This document shows, one piece after another, positions 1 through 64,000 of a DNA stretch of 64,000 nt. A program made the position numbers and the translations under genes. Numbering within the stretch: position 1 is the stretch's first letter; each line of letters begins with the position of its first letter. The notes under the pieces were generated by a model. It saw only the letters and a program-made list of their open reading frames with translations, ran no database searches and was not told the origin of the DNA. This stretch comes from a virus: the IMG/VR virus record IMGVR_UViG_3300044675_005321, positions 1 to 64,000 of that record; one strand, written 5' to 3'.

Positions 1-135
1 AACAAAATTCTTACAATACATAGTAGAGTATAAAGACAAATTCGGGGCGTAATGTACTAAGAAATCATAGATAAAAAGTTTCATAATAAGATAATATACA
101 AGAAACTAGAAACACAATAAACAGGATTAAAAAAG

Positions 136-1752
136 ATGTTTAGATACTCATTTATCATAGATACATTGCTCAAGGCGATGACTCATAAGTACATTCGTAG
201 AGTCCCTAAAGGGGTAACCAAGACAGGGAAAACAAAGTATATGTACTTCTATGCAGGGCAAGAAGGTCATGGCAAGGGAGTAGCCCACGAAAGCGAACTT
301 GTACAAGGGGCTTCATTTGCATTTGGTGAACATGGTAAAAGTCGTTATCATGCACACATTACAAACGTTGATGGTGACAAGCTAACAATCAAGTACGATG
401 ATGGTGATAAAAAGGGAAAAGAAGAAACCATGACAAAGAAGCAATTTCAATCGTTAATTCATGGTGAACATTCCCAAGCTATCAAGCAAGCTCAAAGCAA
501 AGCTGAAAAGCAGTTACAAGAAGCTAAGATTGGCAAAGAAAAGGGCGTTAAATTCTCAGATAAGACAATGAGTAAACTTGAAGAACGAGTCAAGAATTTA
601 CAGGGGCTTACTCAAAAACAAGAGCAAGTTAAACAAGAGGAAAAGAAGAAAAAGACTACTCCAAAGAAAAAAGAACAAGCAAGTGAAGATGATATTGTCA
701 AGAATGTTACTAAAGAAACAATTGGGAAAGTTCTTAAAAGTGATTTATTGAACTGCACAAATAGAACTGCATACGATGGATCATCACAATTTAATTTAAC
801 GGGTATAAATGTAAACTTGGAAAGAAAACAATTTGAGGCAACGGATGGACGCGTTTTAAAAATGCTTTATTTTCCTGATGATCTAAAAGTGAATATTGAA
901 GGAAAGAGAAAATTTCAAAATGGTACTTGTTGCCTTTCTCCTAAACTAATTAAGACACTTGCCGAAAATGAGGGAAGTACAATTACTTTTGATACTGATA
1001 CTGAAATGATTCATATTTTTGACAAAAATAATAAACATATCGATCTGGATTATTCTATTACTAATCTAGCGGGGAAAGAATATCCTGATTTAGTCAGTAT
1101 GATTCAGAATCAATTTGATTTTCCCGACTACACTAAAAATACATTAACTTTTTCTAATAGTGATAAAAAATTAATATCTAGTTTTTCTAAGCTGGGGTAT
1201 GACACTAGTACGCCTTTATCTCTTATTTGTGATCAAAATGGAAAAACCTATGTTGAAGTAGAGGGTTTTTCACTATTGCCCGATTCCTTTCAAAATACAT
1301 TGATAAAGCGTGTTGATAATAAAAAATTATGGAATGCGATTCATGATCAAGAAGGCATACAATTAGATAGTACGTATAAAAAAAAATGGAATCTAGATGT
1401 TATTCGTAATCGAAAAACTAAAGAAGTAATTGGAGTTTGCGCTATATACCAAAAACGGGGAAATGGTACAGCATTTGATGATATACTTACTATTGGATTG
1501 CCAAACGATATTATCAATCTTATACATGCTGAAGAAAATGATAATTTGAAACAACCAAGTGATGGGCTTTCTGTTATTATTCCTACAAATATCAAATCAA
1601 ATGTAGATTCTGATAAAACAAAAAAGTATAGGATTGATCAGTTTGTTAATATTGTCAATTCAGTGGATAAACTAACAGTTCCAGATGAGAACATTTCAAT
1701 GTTTACTAATAATCAAAATGTACAAGGCTTGATTATGCCTATCATTAGATAA
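136..1752 (+). CDS. Head-operon protein with HKYIRR module and sliding-clamp-like domain
   Basis: A 538-residue protein upstream of the prohead protease. Residues 17-43 carry a module (HKYIRRVPKGVTKTGKTKY) shared almost exactly with the protein at 61247; such modules are common in phage head-associated proteins. Residues 55-110 look like a small beta-rich SH3-like domain. Residues 112-185 are a Lys/Glu-rich helical linker. Residues 195-325 resemble domain 2 of a bacterial beta clamp: a helix, then GINV, EATDGRVL (canonical ATDGHRL), LSPKLIKTL, a beta hairpin, and GKEYPDLVSMI (canonical EFPDxxxxIP). Residues 340-538 may be a third clamp-like domain but are divergent. The start at 136 is preferred because MFRY..LLKA parallels the paralogue's N-terminus; an internal ATG at 178 exists. 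The clamp resemblance is read by eye; a role in DNA loading or head assembly is inference. Confidence 0.75.
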   Translation: MFRYSFIIDTLLKAMTHKYIRRVPKGVTKTGKTKYMYFYAGQEGHGKGVAHESELVQGASFAFGEHGKSRYHAHITNVDGDKLTIKYDDGDKKGKEETMTKKQFQSLIHGEHSQAIKQAQSKAEKQLQEAKIGKEKGVKFSDKTMSKLEERVKNLQGLTQKQEQVKQEEKKKKTTPKKKEQASEDDIVKNVTKETIGKVLKSDLLNCTNRTAYDGSSQFNLTGINVNLERKQFEATDGRVLKMLYFPDDLKVNIEGKRKFQNGTCCLSPKLIKTLAENEGSTITFDTDTEMIHIFDKNNKHIDLDYSITNLAGKEYPDLVSMIQNQFDFPDYTKNTLTFSNSDKKLISSFSKLGYDTSTPLSLICDQNGKTYVEVEGFSLLPDSFQNTLIKRVDNKKLWNAIHDQEGIQLDSTYKKKWNLDVIRNRKTKEVIGVCAIYQKRGNGTAFDDILTIGLPNDIINLIHAEENDNLKQPSDGLSVIIPTNIKSNVDSDKTKKYRIDQFVNIVNSVDKLTVPDENISMFTNNQNVQGLIMPIIR

Positions 1753-1813
1753 ATATGCAATTAAGTAAATAATGATTTAAGATACTCTCAAGACAAAGAA
1801 AGAGAGTGTAAAG

Positions 1814-2842
1814 ATGCCATTTAAGAATGAACATGCATCAAGACAAACAGACCCCCAACAATACAAAGACTTTAGACGCTACCAGCCTAAAGGGTTTCCC
1901 AAGGGTGTATCTGTGATCTTAGGTATTGATGATAAGGGGAAAACTGAAATTCAAAGTATCCGAGCAAACAAAGACGACATGTCACCATCTGAATTTAAGC
2001 AATGGTTAAAAGAGCATGATTTCAAAGATGAGGTAGAAGAGGCGCAACTTGAGAAAGGCAATTACTTTGCTACTTGGATTCCCTTCACTACTCTTGCTAA
2101 AGCGAAAAAAGATAATGATGAACCTGAAATCATGGATGACAATGTAGGCATGATCGCCGGTATCGTATCAACTGATGATATGGATTTTGAAGGTGAGAAG
2201 ATCAATCAAAGCGGCCTTGATTGGTCGTACTTTTTGAACAATGGTTGGTTTAATCATGAGCATAGGCCAGGGCCTGAAGCGGTTTTGGGGCATCCTACAA
2301 AGATTGAAAAGGTAGATGATCATAAAACACGTGTAGAAGGTAAATTGTATCTATCAAAACCATTAGCGAAAGAATGCTATGATACAGCGGTAGCAATGCA
2401 AAAGGCCGGCGGGGAAAGATGCCTTGGTTTTTCAATTGAGGGAAAAGTGACACTTCGGGACCCTATCCAGCCTAAGAAGGTACTTAAGGCGAATGTGATC
2501 AATGTGGCTATCACTTCGCACCCTGTCAATCCTAATACTAATCTAGAAATTATCGCAAAGTCGATGAATGTTGGATATCAAGAAGCGGCGATTCCTGATG
2601 CTGATGCTTCAATGTCATCACTTGTAGAACAATCACTAGCGCAAAAAGTATCAAGCGCAACATACGGAGCGAACAACAAAGCGCCCAAGAAAGAGAATAG
2701 AATGATTAGCAAAGAAGCCTTGAAAAACAAGTTAAAAGAACACTTTAGCGACTACACTAATGAGGAATTAGAGCGCCTTCTTAAACTTGTTATGGAGTCC
2801 GCAAAAAATAAGAGTCAAGAAAAACTAAGAGATTATGAGTAA
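1814..2842 (+). CDS. Prohead (head maturation) protease
   Basis: A 342-residue protein of the phage prohead protease type, which cleaves scaffold and capsid precursors inside the assembling head. Visible family features are the central MIAGIVSTDDMDFEGEKI strand, the NHEH histidine region near residue 150, a GFSIEGKV strand near residue 210 and VINVAITSHPVNPNTNLE near 230-247, where the serine-containing segment sits. The C-terminal 70 residues are polar, as expected of a region removed on maturation. It lies directly upstream of the scaffold-like and capsid genes, the normal order. The start is preceded by an AGAGAG purine stretch. Confidence 0.9.
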   Translation: MPFKNEHASRQTDPQQYKDFRRYQPKGFPKGVSVILGIDDKGKTEIQSIRANKDDMSPSEFKQWLKEHDFKDEVEEAQLEKGNYFATWIPFTTLAKAKKDNDEPEIMDDNVGMIAGIVSTDDMDFEGEKINQSGLDWSYFLNNGWFNHEHRPGPEAVLGHPTKIEKVDDHKTRVEGKLYLSKPLAKECYDTAVAMQKAGGERCLGFSIEGKVTLRDPIQPKKVLKANVINVAITSHPVNPNTNLEIIAKSMNVGYQEAAIPDADASMSSLVEQSLAQKVSSATYGANNKAPKKENRMISKEALKNKLKEHFSDYTNEELERLLKLVMESAKNKSQEKLRDYE

Positions 2843-2898
2843 AAAGCTTGAAAAATACTTTGAACTCTAAAACAATGATCTATATAGGAGAATTTACG

Positions 2899-3606
2899 AT
2901 GAATAACGATTTAATCAAGCATCTTATGAATAAAGGGATGAGTGAGGCCGACGCCGTACAAGTCGCCGAAGGTTTCACCCCCGACGCCGTCAATGTTGAC
3001 GATTTAACAATCGCCCTTGATGATCTATCTAAAGCAATGAAAATGGATGATCAAGATCAAATGAACGCCAAAAAAGCAAAGAAGGCCAAAACTCAAGGTT
3101 CTTTGTTTGAAAAGGGCGATGATGAAGATGGTTCTTCTTCTGAAGATGGTTCATCTTACGACGATGAAGATGAAGATGAAGATGAAGACAAGATGGAAAA
3201 AGCTATGATGGAGATGGCAAAAGGTACCGATGCCATCCTTGACGCTATGGACAAGCAATATAAAGCAATGCTTAAAGCGGTTGAAGCTTGTACAAAAGAA
3301 ATCAAGGCAATGAAGGACACAGGGGCGGGCAAAATGCAACAAATGGAGAAATCTTTAAATCGTGCATTGCTTGAACCCGTCGCCCCTACTTCTATCAATT
3401 TCAATAAGATTCCATATGTAGAACAAACAGCTAAAGCGCCTAGTTTCACTACTCAAGACGTAATGAACAAGGCCTTATCTTTAGTTCGTTCCGAGTCTGA
3501 TTGGTCTAGAAAGTCCGAACTTACAAGCGCAATTTCTAGATTAAGCGTTGGCGCTAATCCTCAAGAGATCGTCGCCGAATTTAACATCAATATGAATAGC
3601 AAATAA
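2899..3606 (+). CDS. Capsid assembly scaffold-like protein
   Basis: About 235 residues between protease and capsid, the usual place of the scaffold. The sequence is rich in charge and helix: a KKAKKAK patch, a run of Asp/Glu (DDEDEDEDEDK) near the middle, then a Met/Lys helical stretch. The open frame begins at a TTG at 2848, but the ATG at 2899 follows a clear AGGAG (2886-2890) with proper spacing, so that start is used. No homology is recognised; the scaffold role is inferred from position, acidity and predicted helicity. Confidence 0.75.
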   Translation: MNNDLIKHLMNKGMSEADAVQVAEGFTPDAVNVDDLTIALDDLSKAMKMDDQDQMNAKKAKKAKTQGSLFEKGDDEDGSSSEDGSSYDDEDEDEDEDKMEKAMMEMAKGTDAILDAMDKQYKAMLKAVEACTKEIKAMKDTGAGKMQQMEKSLNRALLEPVAPTSINFNKIPYVEQTAKAPSFTTQDVMNKALSLVRSESDWSRKSELTSAISRLSVGANPQEIVAEFNINMNSK

Positions 3607-3620
3607 AGAGAGAGTAGAAC

Positions 3621-5051
3621 ATGAGTTTCAATTCATTAAATATCCCACAAGCAAACGGGCTCGTTTCCGCTGCTGATCTAGCTGATTTAAACAGCGCCCT
3701 TCGCAAGTCTGCAACTATTGGCTACCAAACCCCCGCCGGCACTTCCGGTGGTGATACAGGTTCTTTAAGTCCTTTAGTTCCTCAAAGCATTGAAAACATT
3801 TTGGCAAGTGCTACTTATAGTATGAAGCAACTTGCTTTATGGCCTGCAATGCCTAAAGTATCTGTTACTAATACCTTACACGAATACGCCGTAATCAATT
3901 CTCATGGCTTAGATATTGATCCATTTATTAGCGAAGGTTCCGCCGGTACTACAAATCGCTCTGAATATCAAAGAAAGTCAATTCGTATCAAGTACTTAGC
4001 TGAAAGAAGAGAAGTAACTGACGTAGGAACCTTGGTTGGCTTGATTGGCGCTAATCAAAATGCGATTGCTTTAGAAACAGAACGCGGCACACTCTCTTTG
4101 CTTGCTAAGCTTGAAAAAGCAATGTTCCACGCTAAAGAAAGTAATAATCCTTTACATTTCGATGGTATCATTCATCAAATTGAATCATATAACAATGGTT
4201 CAAATGTATTTGATGCCCGCGGCGCAAGTCCATCACCTAGACTTCTTCAAGACATTTTGGCTAAGCTTTATTCTGCGCCTTTATATGGTACCCCTGATTG
4301 TATCTATGTAACCCCAGATATTCATGGCGAATTGATCAAGTTTGCCGTTCAATTTGGCCGCCATGATCAATTGGTTCTTACTAATTCTTCATCTATTACA
4401 TATGGTACTCAAGAAATTTCTATCATGGGCCCAGTCGGACCAGTACCAGTAAAGAGCGCCCCATTCTTGGCGAACAATGGTAAAGCGCCATCCACAGGAA
4501 GCGCAACCACAGGCGCCGCCGCTGCCCCTGTTCTTTCTTCTGCGGTTGTTGCTGCTGATCTTGCGTCTCAATTTGAAGCGAATGACGCGGGCGATTATTT
4601 CTATAAGATCGTAGCAATCAACAATAGTGGTTATTCCGCTGCCGTCACTTCTGCCGCTAAGACCGTAGCCGCCGGCGATAAAGTAACTTTGACTATTGCT
4701 CAACAATCAGACGCAATCTATTTCAAGATTTTCAGAACACCAGTAGACAAGCCAGCAACAGAAGCGGTATTGATCAGCGAAATTCCCGCTACCAATGGCG
4801 CGGCTACTGTGTTTGTTGATCGTAATGAAAACATTCCTAACGGGCATAAGATCGTATTTGTTCAACATAGTTCCGAAGTTATGGAATTTGCAAAATTACT
4901 TGACTTCTTCAGACGCCCCCTCGCTGAAGTACAAACCAGCAAACCATTTTTACTCATGCTTTTTGGTTCACCTATTGTTAAGGTTCCTTCTAAGTGTTGG
5001 GTTGTCAAGAATGTTCGTGTGGGTTCAAGCTTGATCGAAAAATTGAGCTAA
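3621..5051 (+). CDS. Major capsid protein with Ig-like insertion
   Basis: A 476-residue protein after protease and scaffold. The N-terminal 280 residues read as an HK97-fold phage capsid protein: a flexible N-arm, SIRIKYLAERREVTDVGTL, and DCIYVTPDIHGELIKFA. Residues about 295-410 form a distinct segment rich in Ala, Thr and Val with alternating strands (DYFYKIVAINNSGYSA, AIYFKIFRTP) typical of an immunoglobulin or fibronectin III type decoration domain. The capsid core resumes at HKIVFVQHSSEVMEFAKLLDF. It is probably the most abundant virion protein. The insertion may be exposed on the capsid surface. Confidence 0.88.
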   Translation: MSFNSLNIPQANGLVSAADLADLNSALRKSATIGYQTPAGTSGGDTGSLSPLVPQSIENILASATYSMKQLALWPAMPKVSVTNTLHEYAVINSHGLDIDPFISEGSAGTTNRSEYQRKSIRIKYLAERREVTDVGTLVGLIGANQNAIALETERGTLSLLAKLEKAMFHAKESNNPLHFDGIIHQIESYNNGSNVFDARGASPSPRLLQDILAKLYSAPLYGTPDCIYVTPDIHGELIKFAVQFGRHDQLVLTNSSSITYGTQEISIMGPVGPVPVKSAPFLANNGKAPSTGSATTGAAAAPVLSSAVVAADLASQFEANDAGDYFYKIVAINNSGYSAAVTSAAKTVAAGDKVTLTIAQQSDAIYFKIFRTPVDKPATEAVLISEIPATNGAATVFVDRNENIPNGHKIVFVQHSSEVMEFAKLLDFFRRPLAEVQTSKPFLLMLFGSPIVKVPSKCWVVKNVRVGSSLIEKLS

Positions 5052-5144
5052 GTTTATTATTTACTTATTTAATATGAAATTATGATAATATGAGGGCATA
5101 GAATAAAAGTTCTAAAACTCAATGTTTTAGATTTAAGGTGTCCC
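5052..5144 (+). promoter_or_regulatory. Gap with possible late promoter before neck genes
   Basis: An AT-rich gap between capsid and connector genes. It contains TATGATAATATGAG at about 5082-5095, which could be a -10 region. No matching TTGACA is present. Similar TATAAT/TATAC cores occur before other late genes, for example near 8394, 61208, 62310 and 59576. This is weak evidence for late promoters that need a phage activator or have no -35 box. Confidence 0.3.
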
Positions 5145-6113
5145 ATGAGTACTACAACGCTACTAGATATCATTACGCCCGATTACCTCAAGAAAACTTC
5201 TTTATTAGGCGTTGACTTGACCACAGACGACGGCGCCCCCTTCCCGAATGAAATTTATGAAACTTCGATTCAAGCATCTATTCAACACATAGAAAACGAT
5301 ATCGGAATCAATCTAGAACCCTTCAAGGTGTCTAGAGAGACGCACGACGCCGAAAGACAAGGGCGCTTCTCTTATTGGCCTATGAAGCTTGATTATAGGC
5401 CTATCGTATCAATTGATAAAGTTCGTATTAGATTTGGTTCTTTCCAGCCCGTAGATTTGCCCGTATCTTGGATTCGTATGGTGTCCGCTATTCATGGGCA
5501 AATGCATATCATCCCATCTCAAGAGAGCTTAGGATCATATTTTTTTACGGCCGGTATGCCTATTTTAGGGAATTACGGAATTTTCTATGAAGGGCGGGAC
5601 TTTATACCAGGCTACTTTGAGTTTGATTATACAGCGGGATTTGAAACAAGAAAAGAAACTATCACATTTCCAGCGGGGCAAACTCAATTTACTGTCAATC
5701 TTAGTCGTCATTGTTTCTTAAAATATCGTATTGCACTAACATTACCGGCGGGGGTTTCGGGTAAAGCAATAACACTTGGTCAAGATTCCTTTGTGATTGA
5801 GTTAACAAATGCCCCCGTAGCTGATATTCAGATTACATATCTACTTGATACGTTGCCTAGTGATATTAAGCATATGATCACACTAAAGGCTTCAAGTAAT
5901 ATGATTTTACAAGTAGCGGGGGACTTGATACTTGGCGCCGGTATTGCATCTAGTTCTATCGGAATTGACGGCTTATCTCAAAGCATTCAAACTACTTCAT
6001 CAGCTATGTATTCGGGGTATTCATCACGTGTTGACTACTATGAAAAACAGTACGATGCATTAAAGAAGGCTGTTAAAGCACAGTACAAAATTAACCAGTT
6101 TGGAGTAATCTAA
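5145..6113 (+). CDS. Head-tail connector (adaptor) protein
   Basis: A 322-residue protein immediately after the capsid gene. The N-terminus is helical with an ETSIQASIQHIENDIG helix typical of gp6-like connector proteins that bind below the portal. The rest is strand-rich (YFEFDYTAGFETRKETI and following) and the C-terminus is again helical (LPSDIKHMITLKASSNM). The longer-than-usual centre suggests an inserted beta domain. The gene abuts the next one with no gap, consistent with a neck operon. The assignment rests on fold-like features and gene order. Confidence 0.65.
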   Translation: MSTTTLLDIITPDYLKKTSLLGVDLTTDDGAPFPNEIYETSIQASIQHIENDIGINLEPFKVSRETHDAERQGRFSYWPMKLDYRPIVSIDKVRIRFGSFQPVDLPVSWIRMVSAIHGQMHIIPSQESLGSYFFTAGMPILGNYGIFYEGRDFIPGYFEFDYTAGFETRKETITFPAGQTQFTVNLSRHCFLKYRIALTLPAGVSGKAITLGQDSFVIELTNAPVADIQITYLLDTLPSDIKHMITLKASSNMILQVAGDLILGAGIASSSIGIDGLSQSIQTTSSAMYSGYSSRVDYYEKQYDALKKAVKAQYKINQFGVI

Positions 6114-6941
6114 ATGACTACTATTAATCCTAGAGTTCCAACAAAACTACGCCCCCGCGTGGATTGGTTAAATGAAGAGTTCAGAAAACAATTCTTTACA
6201 AGATCTATGCTTGTATCTTGGGAAATGTGCGCTGAATGCCCATGCTCAAATAAAGGCGGCGCGGTCATCCTTGATCTTCCTAGCATTGATACAAATCTAG
6301 AGAAACAAGGCGAAGTTCGTTCTGATTGCCCTTTATGCAAGGGTATTGGTTATTTTTGGCATAGCAAACAGGATACTAGAGCATTGATCACAAGCGCAAG
6401 TTCTGATGAATCAAGGTTTCATGAATATGGGGAATACGCGCGGGGAATGGTCAATATTACATTGCTTCCAGAAACTTTGCCCTCATTCGGTGATCGCTTT
6501 ACAATGGTAGATTCTAGCATGATTTTTAAAGAGACAAAGACACGAAAGGCCGGCGCGGTACAATCTCTTAGGAATCCTATTGTTCCTCGTGTACTAGATA
6601 CACAAGGCGGGGCAACAACGCTTAGAGTCCTTCATCTACATGTTGCAAATAGTACAGGTTTAGGCGTGCTCAATGGTTCACTCATTGAAGGGACAGACTT
6701 TGAAGTCAATCAAGATGGAGACATTGATTTTACTAAAGGGGATCTAAATGGCAAAGCGCCGGCGGTTGGCGTTCGTTTCTCTATTTCTTATTATGGTCAT
6801 CCTAGATACTATGTAGCCGATAACCCGCATACGCACAGAGATTCAAGATATGTTCGCAAGAGTATTGATGAACAAATTAGATTGATGCCAGTTCAATGTA
6901 AAGCAACCTTAGAATTTATGGGGGTTGGTTTAAATGGTTAA
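6114..6941 (+). CDS. Neck or head-closure protein with Cys-rich zinc site
   Basis: A 275-residue protein in the neck operon. Near residues 39-80 it has a CAECPC and CPLCKGIG pair, a likely zinc knuckle. The C-terminal part is a strand-rich domain ending in VRFSISYYGHPRYYVADNPH. It overlaps the next gene by 8 bases (6934-6941). Position between connector and sheath suggests a head-closure or stopper role; no firm homology is claimed. Confidence 0.6.
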   Translation: MTTINPRVPTKLRPRVDWLNEEFRKQFFTRSMLVSWEMCAECPCSNKGGAVILDLPSIDTNLEKQGEVRSDCPLCKGIGYFWHSKQDTRALITSASSDESRFHEYGEYARGMVNITLLPETLPSFGDRFTMVDSSMIFKETKTRKAGAVQSLRNPIVPRVLDTQGGATTLRVLHLHVANSTGLGVLNGSLIEGTDFEVNQDGDIDFTKGDLNGKAPAVGVRFSISYYGHPRYYVADNPHTHRDSRYVRKSIDEQIRLMPVQCKATLEFMGVGLNG

Positions 6942-7716
6942 TGTTAAGCGCTTATCTCTTGTAGATTTGATTGAGGGCTTAGGACTTAGTAAACAAGATC
7001 AAAAACAACGATCAAGACAATTGGCTAGCATGATTCTTGCGGAATGGTCAGCGGAGGCAAGAAGCGCCCTTAAAGGTTCTGTACAACAAAGTTATCTAAG
7101 ATCTTTATCAATCAATCAAGCAGATGAAAAGGGAATATCTGTTTCTTTGCCAAAACCAGGACAAAGCGCAACACTTGCCCTTATGTATGAATTAGGAATG
7201 GGGCCAGGGGGAATCGGTACTACGGGGCCTTATGATATGCGCAAATTTATGCTTCAAGAGAAAACTAGAAACATAAGACGGGATAAAAAAGGCAATCTAT
7301 ATTTAAATGTGCCCTTTAAAAAGAGTGCTAAGAAGCTTCAAGCAGAAAACCCCGATATCTATAAGAAAGCAAAGAAATTGGCGCCTATGATTTCTTTTCA
7401 TGCAAATGCCCACAATGTTACGCCTCAAGGCAGCCCCCGCGGCGCTAAAGGTAATCAACTACCTAGGGGGCTTGTTCCTAAAAAGGCGCCTCATCATGCT
7501 GTTGATATTTACGCCGGTATGAGGAGACAGGCTAGCGCATATTCAAATAAACAAGGCAAGCCAGTAATACAAACAAGCGGGTATATTACTTGGCGTAGGA
7601 TGACAATTGACCAAAAACCCCCAAAATGGATGCATCCAGGAATAGCGCCATTGCATCTCGCCGATCGTATTTTTAGGATACTTCCACAAATGATTAACTA
7701 TATATACGGAGTCTAA
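6934..7716 (+). CDS. Neck or tail-completion protein
   Basis: 260 residues, basic and Gly/Lys-rich in the centre (RNIRRDKKGNLYLNVPFK). The N-terminal helices followed by a GPGGIGTTGPYDMRKFML segment resemble proteins between the connector and tail terminator in myoviruses. It is translationally coupled to the preceding gene (start inside its last codons) and followed directly by the next. The function is inferred from position only. Confidence 0.55.
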   Translation: MVNVKRLSLVDLIEGLGLSKQDQKQRSRQLASMILAEWSAEARSALKGSVQQSYLRSLSINQADEKGISVSLPKPGQSATLALMYELGMGPGGIGTTGPYDMRKFMLQEKTRNIRRDKKGNLYLNVPFKKSAKKLQAENPDIYKKAKKLAPMISFHANAHNVTPQGSPRGAKGNQLPRGLVPKKAPHHAVDIYAGMRRQASAYSNKQGKPVIQTSGYITWRRMTIDQKPPKWMHPGIAPLHLADRIFRILPQMINYIYGV

Positions 7717-8364
7717 ATGTTTGATTTATTATTACTAGAAACGCTTCACAATGGTTTTGAGTACTATCTTCAAAACAAGAACGATTTTAAAGCGCTATTC
7801 TTTGGCCTCAATGATGCTACCCTTGAACAGTGGTTTTCTCTTTTTATTGCACAAAAACCCGTATTTCGTGCAAGATATGCACAAGGTACAGCGCAAGCGC
7901 CTATGATTACGATTTTGACCGGTCAAGAAGATGTACAAGAAAAGTTCATGGGCAAGACTGAGTATCGTGCGAATGATGGTAGAATGGTGGTTGGCTACAA
8001 TGTTTCAGAGAATGCACAAGCGGTCATCTTTGCTAAATCCCCCGAACTTGCAAGAATTTATTTCATTGTACTACGTGCAGCATTTGAGCAAGGCGCAAGG
8101 GCGATCATGAAGGCGGGGTACTCTCAAACAGCCTATGAGGGTACAACGCTACTAGATCCAGAAGAAGAACTATCAAGCGAAGAATTAGGGATCTATGTTC
8201 GCAAGATGAACTTTAGCGCCAGTTATCCAGTCGCGATTAAGCTTACAAAAGAGGCTGAATTTGGGGATCAACCCACATATTCAAACATTGATAATATTCT
8301 TGTTTTAGCAAGTGATCAAGAAAAGAATAATATTCGGGGTGGAGTATCACCCGAAACAGAATAA
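7717..8364 (+). CDS. Tail terminator-like protein
   Basis: 215 residues, last of the four neck genes, just before the sheath. It has an N-terminal helix, a strand-rich centre (YRANDGRMVVGYNVSENAQAV), then a helix (SPELARIYFIVLRAAFEQGA) and a final strand segment (MNFSASYPVAIK). This order fits tail terminator or completion proteins that cap the tube. The start follows a GGAG at 7707. It is not recognised by sequence alone. Confidence 0.5.
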   Translation: MFDLLLLETLHNGFEYYLQNKNDFKALFFGLNDATLEQWFSLFIAQKPVFRARYAQGTAQAPMITILTGQEDVQEKFMGKTEYRANDGRMVVGYNVSENAQAVIFAKSPELARIYFIVLRAAFEQGARAIMKAGYSQTAYEGTTLLDPEEELSSEELGIYVRKMNFSASYPVAIKLTKEAEFGDQPTYSNIDNILVLASDQEKNNIRGGVSPETE

Positions 8365-8426
8365 AAAATCAAACATGAAACTTTTATTTATTTTATAATA
8401 GAAAAGAAACATGAAGGAGTTTACAC

Positions 8427-10373
8427 ATGCCCAGTTCTTTAAATCTAAATGGATTAAGAATCTACAAACCAGGCGTATATGCGACAATTGACGCAAGCGC
8501 TTTAGGTGGTCAAAACACAAGTACAGGCAACGTTTGCCTAGTCGGCGCTTTTCCTAGTTTTGAGGCTGACAATCCGCTAACCTTTACAAGCGCCGGAGCG
8601 CTAAGGGATTATGACAGCACAGACAAAGAACTAGCGCTACTAGGCAAACTAGCCTTTGCCCCTAGCGTAGATGATCGTGTACCCGCCGGCGTCAATTCGC
8701 TTACTATTTTGAATGTGCAAACTTGCGCACAAGCTAAATACAATTTAGTAAATGACAACGCGGACACAGTGGCAACCTTTGAAGCTTCCGTATGGGGGGC
8801 AAAGAGTAGCAATAGTTATTTAACTTGTTCTTTTAATGGGGCGTTCGATGTGACTTTAAATCGTAATGGACTTGCAGAAGAGTATTTAAATGTGACAAGT
8901 GGCGATGTTTGTTCTTTTGAGTACACAGGTACAGCCCTAACAACCGCAAGCCTTGATCTTAGCGATACAAGTAATCTAGTAATTACTTGGACTAAGACCG
9001 TTGATCTTAATTCAAATAATGCTAGCGCGCCTATAAATGTTACCGATATGAAAACAGTATCGGGCTTAGGTTTTCAATTGGATGAAGCGCCAACAGGGAA
9101 TGTAGTAATTGTAATTAGTGGTTATAATGTAGATGGTGTAGAGTCTACACAAACGATTACGCTTAGCAATACTACTAAGGTAACAAGTAATCTGTTTTCT
9201 CAAATTTACGGGTTAACCATTACAAATACAGCTAAGGCCGGCCTTGTTCTCACAATTGACGGCGTCGCGTTCGATCTTGATCTATCAACCTTTGAAACAG
9301 TGAGCGACGTTGTAGACTTTGTAAATCAAGCGAGCAATGATTATCATTTCACAGCAAACTACTTAGCATCTAAATCATACAATTCGACCACGTTAGATGG
9401 TTTCAGAAATGTACAAAATATCAAGGGCGTAGAAGTAGCCGTAACAGCGAATCTACAAGATTTAATTACTACCTTGCGTGCGTCTAAAGTAGCATCTTTG
9501 ATTCGTGTTGGAACTATTGCTTGTGATGATTTTACAAATATTACAGGTACTTTCTTGGCCGGTGGTACTCAATCAAGCGTAGTTCTTAGTGATTGGACTG
9601 ATGCGCTTGCGCTCATCGAAACAAGCGATATTCAAATTGTTGTCCCTTTCTCAAGTGATGTTGATGTCCATAAAGAAATTTTGAAACATTGTACTAAAGC
9701 GGCGCTTTCAGGTAGTGAAAGAAATGGTTGGGTTGGTGCCAGTGCTAATCAATCAATTACTGACTTAAAGAACAATTGGGTTAAAGCGCTCAATAATAGA
9801 AACATTGCTTTAGTTGGTCAAAGTGTAAAAGTGACTAACCCTCAAGGCATCATTCAAACACTTGAACCTAAATATTTTGCGTTGATCTGTGCAGCTATGC
9901 AAGCCGGTACGCCTGTTGCTACGCCTCTCACTAGAAAGCGCCCCGACGTGGTCGATGTTCTCGGCGCTTGGATTGCTAATAGAGATGTAACAGACGCAAT
10001 CAAGGCCGGTATTTGCGCGTTAACTTCTGATAATTTAGGGTGGCGCATTGAACGATCTGTGACTACATGGATCAAAGATGACAATCCTGTTTATTCAGAA
10101 GTTTCAGCGAATGAAAGTATCAATACTAGCGTTAGAGACCTTAGAAACGCGCTTGATTTGTATATTGGCGATCGTAATTTAAATATCACCAGTTCAAGAA
10201 TCCAAGGTATCGTTTCGGCCCGTCTCGATCAACAAGTAACAGATGGTATTATTAAAGCATATAAAAACATAGTCTTAGAGAACTTAGGCGATACGCTCAA
10301 AGTAAATTATACCGTAGCAGCTGTTGAACCTTTGAACTTTATTTCTATCACCGCCAGCGTTAGCAGATTTTAA
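8427..10373 (+). CDS. Contractile tail sheath protein
   Basis: A 648-residue sheath protein forming the contractile outer cylinder; it defines the phage as a myovirus. Conserved parts are the N-terminal YKPGVYATIDAS, the PLTRKRPDVVDVLGAWIANRDVT region near 505-530, and the C-terminal VNYTVAAVEPLNFISITASV, where neighbouring subunits exchange strands. Residues about 140-340 form a Thr/Ser/Val-rich inserted domain, probably facing outward. AAGGAG lies 9 bases before the start. The tube gene follows after 13 bases. Confidence 0.93.
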   Translation: MPSSLNLNGLRIYKPGVYATIDASALGGQNTSTGNVCLVGAFPSFEADNPLTFTSAGALRDYDSTDKELALLGKLAFAPSVDDRVPAGVNSLTILNVQTCAQAKYNLVNDNADTVATFEASVWGAKSSNSYLTCSFNGAFDVTLNRNGLAEEYLNVTSGDVCSFEYTGTALTTASLDLSDTSNLVITWTKTVDLNSNNASAPINVTDMKTVSGLGFQLDEAPTGNVVIVISGYNVDGVESTQTITLSNTTKVTSNLFSQIYGLTITNTAKAGLVLTIDGVAFDLDLSTFETVSDVVDFVNQASNDYHFTANYLASKSYNSTTLDGFRNVQNIKGVEVAVTANLQDLITTLRASKVASLIRVGTIACDDFTNITGTFLAGGTQSSVVLSDWTDALALIETSDIQIVVPFSSDVDVHKEILKHCTKAALSGSERNGWVGASANQSITDLKNNWVKALNNRNIALVGQSVKVTNPQGIIQTLEPKYFALICAAMQAGTPVATPLTRKRPDVVDVLGAWIANRDVTDAIKAGICALTSDNLGWRIERSVTTWIKDDNPVYSEVSANESINTSVRDLRNALDLYIGDRNLNITSSRIQGIVSARLDQQVTDGIIKAYKNIVLENLGDTLKVNYTVAAVEPLNFISITASVSRF

Positions 10374-10386
10374 AGGAGCTTAGAAA

Positions 10387-10824
10387 ATGGAAAAAGTTTT
10401 TAGTGGTGCAAGAGCAAAGCTCTATTTTAACACAGCAACCGGCCAAGTTGAAGCGGGGTTCGCTACCGGTATTAGCGTAAACGAAAATCACACTTTACAG
10501 CGTGTAAATGTGCTAGGCAATCTCGATTCTGAAGAAATCATTGCGACTTCTAGAACTGTTGATGTTCGTTGCGACTTAGTACGAATTAGCGGTCGTTCTC
10601 TTAGAACTTTAGGCATTTGGCCAAAGGGGCAAACTGTTGACGTTCTAAACTTCCCTGAACTCACTATCGTTGTTTATGATGGAGTAGAAAATAAGATCGT
10701 TGCACAGATTGAAGGCGCTAGATGTGAGACTAGATCATTTCAAGTACAAGCGGGCGCGATTGTGTCTGAAAATGCTAGTTTCCAAGCAAAACGCTTAAAA
10801 GATGAAGCTGATTTAGTCTTGTAG
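10387..10824 (+). CDS. Tail tube protein
   Basis: 145 residues, directly after the sheath gene with a strong AAAGGAG site. It is strand-rich throughout with one short helix, the compact tube fold. Its length matches small myovirus tube proteins. Features such as GARAKLYFNTATGQVEAGFA near the start and the ENASFQAKRLKDE end fit a protein that polymerises inside the sheath. The assignment is mainly by order and size. Confidence 0.82.
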   Translation: MEKVFSGARAKLYFNTATGQVEAGFATGISVNENHTLQRVNVLGNLDSEEIIATSRTVDVRCDLVRISGRSLRTLGIWPKGQTVDVLNFPELTIVVYDGVENKIVAQIEGARCETRSFQVQAGAIVSENASFQAKRLKDEADLVL

Positions 10825-10832
10825 GATTGATC

Positions 10833-11051
10833 ATGGATGAACAAACCCAAAAGACAATCGGCGCCCCTGTAGATGATATCTCACAGATCAAAGATTTGAT
10901 GAGTATGACTCAAAACAATGCCCCTTTGGCCCTTGCCATCTTTGCCGTATTAATGCTAAATAAGGTTAAAAATAATCAAGTGAAATCTGAACTTGAAACA
11001 AAGATCAATGATCTTGATGCACGAATTAAGAAGATTGAAAACAAAGATTAA
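10833..11051 (+). CDS. Small protein with hydrophobic segment and coiled coil
   Basis: 72 residues from an ATG at 10833 (a TTG two codons upstream is also open). A hydrophobic stretch APLALAIFAVLMLNKV at about residues 32-47 could be a membrane segment; it is followed by a Lys/Glu coiled coil (ELETKINDLDARIKKIENK). It lies at the end of the sheath-tube operon and overlaps the convergent gene by four bases. The function is unknown; a tail-associated or holin-like role is possible but unsupported. Confidence 0.6.
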   Translation: MDEQTQKTIGAPVDDISQIKDLMSMTQNNAPLALAIFAVLMLNKVKNNQVKSELETKINDLDARIKKIENKD

Positions 11052-11383
11052 ATATACTTAATTTCTCTTTCTAAGCGGTCAATGATATCTTGCTTAGATT
11101 TCAAGTATTCGTTAATTGCGTTTGTATATGCGCCCAGTACTCGATAAACTTTTAATTCAATTTCAGATGATCCGAATGCGCTAAATGTGCCACACTTATT
11201 ATATTCTTTCATGCCAGCGGTTTCTAAGAAGTATAAGTATTCATCTGAACTTACGACGTAATTGATTGTCATCTGTGAAATTTGGCCTTTTTCTCTTACG
11301 ATCAATTGTAAACGATCATCATTATATTCGACGTCATAGCCTTCACTTAGTAAAAGGCATTTTGCAAAACTTAGGGAATCCAT
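11048..11383 (-). CDS. Unknown protein under early promoter
   Basis: 111 residues on the minus strand inside the plus-strand tail module. Nothing recognisable; it is mixed alpha/beta with a C-terminal helix of alternating charge (KSKQDIIDRLEREIK). The start follows GAGG at 7 nt spacing. Upstream lies a near-perfect TTGACA, 17 nt, TATGAT promoter of the phage's recurring class, so it is probably expressed early and apart from the late tail genes around it. Confidence 0.7.
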   Translation of the reverse strand: MDSLSFAKCLLLSEGYDVEYNDDRLQLIVREKGQISQMTINYVVSSDEYLYFLETAGMKEYNKCGTFSAFGSSEIELKVYRVLGAYTNAINEYLKSKQDIIDRLEREIKYI

Positions 11384-11423
11384 AAAGAACCTCGTTTTAG
11401 TGGTTTGTGGTTAAGGTGCTTTC

Positions 11424-11464
11424 ATCATAAATCAAGGTTTTTAATGTGTCAATAAATTTTACAA
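11424..11464 (-). promoter_or_regulatory. Early promoter with 19-bp dyad operator
   Basis: On the minus strand, TTGACA (11452-11447) is followed by a 17-nt spacer and TATGAT (11429-11424). The -35 box lies at the end of a dyad TTGTAAAATTTATTGACA. The leader CACCTTAACCA lies just downstream of the -10 box. The same layout recurs at 28551, 29298, 51306, 52287 and 63654. It is a sigma-70 type promoter, and the dyad is a likely repressor or activator site. Confidence 0.8.
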
Positions 11465-11535
11465 GTATTTATATTTTTATTTTTCAATTGAATTGCATAG
11501 TATCAAGGCAAATATGACATAGGAGAAAGAAAAAA

Positions 11536-11964
11536 ATGGATTTAAGAAACTTAGTCCCTGAAGAAGAAGCGGTTAAACCTTTGGTAAAAAGAGAATTGCC
11601 CTTGATCATTACATATCATGATCCAGAAGGTGAAAAACATCAAGATACAGTGATTTCAAGAGTGCCAGACGGTGATGGTAAACTGTTAATCGATAGAAAA
11701 ATGGCCTTGCTCGCCGGCGGTGCATGGGAAAATTTAAGCCCTATTTCTAAACTACGAATAGAGGCGATTGCTGTTTTAAGCGTACAACTTGTTAACCCCC
11801 CCGAATGGTTGAATAAATGGGCTGTGATTGATGATGAATTGTTATTTGATTTAAGGGAGCAACTTGGCAAGCATGCCAGCTTATACTTTCGCCCAAATCT
11901 TGGACAGAGTCAGAATGATTCGGAGGTCTCAAGAGTGGCGATTTATTCAAAAGAACTTACCTAA
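11536..11964 (+). CDS. Tail assembly chaperone, first frame
   Basis: 142 residues between the tube and tape measure genes, the invariable site of tail assembly chaperones. N-terminal strands carry ELPLIITYHDPEG; a helical middle follows (SPISKLRIEAIAVLSVQLVNPPEWLNK). The last 90 bases overlap the next gene in a different frame, the arrangement seen when a ribosomal frameshift makes an extended product. The start has AGGAG 12 bases upstream. Chaperone function is inferred from position and architecture. Confidence 0.7.
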   Translation: MDLRNLVPEEEAVKPLVKRELPLIITYHDPEGEKHQDTVISRVPDGDGKLLIDRKMALLAGGAWENLSPISKLRIEAIAVLSVQLVNPPEWLNKWAVIDDELLFDLREQLGKHASLYFRPNLGQSQNDSEVSRVAIYSKELT

Positions 11965-12172
11965 ATCATACCCGAATTCACAGTTTAACGCGCTTTATTC
12001 CTCGTTATCTGAAAATGATCACTTTGAAGCATGGCTTTTATCCCTATCTGATGAGGATTATGATAAAATACAACCTAGATACAAAGTAAATCAAGACAAA
12101 ACCATCAAGCACGAAAACAAGATCGATGATCAGTGGGAACGTGAATTTTGGCAAAAAGAAAAGGGGGACTAG
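11873..12172 (+). CDS. Tail assembly chaperone, second frame
   Basis: About 99 residues in the +1 frame relative to the preceding gene, overlapping its end by 92 bases and ending one base before the tape measure start. The frame is open only from 11855, after a TAA at 11852. It may be entered by +1 or -2 frameshifting between 11855 and 11964 (a TTTC slip at about 11887 is one possibility), or started at ATG 11873 or TTG 11864 behind GGGAG. It is helical and polar with a KEKGD end. Confidence 0.6.
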   Translation: MPAYTFAQILDRVRMIRRSQEWRFIQKNLPKSYPNSQFNALYSSLSENDHFEAWLLSLSDEDYDKIQPRYKVNQDKTIKHENKIDDQWEREFWQKEKGD

Positions 12173-13819
12173 ATGGCAACGCAAAGAGTAGAAATCGTTG
12201 TAGATCTTAATGATCAAGCCGCTGTGCAGGCCTTGAACAATTTTAAAACACAGTTTCAAGGTGTTGTTTCAAATGTGCAAGACGCCTTAACCGATGCACA
12301 AAAGGCACAAGCCTTTCAAATGCAACAAAGACTCGCGCAGCAACAATATGATATGAACAGAGAGCGTGAGCGTAGAAATGAAGAACGCCATCAGAGGCAA
12401 ATGGCACAAAATCAAGAAAACATACTTAATAGAGAGAATGAGGAACGAAGGCGGGCGGAACAAGCACAAAAAGCACAAGTGCAAATTGAAAAAGAAAAAG
12501 TACAACAACAGCGATTACGTATCATTCAAGGGGCGGGGCGTATGATCACCGCCGGCGTTTCTACCGGTGTAAATATTGCTACAAGTACAGATGCAAGTGG
12601 TGTCATTAGTGCAATGGGCGCAGGGGCGGGGCAAGGCGTCAATGCTTTTGGCGGACTACTTAGTAATTTAGGACTACAAAAAACAGGGGGTATCGTACAA
12701 ACAATCGGAGGCCTAGCCCCTATTGTTGGACAAGGTGTCGCCGCCGCTGTTGGTCAAATGTATTCTAGATTTACAGAGGTTGCACAGTATGAAGTCCCCA
12801 AAATGATTGCTTCATATCGCGCGGGCGCCGGAATGGCAAAGGCCGCCCCAACTTTTGGAAATGCTTTTGGCGGTTATTCAATGATGGAATCTTTGAATAA
12901 TTTAAATGCGTACTCAGCGGCGTTTGGTAGTAAGAATTTTATTAGTGGGGGGCTGAAAAATGTATATACAGATATGCGAAGCGCTGAAATAATGGGGGTT
13001 AGCCCTTTAGCTATTCCACAATTCGCCGCTTTAGGTGGTATGGGTGGCGCACAACAAAATGAAACGTCAATGGCGGGGATTGCTAGAGGCGTTTTACAGT
13101 ATGCAAATAGTAGAAATATGTTAGGTTCACAGGCTGAAAAATTGCTTGGCGCTATCAATTCAGGGATTCAGGGTATGGCGTCTAAAGGACTTGCGGTAGA
13201 TGCTCGATCATTAACTAGTTTTATTTTAGGCGTATCAAATGCCGGCATAAAATCAGTTCAAGGGGCGGGGGCTGTTCGTGCAATTCAAGGGATTGAGGCA
13301 ATAGCGGGACAGGCAAAAGGCGGATACTTGGGCAATTTTCAAGGTCTAGCAATGCAGGCATTACAAGCAGAAGCGGCGGCAACTAGCGACGGTACGCCCC
13401 TTGGTATGGTGACAAAGCTAGAAGAGTTTCAAACTGACCCTAAACAAGCTACACAGATCATTAAAAAGAGGCTTGGTGAAACCGTCTCTAAACTTGCATT
13501 AGGCGGGGCGGGCTTATCACAAGCGCAAGTGTCCGCGCTATTTGGCGCAAAAGATGTGGGGGTTGGTACCACGTTTGATCTCACAGGGCAAATAGGCGAT
13601 CAATTAGATGTGACAAAGAAACTCAATAATCTTGAGAAACAACGTGTAGAACGTACTTTTGATTATGTAAATACGGGAGGCGGGAAGGCACAACTAGACG
13701 CCCTTTTAGACATACAACAGAAGCTAGAAATATTGATTGAAGGGGTGGGAACTAGTCGATTAACACAGACAATTCTTGACGCCGCTAATGTGGTTATCAA
13801 CTTTCTTGGGACTAAATAG
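12173..13819 (+). CDS. Tape measure protein
   Basis: 548 residues, the protein that sets tail length and is packed inside the tube. Residues 1-30 fit the usual VEIVVDLNDQAAVQALNNF start. Residues 45-115 are a Gln/Arg/Glu coiled coil. Residues 120-400 are Gly/Ala-rich with hydrophobic helices, and the C-terminus has a KLNNLEKQRVERTFDYV helix. It is short for a tape measure, which implies a short tail. It begins right after the chaperone pair. Confidence 0.88.
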   Translation: MATQRVEIVVDLNDQAAVQALNNFKTQFQGVVSNVQDALTDAQKAQAFQMQQRLAQQQYDMNRERERRNEERHQRQMAQNQENILNRENEERRRAEQAQKAQVQIEKEKVQQQRLRIIQGAGRMITAGVSTGVNIATSTDASGVISAMGAGAGQGVNAFGGLLSNLGLQKTGGIVQTIGGLAPIVGQGVAAAVGQMYSRFTEVAQYEVPKMIASYRAGAGMAKAAPTFGNAFGGYSMMESLNNLNAYSAAFGSKNFISGGLKNVYTDMRSAEIMGVSPLAIPQFAALGGMGGAQQNETSMAGIARGVLQYANSRNMLGSQAEKLLGAINSGIQGMASKGLAVDARSLTSFILGVSNAGIKSVQGAGAVRAIQGIEAIAGQAKGGYLGNFQGLAMQALQAEAAATSDGTPLGMVTKLEEFQTDPKQATQIIKKRLGETVSKLALGGAGLSQAQVSALFGAKDVGVGTTFDLTGQIGDQLDVTKKLNNLEKQRVERTFDYVNTGGGKAQLDALLDIQQKLEILIEGVGTSRLTQTILDAANVVINFLGTK

Positions 13820-13827
13820 GAGTACTC

Positions 13828-15387
13828 ATGATTAAATTTGAAGTCTTTTTGACTAGAAAAATAAATGAAAATGAACCAGAATCAGGGTTATATGAAATTA
13901 GTGATTATATTCATGATTTACAGATTATGTATGCACTAAAATCACCATATGAACAGGCAACTTTGCGGGCGAAGATACCTTTTAATGAGCTTCCTATCAT
14001 CTTCGGGCGTACTATTCCTATTATGGGGGATCTTTTACAAGACTATGATACGATGCAGGTTGATGGATGGGCAACGATCTATGAAATCGATGATGAACAA
14101 AACACAAGAAAGCTTAGATTTTTTGGTGTAGTATCCTCTATCAGTTCGGGCATAGTAGCAGATCAAAATGGCTTAAAAACGACTATCGATTTGAATATAA
14201 CTTTGAGTTCTTGGATATCTGTTTTACAAACAAATATTAAACTTATTTTATCAGAATATTATAAGGCGCAAGGTTTAGATATTGATAGCGGTGTATCTAG
14301 TGAACTTGCATACTACGCAAAATTAAACAGCATATTACAAAATTTTACAGATCCTAAAGATGCGATCAAGCAATGGTATTCTTTATTTGCTGTGTTTTCC
14401 CCAGACTCAAGAATAACTAATAAATCTTTAAAAGATGTAATCTTTATCACAAGAACCGATGATTTAAAGAAACATGCTATTAAGGGGCGGACACTCACAG
14501 AAATCGTATCTTTTAATTTTGATACACTATTTCCTTCTATAAATAATAATATTCTGAGTTCTTTGACGTCTTCATTTCAAGGTGAAATGGAAAGTGTAAT
14601 TGAATTTTTCCCATCATATGAAGAAGTAAGCAGTAATGAGGGAATTTTTTCAAATGCTACAGAAGGCCCGCCACAAGCACAGGTTCAGCCAGTTCTTATT
14701 TACCGATATAGGCCTATTCCTATTGATTACAAGAATGCACCCGCCGCCACAAATATCATATTAAATAAAGGTACAGTTAAAAGTGGGGAAATACGTACAA
14801 ACGAGCAAGGACAACCACAATTAGAATTTGATAGAGAGGGGGGATCATTAACTTTTAAATCTATTCAACCTAAACTTCTGAAACCGCTCAAAATAGATAC
14901 GATTTCAAGCTTATCCATTACATGGAGCGCTAGTAATCGTTTAAACTTGATCAATGTATCTACAAGGGCGAGCGGGGTAAACAATATTTTAGGGACAACA
15001 ACAGACTTTTTTATTGATCAAGAATCTGTGAAAAAATACGGAGTTTTTGGATATGAGGCAACCTATCCATTTTTTGGCGCAAAACAAGAAAATGATAAGA
15101 TTAGAGAGTTCGCAAAAGAATTGACTACATATGTACGCTTATTATTTGGTAGCGGTGAAATATATGGCATTGCTCAATGTGTCTCATACTATGAACCTAA
15201 TATCAAACATGGCGAATATGTAGTCATTGGGGTTTCGTACCAGCAAGGCAATATGAGCAACCCATCAAATTACTATATAGGGTATTGTACTCAAGTAACC
15301 CATATACATAAAGCGTTATCAGATGGTAGAATACAAAGATCCACAAGTTTCACCTTAGAGCGTTTACAAGTATATCAAGAAGGATAA
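13828..15387 (+). CDS. Baseplate hub protein
   Basis: 519 residues after the tape measure. The N-terminus reads FEVFLTRKI followed by YIHDLQIMYALKSPYEQATLRAKIPF, as in hub proteins of the gpD/gp27 type. The centre contains long helical and strand segments. The C-terminus (GEYVVIGVSYQQ, then YYIGYCTQVTHIHKALSDGRIQR) resembles the end of hub proteins that contact the spike. A good AGGAG precedes the start. It is followed closely by a small baseplate gene, consistent with hub and spike adjacency. Confidence 0.7.
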   Translation: MIKFEVFLTRKINENEPESGLYEISDYIHDLQIMYALKSPYEQATLRAKIPFNELPIIFGRTIPIMGDLLQDYDTMQVDGWATIYEIDDEQNTRKLRFFGVVSSISSGIVADQNGLKTTIDLNITLSSWISVLQTNIKLILSEYYKAQGLDIDSGVSSELAYYAKLNSILQNFTDPKDAIKQWYSLFAVFSPDSRITNKSLKDVIFITRTDDLKKHAIKGRTLTEIVSFNFDTLFPSINNNILSSLTSSFQGEMESVIEFFPSYEEVSSNEGIFSNATEGPPQAQVQPVLIYRYRPIPIDYKNAPAATNIILNKGTVKSGEIRTNEQGQPQLEFDREGGSLTFKSIQPKLLKPLKIDTISSLSITWSASNRLNLINVSTRASGVNNILGTTTDFFIDQESVKKYGVFGYEATYPFFGAKQENDKIREFAKELTTYVRLLFGSGEIYGIAQCVSYYEPNIKHGEYVVIGVSYQQGNMSNPSNYYIGYCTQVTHIHKALSDGRIQRSTSFTLERLQVYQEG

Positions 15388-15392
15388 GTAAT

Positions 15393-16106
15393 ATGTTAAA
15401 CATAAAAAAACCAGGAGTTAGCACCGCAAAAATACAGGGCGTGGCATCAAAGGCAAATAATCAACCAACAATAGGGGCTACAGTTTACAATGGCGCCGCT
15501 TCACTTTATACGCCTATTTTAGGGCTTGGGGGCGGTCAATCTTTCGTATATGCACCGCCAGAAGATCAATCTGATGCGTTTATTGAGTATAATGATAAAA
15601 TTGCAAGAGGATTCTATGTATCTTCAGCGATTCCGAATGTGTCAGACTTGCAGGAGGATACAGGGAAACCAACCGCTAATGAGGCGTACAAAGCATCAAT
15701 TAAAGATGTACTTATTAAGCAGGGTTCTTCAGTCATCGCCGTATCTAAAAACAATGGTATTCTTTTGGACACTTCGAGCAATGATCAAGCAATTAGAATA
15801 CAATTATCACAGACAGGCACACTAAGAATTTCATCAAATGGAATTAGTGATGATTATGTACTGATTGCCAGTGATACAATGACTTATTTGACCGCTGAGA
15901 CACAGAAACAAAATCTTTTACTTAGTAGCTTATCATCTAGCTTGACAACAGCAATTAGCGCCCTCAATCTAGCACCGAATGCGCCCGTAATAGGTAGTGT
16001 ACTAGCGGGGATTCTTACACAGCTTCAAACAATCTTAAATAGTACAAATTTCACAAACCCCCCTTTAAATATGGTATCATCAAAAATAAAGATTCCTAGA
16101 GGATAG
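15393..16106 (+). CDS. Baseplate or spike-associated protein
   Basis: 237 residues between the hub and wedge genes. A strand pattern SVIAVSKNNGILLDTSSNDQ near 115-135 resembles the repeats of spike or gp5-like proteins. The C-terminal third is helical and low in charge, ending with PPLNMVSSKIKIPRG. AGGA precedes the start. A role as central spike or hub accessory is inferred from order. Confidence 0.5.
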   Translation: MLNIKKPGVSTAKIQGVASKANNQPTIGATVYNGAASLYTPILGLGGGQSFVYAPPEDQSDAFIEYNDKIARGFYVSSAIPNVSDLQEDTGKPTANEAYKASIKDVLIKQGSSVIAVSKNNGILLDTSSNDQAIRIQLSQTGTLRISSNGISDDYVLIASDTMTYLTAETQKQNLLLSSLSSSLTTAISALNLAPNAPVIGSVLAGILTQLQTILNSTNFTNPPLNMVSSKIKIPRG

Positions 16107-16114
16107 GGGGACAA

Positions 16115-17692
16115 ATGCCAAGTTCGATGCCTAAGGGCGTATCTGTGCCCAAAACAGGGCGATTAGGAACATTGTTTAAAGTTCCGATTGATTACATTCT
16201 AGAGACGAGCAAGGGTGATATGATCACGCTTCCTAATAAGCCTACAATGTACATGCAATCCCGCCCAAGCGCTTCACTTATTACATATACTCTTAATTCC
16301 TATGTTAAAGAGAATACGGCTTATAGAAATACACACATAGAATTACGGGGGTCAAGCGGGTATGTGGAACGTACCGGCTACAATAGACAAGGAGACGTAA
16401 TTTTTCAAAATGGCTTGGTTATTTTAGAGGAATTCGATCATTGGCTGAATGAATGGCAAAAGACAGCAAGCAACAAAGATTATCTAGTCTTTAGAAGTCT
16501 TATTGAAGGGTTCGCATATAAAGTGAGCGTAGATAAATTTGAGTGGTCAAGAGACGCGGACACATCTAAATTCTCTTATCAGTGGAGTTTATCACTTCAT
16601 GCGTATGACAACGCCCCCGAAAGCAAGTTAAAACCTATCTTCTCACCGCTTACGGAAGCTGTAAAAGCATTGACAGATCAGATCGATTTAGCAAGCGCCA
16701 GTATTGCAATTCTTGATAATGCTGTACAAAACACAAATAAAGAAGTTTCACAAATTATCAGAGGGCCTATTCAAGCTGTCAATCGTGTAGCATTAGCAAT
16801 CAAACAAATTGCAAATAGTTTAGATGGGATTTTGTTTCAGTTGCCCGCATCTGTGATGTCCGACGCTGTCAATGTTTTTGGCAATCTTACCGCCGCTTTA
16901 CGTACTGTTAAGGGTACCGCGCGGGGGTTGCTAGGTATTGATGAGACATTCAACCCCTATGAAGAACAAGTTGATGATCTACTGAGTGAAACACAACAAG
17001 CGCAAAATGCAGTAATTGAACTAGCCGGCATAACCAATCAATTAATTAGCGCCAGTACTAACAAAGATGCACAAGTAGAACTTGCAATCAATCAAAATCT
17101 AGTATCTTTGTTGTACACAGTGAGGGCGGGCGAAAGCATTAGAACCATTGCACAAAGACAATTGAACAATGAAGGCGCTTTAGGCGTAATTTTAACACTT
17201 AATAATATGCTTGATCAATATACGTACGCAAATGGCCGCCCTTTGTTGCCAGGTGATGATATATTGATTCCTGTTCTTGAAGGTGGCAACGCAAACGAGT
17301 TTAAATTTAAACAAGATGATTATTTTTATACAGACTTGCTACTTAACAAAGATGGAGATCTTGAAATCAATAACAATGATTTCAAGCTTATTAGCAAAGA
17401 AGAAAATTTAGTTCAAGCAATCAAGAATCGCGTTCTCACAGAGAAAGGGAGCGCAAGAACTATGCTTGATTATGGATTGCCTGTTCTCATTGGTGGATCT
17501 GTGAATAATCGAACAAGCGCCTTTCTTTCTATGCATATCAAAGAACAATTAAATAGAGACCCCCGAATAGTTGGCGTAACACAAATTGAAATACTTGTTC
17601 AAGGTGATCAAATTGCATTGTCATGTAGTGTTGCCAGTGTTCAAGGCGTCTCAATTCCTCTAATCGTACCTATTAAAAGAGAGATCAACTAA
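16115..17692 (+). CDS. Baseplate protein with LysM-like and gp25/GpW-like domains
   Basis: 525 residues that appear to join functions usually split over separate genes. Residues 1-190 resemble phage circulation or N-terminal baseplate proteins. Residues about 195-320 are helical. Residues about 332-383 form a LysM-like module (YTVRAGESIRTIAQRQL ... LLPGDDILIP). Residues about 400-525 match the gp25/GpW wedge domain: DLEINNNDFKLISKEENLVQ, an N-R-L-T-E-K-G-S segment, and the DPRIVGV region. gp25-like proteins link sheath and baseplate. The start has a GGGG-rich site. Confidence 0.75.
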   Translation: MPSSMPKGVSVPKTGRLGTLFKVPIDYILETSKGDMITLPNKPTMYMQSRPSASLITYTLNSYVKENTAYRNTHIELRGSSGYVERTGYNRQGDVIFQNGLVILEEFDHWLNEWQKTASNKDYLVFRSLIEGFAYKVSVDKFEWSRDADTSKFSYQWSLSLHAYDNAPESKLKPIFSPLTEAVKALTDQIDLASASIAILDNAVQNTNKEVSQIIRGPIQAVNRVALAIKQIANSLDGILFQLPASVMSDAVNVFGNLTAALRTVKGTARGLLGIDETFNPYEEQVDDLLSETQQAQNAVIELAGITNQLISASTNKDAQVELAINQNLVSLLYTVRAGESIRTIAQRQLNNEGALGVILTLNNMLDQYTYANGRPLLPGDDILIPVLEGGNANEFKFKQDDYFYTDLLLNKDGDLEINNNDFKLISKEENLVQAIKNRVLTEKGSARTMLDYGLPVLIGGSVNNRTSAFLSMHIKEQLNRDPRIVGVTQIEILVQGDQIALSCSVASVQGVSIPLIVPIKREIN

Positions 17693-17693
17693 A

Positions 17694-19079
17694 ATGGCAT
17701 ATACACAAAGAACAAAAGATGAAATCTTAACAAGTTTACTTGCTAGGATGGTTGCGAGAAGTCCCGTAACAGATATTGTAGAAGGTAGTGTTATTTATAC
17801 GCTACTTAGTTCTGTTGCTGAACAGATAGCCGATTCAGAATATAAACTAGCGAAACTACGCCAACAATTCACACTTACAAACACTAGCGGGACTGATCTA
17901 GATGATCGCGCGCTTGAAATTGGTATTAGTAGACTACAACCAACAAACGCAACCGGTGAAATCACTTTGACACGTGCGAGCACCGGTTCAACACTCACAC
18001 TTGATACCGGCCTTAAAGTATCAAACCCCAGTAATCAAGCACTTGTTTATTATACAAGAGAAGCCGCGGTATTTGGTACTAATGATCAAACAACTACAGT
18101 TTCTATTATTGCGGGCGTTGCAGGTAGCGTAGGAAATGCACTAAATAACGCAATTACAAGACTTGAGAATTTCCCTAGTTCTATCATTTCTTGTACAAAT
18201 ATAAACGCGTTAACGAATGGTCTTGATGAGGAGACAGATGATCAGTTAAGGAATCGATGTAAACAATTTATTCAATCACTTGCAAAAAGTCAACCACAAG
18301 CAATTCAAACACTAGCTAAATCGTACATTGCTACAGATGGCACACGTGCATTTAACGCGGCGATTTACGAATCTGATACATTGCCCGCTTATTGTGAATT
18401 GTTGATTGATGATGGTAGCGCCCTTTATAACAATGTAGTAACACAAACTATCGCTAGCACATCTTTTGCTGTTTATGGGGATCAAAGTCCGCTTGTGATG
18501 CCAGTTTCAAGCCCCATCACTGATTCCTCTAATCTTGTACTCACAAGAACACGCGGTTCATTGGTGATCAATCCTAACAAGTATAGAATTATTCATGAGC
18601 GAGGACTTATCATCTTTTTAGATCGTAGTGATTTAGTCGATGGTGATTTTATTACTACTAGTTCCTATAGTATATATACCGGCCTTATTAGTGAGCTACA
18701 AAACTTGATTGAAGGTTCATCAGCTGACCCCATCAACAATCCAGGATATAGAGCGGCGGGCGTGCGTGTTCGTGTTTTACCCGCACCGATTACGCTTGTC
18801 TCTTTTGATCTACAAATTACCGCTTATAACGGCGTTGACTTAGTAGCACTACAAGCAAGATTACAAGGAATTGCGAACGGTTTTGTAAATACACTTGAAG
18901 CGGGGCAACCTTTACTAATTGCGCAATTGATTGATGCTCTTATGAATGATACAGACCTTCAAAATGTAAAAGTGTACTCAAGCGCAACATTAAATCTAAG
19001 CCCCGATATCTACCCAACAACACAAAGACACATACTAAAAGCAGATACTATTAACTTATTTGTAAGTACTAGGAGATAA
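17694..19079 (+). CDS. Baseplate J-like wedge protein
   Basis: 461 residues of the baseplate J family (T4 gp6 counterpart), which builds the wedge ring. Family features are an N-terminal DEILTSLLARMV helix, DIVEGSVIYTLLSSVAEQIA, TSGTDLDDRALEIGISR, a beta domain, and GLDEETDDQLRNRCKQFI near 185-200. It follows the gp25-like gene by one base, the usual partner order. Confidence 0.9.
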   Translation: MAYTQRTKDEILTSLLARMVARSPVTDIVEGSVIYTLLSSVAEQIADSEYKLAKLRQQFTLTNTSGTDLDDRALEIGISRLQPTNATGEITLTRASTGSTLTLDTGLKVSNPSNQALVYYTREAAVFGTNDQTTTVSIIAGVAGSVGNALNNAITRLENFPSSIISCTNINALTNGLDEETDDQLRNRCKQFIQSLAKSQPQAIQTLAKSYIATDGTRAFNAAIYESDTLPAYCELLIDDGSALYNNVVTQTIASTSFAVYGDQSPLVMPVSSPITDSSNLVLTRTRGSLVINPNKYRIIHERGLIIFLDRSDLVDGDFITTSSYSIYTGLISELQNLIEGSSADPINNPGYRAAGVRVRVLPAPITLVSFDLQITAYNGVDLVALQARLQGIANGFVNTLEAGQPLLIAQLIDALMNDTDLQNVKVYSSATLNLSPDIYPTTQRHILKADTINLFVSTRR

Positions 19080-19081
19080 AA

Positions 19082-20452
19082 ATGGATCGTGTTAAATTAT
19101 ACCCTCAAGAACGCTTAGATCTTGGCGATGCAGGCGCTTTACAACAATTAGTTTATGACTATGTACAAGATGCACTAGGGGCGTTCATTGGCCCCGCTAG
19201 AGGTTGCCTATCTCAACCTGTTGTTAGCTTTCTCAATGGTTCACCTGATAAGATTTCATTCACTGATTTTTCTTTTATTGCCAGCAAACCTATTGGCAAC
19301 GCTATTTTGGGCGTGAAACAAGTTAATTTTGCATCTCAAATCGTGAAATTTGATAGTTTGCTTAGTGACCATGGTAATTATCCTATCCCTTTGACCGGCG
19401 TAGATAATACGATGTTTCTTTGGGCGCGGCCTCTCATGGTGGATACTGATTTAGGTAATAGAAGAAAATGGGATGTTGCACAAGGCGCCGAAGTTACTTT
19501 TTCAGACAATACACGTTCTAGAATGCGTGTTGAATTTGCTTTTAGCGCTACAAATCCAACAATCGAGGGCGATGATTTTCAATATTCACCATTAGCAAAA
19601 GTAACCGCTATTAATGGTACTAGTATTTCATTAACTTTTATTTCCGCATTTGACTCATCAGATGTTCAAGCGGTGACAGGTGAAAGCGGAACTTTTTATG
19701 ACAGCGCAAATACTAGCGCAACGGCGTTTAGTGGTATGCTACCAACATACTTATCAAATACCTATGATGTAAACGTGGGCTTATTAAGTATTATTCATGC
19801 ACTAGGCAGAATGACAAGACAAATGCACGCAAAGGGCGAAAATGACCCCGCCGGCACTGTTACCCCCGCCCAGTGGTATAATACACAGCCTAAGATCTCT
19901 TTGAATGGGGCATATAAGAAAATTAATACTCATGATTTTGAGATTAACGTCTTACAAGGGCAAGTAGGCAATCTAGAAAATCAAGTTCTAGAGCGGGGAA
20001 CTGTTCCTTTTGCTTATTGGATTGTGGCAGGGAATCCATTATATGTCGCGAATGTATGGCACGTTGTGAGAGGGACAACAACCGGAATCTATATTGATCC
20101 GGCAAATCCTAATAATTTTCGATTATATATGAATAATGAGATGGTGAATAGCGGTTTTTATGTGAATGGCTGTAGTGTTACACAGATACACAATCCAACA
20201 AACAAGAACCATAATCGTATGAGTGTTCAAATGAGATGGTCGGCGAATCCTACAAATCATACGGATTGGGTGGATCCTGATGTTGGCAATCAAAGAGTTT
20301 TTTCATTTGATACGATACCTTGGGAATTAGCTAATGAAGCGTCATTCACAAGTACAACCGGATCAAATGACTATAATAATTTAACGAACGCCGCCAGCAT
20401 CTTCTTTTTGATTACACTATTTGGCGCCCCTGTCAATCCTTATGGAGCTTAG
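19082..20452 (+). CDS. Baseplate or tail structural protein
   Basis: 456 residues following the J-like wedge. The N-terminus (RVKLYPQERLDLGDAGALQQ) is typical of phage proteins attached to the baseplate periphery. The remainder is strand-rich with many aromatic and Asn residues (DPANPNNFRLYMNNEMVNSG) and may be a fibre connector. AGGAG lies 8 bases before the start. No precise function is assigned. Confidence 0.6.
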   Translation: MDRVKLYPQERLDLGDAGALQQLVYDYVQDALGAFIGPARGCLSQPVVSFLNGSPDKISFTDFSFIASKPIGNAILGVKQVNFASQIVKFDSLLSDHGNYPIPLTGVDNTMFLWARPLMVDTDLGNRRKWDVAQGAEVTFSDNTRSRMRVEFAFSATNPTIEGDDFQYSPLAKVTAINGTSISLTFISAFDSSDVQAVTGESGTFYDSANTSATAFSGMLPTYLSNTYDVNVGLLSIIHALGRMTRQMHAKGENDPAGTVTPAQWYNTQPKISLNGAYKKINTHDFEINVLQGQVGNLENQVLERGTVPFAYWIVAGNPLYVANVWHVVRGTTTGIYIDPANPNNFRLYMNNEMVNSGFYVNGCSVTQIHNPTNKNHNRMSVQMRWSANPTNHTDWVDPDVGNQRVFSFDTIPWELANEASFTSTTGSNDYNNLTNAASIFFLITLFGAPVNPYGA

Positions 20453-20455
20453 TAA

Positions 20456-21202
20456 ATGGCAAACTTAGAAATCAGCCCCTTATCAAAGACGATCGGAGAC
20501 AATGGGGGCTATTTGATCTATGTAATCGGTGATTATTTCACAAATAGCACAATTACAAATGATCAAGAGATTAAGATTAGGCTGAAGAACACAAGTACTC
20601 TTGCTTATACCCAGTATCTTTATTCATGTATACCAGGGCAGGGCGTCAATTGCCAAGTACAAAGGGGGCAATATGTCTTATGTGCATCCCCTATTTTGGA
20701 ACCAGGTATTTACGATTTAGTGTTAACTTATGGCGTACAAGATTACACAATTAGCGCCGGCGTGCAGGTAAAAAGACGCTTAAGAAGTCTTGAAACCTAT
20801 GAACTACGGGCGGCCTTGCCCCCATTGTATAAGGCCGGCGAACGCTTATTAAATCAAGATACTTTGTTTTCATATGCCAGTACACAGCTTGACAATGTAG
20901 AATATAGCAACCTAGCGATTTTGACTGATTGTATAGGTGATGAGCTCACCTACTTAAAGGGCAAATCTAGAACTAGAGTAGCGGAACAATTGACAATGAT
21001 TCATGAAATCAATTCAAATGATGAAACATTGATCAAACTAGAAAGCAATCTAGGACTTGAAGAGGGACAAATTGTCTATGTACAGGGTATTAAATGCGTC
21101 GCTACTAGCATTGCAGGCAACGCGGTATATATCCAAACCCAACAACCTTTTAGCCTTGTACAGCAAGGGGCGGAGGTGAGCTATGCTACTATCTCAAATT
21201 GA
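20456..21202 (+). CDS. Baseplate-associated protein
   Basis: 248 residues, beta-rich in the first 110 residues (an Ig-like pattern: IKIRLKNTSTLAYTQYLY, GIYDLVLTYGVQDY), then helical with Leu and Arg. It overlaps the next gene by 20 bases, which couples their translation. Position between wedge and tail-end genes suggests a baseplate role; the sequence is not recognised. Confidence 0.55.
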   Translation: MANLEISPLSKTIGDNGGYLIYVIGDYFTNSTITNDQEIKIRLKNTSTLAYTQYLYSCIPGQGVNCQVQRGQYVLCASPILEPGIYDLVLTYGVQDYTISAGVQVKRRLRSLETYELRAALPPLYKAGERLLNQDTLFSYASTQLDNVEYSNLAILTDCIGDELTYLKGKSRTRVAEQLTMIHEINSNDETLIKLESNLGLEEGQIVYVQGIKCVATSIAGNAVYIQTQQPFSLVQQGAEVSYATISN

Positions 21203-22097
21203 TAAAGCTAGACATTCAACAGTTTTTACTAGGGCTACGACAACAGATCTAGATAGACTTAGTTTTTTCTATGATCTAGTACGCCCCGCTTCGTTTCCTC
21301 GTGTATATTGGGCAAAAGTGATGCAGGCTATTGTTTACCAGCCAAAAGGCACATATGCACAATTATTCAACGTTCTCTATTGGTCATTCAAACCATGGAC
21401 AGATCAAGAGACTTATGAAAATGTGCTAATCAGTACTGAAGGGCGCTTTGTCTTGCCTACCGGTGATTTATCTGATGGTAGAGTACATAAATTAGTTCGA
21501 TGCACGTTTACCGATGGTTCAGTAAAAATCTACATGGTGTATCAAATTCATGAGACAGGCACGCCCCCGATCGTTGTTCGTAGGTATCAATTATTTACTG
21601 ATCAAACACATGCCAGCAATTCAATGTTTTCAGTTTATACAAGAGGGCAAAGTGTAACAGTGAAAACAATGGAATTTTTACCCTTCCTCATCTTTGAGAC
21701 TACAGGCGGAGGCCTTGGGAATCTAAACGCCCTTGATGATCTAAGGAATGGTAAAATTACAATATACCTTGATTCTACACTAGCGAAAGCACCCCCAACA
21801 TATATGAAGGAAGACAATGAAGAAAGAGACGCCGGCGAACCCTTCGGCGGGCAATTACTAGAACTTTTTGATCTTGATCCAGACACAGAGAACTACGGCG
21901 ATCAAATCAATGGGCCTTTTCCTCTTTATTTGGGGGGTTCTCAATTAGAGGGGGTATTTGGTACATTATTAGATAAATGCATCTCAGCCGGTATCAAGTA
22001 TGAACTGATAAATCAGGATTGGGATACATCTCTTGGTTATCAAACATTAAATATCTATGCGCAACAAGGTATCTATCCATTCCCGCCGAAAAATTAG
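21183..22097 (+). CDS. Baseplate or tail protein, last of late tail operon
   Basis: 304 residues starting inside the previous gene behind a strong GGAGG. It opens with LLSQIDKARHSTVFTR and contains a Trp/Tyr-rich part (YWSFKPWTDQETYENVL). It ends 34 bases before the left inverted-repeat element. A gpI-like or fibre-attachment role is possible from order, but no family is recognised. Confidence 0.55.
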   Translation: MLLSQIDKARHSTVFTRATTTDLDRLSFFYDLVRPASFPRVYWAKVMQAIVYQPKGTYAQLFNVLYWSFKPWTDQETYENVLISTEGRFVLPTGDLSDGRVHKLVRCTFTDGSVKIYMVYQIHETGTPPIVVRRYQLFTDQTHASNSMFSVYTRGQSVTVKTMEFLPFLIFETTGGGLGNLNALDDLRNGKITIYLDSTLAKAPPTYMKEDNEERDAGEPFGGQLLELFDLDPDTENYGDQINGPFPLYLGGSQLEGVFGTLLDKCISAGIKYELINQDWDTSLGYQTLNIYAQQGIYPFPPKN

Positions 22098-22433
22098 TTA
22101 TGATCTTTTGTCATAGTTAAGATTTTTATTGAACATCTTAACTAAAAAATAATGTTATATTTCAATAAGATACAGAGATGATTAACATAATTAAGATGTT
22201 TTAAGTAATAGTTTAATATTAAAAAATATATAATATGTACATGATGTATACATATAATATATATATAGGCGCTATCAAGTACATAATTACATAATCATCT
22301 CTGTATCTTATTGAAATATAACATTATTTTGTAGTTAAGATGTTTTTGCGTATCTTTTATACGGTTTTAGTTTGACATTTCATATTTTTTTCTCTATTTT
22401 GATTCAACCTTACACCCTCACAGGAGATCACCT
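22098..22433. repeat. Left palindromic element, candidate origin or control region
   Basis: A gene-free 336-bp region between the tail operon and primase-helicase. It holds an inverted repeat with 53-nt arms (22132-22184 and 22292-22344) and one mismatch. The loop of about 107 nt is extremely AT-rich with TATA repeats (22215-22267). The motif GTTAAGAT occurs at 22116, 22334 and, inverted, 22135. The arms align with the right element at 52856-53101, so the two are related. A replication origin with iterons is the favoured reading; a double terminator or protein-binding partition-like site is possible. A normal RBS (CAGGAG) precedes the gene at 22434. Confidence 0.85.
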
Positions 22434-25400
22434 ATGAACGAAGCAAAAGGCAAGTTCTATCCTCATCTATCCCAAGACGTATTAAATCAATGGTATGCTG
22501 AACCCCTATTCTGTTCTATTTTGCCTAATCTCAAAGTAAAAGCGGGACAGTATACAAACCCCGCCGTATTTCATGTTGACCTCAAAGAAGCGCTTAGAAC
22601 ACAGTTCAACACTGATGCACAGATGCAACCAGCACACGCGCCACAGCTTGTCAAATCTACAGCGCAATCATGGAGGCTTGGAATTGAGCATATCAAAGAT
22701 TTACAAGTACAAATTGACTTTATCGCTTTAGATTTTGATGCGAAAAGGGAAGATAATCCACGCGAAAAATGGGCGTGGTCAAATGATGATTTTTCGGCTT
22801 GCATCACATCATGGAACGCACATCCTATTTTAGGCAATGCGTTAACATATAAAACAAAACATGGTTTACGTGTCATTTTGCCCCTAGAAGCGCCCTTTAT
22901 TGTGGATAAAGAATTACGGGGCAAAGATTGGGAGAAAGTCTATGAATCTGTATTAGCTAGACTACCTAAATCATCTTTTGGCGCTTTTGATGTGTCTTGT
23001 GATACTGTAGTCAAAACATATAGAATGCCTCAAGTGATCAGAGAAAAAGAGTATCTACATTCTTTTTTCTATGTGCCATCGAAACAATATGTACATAAAA
23101 TTGATATGTTCTCTTTTTTCTCTGATATCTCTTATATCACCGCACAAAGACAAGCGATTAGGGGTGTGAGTCAAGGATTGATCGAAGTATTCAAAGACAA
23201 TAAGTTATATATTGAACCTATGAATAAACAAATCAATGGTGAATTAGTTCATCGTGTGCAATGTCCATGGCATGATTTACATTCATCAAATGATGACAAG
23301 AGCACCGCCAGCGTTCTTTTTCTTGGTGATAATGGTTGGGTTTTTAATTGTATGCACGCATCTTGCAAGATTGAGCGTACAAAACCGAACGCACTTAGAA
23401 ACAAATTCCCTAGAGGTTGGGATGATTTTGTTCAAGATGGTTTTGAATATGAGTTTAATAGCATCGACGGGCAAGAGATCATTAGAAACTTAGTAGAGGT
23501 TCTTAAATCCTCTAAAGAAGCGCCCTTTTATCAAAGAGGCAATGAAATTGTACGTGTGAAGATGAATTTAGAAATTGATAGAGAAACAATTTACACGCCT
23601 AGCGTAGAAGAAATCACAGGGTACATTTTACAGTTTTCTAGATGGTACACAGTGAAGACCACAAAAGAAGGCGTATCAAGAAATTACATAGCTTTGCAAG
23701 TAGCAACGATCAAAATTTATTATGCGTACATTAAAGACATGTTGCCACGTATTGAAGGGATTACAAGCATTCCGCCAGTCAATGGGGCATTTGAACCATT
23801 GCAAACGCACAAAGGTTATTGTGAAGCTCAAGCGTGTTTTTACTCACCAGTCAAACATTTCAATTTTAATGCTTTGCAAGATATACCCTCAAGCATCAAG
23901 GCCGCTAAGGATGCAGCAATAAGATTACTTGATCTATTTTGTGATTTCCCTTTTGCACAAGACCATTATAGATTGATGGCACTAGCTACACTATTTACAG
24001 CCGGATTCCGTAAAAAGATTGATGCCCCCGCGCCTTTGTTTCTAGTATCAGCAAACACAAAAGCAGCAGGGAAGACAACGTTTATTCAGACAGCTTTGGC
24101 CGGCGTTTATGGTATCAGACAGCCTACGATCATGGCAACGCCGGAGAAGCAAGAAGAACTTGAGAAACAATTAAACACAATGCTTCTTGAGGGGGAAGAT
24201 TATATAGTCCTTGATAATATAACGCAGGCGCTAGGTTCGGGTAGTATTGACGCTATTTTAACAAGTTCTGTATATAAGACCCGCGTTCTTGGTAAAAGTC
24301 AAATGCCAACAATTAAAATTAGATCCTTCTTTGCGGGCACTTCGAACAATGCAATCATGAAGGCGGATACAGATAGGCGCGTGATTACTGTGCGTCTAGT
24401 CTCGGATCTAGATAGACCCGATGAGCGAAGGGACTTTAAGCATAGAGACATTTTGTCATTCGCCTCACAAAATACGAGTTCTATTTGGCGGGATATGTTG
24501 ACTATTCAAAAGAGTTTTCAAGAACTTGCAAACGTGGATGAGTTAGCAAATGAACTTAGTTCTATGGGAAGTTTTACCGAATGGGCTGATTGGGTACAAT
24601 ACCCCGTAGCATGGGTGGGCAAGTTGCTTGGTTTTATGAATGTCGATATTGTTGAAATGTCTAGATCTGAAATTGTATCTAGAGAAAATGATGACTTGAA
24701 CACAATATTTCAAGGCCTTTACGGGTATCAAAAAGATATCGGGGCGGGTACTCAATGGAATGCGCAAGACTTGTACACAGCCTTAAAAAATAAGCGTTCA
24801 GACGATGATTATTTAGAACCGCTACAAGATGCCTTGCTTCAAGGCGTCTCTTTAAGTGTGGTTAATATTGGGCGCCGATTGATGAAATACAAAGATAAAG
24901 TATGTAATGGGTATAAATTACAATATCACCGCGTAGCAGGTAATAAAAACACGTTTTCGCTCGTTCGTATTACACCGCCTAACGAACGAAAAGAGTTTAT
25001 GCCTGAACCAAATTATCAAGATTGGGCAAGGGTACAAACTCCAACAAAAGAAGAGAGCGCGCCAGTAAACACTAATGAAGCAATTACACAAGATAGCATA
25101 TTAAGCCAATGTGGATACAAAGAAGATAAAGACAATAAGCAACGTTGTAATTTCCTTCAAAAGGGTAATCTTTGTGCGTTTACGGTTGATACATGTGAGG
25201 CCGCATTCATTTACCAAATCGACGAACCAAAAAAAGAACAACCAAAACAAGAATCTTTATTCGCACTTGAGACAATTGATAACTTTAAGCAAATATGCAC
25301 TGAAGCTTTGAAACAACGATTGATTACGCTAATTACTGAACTCAAGAAACCAGCTGAAATCGTAGATATCTTGACTAAAGAAGGTTTCGCCGTAGATAAA

Positions 25401-25760
25401 GGCAAATGGTCAAGTGTTAAGGTAAATAAAGCAATTGAATATTTTAGCTTGACTCAAAAGAAGATGAGTACAGCAGAACAAAAGCTTGAAAAAAGAGGCG
25501 TGTATGATCATCGTTGGCTTGAGGGATACCCAACTACAAGGATTTCACAAGAAGAATATTTATCGAAGTACGCTGAAGGCATGCCCATTGGCGGGATTAC
25601 CTGTGGCACAAGTACAGATAAAAAGAGCGTGAGATTTACCGGCGCTTCACTTATTCAAAGCGTTCTAGGTGTATCACAGATTAAAGATGCTATTGCTAAG
25701 GCTACCACGCCCGAACAGAGAGAGCAGGCAGCAAAAGAGAAATACGGTGATAAAGAATAA
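22434..25760 (+). CDS. Primase-helicase (PrimPol-type primase with AAA+ helicase)
   Basis: 1108 residues. The N-terminal 200 residues fit an archaeo-eukaryotic primase: metal-binding D100 and D102 (FIALDFDAK), KTKHGLRVILP near 141-150, and D190. A zinc knuckle follows at C277/H280 and C306/H308/C311. A linker leads to an AAA+ helicase domain with Walker A NTKAAGKTTF (541-550), Walker B YIVLDNI (590-596), a sensor FAGTSNN (633-639) and DRR (647-649). The last 250 residues are variable, with a second CGYKEDKDNKQRC-type cysteine set near 905-925. It would prime and unwind DNA at the phage fork. It heads the replication operon right after the palindromic element. Confidence 0.9.
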   Translation: MNEAKGKFYPHLSQDVLNQWYAEPLFCSILPNLKVKAGQYTNPAVFHVDLKEALRTQFNTDAQMQPAHAPQLVKSTAQSWRLGIEHIKDLQVQIDFIALDFDAKREDNPREKWAWSNDDFSACITSWNAHPILGNALTYKTKHGLRVILPLEAPFIVDKELRGKDWEKVYESVLARLPKSSFGAFDVSCDTVVKTYRMPQVIREKEYLHSFFYVPSKQYVHKIDMFSFFSDISYITAQRQAIRGVSQGLIEVFKDNKLYIEPMNKQINGELVHRVQCPWHDLHSSNDDKSTASVLFLGDNGWVFNCMHASCKIERTKPNALRNKFPRGWDDFVQDGFEYEFNSIDGQEIIRNLVEVLKSSKEAPFYQRGNEIVRVKMNLEIDRETIYTPSVEEITGYILQFSRWYTVKTTKEGVSRNYIALQVATIKIYYAYIKDMLPRIEGITSIPPVNGAFEPLQTHKGYCEAQACFYSPVKHFNFNALQDIPSSIKAAKDAAIRLLDLFCDFPFAQDHYRLMALATLFTAGFRKKIDAPAPLFLVSANTKAAGKTTFIQTALAGVYGIRQPTIMATPEKQEELEKQLNTMLLEGEDYIVLDNITQALGSGSIDAILTSSVYKTRVLGKSQMPTIKIRSFFAGTSNNAIMKADTDRRVITVRLVSDLDRPDERRDFKHRDILSFASQNTSSIWRDMLTIQKSFQELANVDELANELSSMGSFTEWADWVQYPVAWVGKLLGFMNVDIVEMSRSEIVSRENDDLNTIFQGLYGYQKDIGAGTQWNAQDLYTALKNKRSDDDYLEPLQDALLQGVSLSVVNIGRRLMKYKDKVCNGYKLQYHRVAGNKNTFSLVRITPPNERKEFMPEPNYQDWARVQTPTKEESAPVNTNEAITQDSILSQCGYKEDKDNKQRCNFLQKGNLCAFTVDTCEAAFIYQIDEPKKEQPKQESLFALETIDNFKQICTEALKQRLITLITELKKPAEIVDILTKEGFAVDKGKWSSVKVNKAIEYFSLTQKKMSTAEQKLEKRGVYDHRWLEGYPTTRISQEEYLSKYAEGMPIGGITCGTSTDKKSVRFTGASLIQSVLGVSQIKDAIAKATTPEQREQAAKEKYGDKE

Positions 25761-26911
25761 TGAGTTCAAAATTTACACATGTTTCAGCATCACAAATCAA
25801 AACATATCTTGATTGCCCCCGTAAATGGTATCTTCAAAAGATCGTAGGCTTACCCAGTCCATCAAGCGCATCTACCGAACTCGGTAAAGATATCCATAGC
25901 ATTATTGAGGCCTATTTCAGAGATGGTTTAGATATACCAGATACAGAGATCGGCGCTATTGCTAAGAGGGGTCTTGAGTATCTACCTAGTAGAGATGAAG
26001 ATTTAGCGATTGAACTTGGTATTCATGAAGCGCTACCGATCAAGGATTCACCAGTTCCGATTATGGGGTTTATTGATTTACTCCATAAAGGACAAGGGTT
26101 TGTACGAATCATTGATCATAAAACAACCAGTTCAAAAAAGTATACAAAGACTTCAAAAGAGCTAGGCTACGATGTACAGATGAATATCTACGCCCGCTCG
26201 ATTTTTGATAACATGCCTACTCTTGAACATGTTGAAGTTATGCATGTTTACTATGGTACGAAATCGCCAGCATGGTCATCTAGTGTGTCATATATACTCA
26301 CTAGACAAGAGAATGATGCGCATTTCAATGAGATAGTAAAAACAATTGACAAGATGAAATTAGACGCTATAAAAGAAGAACTCGAAATTGAAAAGAACTT
26401 AGATTCATGTTTCAAGTTTGGGGGTTGCCCTTATCGCTCCGAATGTCTTTTAAAAAGAAAAGAGATTGACACTATGACACAGACACAAGGCCTTGATCTA
26501 GCAAGCAAGCTAGGACTAACAGCACCAAAAGCACCAGTTCAAAACGTATCTATTGCGCCTCAAGTAGAAGCAAAGATTCAAGCACAAATCGAAAAACCTT
26601 TAGCAATTGTCCCACCATATGAACGCCGATCATTGTTTATTGGTTGTTTACCTCAAAAAAGTATGATTGCGCCTATCACTTTTTATGAAGCATTCAGAGA
26701 AGAAATTCAGATGATTTGCAATCAGTTTCAAGTTTTTCATTTGTCTCAAGTAGACTATGGGAAAGGTTGGAATGCGTTTCAATCTTTGCTAGCATCTCAA
26801 TCTTGGTCAAAGACAACAACAAGTATCTATATTGATCCTATGAGTGATGAGTTTACAAGAGTAGGCAGTTTGCTAATTGCGAATGCAAGTACAGTAATTC
26901 GAAGAGTCTAA
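25760..26911 (+). CDS. Cas4/RecB-like PD-(D/E)XK nuclease, Fe-S type
   Basis: 383 residues. The nuclease core carries H46, D106 (MGFIDLL), D119-x-K121 (IIDHKT) and Q140-x3-Y144, the RecB-family motifs. Four cysteines, C19 (LDCPRKW) and C217, C223, C229 (CFKFGGCPYRSEC), match the iron-sulfur cluster of Cas4 and AddB nucleases. A C-terminal domain of about 130 residues follows. The start overlaps the previous stop (TAATG). The likely role is end resection in recombination-dependent replication. No CRISPR genes are nearby. Confidence 0.87.
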   Translation: MSSKFTHVSASQIKTYLDCPRKWYLQKIVGLPSPSSASTELGKDIHSIIEAYFRDGLDIPDTEIGAIAKRGLEYLPSRDEDLAIELGIHEALPIKDSPVPIMGFIDLLHKGQGFVRIIDHKTTSSKKYTKTSKELGYDVQMNIYARSIFDNMPTLEHVEVMHVYYGTKSPAWSSSVSYILTRQENDAHFNEIVKTIDKMKLDAIKEELEIEKNLDSCFKFGGCPYRSECLLKRKEIDTMTQTQGLDLASKLGLTAPKAPVQNVSIAPQVEAKIQAQIEKPLAIVPPYERRSLFIGCLPQKSMIAPITFYEAFREEIQMICNQFQVFHLSQVDYGKGWNAFQSLLASQSWSKTTTSIYIDPMSDEFTRVGSLLIANASTVIRRV

Positions 26912-26917
26912 TTTAAA

Positions 26918-28549
26918 ATGATTGCTACTGAATGGGAACGCTTGAAATTAGTTCCCTTAGATAAAATTGAACATAATCAAGATTTGACAAAATACCTAAA
27001 GAAACCAGAAGGCAAACAAGCGCTAAGGCCTATTCAAAATGACATGTTATGGCAAGCAATTGATCGAAAAGGCTTACTAGGTTTTGTTGCATGTGGTGAA
27101 GGTAAAACATTAGTCTCAATGCTTCTCCCTACTGTGTTAAGATCAGAACGCCCGCTATTATTGTTGCCGGCCTTCATGATTACACAGCATAAATCAGATC
27201 GTTGCTCATATGGTACTCATTGGGATTTGAAAGAAATGAAAGTGTTATCATATGAAACGCTTAGCTCTCCAAAAAGACTAAAAGAACTTGAAGATTACGC
27301 CCCTGATCTCATTATTTGTGATGAAGCGCACTTATTACGAAATCTAAAAAGCGCAAGAGTACGCCGCTTAGATAATTACATGCTCAAGTTTGCCCCTATG
27401 TTCTGTGCGTTAAGCGGTACTTTGGTTGCGCGCTCAATCGTGGATTACTCACATTTAGCATCATGGGCGCTAGGCGCTTATTCGCCTATTCCTAGACTAT
27501 CTCAAATCGTGCAAGAATGGTGTTTGAGCATTGAAGACGGTATACCCTCTAAACTAGTGAGCGAAATCATCCCTAAAGGTTCAAAAGAAGAATATTTATC
27601 AAGACTTCAGAGAACAAAAGGGATTGTTATCACTAAAAGTCAAGAGGTTGGCGCATCACTGATTATCAACAAAGAAAAAATCAGCATGCCCGCCAGCCTT
27701 AAAAAGAGTATCGCAATTGCAATGAGCACAAATGACATTGTGAGCGCTACAAATGAAATTCTTGACAGTGAACAGCTTGAAGCTGTGTTTCAATCATCTG
27801 ATCTATGGACTCCGAAAGATGCTTTTTTGCTTAGAGTATGGGGGCAAATCTCTTGCGGGTTTATCTATGCTTGGGATTGGGAAGATAGAAAAATTGATCA
27901 TGAATGGATTGAGTATAAAAGAGCGTGGGGGCGTGCATCGTTTCAAATGCTTGAACGCTCAAACTTTGATAGCATCTCTTTGATTTCACAGTATGCAGAG
28001 ACTAAAGAAGCGCCAAAAGCTCTATCTATAGCATGGCAAAATTGGAAGAGTGTAAAAGATAGGGAAGCGCCAAAAACAAAGGCGATTTGGCTTGATGATT
28101 TCTTGATCGACTATGTGCAAAAATGGACACTTGAACAATCTGAACCGGTTTTAATATGGTGTGCATATTCAGCCCTTGCGCATAGGTTAAAAGACGCCTT
28201 GAATTGTGAATTGTACGGCGCAGGCAATGAAGATGCAAAAAGACTTGATACAAATAAACACAAGGCACATACAGCAATCATGAGTATCCAAGCACATGGC
28301 ACAGGGAAGAACTTACAAGCATGGAATAATCAAATCATCGTTCACCCTTTGGCGCATCCTAGCACATGGGAACAAATGCTAGCTAGGACACATAGACCAG
28401 GGCAATCAGCAGATGAAGTACATGTATCTATCTTAAATATGGGCTTATTTGCTAAATCGTTTAGTAAAGCGCTTAGAGATGCTCAATATATACAAGATAC
28501 AACCGGTCAGAAACAAAGATTGATCTATGCAACAAAAAATAATAAATAA
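26918..28549 (+). CDS. SNF2-type superfamily 2 helicase
   Basis: 543 residues. Helicase motifs are visible: LRPIQNDML (Q-like), Walker A ACGEGKT (58-64), DEAH (135-138), LSGTL (motif III), and a C-terminal ATPase half with ILIWCAYSALAHRL-like strand, SIQAHGTGKNLQ (motif V) and QMLARTHRPGQ (motif VI). The layout is that of SNF2/SWI2-like phage helicases, which translocate on dsDNA. It lies in one operon with primase-helicase and nuclease, pointing to replication or recombination. Confidence 0.9.
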   Translation: MIATEWERLKLVPLDKIEHNQDLTKYLKKPEGKQALRPIQNDMLWQAIDRKGLLGFVACGEGKTLVSMLLPTVLRSERPLLLLPAFMITQHKSDRCSYGTHWDLKEMKVLSYETLSSPKRLKELEDYAPDLIICDEAHLLRNLKSARVRRLDNYMLKFAPMFCALSGTLVARSIVDYSHLASWALGAYSPIPRLSQIVQEWCLSIEDGIPSKLVSEIIPKGSKEEYLSRLQRTKGIVITKSQEVGASLIINKEKISMPASLKKSIAIAMSTNDIVSATNEILDSEQLEAVFQSSDLWTPKDAFLLRVWGQISCGFIYAWDWEDRKIDHEWIEYKRAWGRASFQMLERSNFDSISLISQYAETKEAPKALSIAWQNWKSVKDREAPKTKAIWLDDFLIDYVQKWTLEQSEPVLIWCAYSALAHRLKDALNCELYGAGNEDAKRLDTNKHKAHTAIMSIQAHGTGKNLQAWNNQIIVHPLAHPSTWEQMLARTHRPGQSADEVHVSILNMGLFAKSFSKALRDAQYIQDTTGQKQRLIYATKNNK

Positions 28550-28550
28550 T

Positions 28551-28590
28551 TTGTAAAAAGTCTTGACAAACTAGAAAACTATGCTATTTT
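28551..28590 (+). promoter_or_regulatory. Early promoter with dyad operator, SSB gene
   Basis: A dyad TTGTAAAAAGTCTTGACAA (28551-28569) overlaps the -35 box TTGACA (28563-28568). A 16-nt spacer leads to TATTTT (28585-28590). It is the same class as the promoters at 11424, 29298, 51306, 52287 and 63654, and would allow expression of the SSB-like gene apart from the long helicase operon. Confidence 0.75.
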
Positions 28591-28633
28591 GATTTTACAA
28601 ACATGCTCAACCCTTAAAACAAGGAAATGACAA

Positions 28634-29143
28634 ATGACATTTGACATTAGCAAATATGCCGGACAGATTGCACAAGCAACACAAGCCCGCGTGTCTCGTG
28701 ATAACATTGCTCAAGGTGATCACATTTTACAAATCGAAGGCGTTAAAGGCCTCACAAGTCAAAATGATGGTTCTGATTATATCATCATTGAAGCATCAAT
28801 CGCGTCAAGCAGTACAATGCAAATCGGGACACCTGTAAAGCATATGTACAAATTGACCGGCGTACCAGCGTGGAAGCAAAAAGGCAACATTGAGGCGCTC
28901 AAGTCTTTTGTGTGTTCTGTTTTGCCCCCTGAATTTAGATCACAAGTATCAGCTGAAATCGTGATCAATGCTTGTAATGGTGGATCTGAATCCGTACTTG
29001 TAAATCATCAAGTACGCTGTCGCGTTGTTGAAAAGAAAAGCAAACTTGATAAAGCGTTTCTTGAGACCAATTGGATGCCTGTAGATGGTGCATTGTCCCC
29101 ATCATCAAACAATGATGATGATCTTGACAACCTACCATTCTAA
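28634..29143 (+). CDS. Single-stranded DNA-binding-like protein
   Basis: 169 residues. The body is a beta-rich OB-like domain (DHILQIEGVKGLTS, YIIIEASIASSST, HQVRCRVVEKKS). The C-terminus ends in an acidic tail DDDLDNLPF, like the DDDIPF tip with which SSBs bind partner proteins. It sits between the helicases and DNA polymerase with its own promoter, as expected for a protein needed in large amounts. It does not look like the E. coli SSB family at sequence level and may belong to a phage-specific family. Confidence 0.75.
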   Translation: MTFDISKYAGQIAQATQARVSRDNIAQGDHILQIEGVKGLTSQNDGSDYIIIEASIASSSTMQIGTPVKHMYKLTGVPAWKQKGNIEALKSFVCSVLPPEFRSQVSAEIVINACNGGSESVLVNHQVRCRVVEKKSKLDKAFLETNWMPVDGALSPSSNNDDDLDNLPF

Positions 29144-29170
29144 AAATTTGTAGTACGTACAAAAAAACTA

Positions 29171-29198
29171 TTGACAAACCACAAAAAGAAGCTAAGAT
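29171..29198 (+). promoter_or_regulatory. Promoter for candidate small RNA
   Basis: TTGACA (29171-29176), a 16-nt spacer and TAAGAT (29193-29198). It lacks the full upstream half of the dyad, but a separate palindrome TTTGTAGTACGTACAAA lies at about 29148-29165. A strong terminator follows only 38 bases downstream, so the transcript would be about 60 nt. Confidence 0.65.
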
Positions 29199-29204
29199 CA
29201 AAAT

Positions 29205-29265
29205 AGCTCCGTAGTGGAGGTTAAGGCGTAGAAAAACCCGCGTGTTAATTCATGCGGGTTTTTTT
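29205..29265 (+). ncRNA. Candidate small phage RNA
   Basis: A short stretch between a good promoter and an intrinsic terminator, with no open frame. It can form a first hairpin CTCC-GTAGT-GGAG (29207-29219), a single-stranded TTAAGGCGTAGAAAA, and the terminator hairpin. The GGAGG at 29216-29220 mimics a Shine-Dalgarno sequence but no start codon follows. It could act as an antisense or ribosome- or protein-titrating RNA; it could also be the attenuated leader of the polymerase gene. It matches no RNA family I know. Confidence 0.5.
29236..29265 (+). terminator. Intrinsic terminator
   Basis: A 9-bp stem ACCCGCGTG/CATGCGGGT (29236-29244 with 29251-29259, including one G-U pair), a 6-nt loop and a run of seven T. 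It ends the candidate small RNA and insulates the polymerase promoter at 29298. Confidence 0.85.
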
Positions 29266-29297
29266 ACATTTAGTTTCTAAGATATATTTATTTAATT

Positions 29298-29337
29298 TTG
29301 TAAATTTATTGACAAATTGAAAAACAAGCGGTATTAT
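29298..29337 (+). promoter_or_regulatory. Early promoter with dyad operator, DNA polymerase
   Basis: TTGTAAATTTATTGACAA (29298-29315) covers the -35 box TTGACA (29309-29314). A 17-nt spacer precedes TATTAT (29332-29337). The leader ACACCTTAGCCA matches that of other members. The dyad is one base shorter than in the other copies. Confidence 0.8.
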
Positions 29338-29368
29338 CAAACACCTTAGCCACACAACAGGAGAAACT

Positions 29369-31258
29369 ATGAAATATGTTGCTATTGATACAGAAACACA
29401 TTTAATTGTTGATAACAATGTCCCAGCCCCTATTTGCTTAACAGCCTTTTTGATGGATGAGCAAGATAACACAGATTCATTTATTGCCCGCTTTGATACA
29501 ACATTGTATACATGGTTAAAGAGTGTTTTTCTTGATACCAGTAGAACAATTATCATGCACAACGCGGCCTTTGATTTATCTGTCATCTGTGCCTCATATC
29601 CAACGCTTTACGGCCCCGTATTTCGAGCGCTTAAAGAAGGTAGGGTACATGATACCGGTATCATTGAAAAACTACATAAAATCGCTCATGGGGGCGAAGG
29701 TGTAGGGATGATAGATGTAAATGGTTCTAAGGTCTCTAAATTGTCTCTTGCCGGTCTTGTGTACAAGTACTTTATGATTGATATCACAGCCAGCAAACAA
29801 GCGGATTCCATACGCTATAATTATGATTCTCTTAGATCTCAATCCCTTGAGATTTGGAGTCATGAAGCTAAAATTTACGCTGTTTATGATGCTATGTACA
29901 CATTTCTAGTTTATCAAGTACAAATGGCGCAAATTCCCCAAGATGAGATCATGGGGCACGCTAAACAAGTATCCTATGATTTCGCGCTACGCTTGACAGG
30001 TTCGCAAGGTATTTGTGTTGATGCCTCAAAAGTATCATCTGTAAAAAAGAGCTTAGAGGATGCAATTAGAGAAACCGCAACGCCTTTACTTGATGCAGGT
30101 ATCTTGAAAATCGAAAAGGGCGAAATTAAAGAGAATAAGAGTGTTTTAAAGGCAAAAGTACAAACAGCGTATGAGTCTATGAAAAAAGAGATCAAAAAGA
30201 CAAATTCGGGCGAAATTAGCGTAGATAAAGGCGCACTAGAAGAGAGTGAGGATGCGGACTTGTTAGCACTCTTAGAATATAGAGAAATAACTAAGCTTCT
30301 CAGTACCTACATTGACAGCGTTGAGATGGTCAATTTGCCCCGTATGGATGGGCGCTTACGATGTGATTATGAAGTCTTGCAAGCTACCGGCCGGACTAGT
30401 TCAAAAGATCCTAATTTGCAAAATCTACCACGCAGGGAAGGAATTAGAGATTGTTTCGTTCCTAGTCAATGTTTTGTCTTTGTGGCTTGTGATTATGACG
30501 CCGCCGAACTAAGAACACTTGCACAATGCCATTATTCCATTACAGGCAAAGAAAGTCCCCTTCTACGCATGTATAAGCAAGATTCGGGGTTTGACCCTCA
30601 TACATGGTTTGCGTGTAAAATGCTTAATATAACGTATGAAGAGGGTATGACTAGAAAGTCTCAAGGTGATAAAGAAATCAAGAAGCAAAGACAACGCGCG
30701 AAGGCTTGTAATTTTGGATTTCCAGGCGGTATGGGCGCCAGCTCATTTATGGCGTATGCTAAAGGGTACGGGGTATCCCTCACAAGAGACGAAGCGCAAG
30801 ACCTAAAGAACCAATGGTTTGACGCGTGGCAACTTTGGGATTGGTTAGATCATGCACAAGACGCACACGATCAAGGATTTGTTATTATTCCTCAATCACA
30901 ACGCAAGCGGGGGCGTGTGTCTTTTACTCAAGCTTGTAATACACCCTTTCAAGGATTAGCCAGCGATGGGGCGAAAGAGGCCTTATTTAGGGTTGCGCTT
31001 GAATGCTTTTCTGATACGGATAGCCCTTTATATGGTTCTAGACCGGTTGTCTTTATTCATGATGAAATTATTATCGAGGCGCCAGAATATAAGGCGCAAT
31101 CAGCCGCTAAGAGATTACAAGAAGTGATGATTGATGCTATGCAAACATTTTGCCCCGATACACCTATCGAGGCATCGCCAACACTTATGCGCTTGTGGTC
31201 AAAGAATGCTGAAAGCAAAATAGATGCTGATGGTAATTACACAATATGGACTAATTAA
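29369..31258 (+). CDS. Family A DNA polymerase with 3'-5' exonuclease
   Basis: 629 residues, the phage replicase. Exonuclease motifs are D7/E9 (AIDTET), D69 (HNAAFDL) and Y173-D174 (AVYDAMY). Polymerase motifs are A with D375 (CDYDAAELR), B (RQRAKACNFGFPGGMG, K445 and F449) and C HDE (564-566). Motif B has PGG where E. coli Pol I has the Tyr of FGLIYG, a variant I recall from other phage enzymes. GRTSSKDPNLQNLP (341-354) is the conserved fingers strand. No 5'-3' exonuclease domain is present. The RBS is CAGGAG. Confidence 0.95.
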   Translation: MKYVAIDTETHLIVDNNVPAPICLTAFLMDEQDNTDSFIARFDTTLYTWLKSVFLDTSRTIIMHNAAFDLSVICASYPTLYGPVFRALKEGRVHDTGIIEKLHKIAHGGEGVGMIDVNGSKVSKLSLAGLVYKYFMIDITASKQADSIRYNYDSLRSQSLEIWSHEAKIYAVYDAMYTFLVYQVQMAQIPQDEIMGHAKQVSYDFALRLTGSQGICVDASKVSSVKKSLEDAIRETATPLLDAGILKIEKGEIKENKSVLKAKVQTAYESMKKEIKKTNSGEISVDKGALEESEDADLLALLEYREITKLLSTYIDSVEMVNLPRMDGRLRCDYEVLQATGRTSSKDPNLQNLPRREGIRDCFVPSQCFVFVACDYDAAELRTLAQCHYSITGKESPLLRMYKQDSGFDPHTWFACKMLNITYEEGMTRKSQGDKEIKKQRQRAKACNFGFPGGMGASSFMAYAKGYGVSLTRDEAQDLKNQWFDAWQLWDWLDHAQDAHDQGFVIIPQSQRKRGRVSFTQACNTPFQGLASDGAKEALFRVALECFSDTDSPLYGSRPVVFIHDEIIIEAPEYKAQSAAKRLQEVMIDAMQTFCPDTPIEASPTLMRLWSKNAESKIDADGNYTIWTN

Positions 31259-31533
31259 ATATTCTTCTTTTGTTGTAGGTTTACTAAGCGTTCTTCAATT
31301 CTACCAAGTAAAACCTTGATATCTGATATCTCTGAAACTAGCTTATCTTGCTTAGTATCCATCGATCTAATTTCTTGTTCAATAGATACATGTTTATCAG
31401 TTAAATTCTTAATCTCTTGCTCTAGTCTAACTAATCGTTGTTCTTTATCACTTAATGACTTATAGATAGGGTAGATGGATGAAATCAAGGTTGATACACC
31501 CGCAATTGAGATGGTGATTGTTTGATTGTCCAT
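31255..31533 (-). CDS. Membrane-anchored coiled-coil protein, possible lysis gene
   Basis: 92 residues. A hydrophobic N-terminal segment ISIAGVSTLISSIYPIY (about 8-24) could span the membrane; the rest is a long heptad coiled coil (EQRLVRLEQEIKNLTDKH onward). It overlaps the polymerase stop by four bases on the opposite strand and is the last gene of the lysis and fibre operon. One membrane span plus a coiled coil is compatible with a holin or antiholin-type accessory or an inner-membrane spanin; this is inference. Confidence 0.65.
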   Translation of the reverse strand: MDNQTITISIAGVSTLISSIYPIYKSLSDKEQRLVRLEQEIKNLTDKHVSIEQEIRSMDTKQDKLVSEISDIKVLLGRIEERLVNLQQKKNI

Positions 31534-31539
31534 TTGATA

Positions 31540-32019
31540 CTATCCTTTCCACTGTGTGAGGGTGCCACGTATATCATAATGAACAAAATTTTCATAAATA
31601 CCTACGCCGCCTTTTTTCATTTTGCCTTGATCAATAAGCTTCAAGATCGTTTGTTGTACTTGTGCGGGGCTTAACCCGTCGATTCTGATATCTGAGGCCT
31701 TCGCCTGTAAGTGTTGACTATTTTTTGAACCCTTACACTGTGCATTAAGCTTCTCATCACGATAACCACCGCCAGGGATGATCTTAATAGGTTTTTTGAC
31801 TTCGTTTCTAAGTACTTGAAGATTTTCTAGTAGTTCTTGCGCATTGTTCAATAATTCACTAGGAACGCTACAAGAATATTCTAGTTCACTGATTGAAAAA
31901 TTTTCAGTCCCTAATTTCTTATCTACCGAAGGCACAGAAACCGCCGGCGATTGCTCCAATGGTACTAAATCCGAGGTTGAAGTATTCAGAGATTTTTGTG
32001 TTCTTGTTCTCACAGCCAT
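31540..32019 (-). CDS. Endolysin, M15-type peptidase
   Basis: 159 residues. The C-terminal 85 residues match the zinc D-Ala-D-Ala or L-Ala-D-Glu peptidase family M15: GGGYRDEKLN, SQHLQAKASDIRI with H103 and D110, and VHYDIRG with H147 as metal ligands. Residues 1-40 are polar and low in complexity and not a signal peptide, so a holin would be needed for release. The start is fixed by an excellent AGGAGG 7 bases upstream. Its first 100 bases overlap the secreted coiled-coil gene in another frame. Confidence 0.88.
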   Translation of the reverse strand: MAVRTRTQKSLNTSTSDLVPLEQSPAVSVPSVDKKLGTENFSISELEYSCSVPSELLNNAQELLENLQVLRNEVKKPIKIIPGGGYRDEKLNAQCKGSKNSQHLQAKASDIRIDGLSPAQVQQTILKLIDQGKMKKGGVGIYENFVHYDIRGTLTQWKG

Positions 32020-32197
32020 TTAATGCCTCCTTGAGTTCATCATTTTGTTGTTTCAATTGTTTATTCTCTTCTTTTAGTCTATTTATTTCAAGTTTCAAGT
32101 TTCTAAGTTCTTGAGCAAATAACTTGATCAATGCATCATCTTCTTGAGCTTGAGTAGTAGAAATAAGAAGGATTGTAAAAAATAGGGCACGTTTCAT
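31919..32197 (-). CDS. Secreted coiled-coil protein, spanin-like
   Basis: 92 residues with a signal peptide or membrane anchor MKRALFFTILLISTTQAQ, a coiled coil (NLKLEINRLKEENKQLKQQN) and a hydrophobic, Gly-rich end (FSTIGAIAGGFCAFGR). The layout resembles inner-membrane spanins that join the membranes at lysis. The endolysin begins inside its last third in another frame. The start directly follows the preceding stop (TTTAACATG) without a strong RBS, so it may be coupled. Spanin function is inferred. Confidence 0.6.
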   Translation of the reverse strand: MKRALFFTILLISTTQAQEDDALIKLFAQELRNLKLEINRLKEENKQLKQQNDELKEALNGCENKNTKISEYFNLGFSTIGAIAGGFCAFGR

Positions 32198-32198
32198 G

Positions 32199-33116
32199 TT
32201 AAACTTTCACATATCCATCATTAGAGATTGGGACTTCTAGCCAGCGTATCCCCGTCCATACCCATTTCCATGAATTTTGCCCCCCCATTGCTCTACTATC
32301 GCCTGCGGTTCCTGATGAACCTACAACCGCACTTACAAGCGTTTGAGACGTTGGCGGGCTTGTGATCGTGATGGCGGCCGTTGTTGAATTATCCATCTGC
32401 ATAAATCCAAACCAATCCCCAGCTTGTGTCGGAATAGGGGCGTAGAATGTTTGTGTCCAAGACGTTGTATTGACCCAAAATTTATTTAATGCTTCGGGGG
32501 GCATTTGTTGCGCAACACCCCAAGACGTGATTTTCTCATTTGCATCTAGTGTACGAACTACGGGATTTGCATACGTGCTAGCATCGATTGCGTAGATATC
32601 AATATGAGATTTATGTGTTGTAGTAGCAACAGCCGTAGTTTGTTGGTTGTCAAAATATACATTTCCCATACTTGCCCAACCCGCCCCCCTAGCAATGATT
32701 TTCACTGTCTTAGAGGATGATGAGCAATCCACAAAGAGTAAACCACGATATGAGGCATTTGACCCACCAGGCTGATCAGTCATATAATGACTTTGGAATC
32801 TAGGGATTGTATCAACGCCGTCTATATTCCATGTCAGATATGGGGTAGCTACGTATGTACTCCCCGATGAGTAGTACATATATGGATCAAGAACAAAATA
32901 ATAACCTTGAGGCAAAACAAGTCCATTTACAGACGTAGACACCCCTTCGATATATTTTCCCGCGTAGTGTTGTTGTCTTGTGAAGAACTGATGCAACTCA
33001 ACACTGTCAAGAATACGCGGGTTGTATGTTGGATCTTGTACGCCGGCCACTGAATCAAAACCGGTTTCAATTGCGAAGATCGATTGATTGGTTGATTGAA
33101 TAGGAATATGGGACAT
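32199..33116 (-). CDS. Tail fibre or fibre-tip protein
   Basis: 305 residues from the ATG at 33116, chosen because GGAG lies 7 bases before it; an ATG six codons upstream lacks one. It is rich in Tyr, Trp, Ser and Thr, with strand-like segments (YYFVLDPYMYYSSGSTYVA) typical of receptor-facing fibre parts. It ends a run of four structural genes (33-37 kb) that follow the large fibre gene. The exact role is unknown. Confidence 0.6.
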   Translation of the reverse strand: MSHIPIQSTNQSIFAIETGFDSVAGVQDPTYNPRILDSVELHQFFTRQQHYAGKYIEGVSTSVNGLVLPQGYYFVLDPYMYYSSGSTYVATPYLTWNIDGVDTIPRFQSHYMTDQPGGSNASYRGLLFVDCSSSSKTVKIIARGAGWASMGNVYFDNQQTTAVATTTHKSHIDIYAIDASTYANPVVRTLDANEKITSWGVAQQMPPEALNKFWVNTTSWTQTFYAPIPTQAGDWFGFMQMDNSTTAAITITSPPTSQTLVSAVVGSSGTAGDSRAMGGQNSWKWVWTGIRWLEVPISNDGYVKV

Positions 33117-33117
33117 A

Positions 33118-33507
33118 CTAAATCTCCATCTCAAGACGAATAGCGCCGGCGGTTGATGTAGTAGTACTAAAATTATCCATACTTGTATATGTACATGATG
33201 CCAGCCCTTTTGATAAAGGCGTATACCATCTTTCCGATACTGTGCTATTTGTATACCACATAGAACGATTTGTAAGATGATCAGGGTTATTTAATGTTCG
33301 TTGTAAATTATGAGACAAACTAGTAGTTGTAGCGCCACCATCACCAATCAAGCGAATGAATGTAGTACTGAACGTATTTCGGTAAATTACATAAGGGCCG
33401 GTTGCAACCCTATGACTTGTTGTCATACCAGGATAGACCACGCTAGCGCTACCCATAAACATATAACCATATTTTGAATTTCGAGATGTTGAACCTTCAT
33501 AGCTCAT
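33118..33507 (-). CDS. Fibre-associated structural protein
   Basis: 129 residues from ATG 33507, which overlaps the upstream stop as ATGA and follows GGAGG. The sequence is beta-type with many Ser, Thr and Tyr (SKYGYMFMGSASVVYPGMTT). Position within the fibre operon suggests a fibre or decoration protein. Not recognised. Confidence 0.6.
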   Translation of the reverse strand: MSYEGSTSRNSKYGYMFMGSASVVYPGMTTSHRVATGPYVIYRNTFSTTFIRLIGDGGATTTSLSHNLQRTLNNPDHLTNRSMWYTNSTVSERWYTPLSKGLASCTYTSMDNFSTTTSTAGAIRLEMEI

Positions 33508-33929
33508 AATGGGAACCTCCAGATGAGAAGAGATGATGATGGGCATTCATAGGATGCCGAAAATTGTAGTTCACAATCTGCGGGGGCATCGAATACTAAA
33601 TGAGCTTCGGTAGTTTGAAGACCATACGTACTAAGATACGTTGATGAATAAGGCCTTGATACAATAGGGGATGATGCAAACAATGAGGAATCCATCGTTG
33701 TAAATACGACGGTAAAATAGCGAAGTATAACACCGGTTGCGGTGTTTGATGATGCCCAATTCCAAGTTGCATGATATCTAAATCCGCCTTCAAGTGTTAC
33801 ATTTGTCCCGATAGATAAGGGGGTAAATGTGCCCCCTTGTAAAACCCATGGGGGGGATGCCGCGCTTGATTGCCTATTTAGGATACATACCCCAGCATGT
33901 CCATTAAAATTTTTAATTAAAAAACTCAT
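33504..33929 (-). CDS. Fibre-associated structural protein
   Basis: 141 residues, beta-type, with aromatic strands (GFRYHATWNWASSNTA, VILRYFTVVFTTMD). It lies 9 bases after the large fibre gene and is coupled to the next gene by an ATGA overlap. Similar composition to its two downstream neighbours suggests a shared fibre or receptor-binding function, inferred from position. Confidence 0.6.
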   Translation of the reverse strand: MSFLIKNFNGHAGVCILNRQSSAASPPWVLQGGTFTPLSIGTNVTLEGGFRYHATWNWASSNTATGVILRYFTVVFTTMDSSLFASSPIVSRPYSSTYLSTYGLQTTEAHLVFDAPADCELQFSASYECPSSSLLIWRFPL

Positions 33930-33938
33930 GATAAGGCC

Positions 33939-36800
33939 TTAAAGGATGATCCAGTTTGTACCGGTAGACTGTAAAGTCAATGCTGAATATTGCTGAATCA
34001 TATCAGTCCCTCCAGTGAGTCCGTCAATAGATACACCGGTTGAGGGGGTAATGAGTACATAAAAAGAGGTTAATTTCTTAAAGTTTAACTTCATCCCTTT
34101 ATTGCCAGCACTAGGTACAATGTTAGTTAAGGCAACTGTTGAATTAGCGGTTGGACTAAGAAGATATGTAATTTCTAAAGTACCTGCACTAGGGGCGGCG
34201 GGCGTATAGATATTTGAAACGAAGGTACCTGTGATTACATCGGGCAAACTACCGCCACCACCGCCCCCGCTCACTGTACCAGGTTTCCATTGTGAACTTG
34301 CGCTTTCCCAAACTAGCGCTTGCCCATTTGTAGGCGCTGTTGTTGTTGTGTCCACATCGGACAATGCATTTACAGAGAACCCCGAAAGAGATACTACAGC
34401 GTCAATTCGTGAAGCGCCTGTATTATTTGTGAAAGTAATTCCTGTATTTGTTGCGTTGCCACTTGCAAGACCGGCGCCGGCGGCGCTTCGTGCTAAAGCG
34501 TCTGTATATTGTGTGATGGTTGACGCAATTACGCCACTAGACACAGTTATTCCCGCCCCTGCTGTATAGTATGACTTCATCGCTGTATCTTGTGTGCTGA
34601 TCGCATTGTCAACATACTTAGAATTTACAGACTTCGTAGAATTGTCATTAGCGCTTAGATCGGGGACAATTGGGGAAGATGAGAAAGTTTTTACACCTGC
34701 AATTGTTTGCGCTGTTGTCATACGTACAAAGTCGGTTGAGTCCAGCCCATCAAGTAAATCGGCATCTAGACCACTACCTGAACCATCAACAGTCTTGATT
34801 TTTGTGAGTACGTCGCTCGCCGTATAACTTGTGGCATCAAGTTTGCCAGCTAACCCATTGTCTACATACGCCACAGTAGCATATGTAGCTGATCCGCCTT
34901 CTAATAAGTTTACGCGGGAATCTAAAGCATCTGTGATACCTGTAACATAAAGTTTGACAGTTGGGGCGTTGGGCGCTTTGCTTAAATCATCAATATCATT
35001 TGTCACGGCGGCGCTTAATGCCCTTGAATCAGTGAAGTAAAGTTTACTTGCTTCACCTTGCGCCCCTTGCCCTTCTGAAATATCCCCTGTATATAGAGTT
35101 ACGGCGCCAATTTGATCATTTACACTAGATACGGGGGAAGTTGAATTGTAAAGTGCAATCCAGCCAGGGGCATCAGAATCATAGATATAATTTCCATTGT
35201 TCGCGGGGGTTGGATCATTGACAACAATAGCAACATCCCCCGTATTGATACCGGTAAGCGCGTTTCTTTCTGCAATGGTCTGTACTACATACGGTTTAGT
35301 CAAGGCAAGCGGGGGAATATGGTGATTAGGAATTAGTCCATTGGCGTCTAATTCAGCGACGCCATTCGCAACGCCCTTATCAGAAGTTCTAAGTAAATCA
35401 GCGGAATCAGTTAATTGAGTACTCGCGGTGATAAGTGTTGGCTTGTCTCGTAGTTCTGTATAACTACCAGTGAAAGAGGTTTCAACACCTAGCGCACTAA
35501 TGAAATTTGCTGAAGTAGTAAATGTTTTCACTGTGTTATTTGCGTATCCTGTTCGGCCTGCAATCACAACACCACTAGTTAAATTTGTTTGTAGTGTGTT
35601 TAGGCCACTACATTCTGAAACAATAATTAAAAATGGTGAGGATACATTTGAAGGGATGATACGAAGGTTATTTAGTGAGCAACGATTAAAATAGATTGTG
35701 CAATTTGTCAAATTTGAAATCAGAATATTTTGATTAGAAAATTCGCAATCGGTGAAGGTCATAAATGTTGCGCTTGAATCTGTCACACCGTCAATTGTGA
35801 GACCTCCCAAAAATTGAACACTTTGAAAAATATGACGGCCTTTTGTCCCTGTGATGCTAGTAGCCCCCTCAATTTGTAGATTAGTAATGCGAACGCGTTC
35901 ACTTGTCCCGCTAATTGCAAGACCACGCCCGCCCGCTAGTTCGCAAATTGTGTTTCCAGCATTGGGACAAATAATCCCTAGATTTACTTTATCCTCAATT
36001 GAAAGCGTAGCGCCGCCAAAAGAACCAGCGGAAGCATAAATAACATTGCCTTGATCAACGCCAATTTCATTGATTACCGCTTGAAAATCATTGAGGCCAT
36101 CGTTAACATAATAAGAATTACTATGTAAATGATGTGCTTCTACATCATCTAAGCGAAGATCAAGCGCTGAATCGGCGTTGGTTCTGTTGGTGATTTCACT
36201 TTGTAAATCAGCTTCAAGCGCTCTAAGGTCAACGCCGGCGGTTAGTGTGAGGATATCGGCTTGTAGTGTGTCAATATCTGTTTCCGCGGTTGTTAGCCTT
36301 GAAGATACATCGTTCACCGATTGGGCTGATGCTTTGGTGAGGATATCCGCTTGTAGTGTGTCAATATCTGACTCCGCGCTTGTCAATCGTGTATCAATGC
36401 CAGACACTTGCCCATCTAGTGTAGTGAATTGACCCTCAAGCGTTGTTAAGCGGGTATCAAGCGCGTTATCGCCATTTGTTCGATTGGTGATCTCTGTTGC
36501 TAAATCTTGTTCTAGTGTCTGTAATCCTAGTTCAAGGCTTGAAGAAGCGCTATCATACGCGGCATTAAAGCGTGTTTGTGTCCAATAAAGATTCGTACCT
36601 TCGGGCATGTTTGAGGTAGTCATTGACACATTGCCATTAACATCAGGAATAATACCATTCACGGAATCAACATCACCTTGACCAAGCCCGCCAGGCATTT
36701 GAGACGCGGGAATTTTGCCGGTTTCGTCAAGTGTTGCAATTCCGCCGGCTTGCCCCTTTTCACTTTCGGGGATACCTTTGTTCTTATAGAGTGTTGCCAT
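33939..36800 (-). CDS. Large tail fibre protein
   Basis: 953 residues. An N-terminal baseplate-binding part (GIATLDETGKIPASQMPGG, a motif common in fibres) is followed by coiled-coil repeats (residues about 90-215, LTTAETDIDTLQADIL recurring). A stretch of short strands (about 240-430) is likely a beta-helix. A second GVAELDANGLIPNHHIPP repeat lies near 485. Gly/Ser-rich C-terminal regions (GGGGGSLPD near 850) and a final beta domain follow. The protein should be a trimeric fibre that recognises the host. Confidence 0.85.
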   Translation of the reverse strand: MATLYKNKGIPESEKGQAGGIATLDETGKIPASQMPGGLGQGDVDSVNGIIPDVNGNVSMTTSNMPEGTNLYWTQTRFNAAYDSASSSLELGLQTLEQDLATEITNRTNGDNALDTRLTTLEGQFTTLDGQVSGIDTRLTSAESDIDTLQADILTKASAQSVNDVSSRLTTAETDIDTLQADILTLTAGVDLRALEADLQSEITNRTNADSALDLRLDDVEAHHLHSNSYYVNDGLNDFQAVINEIGVDQGNVIYASAGSFGGATLSIEDKVNLGIICPNAGNTICELAGGRGLAISGTSERVRITNLQIEGATSITGTKGRHIFQSVQFLGGLTIDGVTDSSATFMTFTDCEFSNQNILISNLTNCTIYFNRCSLNNLRIIPSNVSSPFLIIVSECSGLNTLQTNLTSGVVIAGRTGYANNTVKTFTTSANFISALGVETSFTGSYTELRDKPTLITASTQLTDSADLLRTSDKGVANGVAELDANGLIPNHHIPPLALTKPYVVQTIAERNALTGINTGDVAIVVNDPTPANNGNYIYDSDAPGWIALYNSTSPVSSVNDQIGAVTLYTGDISEGQGAQGEASKLYFTDSRALSAAVTNDIDDLSKAPNAPTVKLYVTGITDALDSRVNLLEGGSATYATVAYVDNGLAGKLDATSYTASDVLTKIKTVDGSGSGLDADLLDGLDSTDFVRMTTAQTIAGVKTFSSSPIVPDLSANDNSTKSVNSKYVDNAISTQDTAMKSYYTAGAGITVSSGVIASTITQYTDALARSAAGAGLASGNATNTGITFTNNTGASRIDAVVSLSGFSVNALSDVDTTTTAPTNGQALVWESASSQWKPGTVSGGGGGGSLPDVITGTFVSNIYTPAAPSAGTLEITYLLSPTANSTVALTNIVPSAGNKGMKLNFKKLTSFYVLITPSTGVSIDGLTGGTDMIQQYSALTLQSTGTNWIIL
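36247..36370 (-). repeat. Direct repeat in fibre coiled coil
   Basis: A 34-bp sequence at 36247-36280 recurs at 36337-36370 with one difference, 90 bp apart, so the repeat unit is 30 residues. It encodes part of the DIDTLQADIL coiled coil. Such repeats allow fibre length change by recombination. Confidence 0.7.
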
Positions 36801-37115
36801 TTAAATACCTCGTTCCCAAGCGGTCAATGTGGCTGTTACGGGGGTAATTGCACCATTAAAAACTATTTTTACTTTATCAAATAAAGGGGCGTCTTTGCCC
36901 GCAATCATGACAGTATCTAGTTCACTCGCTCCTAAAATATGAGACTTAAAGTCGCTTTCACCACAAGGCAAAATAAACACATCAAAATTCCCAGCGCCTA
37001 AATTGCTACAAGAAACTTGCACATTAGATGGGTAGTTTGCAAAGTCAACACGTGAATTACTTCTTGTGAATATCACTTCATTCAAATCAGTTAGTTTTGT
37101 TGTTTGGTAAGTCAT
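36801..37115 (-). CDS. Small structural protein upstream of fibre
   Basis: 104 residues, beta-rich (RVDFANYPSNVQVSCSNLG, VKIVFNGAITPVTATLTAW). A strong AAGGAG precedes the start. It ends directly where the large fibre gene begins, so both are probably made together. Possibly a fibre-attachment or decoration protein. Confidence 0.6.
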   Translation of the reverse strand: MTYQTTKLTDLNEVIFTRSNSRVDFANYPSNVQVSCSNLGAGNFDVFILPCGESDFKSHILGASELDTVMIAGKDAPLFDKVKIVFNGAITPVTATLTAWERGI

Positions 37116-37154
37116 AATTGATTCTCCTTCTTATTGATCATATTAACTTGTTGA

Positions 37155-38855
37155 TTAGTTTTCATCATCAAAATCATCTTTGAAATCCCAACTTGCTAAA
37201 ATTCTATGTAAATCTCTTGTATCTTCTTCACGCAACCCATTCACTGTCTGATCTAGATCATCCAGATACTCACGATCGCCGAAACTAATGATATGTTGAA
37301 ACCTTTCTTCTCTTAGTACACAGTGAGCAATCCATAAAGACATAACAGTATCATCATGTTTCTCTCTACCTAAGCCCCATAATTCTTGTATCAATGGATC
37401 ACTTATCTCTTTATCAATACTTGTGCGACTAGGAATAATCACTTTCCCATTCTCAAAGAGTACAGATAGAGAAGTAACCCCATCCCATGGACTTGCCTTT
37501 TTTGCCCCCGTAGTCAAGTGAGGCCGTAAAGGTAGATCAGAAGTTTGCTTGAGTCCTACATAATGCAATTCACCGAATGCGTTTCGTTCTACAGCAACCG
37601 CATAAACACGCCCTTTAAAGCGCTCATATTCCCTAATTACAGCGTTCCTAAGTTCACTTGTACTCATACCCCGCTTTCTAAACAATCCTAGTAAATAATG
37701 ATCGCCGGTTCGTCTGTCTCTTGCCCATGTTGTGCCAACAGTGAAATCACTATCTTTTGTTTCCGCATGCTGTGCGTTTTGTACAAGGGAAAAATCCCAG
37801 CCTTGAACAATATCAAATTGATCGGCGTTAATGTGCTGTGGGACTTCATAAAAACTTAGATTTCTTCCTCTCTCTTGTGCATGTTGCAACCATTCCCATT
37901 TAAAGGCCGCCGCTGTATCGTCTTGAACTTGGTTTAAAAATTCTCTTGCGAACATTTGTGAACCTATGGTCATACGTTCTTCCATGAGCATTTCAAAAGG
38001 CCTATGTTCCTTCCATAAAACTACCGGTTCGCCTACTACCTTTACGCCGGTTATTCTTGATTTACCATTGATTTCTTTTGTCTCATATTCATAATGTTCC
38101 GGCCACTTGATAATTGCGGGATCTTCTTGAACTGACCATGTTGCATCAACTTTTAAATGTCCATAGAGATCATCGTGATGCTTCCTAGTCCCAATGACAA
38201 TCATAAGCCCGCCAGGTTCTAACATAGGTTGAACAGTACCACGAAACCACCGGCGCGTTTTCTCTCTACTTGTTTGTGAGTACACTGTGTCATCATCCTC
38301 TAAGTCATCCGCTAAGATGATATCAAAATGCGCCCCAGTGATTGCGCCGCCGGCCCCAATTGCTTGAATTGTAGGATCAACGCTATGATTTTTTCTTTTT
38401 ACATAGATTTGTCTTTGTGTCCAGCTTTCGCCGCCACCTTCAAAGGGTAAACAGCCAGCATCTGTATCACTTGCCCAATCTTCAATAATCCTCTCACTTT
38501 TAAGAAGTTCTTTCACACGGGACATACGGCGCTCAGCTTGGGGGGCGCTTGCACAAATCCACAAGATACGCACATCCCTATTTAAACAAATAGCACGTAA
38601 TGCATATGTCACCGCTAGTTCTGTTTTACCATGTGAACGAGGCGCTAGTAATAGAATTCTATTTTTTCGGCGCTCTTTGATTGCTTGATTGCGTTCATCC
38701 TCTAACCGCTTTAGCCATGCTACTCTATGTCTTGCGTATTGCATACCACAGTAATAAACATCAAAGAAAACAGGGGAATGCGCCGCTAATAACCTTCGTT
38801 CGATTGGCGTACTAGGTAAAATCATTTTATTTGACAAACTTTGATCATTTGGCAT
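37155..38855 (-). CDS. terL: Terminase large subunit
   Basis: 566 residues. The N-terminal ATPase has Walker A APRSHGKT (71-78) and Walker B IILADDLED (179-187), with IGTRKHHDDL as the coupling motif near 221. The nuclease domain begins at GWDFSL (D354), continues with VAVERNAFGELHY and ends with a KHDD segment near 510. It packages DNA into the prohead. It is far from the head genes (59.6 kb to 5 kb) and on the opposite strand, beside the fibre operon. The RBS is weak. Confidence 0.93.
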   Translation of the reverse strand: MPNDQSLSNKMILPSTPIERRLLAAHSPVFFDVYYCGMQYARHRVAWLKRLEDERNQAIKERRKNRILLLAPRSHGKTELAVTYALRAICLNRDVRILWICASAPQAERRMSRVKELLKSERIIEDWASDTDAGCLPFEGGGESWTQRQIYVKRKNHSVDPTIQAIGAGGAITGAHFDIILADDLEDDDTVYSQTSREKTRRWFRGTVQPMLEPGGLMIVIGTRKHHDDLYGHLKVDATWSVQEDPAIIKWPEHYEYETKEINGKSRITGVKVVGEPVVLWKEHRPFEMLMEERMTIGSQMFAREFLNQVQDDTAAAFKWEWLQHAQERGRNLSFYEVPQHINADQFDIVQGWDFSLVQNAQHAETKDSDFTVGTTWARDRRTGDHYLLGLFRKRGMSTSELRNAVIREYERFKGRVYAVAVERNAFGELHYVGLKQTSDLPLRPHLTTGAKKASPWDGVTSLSVLFENGKVIIPSRTSIDKEISDPLIQELWGLGREKHDDTVMSLWIAHCVLREERFQHIISFGDREYLDDLDQTVNGLREEDTRDLHRILASWDFKDDFDDEN

Positions 38856-38860
38856 ACTAG
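38831..38860 (+). promoter_or_regulatory. Possible promoter for muramidase-clamp-methyltransferase operon
   Basis: TTGACA (38831-38836) with TACTAG (38855-38860) at 18 nt spacing, inside the first codons of the divergent terminase gene. A related AT-rich stretch (GTAAAATCATTTTATT) precedes it, but the 19-bp dyad is not intact. It could drive the genes from 38893 onward. Confidence 0.45.
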
Positions 38861-38892
38861 AACAACTCTTTCAACCTCTACAAGGAGATAAA

Positions 38893-39369
38893 ATGCTGTG
38901 TTATATCTTGATCTTATCACTTTTTACACATGATCAATCGATCGATTACTCAAAAAAACTAAGTAAAACTTTTCAAAATAGATTGAAAACATGTAAGATG
39001 ATCGCCCAAGAAGCTAAGAATCAAGCGATTGATCCAGTTCTAGCAGTTTCAATCGCATTCAACGAATCTAAGTTCACACAAGAAGCGATTGCGTTTGATG
39101 GCAAAGGTTTTGGCCCTATGCAGGCAACGCCGCGCCTATGGTGTGAAAACAAGAAACTTGAAAATTGCGACCTTATCAAGGCCGGTGTGACAGCCCTTAG
39201 AACCTATCTAGAAATTCACGACGGTGATGAGTTTCAAGCGGTCAAGGCGTATGCAGGCAAAGGCCAAAAGGCGCATAACTATGCTCGCCGTATTCTTAGA
39301 ATCAAAGCTAAAACAAATCACCTACTAAAGGGAATCAAAGATGAAGATCTCATTATCATTGAAAACTAA
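38893..39369 (+). CDS. Lytic transglycosylase-like protein (SLT fold)
   Basis: 158 residues. A short hydrophobic N-terminus (MLCYILILSLF) could be a signal. The catalytic segment AVSIAFNESKFTQEAIA (Glu in NES) followed by GKGFGPMQATPRLW matches the SLT/goose-lysozyme motif of phage muramidases. DEFQAVKAYAGKGQKAHNYARRIL is the usual end of the fold. It may help DNA entry or cell wall degradation. It overlaps the clamp gene by 29 bases. Confidence 0.75.
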   Translation: MLCYILILSLFTHDQSIDYSKKLSKTFQNRLKTCKMIAQEAKNQAIDPVLAVSIAFNESKFTQEAIAFDGKGFGPMQATPRLWCENKKLENCDLIKAGVTALRTYLEIHDGDEFQAVKAYAGKGQKAHNYARRILRIKAKTNHLLKGIKDEDLIIIEN

Positions 39370-40453
39370 TATCAAGGCAATCAAAGAAATCATCGCCGTA
39401 GCAAAACGCAAAAAAACGCCCGAATACTTGTCTTTTGTGCATGTTGATTGTGTTGTTGTTGGCGCTAGTCGCTTTGTTCGTTTGTCCGCTACTGACCTTG
39501 AAACTACGATTACTCATAAATTAATTGATTGTGATTTCGTTGGGGACTCATCATTTAGTACTTTGATTCATCATGAAGCGCTTAGTAAGTTATTACCTAC
39601 CTATAAAACCATTGATATCATTGATGACAAGATCAAGGCCGGACAAGCTGAAATCACGCATCAAGTACTTGATTCCACAGATTACTCTGATATCTTGACC
39701 GATATTCAAGGAATTCAAGGGCAAGAAGACGCATACGCTTTAAATGATACAGATATCATCGAACTTCGAAACGCTTTAGCTACGGCGCTAATTGCTTCCT
39801 CGAATGAAGAATCAAGGGTTCGATTGTGCAGCGTGTTTCTATCTACAAATGATCAAGGTTTTCTAGTCGCTACCGCTACAGATGGACACCGCTTGACTAT
39901 CTACAAAACAGGCATCAAAACCAATTTAAATGCGTTGCTTCCTAAAGGTCAAGTTCCGCTTCTTTGCGACGTACTCAATGGCAATGTTGACGCTCGAATT
40001 TGGGCAACAAAGAGTATGCTATATGTATCAAGGGGGCAAGATTTCATTTTAGCGGTGCGCTTGATTGCTGAAGAATTCCCAGATATTTCACGCATCGTTC
40101 CAAAGAACAACGAATATATGATCACATTCAACAGCGCTCATCTTCACAGCGTTAAAGAAGCGTTGTTATTTGCACAAGATAAAGCGGGAGCAGGCATCAC
40201 TTTGAGACACCAAAAAGAAGGCAATAAGCTTTATCTTAGTCTCAAAGATTCCAGTACTACCGGTTTGACCTACGAATCAAAAGATGAAGGGTTTGCGCAT
40301 ATCGATTATCAAATCAGTTTTTCCCCTAAGTATCTTTTAGATGCGCTACAAAATACGCCGATCATGCTTGCAGGTCAAAGCGAATTTTCCCCCGTACTAT
40401 GTACAGAAGAGACAGGGAAGATTTTAAATGTGCTTATGGCACGTCGTGGCTAA
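39341..40453 (+). CDS. dnaN: DNA polymerase III beta-type sliding clamp
   Basis: 370 residues, a full-length three-domain clamp. Markers: LSATDLETTI (49-58, domain 1), ATATDGHRL (177-185, domain 2), EEFPDISRIVP (244-254), FSPKYLLDALQ (327-337, domain 3) and a C-terminal ILNVLMARRG like the VLMPMR end of bacterial clamps. It encircles DNA and tethers polymerase. This is unusual in a phage with a Pol A-type replicase, where host thioredoxin or no clamp is more common. The start follows AAGGGA. A second clamp-like domain lies in the protein at 136. Confidence 0.93.
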   Translation: MKISLSLKTNIKAIKEIIAVAKRKKTPEYLSFVHVDCVVVGASRFVRLSATDLETTITHKLIDCDFVGDSSFSTLIHHEALSKLLPTYKTIDIIDDKIKAGQAEITHQVLDSTDYSDILTDIQGIQGQEDAYALNDTDIIELRNALATALIASSNEESRVRLCSVFLSTNDQGFLVATATDGHRLTIYKTGIKTNLNALLPKGQVPLLCDVLNGNVDARIWATKSMLYVSRGQDFILAVRLIAEEFPDISRIVPKNNEYMITFNSAHLHSVKEALLFAQDKAGAGITLRHQKEGNKLYLSLKDSSTTGLTYESKDEGFAHIDYQISFSPKYLLDALQNTPIMLAGQSEFSPVLCTEETGKILNVLMARRG

Positions 40454-40476
40454 TTTTAATAAGTACTTGATTGACT

Positions 40477-41244
40477 ATGAAAACTAATGAAATTTATCAT
40501 GGTGATTGTCTTGATTTGCTACCTAGTATTCCTAGTAAATCTGTTGATATGATCCTTTGTGATTTGCCTTATGGTACAACGGCCTGCGAGTGGGATTCTA
40601 TTATTGATATGACTAGACTTTGGCAGGAGTATGAGAGAGTGATTAAGGATAACGGCGCTATCGTTTTGACGGCCTGCAACGAATTCACTTTTGCTTTGTA
40701 CAATAGCAATCCAAAGATGTTTAAATATCGGTGGATATGGAAGAAGTCATTGGCTACCGGATTTCTCTTAGCAAAGAAGCAGCCTATGAGGAATTTTGAG
40801 GATGTACTTGTCTTTTACAAGAAACAGCCGACATATAATCCTATTTCCTTCAGAAAGGGGAAGAGTGAGCATAGAGATGTGAATATGAAGCATATTGATT
40901 GCAATGTTTATGCTCAAAATAGGCTAAAAAGAAAGGTAGCAAATGAAGATAGATTGCCAACTACGATTTTAGAATTTCAATCCGCAAATACTGGATCAAG
41001 CATTAACATAACAATCCATCCAACACAAAAGCCGGTTGCATTGTTTGAGTACCTAATCAAGACCTACACCAATGAAAATGAGTTAGTCTTAGATAATTGT
41101 AGCGGTAGCGGTACAACGGCCATCGCGTGCATGAATACCAATAGAAGGTTTATTTGCATTGAGAGGGATGAAACCTATCACCGCAAGAGCATTGAGAGAA
41201 TGAACAACCATGAACCACTATTCCATTTGGGGGATAAATGCTAG
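40477..41244 (+). CDS. DNA methyltransferase, array gene 1
   Basis: 255 residues, an amino-methyltransferase of beta layout (catalytic motif before the AdoMet motif). Catalytic motif: CDLPYGTTACEWDSI (near 30-44). AdoMet site: LDNCSGSGTTAIAC near 214-227. HPTQKPVALFEYLIKTY (motif X region) precedes it. The centre (about 70-185) is unlike its neighbours and would be the target-recognition part. The ATG at 40477 is chosen over an upstream TTG by comparison with paralogues. A 60-nt block (40579-40638) is identical to gene 4 (42862-42921). It ends ATGCTAG, overlapping gene 2. No cognate nuclease is visible. Confidence 0.9.
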   Translation: MKTNEIYHGDCLDLLPSIPSKSVDMILCDLPYGTTACEWDSIIDMTRLWQEYERVIKDNGAIVLTACNEFTFALYNSNPKMFKYRWIWKKSLATGFLLAKKQPMRNFEDVLVFYKKQPTYNPISFRKGKSEHRDVNMKHIDCNVYAQNRLKRKVANEDRLPTTILEFQSANTGSSINITIHPTQKPVALFEYLIKTYTNENELVLDNCSGSGTTAIACMNTNRRFICIERDETYHRKSIERMNNHEPLFHLGDKC

Positions 41245-42108
41245 AAGAAAACAAGATACATTTAGGCGATTGCCTTGACCTTATGCCGTCCATTCCCAGT
41301 AAATCGGTTGATATGATCCTTTGCGATTTGCCTTATGGGACAACGGCTTGCGAGTGGGATTCTATCATTGACATGTCTAAACTTTGGCAAGAGTATGAAC
41401 GAGTGATCAAAGATAATGGGGCTATCGTTCTGACAGCATCATCATATTTTACTTTTAAACTTTGGCAGAGCAATATTCGACTATTTAGATATAAGATTGT
41501 ATGGAATAAGAGATTAAAAGTGGGCTTGTTTGACGCAACAAGAAGACCAATGAGACAGCATGAAGATATTTTAATTTTCTATAAAAAGTCGCCTTGTTAC
41601 AATCCACAAATGACTTTATCAGATACGGCTTACTCTATGAAAGCCGGTCAAAAAGTGCATCCTAAATTTCAAAAAGATCCTATTTTTACACAAGAAAAGA
41701 AAGACGTAAAAACAAGATATCCATCGGATATCATACAAATAGATTCAGCGAACTTAACAAGAGAACGAGGACTACACCCAACGCAAAAACCTGTAGCATT
41801 GTTTGAGTATCTAATCAAAACCTATACAAACGAGAACGAACTAGTCTTAGATAATTGTAGCGGTAGCGGTACAACGGCCATCGCGTGCATGAACACCAAT
41901 CGCCGGTTTATCTGCATTGAGAGAGATGAAACATATCATCGCAAGTCAATTGAGAGACTGGCAAATCATGAACCTTTATTGCACATGGGGGATAAATGCT
42001 AGAAGAAAACAAGATACATTTAGGCGATTGCCTTGACCTTATGCCGTCCATTCCCAGTAAATCGGTTGATATGATCCTTTGCGATTTGCCTTATGGGACA
42101 ACGGCTTG
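41228..42108 (+). repeat. Identical 123-bp direct repeat across methyltransferase borders
   Basis: The 123 bp at 41228-41350 and 41986-42108 are identical, covering the end of one gene, the overlap ATGCTAG and the first 113 bases of the next. Genes 2 and 3 also share 74 identical bp at their 3' ends (41901-41974 and 42662-42735). Synonymous sites are identical as well, which means recent duplication or gene conversion. Confidence 0.9.
41238..42002 (+). CDS. DNA methyltransferase, array gene 2
   Basis: 254 residues with the same architecture: HLGDCLDLMPSIP, DLPYGTTACEWD, then a distinct centre (SSYFTFKLWQSN through KDVKTRYPSDIIQID), then HPTQKPVALF and DNCSGSGTTAIACMN. Its first 123 bp including upstream (41228-41350) are identical to gene 3 (41986-42108). 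The last 74-nt coding segment (41901-41974) is identical to gene 3 (42662-42735). Its start overlaps gene 1's stop by 7 bases. The target base (N6-A or N4-C) cannot be decided from motif DLPY alone. Confidence 0.9.
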   Translation: MLEENKIHLGDCLDLMPSIPSKSVDMILCDLPYGTTACEWDSIIDMSKLWQEYERVIKDNGAIVLTASSYFTFKLWQSNIRLFRYKIVWNKRLKVGLFDATRRPMRQHEDILIFYKKSPCYNPQMTLSDTAYSMKAGQKVHPKFQKDPIFTQEKKDVKTRYPSDIIQIDSANLTRERGLHPTQKPVALFEYLIKTYTNENELVLDNCSGSGTTAIACMNTNRRFICIERDETYHRKSIERLANHEPLLHMGDKC

Positions 42109-42763
42109 TGAATGGGACAGCATCATTGACATGGCTAGGCTTTGGGCTGAGTATGAACGAGTGATTAAGGATAATGGAGCTATTGTTTTGACGGCTAACT
42201 CAGTATTCACCTTTAAACTTTATAACTCAAATCCCAAAATCTTTAAATACAAACAAGTGTGGGATAAAATTATAAAAGTTGGGCACTTGTCAGCAAATAG
42301 AATACCCATGCGACAACATGAGGATGTTTTATTATTTTGCAGGGGGACGCCTCCTTATTTTCCACAAATGTCAAAAGGTGCACCATATACTATGAAGAGA
42401 AACAATAGAATGGAATCTGTGGCTTACTTAGGAGGATCAGCAACGAAAAGAAGTGATACAAATAATAACGGAGAACGATATCCTTCAGATATTATACAAA
42501 TAGCATCTGCGGTATTCTCAAAAGATAAAGGGCAACACCCAACACAAAAGCCAGTAGCCTTGTTTGAGTACCTAATCAAAACCTATACCAACGAAAACGA
42601 GCTAGTCTTAGATAACTGCTCAGGCAGTGGCACCACCGCCGTTGCCTGCATAAATACAAACCGCCGGTTTATCTGCATTGAGAGAGATGAAACATATCAT
42701 CGCAAGTCAATTGAGAGACTGGCAAATCATGAACCACTATTGCACATGGGGGATAAATGCTAG
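41996..42763 (+). CDS. DNA methyltransferase, array gene 3
   Basis: 255 residues, the same ends as gene 2 and a different centre (NSVFTFKLYNSNPKIFKYK through GERYPSDIIQIAS). The stretch GSGTTAVACINTNRRF carries the AdoMet motif. It overlaps both neighbours by 7 bases at ATGCTAG. The junction sequence with GGGGGATAA before each start is repeated at all three gene borders. Confidence 0.9.
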   Translation: MLEENKIHLGDCLDLMPSIPSKSVDMILCDLPYGTTACEWDSIIDMARLWAEYERVIKDNGAIVLTANSVFTFKLYNSNPKIFKYKQVWDKIIKVGHLSANRIPMRQHEDVLLFCRGTPPYFPQMSKGAPYTMKRNNRMESVAYLGGSATKRSDTNNNGERYPSDIIQIASAVFSKDKGQHPTQKPVALFEYLIKTYTNENELVLDNCSGSGTTAVACINTNRRFICIERDETYHRKSIERLANHEPLLHMGDKC

Positions 42764-43518
42764 AAGAGAATAAGATCCACCTTGGCGATTGCCTTGACCT
42801 CATGCCATCCATTCCCAGTAAATCGATTGATATGATCCTTTGCGATCTTCCCTATGGAACGACGGCCTGCGAGTGGGATTCTATTATTGATATGACTAGA
42901 CTTTGGCAGGAGTATGAGAGAATTATCAAGGACAACGGCGCAATTGTTTTGACGGCCAATAATGTCTTTACTTTCAAGCTATGGTCAAGCAATCCAGCGC
43001 TTTTTAGATATAGATGGATTTGGATCAAGAGTTTAAAAACTCAATTTCTCAATGCAAATAGAAGACCTTTATCGCAATTTGAGGAAGTGATGATTTTTTA
43101 CAAAAAACAGCCAAAATATAATCCTCAAATGCAAGATGGCAAAGCATATAAAATAAGTAATGAGAAATCTTCAATCGGTGGCAAGAGTGCCTACGGTGAT
43201 GAAAAACTGGTTAGAATTCCAACAGTCAATAATGGTGAATACTTTCCCAGTGATATCTTAGAATTTTCAAATGAGATAGGATTTCATCCAACACAGAAGC
43301 CGGTGGCCTTGTTTGAGTACCTAATCAAAACCTATACCAATGAAGGCGAAATCGTACTTGATAATTGCAGCGGTTCAGGGACTACAGCGATAGCGTGTTT
43401 AAATAGCAATAGGCAATTTATTTGCATGGAGAAAGACGAAACCTATTATAAAAGATCACTTGATAGACTAGCTAATCATGAACCTCTCTTATATTTTACA
43501 AACCACAATGAAAACTAA
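42757..43518 (+). CDS. DNA methyltransferase, array gene 4
   Basis: 253 residues. N-terminal block as genes 1-3, a unique centre (NNVFTFKLWSSNPALFRYRW through GEYFPSDILEFSNEIG) and a C-terminal block (DNCSGSGTTAIACLNSNRQF) that at DNA level is closer to the distant gene at 58362 than to its neighbours. It is the last of the tandem array. This mosaic suggests recombination between the two methyltransferase loci. Confidence 0.9.
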   Translation: MLEENKIHLGDCLDLMPSIPSKSIDMILCDLPYGTTACEWDSIIDMTRLWQEYERIIKDNGAIVLTANNVFTFKLWSSNPALFRYRWIWIKSLKTQFLNANRRPLSQFEEVMIFYKKQPKYNPQMQDGKAYKISNEKSSIGGKSAYGDEKLVRIPTVNNGEYFPSDILEFSNEIGFHPTQKPVALFEYLIKTYTNEGEIVLDNCSGSGTTAIACLNSNRQFICMEKDETYYKRSLDRLANHEPLLYFTNHNEN

Positions 43519-43580
43519 GAAAGAAAATTAAAAAGTTTTTTGTTTACTATGTGATCCATTTTAAAAGAAAGTGAGACAAC

Positions 43581-43973
43581 ATGGATGATTTACAAAGAAC
43601 GCTTATGATTGAAGAGATGCTTGAACGTGGTGAAGTGTATGAAGGTTATAGGGACAATAAACATTTCACGCTTGAGCATAAGCGCTTTTATAACAAATGC
43701 ACGAAAGAACGCTTCTTAAGTGAGTTCTCTTACGATTTGACTTGGCGGGAGATTGCATCAAGGCTAGGCATAAGCCAATATGCAGCGCGGGAACTTGGTA
43801 CTTATTATGGCGTCGGTAAGAAACAATTGAAAAAGAATAGAACTGTGACAGATGAACAGATCATTGAGGCGTTCAAAGAGTACCCTAAAAAATCGATCAA
43901 AGAACTCAAGGATGATTTACAATTGTGCTTCTCTACTGTTTGGCGTCGTGCTAAAGAACTAGGACTAATATGA
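43581..43973 (+). CDS. DNA-binding protein with two helix-turn-helix segments
   Basis: 130 residues. TWREIASRLGISQYAARELG (near 54-73) reads as a helix-turn-helix, and SIKELKDDLQLCFSTVWRRA (near 104-123) as a second. It follows the methyltransferase array and starts a three-gene group whose members overlap by four bases (ATGA). It is a candidate regulator of the phage's early or late genes. Confidence 0.7.
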   Translation: MDDLQRTLMIEEMLERGEVYEGYRDNKHFTLEHKRFYNKCTKERFLSEFSYDLTWREIASRLGISQYAARELGTYYGVGKKQLKKNRTVTDEQIIEAFKEYPKKSIKELKDDLQLCFSTVWRRAKELGLI

Positions 43974-44329
43974 TCAAGGATATTCCGCCCAAATTATTTG
44001 ATGAGTTTGATTTTTCTTTTGTTGAATACGGTAATGAAGATTTATCAGATCCAGAGATCATCAAGAATCAAATCAACCTTCGTTTCTACATGCTTGAGAG
44101 ATACATGCATGAGAAAACAGAAGAACAAGTAGTAAAAGAGATTAATGATTTAGCTTCTTTTATCTTGTATTTGCCCTATCAAGCAACCAAATTGACATTT
44201 AATCAAAAAACATACTTCTATTGTATCTTAGAAGGTTGCAGGCATTATCGTTGGTATTTTGGACTAACAAAAGAAGAAAAATTAAATTTGAGAAAAACCT
44301 ATCTTGCCTCTTTTGGAATAAGAAAATGA
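43970..44329 (+). CDS. Unknown helical protein
   Basis: 119 residues, mostly helical and acidic at the start (PPKLFDEFDFSFVEYGNEDL), with an aromatic centre (YFYCILEGCRHYRWYFG). Coupled by ATGA overlaps to the regulators on both sides, so it may act with them. Not recognised. Confidence 0.6.
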   Translation: MIKDIPPKLFDEFDFSFVEYGNEDLSDPEIIKNQINLRFYMLERYMHEKTEEQVVKEINDLASFILYLPYQATKLTFNQKTYFYCILEGCRHYRWYFGLTKEEKLNLRKTYLASFGIRK

Positions 44330-44907
44330 AAACAAATATCCGAATGGACGGCGAGCGCAAGAATATTTTTGAAATCTTGGCCTTGCTTGATTGGGAACCA
44401 GATCAAAGACTCATGGATTTAGAAGAAAAATTAATGAATGGTTACTTTGATCAAAAGAGAAAAAGAACTAAAAGATATGTAGAACCAAAATTCACTAAGG
44501 CCGAATTAAAAAAATTATGTGCTCAACAAATACCTTGGGGGCAAATTGCAGAGAAGCTAGGGGAATCCGTAATACGTGTACGGGATTACGCACAAAGAAA
44601 CGGTATTACAAATCATATATCTGTTGGCAGACCTAAGATTATAGATGCACAAGAAAAGATGGCTAGTCGTATTAGATATTATGATCGTATTTCACCTTCT
44701 GAAGAGAAGATTGATCAGCTCATGATCTTGTATGGGGGGTTCATTGGCCTACTTGCATTTAAACTAAACAAACCTTTTAGAATAGCAAGAAATGTGCTGA
44801 TACATAGAAAGCGATATGATGCTTGGCTAAAGTATAATTATTATCTAGGGCGCGGCGGTAGGCCTAAGACTCTTGAAGAAATTAGAGCAAAACAAAATGA
44901 TCAATAA
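44326..44907 (+). CDS. Helix-turn-helix DNA-binding protein
   Basis: 193 residues from the ATG at 44326 that overlaps the preceding stop (ATGA). IPWGQIAEKLGESVIRVRDYA reads as a helix-turn-helix near residues 68-88, with a Lys/Arg-rich segment before it (QKRKRTKRYVEPK). The C-terminus is basic. It is distantly like the protein at 43581 in this motif. Function probably regulatory. Confidence 0.6.
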   Translation: MKTNIRMDGERKNIFEILALLDWEPDQRLMDLEEKLMNGYFDQKRKRTKRYVEPKFTKAELKKLCAQQIPWGQIAEKLGESVIRVRDYAQRNGITNHISVGRPKIIDAQEKMASRIRYYDRISPSEEKIDQLMILYGGFIGLLAFKLNKPFRIARNVLIHRKRYDAWLKYNYYLGRGGRPKTLEEIRAKQNDQ

Positions 44908-44952
44908 TATAGAGAAACTAAGCGCCTTATTATATATCAAACTAGCTACTTT

Positions 44953-47544
44953 TTAAATGATACAAGCCCCGCCGGCGCATGCTAGTTCTTGCGCTTGTAT
45001 TGTTTCATCTGTACCCTCTAAAACGCTATCAAAATCAACGGCGTTGCTTGATCTAAGAGATACCCATAAATCAAATGCGTCTGATCGATCTTGCTTCTTT
45101 TGGCGTGCTCGCTCTAAGTCTTTTTCTAGTGTTGTCTTTGATTTGTGTGTCTCATATGCTTGTTCGATTTGTTCAACCTCTTCAAAGTACATATTTTGAT
45201 TTTCTACATGATCATAGACCGCTCTAAATGGGGGCTGTTGGTAGTCATAATCCCCGCTCATTCCTAAGAAAGATACACCGCAAAAATATTCTTGATTATC
45301 AAAGACAAATTCGCCCGCTTCTTCCCACTCATGGGGGCGAACGTTGCAAGTGTTTGAAACATTGTGATCAGAACCCTCAAGGGACTTAGGGCGTGCGTTC
45401 CCATTCTTTACCCACGAATTATAGACCATTTTAACAAGTGATAAGAATTCAGTAGCTTTGAGATCGTTTTTAAACAAGTTTTCGGGGTTGCATTCTACAG
45501 CAAAGATCAAACATTTATCTGTCCCATTCGCCGCCCATACACTATTTTTCACCGCTTGGGGGTTTAGTTCCTCAAACTTTTGAACAAGTGCAGAATCCGC
45601 GGGAACTTGTACATGTCTTAAAAATCTTCTTGAGTGTTCGGGATGGATACCAGACGCACAACCAAGGATCACCGAAGCTGTCCCGCTAGGTTTAACACAT
45701 GTAATTCTTGCAGCTTGATTGATACCGATCTTCTTTGCAAATTGCTTATTGATCACGATTGCAAATTCAGCCAGTGATTTAAGTAAAAAGGCCGCTCTAT
45801 CCTCTTCATGCTTGAAAAAGAATGCTGAATTTGCAAGGCCAGTCAATGACACACCTAGCAACGCTTCACGCTCAACGATTTGTTCAGATACCGGCCCTAA
45901 ATATTCTGATTTAGTGTAACTTGCTTGAAGGGTGCCCAGCTTTACAGCGTTCTTCACCGCTACATAGAACGCATCAATTGAGTCAATAGAGAAATCTTTA
46001 AACTTAGATGCGTTAACCTCTGTCAAATTGCATGCTTGCCAACCGCTTTGAAATGTATAGCCTTGATCTTCATATTTGGATCTATTTTCGGGGTTGATCA
46101 AGTCTAATGTGTACTCTTCAACAATTTGCCCTTCTTTGTCCTTGATGAGCATAGGACACATAGAAATTTCAACGCAATTATGAACCACTACACCATTAGC
46201 AATGAAACTATGTGTTTTGTTTTCTGTAAGATCGTAGACTTCTTCTTTCACAACAAAATCAAAAGAGACTACGGGGGAAACTCCTACATTTGAAACATTG
46301 TCATCTAGTACTACATGCACAAGATCACCAGGCAACAAATCGCCAGCCTCAATCCATCCTTTAGACGTCATGATTTGATGGTTTCTAGTACATTCTACAA
46401 AGTATCCATTTTCTAAACTCAATCGGTACACGTCTTGAATACCGGTACAGAACACGCCCTTATCGGTACTCTCTGAAAAAGTACCTTGTTTGAATCGGGG
46501 GTCAATTCTCAAAGAAGTTTTCTGATTCTCCTCAAACAATTGCTTAGCAGTCTTATAACCTTCAGCAGTCAAGATCTTTGTTCTACCGCTAACGCATGGG
46601 TTGAAACAGAATTCTGTTGACTCTGTAAACACAAAACCAGGTTCACCCCATTGAGGCACATTATCAAGAAACTTTTTCATAAAATCTTGTTTGTCAAGTT
46701 TATTTTTCAATGCTACCGCAGAAATATTAGCACGTGCACGATATGGCGCTTCTTTCCACCAATTACCGGTTTTCGCTGTCCACATATCCGCGTCATCCAT
46801 GCTAAAAATTGCAATGGTAGCGCTTCGACGCACGCCACCGCTTAACACGCAATCAGATGCAATACAAACAATATCTAAACAATCAATGCTTCTTAGTTTT
46901 TGCCCAGCCCTTGAAACAAGTATCTTTTCAATCATTTGTAAACTGAATTTTAGGGGAATAGGCCCAGGCGCTTTACCCCCATGGGACAGCGCCGCGCCTT
47001 TCTTTCTGATCAAGGAATAGTTAAAGATGGGCATTGTATCAGATTGACCGAGATAGAATTGAATAAGGGCATCAAGCGCATCAGCCCAGCCCTCAATCGT
47101 ATCTTTGATCATGATAACTTTCATTTGTGCATTGTTGATTTGATCAGATGAGATCACAGGGGGCAATTTTGAAATATGGTGCTTCTGTACAGAATAACCA
47201 ACGCCACAGCCACACAATAGCAACCACAATGACTCAGCAAAGAAGCGGGGGCGATCACAAAATGACGTTGTACAATTGAAAATACGCCAAGGCTTGTCAA
47301 GAATTGCCTTCCCTCCGAATTGTAAAGATCTTTGAGAACCTAAGATCTCTTTGCGCTTTAGTGCATCTTCAATCTCGTTCAAATCCTCATAGATTTCAAT
47401 GGTATCGATGAACTTTGTTGCATGCATATTCATCAGCCGATCTACAGATTCAGACCAGTTTTCACGGCGCTTTTTAGATGGTAAATACTTTGCATATGTT
47501 TGCTTGAATGTGAAATTTGCAAGATTGTTGCGTTGAATATCCAT
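44953..47544 (-). CDS. nrdJ: Class II (B12-dependent) ribonucleotide reductase with mini-intein
   Basis: 863 residues from the ATG at 47544, which follows GGAGGA; an in-frame ATG at 47559 overlaps that RBS. It reduces ribonucleotides to deoxyribonucleotides using adenosylcobalamin. Features: FNCTTSFCDRPRFFAESLWL near 89-108 with the first redox Cys, LCGCGVGYSVQ, the active-site NPCVEI split by an intein, and GASGIHPEH-like IHPEHSRRF near 630. The layout is that of single-chain enzymes with a C-terminal Cys pair (CAGGACII). The intein (residues about 317-456) removes itself to restore NP-CVEI. Together with dCMP deaminase and ThyX it supplies dNTPs. Confidence 0.92.
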   Translation of the reverse strand: MDIQRNNLANFTFKQTYAKYLPSKKRRENWSESVDRLMNMHATKFIDTIEIYEDLNEIEDALKRKEILGSQRSLQFGGKAILDKPWRIFNCTTSFCDRPRFFAESLWLLLCGCGVGYSVQKHHISKLPPVISSDQINNAQMKVIMIKDTIEGWADALDALIQFYLGQSDTMPIFNYSLIRKKGAALSHGGKAPGPIPLKFSLQMIEKILVSRAGQKLRSIDCLDIVCIASDCVLSGGVRRSATIAIFSMDDADMWTAKTGNWWKEAPYRARANISAVALKNKLDKQDFMKKFLDNVPQWGEPGFVFTESTEFCFNPCVSGRTKILTAEGYKTAKQLFEENQKTSLRIDPRFKQGTFSESTDKGVFCTGIQDVYRLSLENGYFVECTRNHQIMTSKGWIEAGDLLPGDLVHVVLDDNVSNVGVSPVVSFDFVVKEEVYDLTENKTHSFIANGVVVHNCVEISMCPMLIKDKEGQIVEEYTLDLINPENRSKYEDQGYTFQSGWQACNLTEVNASKFKDFSIDSIDAFYVAVKNAVKLGTLQASYTKSEYLGPVSEQIVEREALLGVSLTGLANSAFFFKHEEDRAAFLLKSLAEFAIVINKQFAKKIGINQAARITCVKPSGTASVILGCASGIHPEHSRRFLRHVQVPADSALVQKFEELNPQAVKNSVWAANGTDKCLIFAVECNPENLFKNDLKATEFLSLVKMVYNSWVKNGNARPKSLEGSDHNVSNTCNVRPHEWEEAGEFVFDNQEYFCGVSFLGMSGDYDYQQPPFRAVYDHVENQNMYFEEVEQIEQAYETHKSKTTLEKDLERARQKKQDRSDAFDLWVSLRSSNAVDFDSVLEGTDETIQAQELACAGGACII
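46177..46596 (-). other. Mini-intein in ribonucleotide reductase
   Basis: 140 residues inserted in the catalytic NPC/E motif. It starts with Cys (CVSGRTKILT, block A), has block B GYFVECTRNHQIMT with the T-x-x-H, then block F VYDLTENKTHSFIANGVVVHN and ends in HN followed by Cys. No homing endonuclease domain fits in the space, so it is a mini-intein that cannot spread by itself. Extein residues FCFNP and CVEISM flank it. Confidence 0.9.
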
Positions 47545-47619
47545 GTTTATTTCCTCCATGGTTTACAGTGATGAAAGTTCCTAAGTATAAATCTTTAAAT
47601 ATGTGTAAACAATTTTATT

Positions 47620-48009
47620 TTAGCGTGTGTACTCAATCTCAATGAGTTCTTGAATCTCTTGATTTACTTCTTTTACTTCTGTCTCAATCGTTTCTTGAAT
47701 CTCTTTCATTTCTTTTGCGCCTTTACCGATACACAGAAACAAAACAGATAGGCAAACAATAATCAATGAAAATTCGCTAATTGTGAGTAGTGAGGCAATA
47801 TCAACAAAGAGTAAAGGCAATAAACAAACGATTAGAAAGCATGTGATACATGTAATGATTGTTTTATGTGCTCTTCTTTGTTCTTTGTGGATAAGTAAAA
47901 GTTTTTCAAGCGTTAATCGGTAAACCATGAGGTTCATTAAGTCTACGCTTGCCCGCTTCAAGTCAATTTGTTCGGGGTTGGGATTAATTTCTTTGTCTTG
48001 CTCGATCAT
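47620..48009 (-). CDS. Membrane protein with two transmembrane segments
   Basis: 129 residues. Two hydrophobic spans are ITCITCFLIVCLLPLLFV (about 52-69) and LLTISEFSLIIVCLSVLFLC (about 74-93). The C-terminus is a Glu/Lys coiled coil (MKEIQETIETEVKEVNQEI). AAAGGA precedes the start. Function unknown; it could be a holin or a superinfection-exclusion protein, but nothing decides. Confidence 0.6.
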   Translation of the reverse strand: MIEQDKEINPNPEQIDLKRASVDLMNLMVYRLTLEKLLLIHKEQRRAHKTIITCITCFLIVCLLPLLFVDIASLLTISEFSLIIVCLSVLFLCIGKGAKEMKEIQETIETEVKEVNQEIQELIEIEYTR

Positions 48010-48061
48010 TGTTTTTTGTATCCTTTTTGTGCGTTTCTTTGATCATTTTGCATAGAATGTA

Positions 48062-48889
48062 CTAGAAGTTATCATCACCAAATAAATTATATAAATTTGA
48101 TACTCTTTTATTAGCAATAGCTGCATATTCTGGATTTATTTCACTAGAAATAAAATTTCTTTTTAATTTTAGGCACATTTTAGCTGTGGTCCCACTCCCC
48201 ACAAAGGGATCATAAACTAAATCCCCCTCATTACTCCAAGAAAAGAGGTGATCTTCTACTAACTTCTCAGGAATTATAGCAGGATGTGAAAAGGCAAAAT
48301 TATCTTTGGTAGAATGCCCCTTACCTACATTATATTCCCATACATTAGTTCTTCTACCATACTTTTGATATCCTCCCCTAGGATGCTTATATAATTGACC
48401 AGAATGTAGTCTTTTTGTACCAGAATCACCCTTTCGCTCTTCTTTATTCTCCCTATCACAGATTAAGTTTATTGTCTTGGGTTTACCCTTACTAAAAACA
48501 AACATATATTCAAAAGTTTGCCAATATCCTTGATTATTACCACATGCACCTCTGGGTTTTTTCAGGTATATCATTGTATCAAATAATCCAAAACCTATCT
48601 GTTTAAAGTATAAAGCTTGTTTAAAAGATGAACCAGATTCATCCCAATTTGTAGTCTGATCACCCACCACCCAAACAACAACTCCCCCAGATTTAGTAAC
48701 TCTATATAAGCTAGTTATGATCCGCTCAATATCAATCTTAAAGTTACCATCATAGTATCTCATATTGTCATATGGAGGTGATGTTATTGTTAAATCTAAA
48801 AAATCACTAGGCATTCTATTCATTGTACATATACAATCCTCTATATAAACTTTATTTAGTTCTAGTGGAATATCATTAGTACTATGCAT
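48062..48889 (-). CDS. DNA methyltransferase, SPPY type, unrelated to the array
   Basis: 275 residues. TSPPYDNMRYYDG (near 36-48) is the catalytic motif of N4-cytosine or some N6-adenine methyltransferases; YDPFVGSGTTAKMCL (near 233-247) binds AdoMet. The order makes it a beta-class enzyme. It differs from the six DLPY paralogues in sequence and the gene looks richer in A and T than its neighbours, which suggests separate acquisition. AAGGAG lies upstream. No nuclease partner is visible, so it is likely an orphan protecting phage DNA. Confidence 0.88.
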   Translation of the reverse strand: MHSTNDIPLELNKVYIEDCICTMNRMPSDFLDLTITSPPYDNMRYYDGNFKIDIERIITSLYRVTKSGGVVVWVVGDQTTNWDESGSSFKQALYFKQIGFGLFDTMIYLKKPRGACGNNQGYWQTFEYMFVFSKGKPKTINLICDRENKEERKGDSGTKRLHSGQLYKHPRGGYQKYGRRTNVWEYNVGKGHSTKDNFAFSHPAIIPEKLVEDHLFSWSNEGDLVYDPFVGSGTTAKMCLKLKRNFISSEINPEYAAIANKRVSNLYNLFGDDNF

Positions 48890-49065
48890 TTTTCAAACTC
48901 CTTGTTAGATGTCTTTTTTTAGAGTGGAATGATATGTAATCTTTCTCCTAGGGGTTTTACAAGAAAAATAAAATCTTGTTATCTATAAACATACATAGAT
49001 CATAAAAACACATAAGAAAGGAAAAATATATTCACAAGCTATCCATTGTTGAACAATCCAGGCAT

Positions 49066-49359
49066 TCATTTTTGTTCATCCATATTCAAAATAAATTGAT
49101 TATTGATACCGGTAACAGTGAAATTTGCATCACTGTTGGCGGGGTGAATTTTTACTAGAAACTTGCCACTAACGACCGGATGAAAATCAATTTCCCAGTT
49201 ATCAAACACGCGGTAAATGTTTTTATCTGTCACCTCTGCAATCATTGACGCCGCCTCAATCAAAGAGTACATAGATGAAAACTTAGTAGGGATTCCCATT
49301 TCTTTTTCATGGTCACATTTGATTATAAAGTCTATTTCAAACTTTTCGGGGGTTCTCAT
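49066..49359 (-). CDS. Unknown small protein downstream of thyX
   Basis: 97 residues, mixed alpha/beta (FEIDFIIKCDHEKEMG at the start, a KFLVKIHPA strand later). It overlaps the end of thyX by 23 bases with its own GGAG, so the two are co-expressed. No homology is recognised. Confidence 0.6.
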   Translation of the reverse strand: MRTPEKFEIDFIIKCDHEKEMGIPTKFSSMYSLIEAASMIAEVTDKNIYRVFDNWEIDFHPVVSGKFLVKIHPANSDANFTVTGINNQFILNMDEQK

Positions 49360-50065
49360 ATGTTCTCCATAGTTCAGATTTCATTTGTTCTAGTTCTTTT
49401 TTAATAAAGATTGATTTGTCTAGTAGCTTCATAGATTCAGGGAATAAGAACGCTGTAATCTCTTTGACAGCGCCGGCAAATTCCCTAATCTCTTCTTGTG
49501 CGTGCTCATCAAGGCGTAATGCTAAAAAGTGCATGATTGCTTGTAAATCAGCCTTCCAGATACAAGATGAATACATACCCAGGGGCAATTGAACGCGTGC
49601 TTGTTCTCTACATATCCCTTGAGATAGCATCCATTTGTAATTTTGGTAGCAAACTTTGTATGACTCATTTAACCGGTCAAACGCTTCTAGTTCGATATTT
49701 GTTTCAACGTGCCCATAACTTGATTGCTTGCTTGTTGGGTGCTGTAGCCTCCATATATCAGGCCTAAAGAACTCTTCTTTGATTTCTACATAGCGCCCAG
49801 ATACTTCATTCCATGAACAGCCGATTACATGTTTCATCCATTGCCTAAGAACAAAGATTGGCGCTTTGACTCTAAATTTAATGCTTGCCATTCTAAAGGG
49901 TGATGTGTGCTCATGCTCCCATAGGTAGCTCATAAGCTTTGCATCTTTATCAGTGAACTCTTCAGTTTGCGCGCCAAAAGATACGCGGGCGGCATTCACA
50001 ATCGAACAATCATCACCGAACACATCAACCAGTTCAACAAAACCTTCATAGATATCAATTTTCAT
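49337..50065 (-). CDS. thyX: Flavin-dependent thymidylate synthase
   Basis: 242 residues. It makes dTMP from dUMP with FAD and NADPH. The core signature region is RQWMKHVIGCSWNEVSGRY (near 74-92), matching the ThyX motif in the form seen in many phage enzymes (KH in place of RHR). HTSPFRMASIKFRV (53-66) and ICREQARVQLP (near 148-158), with the substrate-binding arginine, also fit. AAGGAG precedes the start. It works with dCMP deaminase and ribonucleotide reductase. Confidence 0.93.
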   Translation of the reverse strand: MKIDIYEGFVELVDVFGDDCSIVNAARVSFGAQTEEFTDKDAKLMSYLWEHEHTSPFRMASIKFRVKAPIFVLRQWMKHVIGCSWNEVSGRYVEIKEEFFRPDIWRLQHPTSKQSSYGHVETNIELEAFDRLNESYKVCYQNYKWMLSQGICREQARVQLPLGMYSSCIWKADLQAIMHFLALRLDEHAQEEIREFAGAVKEITAFLFPESMKLLDKSIFIKKELEQMKSELWRTYENPRKV

Positions 50066-50089
50066 ATGTACTCCTTAGTAGTCCTTCTA

Positions 50090-50620
50090 TTATAATACGC
50101 TTAATTGAAATTCGTTTATTTTAGATACTAAATCGGGTAATTCTGTATTAGGTACTAATGAGACTTTGTAGGCTTGCAAATCCTTGAGATTGAGAGATTT
50201 CTTAGTATCATGTGCCCAGTCTCTAAAGGGAATAAGAAACCATTGATCGTCTGTATCTTTGGGCGTGAGACATACTAAGATACATGCAACAAATCCCCAG
50301 CGGTCAAGAAGCTTTAGTTCGTCAATCTGTTTTTCATTGATTGCATCCAGTGTAATCATTGTACTTGATCGATATTTTAATTCGATCAGCCCGCTTCTCC
50401 CATCACGTAGGAAAATTTCAAAATCTGCTCCAGCTGCTCCAGTGTTCACCGCTAAAAATCGATGATTACTTAGGTTCTTTGAGACTCGAACATAAGGTTC
50501 AAATCGTTTCTTAATCATCCCTAGATCTTGAGTCATATAGTATTGGTTTAATCTCTCAATGATACGCTCATAATAATCACCCGCCTTCTTTGATTTAAGG
50601 CCTCTTTTCAAATCTTCCAT
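50090..50620 (-). CDS. RecU-like Holliday junction resolvase
   Basis: 176 residues of PD-(D/E)XK fold: GAAGADFEIFL (D and E near 66-68), IELKYRSS (E-x-K near 79-81) and Q-containing KQIDELKLL. The length and order match phage RecU-like resolvases or small nucleases. It would cut branched DNA before packaging, in keeping with recombination-dependent replication. AGGAG lies about 11 bases upstream. Confidence 0.7.
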   Translation of the reverse strand: MEDLKRGLKSKKAGDYYERIIERLNQYYMTQDLGMIKKRFEPYVRVSKNLSNHRFLAVNTGAAGADFEIFLRDGRSGLIELKYRSSTMITLDAINEKQIDELKLLDRWGFVACILVCLTPKDTDDQWFLIPFRDWAHDTKKSLNLKDLQAYKVSLVPNTELPDLVSKINEFQLSVL

Positions 50621-50675
50621 GTGGTTCTATGCTCCTATGCTTAAAATAGCATGGTAGCATATTAGAATGTAAAAC

Positions 50676-50718
50676 GCATAATTTGATGATCGTATACTCG
50701 TAAATAAATTTTACATTG
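50676..50718 (-). promoter_or_regulatory. Weak member of early promoter class, resolvase gene
   Basis: On the minus strand ATGTAAAATTTATTTACGA resembles the recurrent dyad. The -35 box is TTTACG (50704-50699), and a poor -10 (TTATGC) follows at 17 nt. It lies between the small membrane protein gene and the resolvase gene. Confidence 0.35.
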
Positions 50719-50920
50719 CTAGCATGTTGACAACATATTGTACTAGTAAACACCAGCCTACTACGATTACAGGAATCAAAACAATACTTAGAATAGATAT
50801 GACGCATGTTAATAAGAACGATGCTACTTCTTCAAAAACAGTTGTCTTTGGTTCACTTTGTTCTTGTACTTGTTCTTTTTTGACGATTGGGAATAGTCCA
50901 CAGGGTTCAGGTTTTCTCAT
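50711..50920 (-). CDS. Small membrane protein
   Basis: 69 residues. A 30-residue hydrophobic stretch (about 32-61: LLTCVISILSIVLIPVIVVG) makes one or two membrane spans at the C-terminal half, with a polar Gln/Glu/Lys N-terminus. The start overlaps the previous stop as ATGA, so it belongs to the operon driven by the promoter at 51306. Function unknown. Confidence 0.6.
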   Translation of the reverse strand: MRKPEPCGLFPIVKKEQVQEQSEPKTTVFEEVASFLLTCVISILSIVLIPVIVVGWCLLVQYVVNMLAM

Positions 50921-51264
50921 TTTGGAATTACGCTTTCTCTTGTTTCAAGTTCATTGATTTCGGCGAGGATGTGTGGCGCTTTACTTGTCAAAATTGATGC
51001 AAAACTATCTGTACTTGATAGGTTGAATCGTAAATACTTTGTTGTAAAGTGATGGGCAAGTGATACATGAACAAATCTATAATCTACAAAAGTATTTAGT
51101 ACAATGATCACATCTGTTTCACTAATACATGCGTTGAATAGTACTTCATGCAATGTTTCTTTGTTGTCAAGTTCTAAGCTTTTAGCGTTTACTTCCCAAG
51201 CGAGGCCAGAAGGTTCTAAGCCGGCGTTTAGTAATGTATTTGTAATTTGTTGGTTGTCGATCAT
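50917..51264 (-). CDS. Unknown small early protein
   Basis: 115 residues from the ATG at 51264, which follows GGAG at good spacing (an upstream ATG in frame has no RBS). Mixed alpha/beta, with VIIVLNTFVDYRFVHVSLAH in the middle. It is the first gene behind a strong early promoter. Not recognised. Confidence 0.65.
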   Translation of the reverse strand: MIDNQQITNTLLNAGLEPSGLAWEVNAKSLELDNKETLHEVLFNACISETDVIIVLNTFVDYRFVHVSLAHHFTTKYLRFNLSSTDSFASILTSKAPHILAEINELETRESVIPK

Positions 51265-51305
51265 TTTTTTCTCCGTAGTGTGATCGTTTTTGTTAAGGTA
51301 GTTTG

Positions 51306-51346
51306 TGAATAGCACATGGTTTCTATGTTGTCAATAAATTTTACAA
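51306..51346 (-). promoter_or_regulatory. Early promoter with dyad operator
   Basis: Minus strand: TTGTAAAATTTATTGACAA, -35 TTGACA (51334-51329), 17-nt spacer, TATTCA (51311-51306). The leader TACCTTAACA is like that of the other members. It drives the genes at 51264 and below. Confidence 0.78.
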
Positions 51347-51363
51347 AATAAATTAAAAATATT

Positions 51364-51915
51364 TTACTTATCTTCTTTTGATAAAGACTCATAGTCTAAT
51401 TCGTTGATTACTTTTTTGCTAAGTCCTGAATCACATAGACCCCAAGTCAAACAGCCGCTTAGGTATTCTTCTTCAAATAGTTCAAGCTGATCATCGTTTT
51501 TCAAGGCCCAGTCTAGAACCTCATCCACATTTCCACGCTTGAAAAAAGAGTAAACCGCATCTTTGCGCCCTTTTTGTTTGGCGAGCTCTTTTACTTCTGT
51601 CTCAAGCTGTCTAATACGCTCAAAGCGTTCGGGCGATTCATGGTATGCGTGCTTGATTTCTGATTTGCGGGCAAAGATGCAAGGGAAACAGCCAACACGT
51701 GAAAAACCTCTTGTATATAAAGGATTCGGCGCAACATTAAATCTTTTGTGAATTGCGATTACGTCGTCAACAGTCCATTCAATCAAGGGGCGCCAGATTG
51801 TACTTTCATCTTTTTCCTCAAACGCACCTAGTTTGCTTCGTGCTTGGCTTTCTTCTTTGCGAATACCTACAGCGCTCACAGGTTTCTTTTTATACTTTGC
51901 CCGTACGTCATCCAT
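51364..51915 (-). CDS. PAPS reductase-like protein, C-terminal part (out of frame)
   Basis: 183 residues as an open frame. It continues the gene at 52252: the frame is open upstream from 51915 to the G tract at 52009-52017, encoding VIRTCTLELKVAP before the first ATG. RVGCFPCIFARK holds a Cys pair, as in phage members of the PAPS reductase / PP-loop family. If the tract had eight rather than nine G, one protein of about 290 residues would result. As written it would be translated only by slippage or from an internal ATG without a clear RBS. Confidence 0.75.
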   Translation of the reverse strand: MDDVRAKYKKKPVSAVGIRKEESQARSKLGAFEEKDESTIWRPLIEWTVDDVIAIHKRFNVAPNPLYTRGFSRVGCFPCIFARKSEIKHAYHESPERFERIRQLETEVKELAKQKGRKDAVYSFFKRGNVDEVLDWALKNDDQLELFEEEYLSGCLTWGLCDSGLSKKVINELDYESLSKEDK

Positions 51916-52003
51916 GTAGTCTAATTGGGGGGCTACCTTGAGTTCAAGCGTACAAGTTCGAATTACATTAGAAGGGAAGAATATTTTATTAAGTACTAAT
52001 TCT

Positions 52004-52252
52004 TCATACCCCCCCCCTATTCTCTGTCTTGAAATACTTTTCGTTTCGTAGTCTCTTGATCTCTTTTTTCAAAACAAACTTCTCTAAATAGTTCAAGTAC
52101 TCATATGTTGCTTCATGCTCCCAGCCGGTATCACAGAACACAGCTTCAAAATCAAGGTTCAATTCAAGTAGATGCAAGATCATTGCTGTTGAATCTTTGC
52201 CGCCCGATACATTGGCTACAAGTGGGCGATCTTTCAAAAAATCAAGGTTCAT
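52004..52252 (-). CDS. PAPS reductase-like protein, N-terminal part (frameshifted)
   Basis: 82 residues with the PP-loop SGGKDSTA (near 16-23) that binds ATP in PAPS reductase and related sulfurtransferase families, followed by FDTGWEHEATYEYL-like substrate region (CDTGWEHE near 40-47). The frame ends right after a run of nine G on the coding strand (52009-52017). Removing one base joins it to the open frame below. RBS AGGAGG and an early promoter precede it, so expression is intended. It may be a sequencing error, a mutation, or a phase-variable gene. Confidence 0.78.
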   Translation of the reverse strand: MNLDFLKDRPLVANVSGGKDSTAMILHLLELNLDFEAVFCDTGWEHEATYEYLNYLEKFVLKKEIKRLRNEKYFKTENRGGV

Positions 52253-52286
52253 TTGTCCTCCTAGGTCAATTCTTGATTAGGTTCAC

Positions 52287-52327
52287 AAAGTACTTCATCG
52301 ATTACACATTGTCAATAAATTTTACAA
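52287..52327 (-). promoter_or_regulatory. Early promoter with dyad operator, PAPS reductase-like gene
   Basis: Minus strand: TTGTAAAATTTATTGACAA with -35 TTGACA (52315-52310), a 17-nt spacer and TACTTT (52292-52287). The dyad is identical over 19 bases to that at 51306. The downstream CTAATCAA differs from the leader of other members. Confidence 0.72.
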
Positions 52328-52394
52328 ACGTACTATGATCTTTTGATTGATACATATAAGCATAGTTCATAAAATCAAAGAGAAAGGATCCATC

Positions 52395-52775
52395 ATGTAC
52401 GATTACGATTTACAACAATGCACCATAGAACCAATTCCGCTCAATACCCCGATCATGTATCAGGGTATTGCATCACCAACGAACTACCAACAAAGAGAAC
52501 CGATTAACTTTGTACTCTTTAACTTGCCTATCGTTCTTGTTTTCTTATTTTGCTTAGTGGCAAAGCTGCTAAAGAAACCAAGTCCCAAAATTGACCATTT
52601 CACCATTCAAACAGATACTAAGCTTCACCAGCTAAGATTAAGAATTGAGACACTAGAAAAACAGGCAAAAAATGACCCTCTGAACCTAAATGCAAAGATT
52701 GACAGACTAGAAACTATTCTTAGATCACTTGAGACACCCGCCCCATTTTTGCCCAAAAAACCCGATAACGATTAA
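52395..52775 (+). CDS. Membrane-anchored coiled-coil protein
   Basis: 126 residues from the ATG at 52395, chosen for the AAAGGA 9 bases upstream; an earlier in-frame ATG at 52347 lacks one. A hydrophobic span FVLFNLPIVLVFLFCLVA lies near residues 38-55, followed by KLLKK and a C-terminal coiled coil (LRLRIETLEKQAKN). It ends just before the right palindromic element. Function unknown. Confidence 0.6.
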   Translation: MYDYDLQQCTIEPIPLNTPIMYQGIASPTNYQQREPINFVLFNLPIVLVFLFCLVAKLLKKPSPKIDHFTIQTDTKLHQLRLRIETLEKQAKNDPLNLNAKIDRLETILRSLETPAPFLPKKPDND

Positions 52776-53211
52776 AAGGTATTTTTTGGCGCTATTTTTA
52801 CAATGTAAACCAGTTCAAAAATCAGTATTTTGTTAAGATCTTCTAAGCTAGTTAAGATCAAAAAAAAGATCTTAACTAGAAAATAATGTTATAGATCAAT
52901 AACTTACATAGATGATTAAGATAATTAAGATATTTTAAGTCTTAATGATGAAACAGAAATACATAAGAAAATAAATTATGTGTTTTATGTTTATATATAG
53001 GGAGTATACAAAAAAACTCAATTATCCTTATCATCCTAACTAGTACTATGTAAATTATTGATCTATAACGTTATTTTCTAGTTAAGATCTTTTTTTTGAT
53101 CTCTTTCATATCTTAATTCGGGATGTCTGATCTTAATAATCTTAACTTTGCCTATGAAAAAGAAAACAAGTATCATGAAATCATAGATTAGCACGAAAAG
53201 GGAGCATACAC
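52776..53211. repeat. Right palindromic element, candidate origin or packaging site
   Basis: A 436-bp gene-free region. Arms 52856-52911 and 53046-53101 are 56 nt long with two mismatches. GTTAAGAT occurs at 52832, 52851 and 53081 and inverted at 52869 and 53139. Both arms include a run of eight A or T and AGATCT. The left arm aligns with that of 22132-22184 through TTAACTA, AAATAATGTTATA, TCAATAA, AGATGATTAA and TAATTAAGAT. It lies upstream of a possible small terminase gene, so it could be a packaging recognition site as well as an origin. Confidence 0.85.
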
Positions 53212-53763
53212 ATGATAGCCAGCGAATACTATGACTTATTAGAGGCGTCTGAGTGGCACATATCAAACCTAGATACATTTCTAAGAGAACTACAGGGCGG
53301 GGCAACATTGAAAAACGCCGGCATCTTAGCGGAGTACACGCCAAAGCAAATTAAAAAGATAGAAAGTATCTACGCGCAATTTTGTAATGATGAGCTTGAT
53401 GAACCATCGATAGAATTTATCGTAGGTTTCTATGTCTCTAAAGCTGTAGCGTATAGAGATAAAAGATGGATAGGTTTTGTAGAGGCCGGAGGCAAACAGG
53501 CGAGCGCCGGCATGTGGCTATTAGAACGCCGCGTAGGTGGTGAATTTGGCGCACCAGTTCAAAAAGTACAGCAAGAAATCAAAGCGGGGGTTATGTACTC
53601 AAGCGTTCAAGAAGCAATAGAGGCCACGCAAAAGAAACTAGGTATCAAACAGATTGAGGAACAGGGGGACTATTGGGCAAAGCTACAAACAGCCGCCGCG
53701 TTGTCTCAAGAATTGCCCGTATTGCCTATTGAGGCACACCCTAAAAAAGATCCTCAACCATGA
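53212..53763 (+). CDS. Possible terminase small subunit
   Basis: 183 residues. The N-terminal part has a helix-turn-helix-like stretch (GGATLKNAGILAEYTPKQI), followed by a helical oligomerisation-like part and ASAGMWLLERRVGGEFGAP, a motif seen in small terminases (A-x-W-L-L-E-R-R). It would bind packaging sites and guide the large subunit. AAGGGAG precedes the start. The palindromic element directly upstream is a plausible target. The large subunit is 15 kb away on the other strand, so the call is tentative. Confidence 0.55.
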   Translation: MIASEYYDLLEASEWHISNLDTFLRELQGGATLKNAGILAEYTPKQIKKIESIYAQFCNDELDEPSIEFIVGFYVSKAVAYRDKRWIGFVEAGGKQASAGMWLLERRVGGEFGAPVQKVQQEIKAGVMYSSVQEAIEATQKKLGIKQIEEQGDYWAKLQTAAALSQELPVLPIEAHPKKDPQP

Positions 53764-53876
53764 TCAAAAATTGCATAGTGAAATATGAAACTTGTTATCA
53801 TGCTCTAGATTGCTTTAAAACCTATCTAAAATCAATGATACGCCCTTTGGGAATAGGTGGACTAGGCAAACATTAA
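53760..53876 (+). CDS. Small basic protein, uncertain
   Basis: 38 residues starting inside the stop of the preceding gene (ATGA), so it could be translationally coupled. It has three Cys near the N-terminus (KNCIVKYETCYHALDC). There is no good RBS and no known family. It may be spurious. Confidence 0.35.
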   Translation: MIKNCIVKYETCYHALDCFKTYLKSMIRPLGIGGLGKH

Positions 53877-53906
53877 CTAAATAAAACTGATCGAGAATTA
53901 GCGCAT

Positions 53907-54629
53907 ATGAAAAAGAGATATAGTACAAGAGACTTCTTGAAACCTAAGAGCACATGCGAAGGAGCGTTAATAGCGACTAGGCGTGCTCTTGCTGATTGTG
54001 AGGTTCGGGGATGGTTGGCTGACGATATAGGCGTATCATATTCAAAGTTTTGTGAATACCTATCCACATATGATGATAATGCAAATATACTTAAAACATG
54101 GGCTAAACATTGGGATATGTCGCCGAATGTGCTTCAAAAAATAGTGTTCATTGATCCATCAATTCCCAGTATACTAAAAACAACTAGGATGACAGACATA
54201 AAAGCATCACAAGTACTTTCTAATCTTAAATTTTGCGTCTCTATTGTTCATAGAAACCTTAATCAATCAATTGATGATCAAAAGATTGCAATTCGCAAAT
54301 GGACAGGGTTAAATAGTGAATATGCAATACTAGCCCCCAGCCTCTACCATTGTTCAGAAGCTTTGATTGATGCTAGTATTGATGAGGGCGCTTGTGAATG
54401 CCATATTGATGAACGCATCTTATTTATGGTAGCAACATGGGGCGGGTGGCAAATACGAGCGGAAATTGATCATTGGTTGACGAATGTAGCTACGATTTAT
54501 AGGGGCGTATCTCTTGGGTACTACCCAACAGATATGCAAGTTGAATTTACTGAATGTTCGATGAGAAAGGCGCCGATCGATGCTATTGAGAAATATAAGC
54601 TTGATCAAGTGAAAAAGATTTTCATTTAA
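53907..54629 (+). CDS. Unknown protein with possible DNA-binding N-terminus
   Basis: 240 residues. WLADDIGVSYSKFCEYLSTYD near 36-56 could be a helix-turn-helix of a regulator. The centre is helical and includes WTGLNSEYAILAPSLYHC; the end is rich in Lys and Ile (YKLDQVKKIFI). Weak RBS. A role in regulation is a guess. Confidence 0.55.
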   Translation: MKKRYSTRDFLKPKSTCEGALIATRRALADCEVRGWLADDIGVSYSKFCEYLSTYDDNANILKTWAKHWDMSPNVLQKIVFIDPSIPSILKTTRMTDIKASQVLSNLKFCVSIVHRNLNQSIDDQKIAIRKWTGLNSEYAILAPSLYHCSEALIDASIDEGACECHIDERILFMVATWGGWQIRAEIDHWLTNVATIYRGVSLGYYPTDMQVEFTECSMRKAPIDAIEKYKLDQVKKIFI

Positions 54630-54691
54630 ATTACTGTGTGAAAGATAAATCTTGTAGAAAGTGTTAACACTTCACTAAAACAGGAGAAATT

Positions 54692-54991
54692 ATGAAAAAG
54701 ATCAAGCCAGTACATAGGCAATTGGTACACTTAGACCGCCCGCAAACAGCTATCTTGAAACTGATTGCTATGATGGGCGAAGTATCACAGAAAGAAGCTA
54801 TCACAGCTATTTTCAACATGGGATTAGGCGCACTACTCAAGGCAATCAATGAAAACGATGATATCCAGTTTTTAGCTACGCTCAAGACCTATGGTAAAGA
54901 TGAAACAACCAACCTTCTTTTTACAGAACTTTTTAAGCTTAGCGACTCAAGGAAGGCAACCAATGAACGCACTGAATCAGACAAAACTTGA
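54692..54991 (+). CDS. Small helical protein, possible regulator
   Basis: 99 residues. A strong AGGAG precedes the start. HRQLVHLDRPQTAILKLI followed by VSQKEAITAIFNMGLGALL resembles a ribbon-helix-helix or antitoxin-like layout, but this is weak. The next gene starts inside its end. Function unknown. Confidence 0.55.
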   Translation: MKKIKPVHRQLVHLDRPQTAILKLIAMMGEVSQKEAITAIFNMGLGALLKAINENDDIQFLATLKTYGKDETTNLLFTELFKLSDSRKATNERTESDKT

Positions 54992-55565
54992 GCTATTCGA
55001 GTTTCTTTGTTGCAAAGACCATCTAGAAGAAGAAAAACCTATGAGAAATAGAACACTATATGAGGATCTAAACAACGAATTAGCGGCGTCAAAAGATATC
55101 GCTGATCTTTGTGAACGATCATCAATTTTACTAGCAAATATCATCAAGCTTGCAGACAACCCCGATGCACTTGATATCTTTACAAAACAAGCTGAAGTTC
55201 TAAGCTATATGTTCAAAGATATGGCTTACAAATGCCCTAAAAAGGCGATTCGTTCAATGGTATCAGAATGGATTAGGGAAGAAAAAACACTACGTGAAAT
55301 GGCTGATTTGCTCAATCAACAAGGCTTGACCACACACACCGGCAAGATGTGGACTCATGCGCTTGTGGCGTATGCTTTTAAAGATTTGTTCGAGGCAAAC
55401 AAAACCAATCCCGCGCAAGTGAGCGCCCCATTACGTGCAAAAGAATTGAGAGATCGGGGATGGACACTAGACGCAATCGCCCACGCCCTCAATGACGAAG
55501 GTTTCAGCACGCTACGGGGTGGGGCGTATTCTTCAGGCACTGTGCATCACCTACTAAAGGATTGA
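54963..55565 (+). CDS. DNA-binding protein with two resolvase-type recognition repeats
   Basis: 200 residues from the ATG at 54963 (AGGA at good spacing) inside the end of the previous gene. Two related segments, LREMADLLNQQGLTTHTGKM and LDAIAHALNDEGFSTLRGGA, have the pattern I-A-x-x-L-N-x-x-G-x-x-T of the DNA-binding tail of serine recombinases. No catalytic domain is present. It is likely a sequence-specific DNA binder. Confidence 0.65.
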   Translation: MNALNQTKLELFEFLCCKDHLEEEKPMRNRTLYEDLNNELAASKDIADLCERSSILLANIIKLADNPDALDIFTKQAEVLSYMFKDMAYKCPKKAIRSMVSEWIREEKTLREMADLLNQQGLTTHTGKMWTHALVAYAFKDLFEANKTNPAQVSAPLRAKELRDRGWTLDAIAHALNDEGFSTLRGGAYSSGTVHHLLKD

Positions 55566-55566
55566 T

Positions 55567-55707
55567 ATGAACGCTATTATGATTGCTAGTCTTGGACTAC
55601 TAAGGCAAATTGCTGAACCTATTTTAAGAGAAGATGCAACCATTCAACAACAAGTACTTGAGTTCTTAGATACCTTGATCAAGCGACTTGCGGGAGATAT
55701 TGAATGA
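55567..55707 (+). CDS. Small protein in coiled-coil gene cluster
   Basis: 46 residues with AAAGGA five bases before the start and an ATGA overlap with the next gene. It is helical and amphipathic (IASLGLLRQIAEPIL, QVLEFLDTLIKRLAG). The tight packing in the operon supports it as a real gene. Function unknown. Confidence 0.55.
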   Translation: MNAIMIASLGLLRQIAEPILREDATIQQQVLEFLDTLIKRLAGDIE

Positions 55708-55943
55708 AGATCAAAGATCAGATACAAGAACTAAGAGAACAGATCGCACGCTTAACAATGCATCTTGTCAATAAGAATGAAGTACTTAGAGAACAGGCCT
55801 CTGAAATTGCGAAGGTTCAAAAAGAGCTATGTGCGCTAAGCGCTTCAGTTGATACGCAAACAACCCGTATTGATGCCTTGCTTATCATGTATCAAGGTAT
55901 CACCATCCCAAAAGACTTGAGCAAACTAAAGAAAGAAGGTTAA
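55704..55943 (+). CDS. Coiled-coil protein
   Basis: 79 residues, almost entirely heptad coiled coil (IKDQIQELREQIARLTMHL onward), with IDALLIMYQGITIPKDLSKL at the end. It resembles the next gene in layout (coiled coil, IEALNTLFHFTRQDIKDLSA), suggesting an old duplication. The function is unknown. Confidence 0.6.
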   Translation: MKIKDQIQELREQIARLTMHLVNKNEVLREQASEIAKVQKELCALSASVDTQTTRIDALLIMYQGITIPKDLSKLKKEG

Positions 55944-55945
55944 TC

Positions 55946-56134
55946 ATGGGAGTAAAAAGAGACATTGATGATCTACAGAATGAGATTGCTAAGGTTCAAA
56001 GAGATCTAAGTGATCTAATCGATGCACAAAACAAAAGAATTGAGGCCTTGAACACTTTGTTTCATTTTACTAGACAAGATATCAAAGATCTAAGCGCAAA
56101 GATTCCAAAAGAACCAACAGGACAAGATCAATGA
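55946..56134 (+). CDS. Coiled-coil protein, likely paralogue of its neighbour
   Basis: 62 residues: DIDDLQNEIAKVQRDLSDLI is a coiled coil, and the C-terminal ALNTLF, DIKDLSAKIPK matches the corresponding part of the preceding protein. It overlaps the deaminase gene by four bases (ATGA). A hetero-oligomer with its neighbour is possible. Confidence 0.58.
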   Translation: MGVKRDIDDLQNEIAKVQRDLSDLIDAQNKRIEALNTLFHFTRQDIKDLSAKIPKEPTGQDQ

Positions 56135-56607
56135 AGTCCGAGCACTTAAAGCAACGAATGAATCAAGTTTTAGTACTTGCTGAAAGTTCAAGATGCCCCC
56201 GTAAAAAGTTCGGTTGTTTGATCATTGACCCCTTGAATAATCGTGTGATTAGTGACGGATGGAATGGAGCGCCAAAAGGGCCAGAGCGCCTATGTGGCAA
56301 TGAAGTGTGTGCCCGTGATCAAGCCTCAATTCAAAGCGGTTCAAGCCCTCATATTGGTTGTCACCATGCAGAAATGAACGCTATTTGTAACGCCGCTTCT
56401 ATGGGTACCAGCACGAAAGGCGCTTGGGCTATTGTCAATGGCGAACCTTGCCTTATGTGCGCTAAGATGCTTCATCATTCGCTCATTGCTACTGTGGTAA
56501 TCATTCGGGGGGCTTACCTTGGCGCACAGCTTACAGGAGATGCAGGCGTCCAGTATCTACTTGATCATAGTATCAATGTAATTTTTGAAAGGATTGAACA
56601 TGGTTGA
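56131..56607 (+). CDS. dCMP deaminase
   Basis: 158 residues of the zinc cytidine-deaminase-like fold. GCHHAEMNAI holds the zinc His (H79) and catalytic Glu (E81); EPCLMCAK gives Cys107 and Cys110. A second Cys/His set (C22, C55, C60, H74) is typical of dCMP deaminases with an extra zinc. It turns dCMP into dUMP, the substrate of ThyX encoded at 49337. Confidence 0.92.
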   Translation: MKSEHLKQRMNQVLVLAESSRCPRKKFGCLIIDPLNNRVISDGWNGAPKGPERLCGNEVCARDQASIQSGSSPHIGCHHAEMNAICNAASMGTSTKGAWAIVNGEPCLMCAKMLHHSLIATVVIIRGAYLGAQLTGDAGVQYLLDHSINVIFERIEHG

Positions 56608-56860
56608 TTTTTTATATAGTTTCAATGGTTGCGTTTTTATTACGGCGCTTCTGTACTTGCTCATATGGATTTTGAAGCTTGTCCACGAACTACGATTTGT
56701 ACACATTGGCGCCCTTCGCATGTTCGCTTTATGCGTGTTACTAGGTTTCTTTGTGTACTTCTTATTCATGCTTAGTTTACGAGCGCCGGCGATCATTGCG
56801 TCTTTCATGTTTGTTAATATGATCATCGGTGCGTTGGAAGGTGAGGGCAATGAAAACTAA
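56600..56860 (+). CDS. Small membrane protein
   Basis: 86 residues from the ATG at 56600 behind AAAGGA. Three hydrophobic segments are visible: CVFITALLYLLIWILKLV, LRMFALCVLLGFFVYFLFML and IIASFMFVNMIIGAL. It overlaps the deaminase end and the start of a methyltransferase. It could be a holin or exclusion protein; no evidence favours either. Confidence 0.6.
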   Translation: MVDFLYSFNGCVFITALLYLLIWILKLVHELRFVHIGALRMFALCVLLGFFVYFLFMLSLRAPAIIASFMFVNMIIGALEGEGNEN

Positions 56861-57857
56861 TTGCGTTTATCATGGTGATTGTCTTGATTTGTTGCCTAGC
56901 ATACCGAGTAAATCTGTTGACATGATACTTTGTGATCTTCCGTACGGGACTACAGCTTGTGCGTGGGATTCAATTATCCCTTTAGATAGGTTATGGAGAG
57001 AATACGAACGAGTAATCAAGGATAATGGGAACATTGTTTTAACCGCTCAAGGTATGTTCGGGGCTAAGCTAATGACTTTCAGAGAAACATGGTTCAATCA
57101 TGATTATGTATGGATAAAGAACCAACATTCAAACTTCGCTTTAGTAGGTATCCAGCCACTACGTATCTTTGAAAATGTACTTGTATTCAGACCACCAAGA
57201 AAAGACGATATAGATAGAGCATTTAACAAAGAACTAAGGGCATATTTCAAGCAAGTAAATGAGTTCATAGGTTTAAATAGATCACAGATAGAACAGATCA
57301 TAGGAAATAAGGGCTATCATCATTCTTACGGCGTGACGGGTTGTCAATTTGAACTATGCACACAGAAAACATATGAACAATTGATCGAGTGTTTCAAGAT
57401 TGACCAGATGCAGGGCTATTTGAACTTTGAAACTTTGCAATCTATGAAAGAAGAATTGATTCCTTTTACTTTTAACTTTGATGATCGTATTAAAAGTACA
57501 AAGCAAGCAAAGAAAGATGCTTTTGGAAGTACTGACACTTTAGGCAATTGCGCAAAAGATTACAAAGAACACACAAGCAAAGAATACGAAAACTATCCAA
57601 GAAATACGCTATATTTTGACTGTGAACGAGGACAACACCCAACACAGAAACCGGTATCACTATTTGAATATTTAATAAGAACCTATTCAAATGAAAATGA
57701 AGTAATCTTAGACAATTGCAGCGGTTCAGGGACTACAGCGATTGCGTGTTTAAATAGTAATAGGCAATATATTTGCATAGAAAAAGATGAAACCTACTAC
57801 AAAAAATCACTTGAGCGCATAGCTAATCATGAACCCTTGTTAAACTTAGGACAATGA
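56850..57857 (+). CDS. DNA methyltransferase, paralogue 5 (long form)
   Basis: 335 residues. N-terminal HGDCLDLLPSIPSKSVDMI and CDLPYGTTACAWDSI match the tandem array. The centre is longer (about 75-255) and shared with the gene at 58362 (KNQHSNFALVGIQPLRIFEN, FRPPRKDDI), but the inner parts differ (GLNRSQIEQIIGNKGYHHSY against GLTAEKIAKIIGHMGYHHSY). The C-terminus has HPTQKPVSLFEYL and DNCSGSGTTAIACLN. ATG 56850 is preceded by GGTGAGGG. Target specificity is probably different from genes 1-4. Confidence 0.9.
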   Translation: MKTNCVYHGDCLDLLPSIPSKSVDMILCDLPYGTTACAWDSIIPLDRLWREYERVIKDNGNIVLTAQGMFGAKLMTFRETWFNHDYVWIKNQHSNFALVGIQPLRIFENVLVFRPPRKDDIDRAFNKELRAYFKQVNEFIGLNRSQIEQIIGNKGYHHSYGVTGCQFELCTQKTYEQLIECFKIDQMQGYLNFETLQSMKEELIPFTFNFDDRIKSTKQAKKDAFGSTDTLGNCAKDYKEHTSKEYENYPRNTLYFDCERGQHPTQKPVSLFEYLIRTYSNENEVILDNCSGSGTTAIACLNSNRQYICIEKDETYYKKSLERIANHEPLLNLGQ

Positions 57858-57858
57858 A

Positions 57859-58035
57859 ATGTATGGCAGTCATTTATTAGTTCGCTTATTGATTAGTGAA
57901 ACATGCATCTTAGATATCTGTGAGCGTTTAGAGCGTGTGCATTGCCTCATAGATCAAGAAGTCATAGACAGAATACGAGCGCTTGAAACCACGTACCAAG
58001 GGCGGGCAACGAAAACAATTTTATTGATGCCTTAA
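57859..58035 (+). CDS. Small protein between methyltransferases
   Basis: 58 residues starting two bases after the preceding stop, behind AGGA (57848-57851). It is helical with Leu, Arg and Cys (LLVRLLISETCILDICERLE). No family recognised. The RBS and fit between the genes support it. Confidence 0.5.
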   Translation: MYGSHLLVRLLISETCILDICERLERVHCLIDQEVIDRIRALETTYQGRATKTILLMP

Positions 58036-58090
58036 ATTTGAGAATGTTGCTTGAAACTTATATACTTGTACTTGATCAACAGGAGTATAC

Positions 58091-58372
58091 ATGAACAAGT
58101 TTGAAAAGATAGCAATTGACCTATCAACCATTTTATCTATGAAGAATGAGGCCTATGGAAACGCTTTTGACAAGACAACACAGATACTCACGCTTCTTTA
58201 TCCTCATGGAATCAAAGTAGACCAGTACAAAGATATTCATGTCATTGTTCGTATGCTTGATAAGCTGTCAAGGATTGCAAGAGACAATGACCCAATGGGG
58301 GAAAGTCCGTATATGGACATTGCAGGATATTCTATTTTGGCACTTGCTAGGGATGAGAACAATGAGAACTAA
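58091..58372 (+). CDS. DUF1599-type nucleotide-modification-associated protein
   Basis: 93 residues. The pattern K-N-E-A-Y-G-N-A-F, then DIHVIVRMLDKLSRIA and ESPYMDIAGYSILAL, fits the DUF1599 (Nmad1-like) family, which is found near phage genes for modified nucleotides. The exact reaction is not known to me. An AGGAG precedes the start and the end overlaps a methyltransferase by 11 bases, so both are made together. Confidence 0.75.
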   Translation: MNKFEKIAIDLSTILSMKNEAYGNAFDKTTQILTLLYPHGIKVDQYKDIHVIVRMLDKLSRIARDNDPMGESPYMDIAGYSILALARDENNEN

Positions 58373-59381
58373 TTGCGTGTTGCATGGTGATTGTCTTGAC
58401 TTGTTGCCAAGTATACCCGATAAATCGATCGATATGATACTTTGTGATCTTCCGTACGGGACTACAGCATGTTCATGGGACTCTATCATCCCTTTAGATA
58501 GGTTATGGGCTGAGTATGCAAGAGTGATCAAAGATAATGGGAACATTGTTCTGACAGCTCAAGGCATGTTTTGTGCAAAGCTTATGACATTCAAAGAAAC
58601 ATGGTTTAATCACGATTACGTGTGGATAAAGAACCAACATTCAAACTTCGCTTTGGTAGGTATCCAGCCACTACGAATCTTTGAAAATGTACTTGTATTC
58701 AGACCACCAAGAAAAGACGATATAGAGAGGGCATTTAACAAAGAACTAAGGGCATATTTCAAGCAAGTAAATGATTTCATAGGTTTGACGGCTGAAAAGA
58801 TAGCAAAGATAATAGGCCATATGGGTTACCATCATTCTTACGGCGTTAATGGTTCACAGTTCGCACTATGTACAAAAGAAACCTATGATCAATTAATTGA
58901 GTGTTTCAAGATTGACCAGATGGACGGATACTTGACCTTTGAAACTTTGCAATCTATGAAAGAGAAACAATTTAACGCACCATATACTTTTAATTTTGAT
59001 GACCGTATAAGAAGTACAAAACAGACAAAGAGTAATGATTTTAATAGGCAGATGTATGGAGACAAAACAAATCAAAAATACAAAGGGCATATAAGCAAAG
59101 AATATGAAAACTACCCAAGAAACACGCTATATTTTGATTGTGAAAGGGGTATGCATCCAACACAGAAGCCAGTAGCGTTGTTTGAGTATTTAATAAGAAC
59201 CTATTCAAATGAGAATGAAGTTATCTTAGACAATTGTTCAGGTTCAGGGACAACAGCGATAGCGTGTTTAAATAGCAATAGGCAATTTATTTGCATGGAG
59301 AAAGATGAAACCTATTACAAAAGATCACTTGAACGCATAGCTAATCATGAACCCTTGTTAAACTTGATCAATGAGAAATAA
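58362..59381 (+). CDS. DNA methyltransferase, paralogue 6 (long form)
   Basis: 339 residues, sister of the gene at 56850. The start at 58362 gives an N-terminus equal to the paralogues (MRTNCVLHGDCLDLLPSIP). DLPYGTTACSWDSI and DNCSGSGTTAIACLN are present. Stretches around 58620-58710 are nearly identical at DNA level to 57108-57198, and the 3' end (about 59250-59330) nearly equals that of array gene 4 (about 43370-43460). This links both loci by recombination. Confidence 0.9.
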   Translation: MRTNCVLHGDCLDLLPSIPDKSIDMILCDLPYGTTACSWDSIIPLDRLWAEYARVIKDNGNIVLTAQGMFCAKLMTFKETWFNHDYVWIKNQHSNFALVGIQPLRIFENVLVFRPPRKDDIERAFNKELRAYFKQVNDFIGLTAEKIAKIIGHMGYHHSYGVNGSQFALCTKETYDQLIECFKIDQMDGYLTFETLQSMKEKQFNAPYTFNFDDRIRSTKQTKSNDFNRQMYGDKTNQKYKGHISKEYENYPRNTLYFDCERGMHPTQKPVALFEYLIRTYSNENEVILDNCSGSGTTAIACLNSNRQFICMEKDETYYKRSLERIANHEPLLNLINEK

Positions 59382-59425
59382 GCTAAATAAAACTTTGAAT
59401 TCATGGTTAAATTTGTTAGATTGCT

Positions 59426-59501
59426 ACTTGATACATGCCCCTTTTTGTGAGAGTTGAACGAGACCCATATTAACGCGTAGCACCTTTGGCATGTATCAAG
59501 T
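59426..59501. repeat. 14-bp perfect inverted repeat with 48-nt loop
   Basis: ACTTGATACATGCC (59426-59439) pairs perfectly with 59488-59501. The loop contains AGAGTTGAACGAGACCC, which on the other strand superficially recalls a tRNA T-arm, but no cloverleaf forms. It lies between the last methyltransferase and the portal operon, directly before a terminator-like hairpin. Confidence 0.65.
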
Positions 59502-59506
59502 TGACT

Positions 59507-59534
59507 AGCCCGCTTTTTTTGTTTTTGGCGGGCT
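59507..59534. terminator. Hairpin terminator before portal operon
   Basis: AGCCCGC (59507-59513) and GCGGGCT (59528-59534) enclose a T-rich loop. The following TGTCTTTATCTTT is only a modest T-run. It would separate the early methyltransferase region from the late head operon. Confidence 0.5.
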
Positions 59535-59603
59535 TGTCTTTATCTTTGTTTATCGATTTAAAATAGTTTATTTTGTATACTAGAAACAAAGATAGGAGAC
59601 TCA

Positions 59604-61199
59604 ATGAAATCATCATCAACAATTCATCAGCTTGCTGAGCTTGCAGATATATCAGAAGAATTATTACAAAAGGCGCTAAAGACAGCGGAGGCGGGGGGCA
59701 AAATTGAACCTTCAGCCTATGATCTTGATCCATCGAACTACGCAGCGTATACCAGTTCAGACAGCTACAGAGGTTCAGAGCATGAGGGAACAAGTCAATT
59801 AGACTACGACATCTTGACTTATATGTCACGCGTGCCCGTTATCTCATCGATCCTACAAACCAGAATCAATCAGATTGCAGAGTTTTGCATTCCTCAAGAA
59901 GATCAGTTCAAAGCGGGCTATGTGATACGTCTAAGGGACAAGACAAAAGAACCTACAGACGAAGAAAAAAAAGAAATGCAAACTTTGACACAATGGATTG
60001 AAACTTGTGGAGAAGGTTACAAGTTTGGGGGCGCTTGGGACTTTGAAAGCTTTGTTCGTATGATCATTAGAGACAGCCTAATCTATGATCAAGCATGCTT
60101 TGAAATCATCAAAAACAGGGGCGGGGCAATCATAGGATTTATTCCCGTAGATGCAAGCACAATTAGGCGTGCTAGTGTGACAGAGGAGGAGAAGAAAACA
60201 GGTCATCGAGATTGGATTGATAGCGCCTTTATTCAAGTAATCAATGGTAAAAGAGTAGCTACGTTTGATAATGATCAATTAGCGTTCTGTATTCGTAGAC
60301 CACGAACAAACATTGTATCGCGTGGATATGGATTCCCCGAACTTGAGGAACTTGTTAAAGTCGTAACGCACTTAGTCAACGCCGAAACCTACAACGCTTC
60401 TAATTTTACAAATGGTATACATGCAAATAGCATCTTAGCAATCAAGAGTAAGATGAACCCTCAATTATTTAGAGCGTTTAAGCGTGAGTTCTATGCTAAT
60501 TTGTCAGGCCCCGCACAAGCAAAGAGAACGCCTATTATCCAGCTTGATCCCGAAAGTCAAGAAGAGATTGAGAGCGTGAACTTAGGCGCAACAGCCGAAG
60601 AGATGGGGTACAAAGATTGGCTAGGATACTTAACAAAAGTCGCGTGTTCAGTGTATCAAATTGACCCCGCTGAATTAGGTTTTGTTTTTGGTACAGAAGG
60701 GCAAACAGGAGCATTGACCCAACAAGGCCCAGGCGCCCGAATTCAAGCCTCTAAGGATAAAGGCTTATACCCACTACTAAGAAGCGTTCAAAATTGGATT
60801 AATAGACACATAATCCACCAAGTAAATGATAAATATGAACTACGCTTCATGGGGCTTGATGCAGAGACAGAAAAAGACGCGTTGACCTCTGATATTCAAA
60901 GAGTATCGAACTACATGACTATCAACGAAATCAGGGCAAAACATGGACTAGAGGAGATTGAAGGCGGCGACGTGATCTTGAACCAAGCATATATTACAGC
61001 ATTGGGCATGAGTCAACAGCAAGCACAAGAACAGCAAGCCCCCCAAGGTCAAGAAGATGATGGAGACAATTATGGCCAAGAAGAAGAGCAAGAAGAAGGC
61101 AATCAAACACAGGATGAACAAGAACCCGATCAAGAAGCGGGCGCGGGGGAGGAAGTAGCAAAATCTATGGGGTCAAAAAAATTTAGCATTGAGATCTAG
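59604..61199 (+). CDS. Portal protein
   Basis: 531 residues of the phage portal family, the dodecameric DNA gate of the head. Family features: LTYMSRVPVISSILQTRINQIA, RDSLIYDQACFEII, GYGFPELEELVKVVTHLVNAETYN, FYANLSGPAQAKRTPI and ACSVYQIDPAELGF. The last 70 residues are rich in Gln, Glu and Asp (QEEEQEEGNQTQDEQEPDQE), a flexible tail. ATAGGAG precedes the start. It starts the late head operon that appears to continue past the window end. Confidence 0.93.
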   Translation: MKSSSTIHQLAELADISEELLQKALKTAEAGGKIEPSAYDLDPSNYAAYTSSDSYRGSEHEGTSQLDYDILTYMSRVPVISSILQTRINQIAEFCIPQEDQFKAGYVIRLRDKTKEPTDEEKKEMQTLTQWIETCGEGYKFGGAWDFESFVRMIIRDSLIYDQACFEIIKNRGGAIIGFIPVDASTIRRASVTEEEKKTGHRDWIDSAFIQVINGKRVATFDNDQLAFCIRRPRTNIVSRGYGFPELEELVKVVTHLVNAETYNASNFTNGIHANSILAIKSKMNPQLFRAFKREFYANLSGPAQAKRTPIIQLDPESQEEIESVNLGATAEEMGYKDWLGYLTKVACSVYQIDPAELGFVFGTEGQTGALTQQGPGARIQASKDKGLYPLLRSVQNWINRHIIHQVNDKYELRFMGLDAETEKDALTSDIQRVSNYMTINEIRAKHGLEEIEGGDVILNQAYITALGMSQQQAQEQQAPQGQEDDGDNYGQEEEQEEGNQTQDEQEPDQEAGAGEEVAKSMGSKKFSIEI

Positions 61200-61246
61200 A
61201 ATGCAATATAATTAGCCTTGAACATAGGAAACAAGGACTAGAAAAC

Positions 61247-62257
61247 ATGTTTAATTATACACAATGCGCCAATGATTTAATCAAGGCGCTGACTCATAAA
61301 TACATTCGTAGAGTTCCCAAGGGAGTAACCAAGACCGGCAAAACAAAGTATATTTACTTCTATGCAGGCCAAGAAACACCACGTCAAAAAGGCGGGAGTA
61401 ATGAGGTAGTCGATCATGTCAATTCTCTATTAGTGAGTAGGCAAGCCCGCGGCGATAAAAATCACTTTGAGCATTTAGTTGATAGTTTAAAAAAGGTTCG
61501 TGATACACTGAACAAAGTAAACGCAGGTAATATCGATAAAAAAGCGTTGAGAGACGCCGTAAATCATATTATGCCCGATGCTCGTGCGGCCGCTCTCAAT
61601 CGATTATCTATGTCCTCAAATTCAGTCGATAAAATTAGAGCTCAAATAAATGTTGACGCTCTAGTTAATACTGTTATGAGCGGTAAAATGAAAAACGATA
61701 TCTTTAATATGATCAAGGAACAGATCGCACAAAAAACCCCAACCGATGTAATCGAAACAAGAACGTTAGACTACATGCAAAACAGGGTTCAGGATCTTAT
61801 TAAGCGTGCGGCGAATGCCCCAACACAAGAGAGCAAAACTACTAATGTAGATCAAGAGTATCAAAGGGTGCTTGATCAAACAGCCAACCCCGATCATGTT
61901 GATACTATTGTGGCGGTCCTTTCTCGTAAACTCAAGGATGGGGAGAGTGTGACAGCGCAGAGCGTATCAAATACCATGCTTTCTAATGTGGTTAGTCAGA
62001 TAGTCCCCGATATTAAAAGCGGTTTAGTAAATAGATTCAGGGCAGACTTGACACAAAGACAAATTGACCCCGCTAGTATTAAAACAAAAGATATTGTACA
62101 AAAAGTGATAGGGGATGAGGGCGTTGTTAATAAAATTAAAGAAACTTTAGTAGATGGCGTCAATAATGATAAGGATGTTGAAAGTATACAATATCAAGTA
62201 TTCCAGCACATAGCAAACGCCGCACAGAAACATATTACAACCCTCTTACAGAAGTAA
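61247..62257 (+). CDS. HKYIRR-module protein, head-associated
   Basis: 336 residues. The first 43 residues (FNYTQCANDLIKALTHKYI then RRVPKGVTKTGKTKYIYFYA) match those of the protein at 136. The remaining 290 residues are helical, charged and Asn/Lys/Asp-rich with repeated patterns (IKEQIAQKTPTDVIETR, VVSQIVPDIKSGLVNRF). It follows the portal after 47 bases. A role in the head interior or DNA ejection is inferred. The leader AACAAGGACTAGAAAACATG recurs at 62349. Confidence 0.65.
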   Translation: MFNYTQCANDLIKALTHKYIRRVPKGVTKTGKTKYIYFYAGQETPRQKGGSNEVVDHVNSLLVSRQARGDKNHFEHLVDSLKKVRDTLNKVNAGNIDKKALRDAVNHIMPDARAAALNRLSMSSNSVDKIRAQINVDALVNTVMSGKMKNDIFNMIKEQIAQKTPTDVIETRTLDYMQNRVQDLIKRAANAPTQESKTTNVDQEYQRVLDQTANPDHVDTIVAVLSRKLKDGESVTAQSVSNTMLSNVVSQIVPDIKSGLVNRFRADLTQRQIDPASIKTKDIVQKVIGDEGVVNKIKETLVDGVNNDKDVESIQYQVFQHIANAAQKHITTLLQK

Positions 62258-62269
62258 ATGGGCGCAAGA

Positions 62270-62316
62270 CCCTTAGAAAACAATAAAATTTACAAATAAC
62301 AAGATAAAATTATACA
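62270..62316 (+). promoter_or_regulatory. Possible late promoter
   Basis: TTTACA (about 62289-62294), a 16-nt spacer and TATACA (about 62311-62316) before the gene at 62349. Comparable TATAAT-type cores precede the genes at 61247 (near 61208) and 136 (near 93). Confidence 0.4.
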
Positions 62317-62348
62317 ATGATCCTTGAATACAACAAGGACTAGACAAC

Positions 62349-63149
62349 ATGTTTCGATTTACCCCGCTAGTAAAAAGTATGTTCCCTTTAGATTTGCATG
62401 CTCATGCACGATTTGACGAATTGAAGATGATCATTGCAGATAAGCCAACAGACTACACAGAGAAGCAAGTATATGATATTGTCAAAGATTGCATACTTAA
62501 CGAATTTTCTTTTTATATAGACTACTTAGAAGATAGAATCGCTTTTCACCTCTACAATGATTCGCCGGCGTATGCAGACGATTTGAAACAGGTAAAAGAG
62601 AAAATACTTGACCCCGAATTTATGTCTATGGTTGCCAGTGAGATCTATGAAGAGTTTTATCAAATGGATTTTGCGCCTTTGGACTTGCCCAAGGAGTTTG
62701 ATGACAAAGAAATCACAGCATGGGCACGCCGGTTTTTGATAAACGAAATCACACTGTCCGCCGTAAAGGTGATCAATCTTGAAAAGATGCAAAAGTCAAT
62801 GAGTTTCAATGTACCTCAAGCGGTGAGAAACGCAGCAAAAAGAGGCTTAGAGCTTCGTAGGGAGAATAAGCGGGGCGGCCTTAGCAACGAACAAGCTAGT
62901 AAATTTGGGATAGGTTCAGGCGTTCAAAGGGCTGTGAACCTAAGTGAAGGCAAAGTATCACTTCAAACACTGAAGCGCATGAAATCATTTTTTGCACGTC
63001 ATCGAGTCTACAAAGAAAAAGGGTATCACAAAGATCAAACTAGCGCTTCATATATCTCTTGGCTACTATGGGGCGGGGATGCAGGCGACGCATGGGCAAC
63101 AAGAACACTTGAACAAATAGAAAAGAAAGAGAACCAGAATGAAAATTAA
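62349..63149 (+). CDS. Head-associated protein with phage SFFARH-type C-terminal domain
   Basis: 266 residues. The N-terminus (FRFTPLVKSM) echoes that of the HKYIRR proteins without the module. The C-terminal 110 residues (VPQAVRNAAKRGLELRREN, MKSFFARHRVYK, ISWLLWGGDAGDAWA) match a small domain known from many phage structural or protease-associated proteins near portals. The domain's function is not known to me. Expected in the virion or procapsid. Confidence 0.65.
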   Translation: MFRFTPLVKSMFPLDLHAHARFDELKMIIADKPTDYTEKQVYDIVKDCILNEFSFYIDYLEDRIAFHLYNDSPAYADDLKQVKEKILDPEFMSMVASEIYEEFYQMDFAPLDLPKEFDDKEITAWARRFLINEITLSAVKVINLEKMQKSMSFNVPQAVRNAAKRGLELRRENKRGGLSNEQASKFGIGSGVQRAVNLSEGKVSLQTLKRMKSFFARHRVYKEKGYHKDQTSASYISWLLWGGDAGDAWATRTLEQIEKKENQNEN

Positions 63150-63381
63150 CTTAGAACTAAGCGCCGAAGAACTACGCAAATTCAATCAAGATACTTTAGA
63201 AAATCATATCATTGCGAACGCTGATCGAATTGCTAAGGCCGTATTTAAAGACTCTTTAAACAAGGGTTTCAGAGGCGGCGAAATCAAATTGATCGATGAT
63301 CTAAGCGCCAAAATGGTTGATCTCTATGAACAAAGATTACAAGTACTTAGTAAAAACATAATCAAGGAAGCTACAAAATGA
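63139..63381 (+). CDS. Small helical protein in head operon
   Basis: 80 residues, helical, charged (LSAEELRKFNQDTLEN, DDLSAKMVDLYEQRLQVLSK). It overlaps the preceding gene by 11 bases and the following one by four, so it is translationally coupled. Function unknown. Confidence 0.6.
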   Translation: MKINLELSAEELRKFNQDTLENHIIANADRIAKAVFKDSLNKGFRGGEIKLIDDLSAKMVDLYEQRLQVLSKNIIKEATK

Positions 63382-63620
63382 AAAATCTATTGTTAAACAG
63401 CACTTCAGCGCTATTCAAGGCAATTGAAAACAATGAGGGGCATATTGATATCTATGTAGACGATGAACGTTGCTACACAATTTTGATTGATACAAAACAA
63501 TTAGTCAAACATGGATTTCAAGGCGCATTCAAATATGATCTTGTCAAAGAACAGCAAGTTTCAATCGTTGACCTTTTAGAAGAAGAAATCACACTTTGGC
63601 AAAGTGACACAGAAGAATAA
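63378..63620 (+). CDS. Small protein in head operon
   Basis: 80 residues. It overlaps the previous gene by four bases (ATGA). Strand-like IDIYVDDERCYTILID and an acidic end (DLLEEEITLWQSDTEE) are seen. It precedes an early promoter. Unknown function. Confidence 0.6.
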   Translation: MKNLLLNSTSALFKAIENNEGHIDIYVDDERCYTILIDTKQLVKHGFQGAFKYDLVKEQQVSIVDLLEEEITLWQSDTEE

Positions 63621-63653
63621 TATAAATACACATAAAAATATTTTTAATTTATT

Positions 63654-63694
63654 TTGTAAAATCTCTTGACAAGGTACAAAACATAAAGTATTCA
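63654..63694 (+). promoter_or_regulatory. Early promoter with dyad operator
   Basis: TTGTAAAATCTCTTGACAA (63654-63672) overlaps -35 TTGACA (63666-63671). A 17-nt spacer precedes TATTCA (63689-63694), and the leader CACCTTAACCA follows, as at 11424. It drives the truncated gene at 63734. Confidence 0.8.
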
Positions 63695-63733
63695 TAACAG
63701 CACCTTAACCAACCAACAAAGGACAAAGCAAAA

Positions 63734-64000
63734 ATGAACGCTTTACTTCAAAGAGTCTTAGAGACTTTCACCAGCCTTCAAGGCAAGAGAAAAACCTTAC
63801 AATCAACACGCATCACCGTAACCGCTGTAGACTATGAAAGACATGATATTTACACAAGTAACCGCTTACATAATCGCAAATGGTCAAGCAATATGGCACA
63901 TGATGAAGTTACTGTGACATTGTCATCAAAATTCGGAGATACAAATTTAATTTTTACAGCCTATGATTACGAAGCTGACGCGGTTACAATTAGATTTACT
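63734..64000 (+). CDS. Early gene, 3' end beyond the window
   Basis: 89 codons are open to the window edge without a stop. The N-terminus MNALLQRVLETFTSLQGKRK is followed by a strand-rich part (TRITVTAVDYERHDIYTSN, DEVTVTLSSKFGD). An AAAGGAC RBS lies 8-14 bases upstream and a strong early promoter precedes it. Not recognised. Confidence 0.75.
   Translation, partial: MNALLQRVLETFTSLQGKRKTLQSTRITVTAVDYERHDIYTSNRLHNRKWSSNMAHDEVTVTLSSKFGDTNLIFTAYDYEADAVTIRFT

What the first reader, a model, noticed from the sequence alone, without database searches (positions are those of the whole stretch)
40477..59381. Six paralogous methyltransferases with conserved catalytic blocks and swapped centres
Four tandem genes (40477, 41238, 41996, 42757) and two distant ones (56850, 58362) encode the same DLPYGTTAC catalytic and DNCSGSGTTA AdoMet blocks around different central regions. 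Some flanking blocks are identical at DNA level including synonymous sites: 123 bp shared by genes 2 and 3, 74 bp shared at their ends, 60 bp shared by genes 1 and 4, and near-identity of the 3' ends of gene 4 and the gene at 58362. The tandem borders all use the same 7-base ATGCTAG overlap. This looks like a cassette system in which homologous ends recombine to renew specificity regions, giving the phage many methylation patterns against restriction. Orphan phage methyltransferases are known; I do not know a described array of this kind.
Basis: partly seen in the sequence, partly recalled or inferred. Interest (0 to 1): 0.88.

Follow-up and report, generated by a model that had tools for sequence, protein, structure and literature searches.

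The report
Phage methyltransferase arrays with swapped centres
This phage carries six copies of one DNA-methylating enzyme that keep the same catalytic ends but have exchanged their DNA-reading centres by recombination, with each other and with unrelated phages, and some relatives that match exactly on both sides of the genes carry quite different sets, so these genes probably act as a fast-changing defence against bacterial restriction enzymes.

Summary
Six intact beta-class adenine-type methyltransferases (PF01555, PHROG 67) share catalytic blocks (N 73-96%, C 77-97% aa identity) around divergent centres (g1-g4 34-44%; g5/g6 a long, 77% identical pair; 16-18% between the two sets). The exact repeats and 7-bp ATGCTAG overlaps are as stated. 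A seventh, divergent methyltransferase exists.

Recombination is shown, not only inferred. Synonymous divergence switches inside the blocks. A 443-450 bp piece of g4 covering its centre is 99-100% identical to methyltransferases in other phage contigs whose ends differ; several contigs of that lineage lack matches to this phage's terminase, capsid and polymerase. g5's counterpart at the same genomic site has 89% identical flanks and a 47% identical centre. In relatives arrays hold 1-4 genes; loci identical over 1.5-2.5 kb upstream (and 99.8% downstream) carry different arrays. Of 36 locus pairs with at least 98% identical upstream flanks, 25 differ in the first centre.

A 43-44% identical relative, lactococcal M.Phi145I, methylates GGWG-m6A and blocks HphI, supporting an anti-restriction role. 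The mechanism resembles target-recognition-domain movement in Helicobacter restriction systems; a phage-borne orphan tandem array looks new. Motifs and recombinase remain unknown.

The parts
40477..41244 (+). methyltransferase g1 (centre type T2); N block 40477-40674, centre 40675-41016, C block 41017-41244
   Evidence: PF01555 E 3e-30; 5' end closest to the single-gene relative L102 (80%/162 bp), first part of centre 97% to L034 over 188 bp
41238..42002 (+). methyltransferase g2 (centre type T12); N 41238-41438, centre 41439-41774, C 41775-42002
   Evidence: PF01555 E 5e-32; 77% aa identical centre in L251, a phage contig with 69-71% identical terminase
41996..42763 (+). methyltransferase g3 (centre type T3); N 41996-42196, centre 42197-42535, C 42536-42763
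   Evidence: PF01555 E 7e-29; 123-bp and 74-bp exact repeats shared with g2
42757..43518 (+). methyltransferase g4 (centre type T0); N 42757-42957, centre 42958-43284, C 43285-43518
   Evidence: PF01555 E 2e-27; C-terminal end like the single-gene relative L102 (82%/157 bp)
42901..43350 (+). segment of g4 exchanged with other phages, borders inside the N and C blocks
   Evidence: 3 mismatches in 450 bp to L030 (99.3%) against about 70% outside; 42820-43262 is identical to L014
41238..41244 (+). ATGCTAG gene overlap g1/g2
   Evidence: direct sequence; the same kind of join in ten other contigs
41996..42002 (+). ATGCTAG gene overlap g2/g3
   Evidence: direct sequence
42757..42763 (+). ATGCTAG gene overlap g3/g4
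   Evidence: direct sequence
56850..57857 (+). methyltransferase g5 (long centre, type T1); N 56850-57047, centre 57048-57635, C 57636-57857
   Evidence: PF01555 E 1e-24; at the same site in L037 the flanks are 89% identical, the centre is a different type at 47%
58362..59381 (+). methyltransferase g6 (long centre, type T1); N 58362-58559, centre 58560-59153, C 59154-59381
   Evidence: PF01555 E 2e-24; at the same site before the portal gene L037 carries type T4 and L094 type T13
48062..48889 (-). seventh, divergent PF01555 methyltransferase; related protein, not part of the block-sharing set
39341..40453 (+). beta sliding clamp-like gene, upstream anchor of the four-gene site
   Evidence: DNA_pol3_beta_2 Pfam hit; same neighbour in L011/L104 and L102
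43581..43973 (+). small HTH protein downstream of the array; homologues recur beside methyltransferase arrays of the other phage lineage
58091..58372 (+). small gene that precedes g6 here and precedes the methyltransferase arrays of the other lineage
   Evidence: 78-94% aa in relatives

Best explanation
The six genes are orphan beta-class N6-adenine methyltransferases whose conserved N-terminal (catalytic motif IV) and C-terminal (AdoMet motif I) blocks act as homology arms. Homologous recombination in these blocks replaces the central target recognition domain (TRD) and also inserts or removes whole genes in a translationally coupled tandem array joined by a 7-bp ATGCTAG overlap. Donors are the other copies in the genome and other phages, probably during co-infection. 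Each TRD class probably gives a different methylation motif, so the phage modifies its DNA at several motifs and can change the set quickly to escape host restriction. Shown: block structure, recombination borders, TRD sharing between phage lineages, array turnover between identical flanks. Inferred: that the centre reads DNA, the adenine target, different motifs, translational coupling, the anti-restriction purpose, the recombinase used.
For: Blocks and breakpoints within the genome. g4 segment 42901-43350 is 99.3% identical to L030 and 42820-43262 100% to L014, with flanks about 64-70% identical. Contigs G006, G007, G009, G011 and G013, of the lineage carrying the L030-type site, give no match to the window's terminase, capsid or polymerase (they are partial). 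Site-matched swaps: g5 versus L037 flanks 89%, centre 47%; g6 versus L094 80% and 51%. Array turnover: L012 (T0-T3) versus L022 (T2-T6-T1), 2499 bp upstream 100% and 1500 bp downstream 99.8%; 25 of 36 pairs with at least 98% identical upstream flanks differ in the first TRD. Across 62 methyltransferases N and C distances correlate at 0.59 but each with the TRD only at 0.27-0.32; 21 pairs share a TRD with different flanks, 12 share flanks with different TRDs. Outer ends of the window array match the single gene of L102, inner joins match the other lineage. Family function: M.Phi145I, 43-44% identical to g1-g4, GGWG-m6A, blocks HphI (PMC4190342). Profile matches the m6A enzymes RsrI, MboIIA and CcrM.
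Against: No motif has been measured, so different TRD sequences could still read the same motif (g5 and g6 may). Tested relatives are only about 44% identical. No phage recombinase was recognised. g2 against L251 shows nearly uniform divergence, so some genes spread as whole genes. Structure predictions were too poor (pLDDT 48 and 38) to show the centre as a separate TRD.
Confidence: 0.8

Rival explanations
1. A dedicated diversification system: the array is an archive of cassettes that a phage-encoded machinery shuffles at raised rate within one phage population, like invertible hsdS loci or a diversity-generating retroelement.
For: Very high turnover between identical flanks, constant 7-bp joins, several copies in one genome.
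Against: No reverse transcriptase, resolvase, tyrosine integrase, RecT, ERF or RecA family in the record; no convincing inverted repeats; all copies intact and in one orientation; borders scatter inside homologous blocks instead of at one site.
Confidence: 0.1
2. Exchange is real, but the methylation serves another purpose than escaping host restriction, such as marking phage DNA against a phage nuclease, regulating late genes or competing with other phages.
For: Motifs and hosts are unknown; the record also carries nucleases (PD-(D/E)XK, RecU-like).
Against: No restriction endonuclease among the neighbours examined; a relative protects DNA from restriction (PMC4190342); rapid turnover of specificity fits an arms race better than self-marking or regulation.
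Confidence: 0.13
3. Old paralogues that diverged under uneven constraint: conserved motifs stayed, centres drifted, without recombination.
For: The blocks contain catalytic motifs under constraint; g2 versus L251 diverges almost uniformly.
Against: Identity includes synonymous sites and switches inside blocks; centres 99% identical between phages with different flanks.
Confidence: 0.03
4. Assembly artefact: short-read metagenome assembly joined different variants into false arrays and chimeric genes.
For: All key records are metagenome contigs; many contigs end inside these genes.
Against: Ten contigs from ten different metagenomes carry the join; L022 and L024, and L014 and L015, repeat the same arrays independently; the longest exact repeat in the window is 123 bp; all six window ORFs are intact.
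Confidence: 0.04

Closest known systems
[quoted passage not shown] Furuta, Kobayashi and colleagues; PMC3983042, PMC7379913)
   Same: Centres that read DNA move between genes and loci, with conserved parts kept; repertoire differs between close strains.
   Different: Here: phage genes, orphan small beta-class methyltransferases with no restriction partner, tandem arrays of 1-4 copies with overlapping joins, exchange between phage lineages.
Orphan phage methyltransferase M.Phi145I / M.Phi93I of lactococcal 936-type phages (PMC4190342)
   Same: Same family and block layout, DLPYGTTAC motif IV, 43-44% identity to g1-g4; N6-adenine; protects DNA against a restriction enzyme.
   Different: One copy of this family per phage in those genomes; the passages read describe no arrays or centre exchange.
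Multispecific cytosine methyltransferases of Bacillus phages (SPR, phi3T; own knowledge)
   Same: Phage gains several specificities through modular TRDs.
   Different: Several TRDs in one C5 enzyme; here one TRD per protein, adenine-type family, several proteins.
Type I systems with duplicated, distinct hsdS specificity genes that switch by recombination (PMC7394358)
   Same: Specificity parts recombine between copies.
   Different: Those are bacterial loci with reversible switching; here all copies are full genes in one direction in a phage.
Shuffling of protein fragments in phage proteins (PMC10684548)
   Same: Recent domain exchange within phage proteins tied to host interaction.
   Different: That survey's main text does not mention methyltransferases.

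Membership tests
Beta-class DNA N6/N4 methyltransferases (PF01555, PHROG 67) | Pfam/PHROG profile match over the whole protein | tested here: met
   all six, Pfam E between 5e-32 and 2e-24
Beta-class DNA N6/N4 methyltransferases (PF01555, PHROG 67) | Motif order IV (DLPY), then variable region, then motif I (AdoMet, DNCSGSG) | tested here: met
   profile aligns to RsrI, MboIIA and CcrM
Beta-class DNA N6/N4 methyltransferases (PF01555, PHROG 67) | Methylates adenine | not testable with these tools
   only by relatives: M.Phi145I (PMC4190342)
Orphan phage methyltransferase | No partner restriction endonuclease next to the gene | tested here: met
   neighbours are clamp, HTH protein, RNR, dCMP deaminase-like, portal; not every ORF of the record was searched
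Orphan phage methyltransferase | Protects phage DNA against restriction | not testable with these tools
   shown for a 44% identical relative only
TRD movement | Same TRD in different flanks, different TRDs in the same flanks | tested here: met
   21 and 12 pairs
TRD movement | Borders in sequences coding for conserved motifs | tested here: met
   g4 borders at about 42901 (N block) and 43350 (C block)
TRD movement | New TRD changes the methylated motif | not testable with these tools
   needs SMRT or nanopore methylation data
Invertible phase-variable specificity locus | Inverted repeats and a site-specific recombinase | tested here: not met
Diversity-generating retroelement | Reverse transcriptase in the record | tested here: not met
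   no RVT_1; variants differ by whole segments and length
Multispecific C5 methyltransferase | Several TRDs in one cytosine-C5 enzyme | tested here: not met
   one centre per protein, PF01555

The most novel reading that the evidence does not exclude
A modification-repertoire generator: phages of several lineages share a common pool of interchangeable DNA-reading centres and keep growing and shrinking coupled methyltransferase arrays, so that a phage population carries many methylation patterns at once and adapts to the restriction enzymes of its hosts by swapping cassettes rather than by point mutation.
Probability: 0.4. Interest if true: 0.85.

Novelty: new variant of a known kind. Interest (0 to 1): 0.72.

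Why it matters
It would show that phages match the fast specificity change of bacterial restriction systems with the same trick on their own side, and across phage lineages. It gives a natural library of compatible TRDs on one scaffold, useful for learning which residues set methylation motifs, and a direct test of arms-race dynamics: compare array content with the restriction enzymes of co-occurring hosts. For scale, a marine survey reports 1.09 methyltransferases per viral genome in its catalogue (PMC9516812), against seven in this 67.6-kb record.

Tried and rejected
Structure prediction of g4 and g5 from shallow alignments gave pLDDT 48 and 38, so no fold search was run. Promoter scan of the array was at chance level. 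Reverse transcriptase, resolvase, integrase, RecT, ERF and RecA families were sought in the record and not found. Inverted repeats were weak. Polaribacter phage P12002L, with three places, was checked: its methyltransferases are spaced and 26-49% identical, not a block-sharing array. Host assignment was not possible: terminase and portal relatives among named phages are below 37% identity. The paper on TRD movement between non-orthologous proteins (PMC3467074) is not held. Literature searches found no described phage array of this kind, but the held library is partial.
Full report
WHAT WAS CHECKED. The window is most of a 67,646-base virus record. Each matches PF01555 and PHROG 67 along its length. 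The exact repeats are right: 123 bp from 41228 in g2/g3, 74 bp in g2/g3 C blocks, 60 bp in g1/g4, 53 bp in g4/g6. The three tandem joins are all ATGCTAG. A seventh, divergent member of PF01555 sits at 48062-48889 on the minus strand.

ANATOMY. Order of motifs is IV (DLPYGTTAC), variable centre, HPTQKP block, then AdoMet motif I (DNCSGSGTTA): the beta-class layout, in which the target recognition domain lies in the centre (established knowledge of the class; the profile aligns nearly end to end with RsrI, MboIIA and CcrM). Amino-acid identities: N block 73-96%, C block 77-97%, centres 34-44% among g1-g4 and 16-18% between those and g5/g6; g5 and g6 are 77% identical in the centre. g5 and g6 carry an extra stretch of about 85 residues in the centre.

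RECOMBINATION INSIDE THE GENOME. Using only the conserved blocks, runs of identity between gene pairs exceed permuted data (global P<0.001 for the N block, 0.001 for the C block). Synonymous differences switch inside blocks: g2-g3 0.00 to 0.65, g1-g4 0.79 to 0.25, g4-g6 0.70 to 0.21. Conserved function alone cannot do this.

EXCHANGE BETWEEN PHAGES. Related loci were fetched from IMG/VR. The piece 42901-43350 of g4 differs at 3 of 450 positions from a methyltransferase in L030, and 42820-43262 is identical to one in L014, while the rest of the genes is only about 64-70% identical. The long contigs that represent the lineage of L030 (G006, G007, G009, G011, G013) give no match to the window's terminase, capsid or DNA polymerase (these contigs are partial). 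The first part of g1's centre is 97% identical over 188 bp to L034, the rest is not, so borders can also lie inside a centre. Conversely g2 resembles the gene in L251 about evenly, so whole-gene descent or transfer occurs too.

SAME SITE, DIFFERENT CENTRE. Between the clamp gene and the ribonucleotide reductase gene the window has four short genes, L011/L104 two, and L102, whose terminase is 98% identical, one long gene. At the site before the portal gene, L037 carries short types T6 and T4 and L094 type T13 where the window carries long types. g5 and its counterpart in L037 share 89% of flanks and 47% of centre. The outer ends of the window's array match L102's single gene, and the inner joins match the other lineage, which suggests the array grew by inserting modules between the ends of one ancestral gene (inference).

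TURNOVER. In the other lineage arrays of 1, 2 and 3 or more genes sit at one site. L012 (T0-T3) and L022 (T2-T6-T1) are identical over 2499 bp upstream and 99.8% over 1500 bp downstream; L013 (T0-T0-T1) and L009 (T3) share the same upstream flanks at over 99%. Local alignments stop at the centres and resume in the blocks. L014 and L015 share their two genes (99.3%), but L015 continues into a further gene where L014 ends the array. Of 36 locus pairs with at least 98% identical upstream flanks, 25 have first centres under 75% identical and 10 have centres at least 95% identical. Pairs are not independent, since loci recur in several pairs. Over 62 genes, N and C distances correlate at 0.59, centre with N at 0.32, centre with C at 0.27. 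The tandem join, searched as an exact degenerate pattern, occurs in ten contigs of ten metagenomes in 2.9 million contigs, so arrays of this form look confined to these phages. In L168/L169 two such genes are fused in one 594-residue frame.

FUNCTION. M.Phi145I of a lactococcal phage has the same blocks and is 43-44% identical to g1-g4. It was reported to be tied to GGWG-m6A and to protect DNA from HphI (PMC4190342). The likely role is protection against restriction, with one motif per centre class. This is inference from a relative; no motif is known here.

HOW EXCHANGE HAPPENS. No reverse transcriptase, resolvase, tyrosine integrase, RecT, ERF or RecA was found, and no good inverted repeats. 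The record has a PD-(D/E)XK nuclease and a RecU-like resolvase. Homologous recombination by host or unrecognised phage proteins is the simplest reading.

KNOWN OR NEW. TRD movement is known in Helicobacter Type I, III and IIG genes (PMC3983042, PMC7379913). Orphan phage methyltransferases are known. A tandem array of orphan phage methyltransferases trading centres across phage lineages was not found in the held literature, which is partial. Verdict: a new variant of a known kind, with well-supported recombination and an inferred function.

Noticed in passing
44953-47559 (-): B12-dependent ribonucleotide reductase-like gene that appears to carry an intein (PF14890 Intein_splicing); the match to it is split in relative L011.
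   Followed up: partly
136-1752 and 61247-62257: Two otherwise different proteins share the same N-terminal module (K-A-[ML]-THKYIRRVPKGVTKTGKTKY), another sign of module exchange in this phage.
   Followed up: no
L168:1077-2861 (also L169, L175): Two methyltransferases fused in one 594-residue frame; the linker reads like a frameshifted C-terminal end, so a single indel at the overlap may have fused them.
   Followed up: partly
43581-43973: Small HTH protein whose homologues (one or two copies) sit beside methyltransferase arrays in a different phage lineage; possible regulator of the array.
   Followed up: partly
54891-55565: Protein with a Recombinase (PF07508) DNA-binding domain; no resolvase catalytic domain was found in the record.
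   Followed up: partly
51364-51915 (-): PAPS reductase-like protein with weak similarity to SspD and BrxP models; 81-85% identical in the other phage lineage, so possibly also exchanged.
   Followed up: no
L100 and L151 (record IMGVR_UViG_3300042507_004311): Both ends of this 65.8-kb contig lie inside the methyltransferase gene at the g6 site, suggesting a circular genome broken there by variation or repeats.
   Followed up: no
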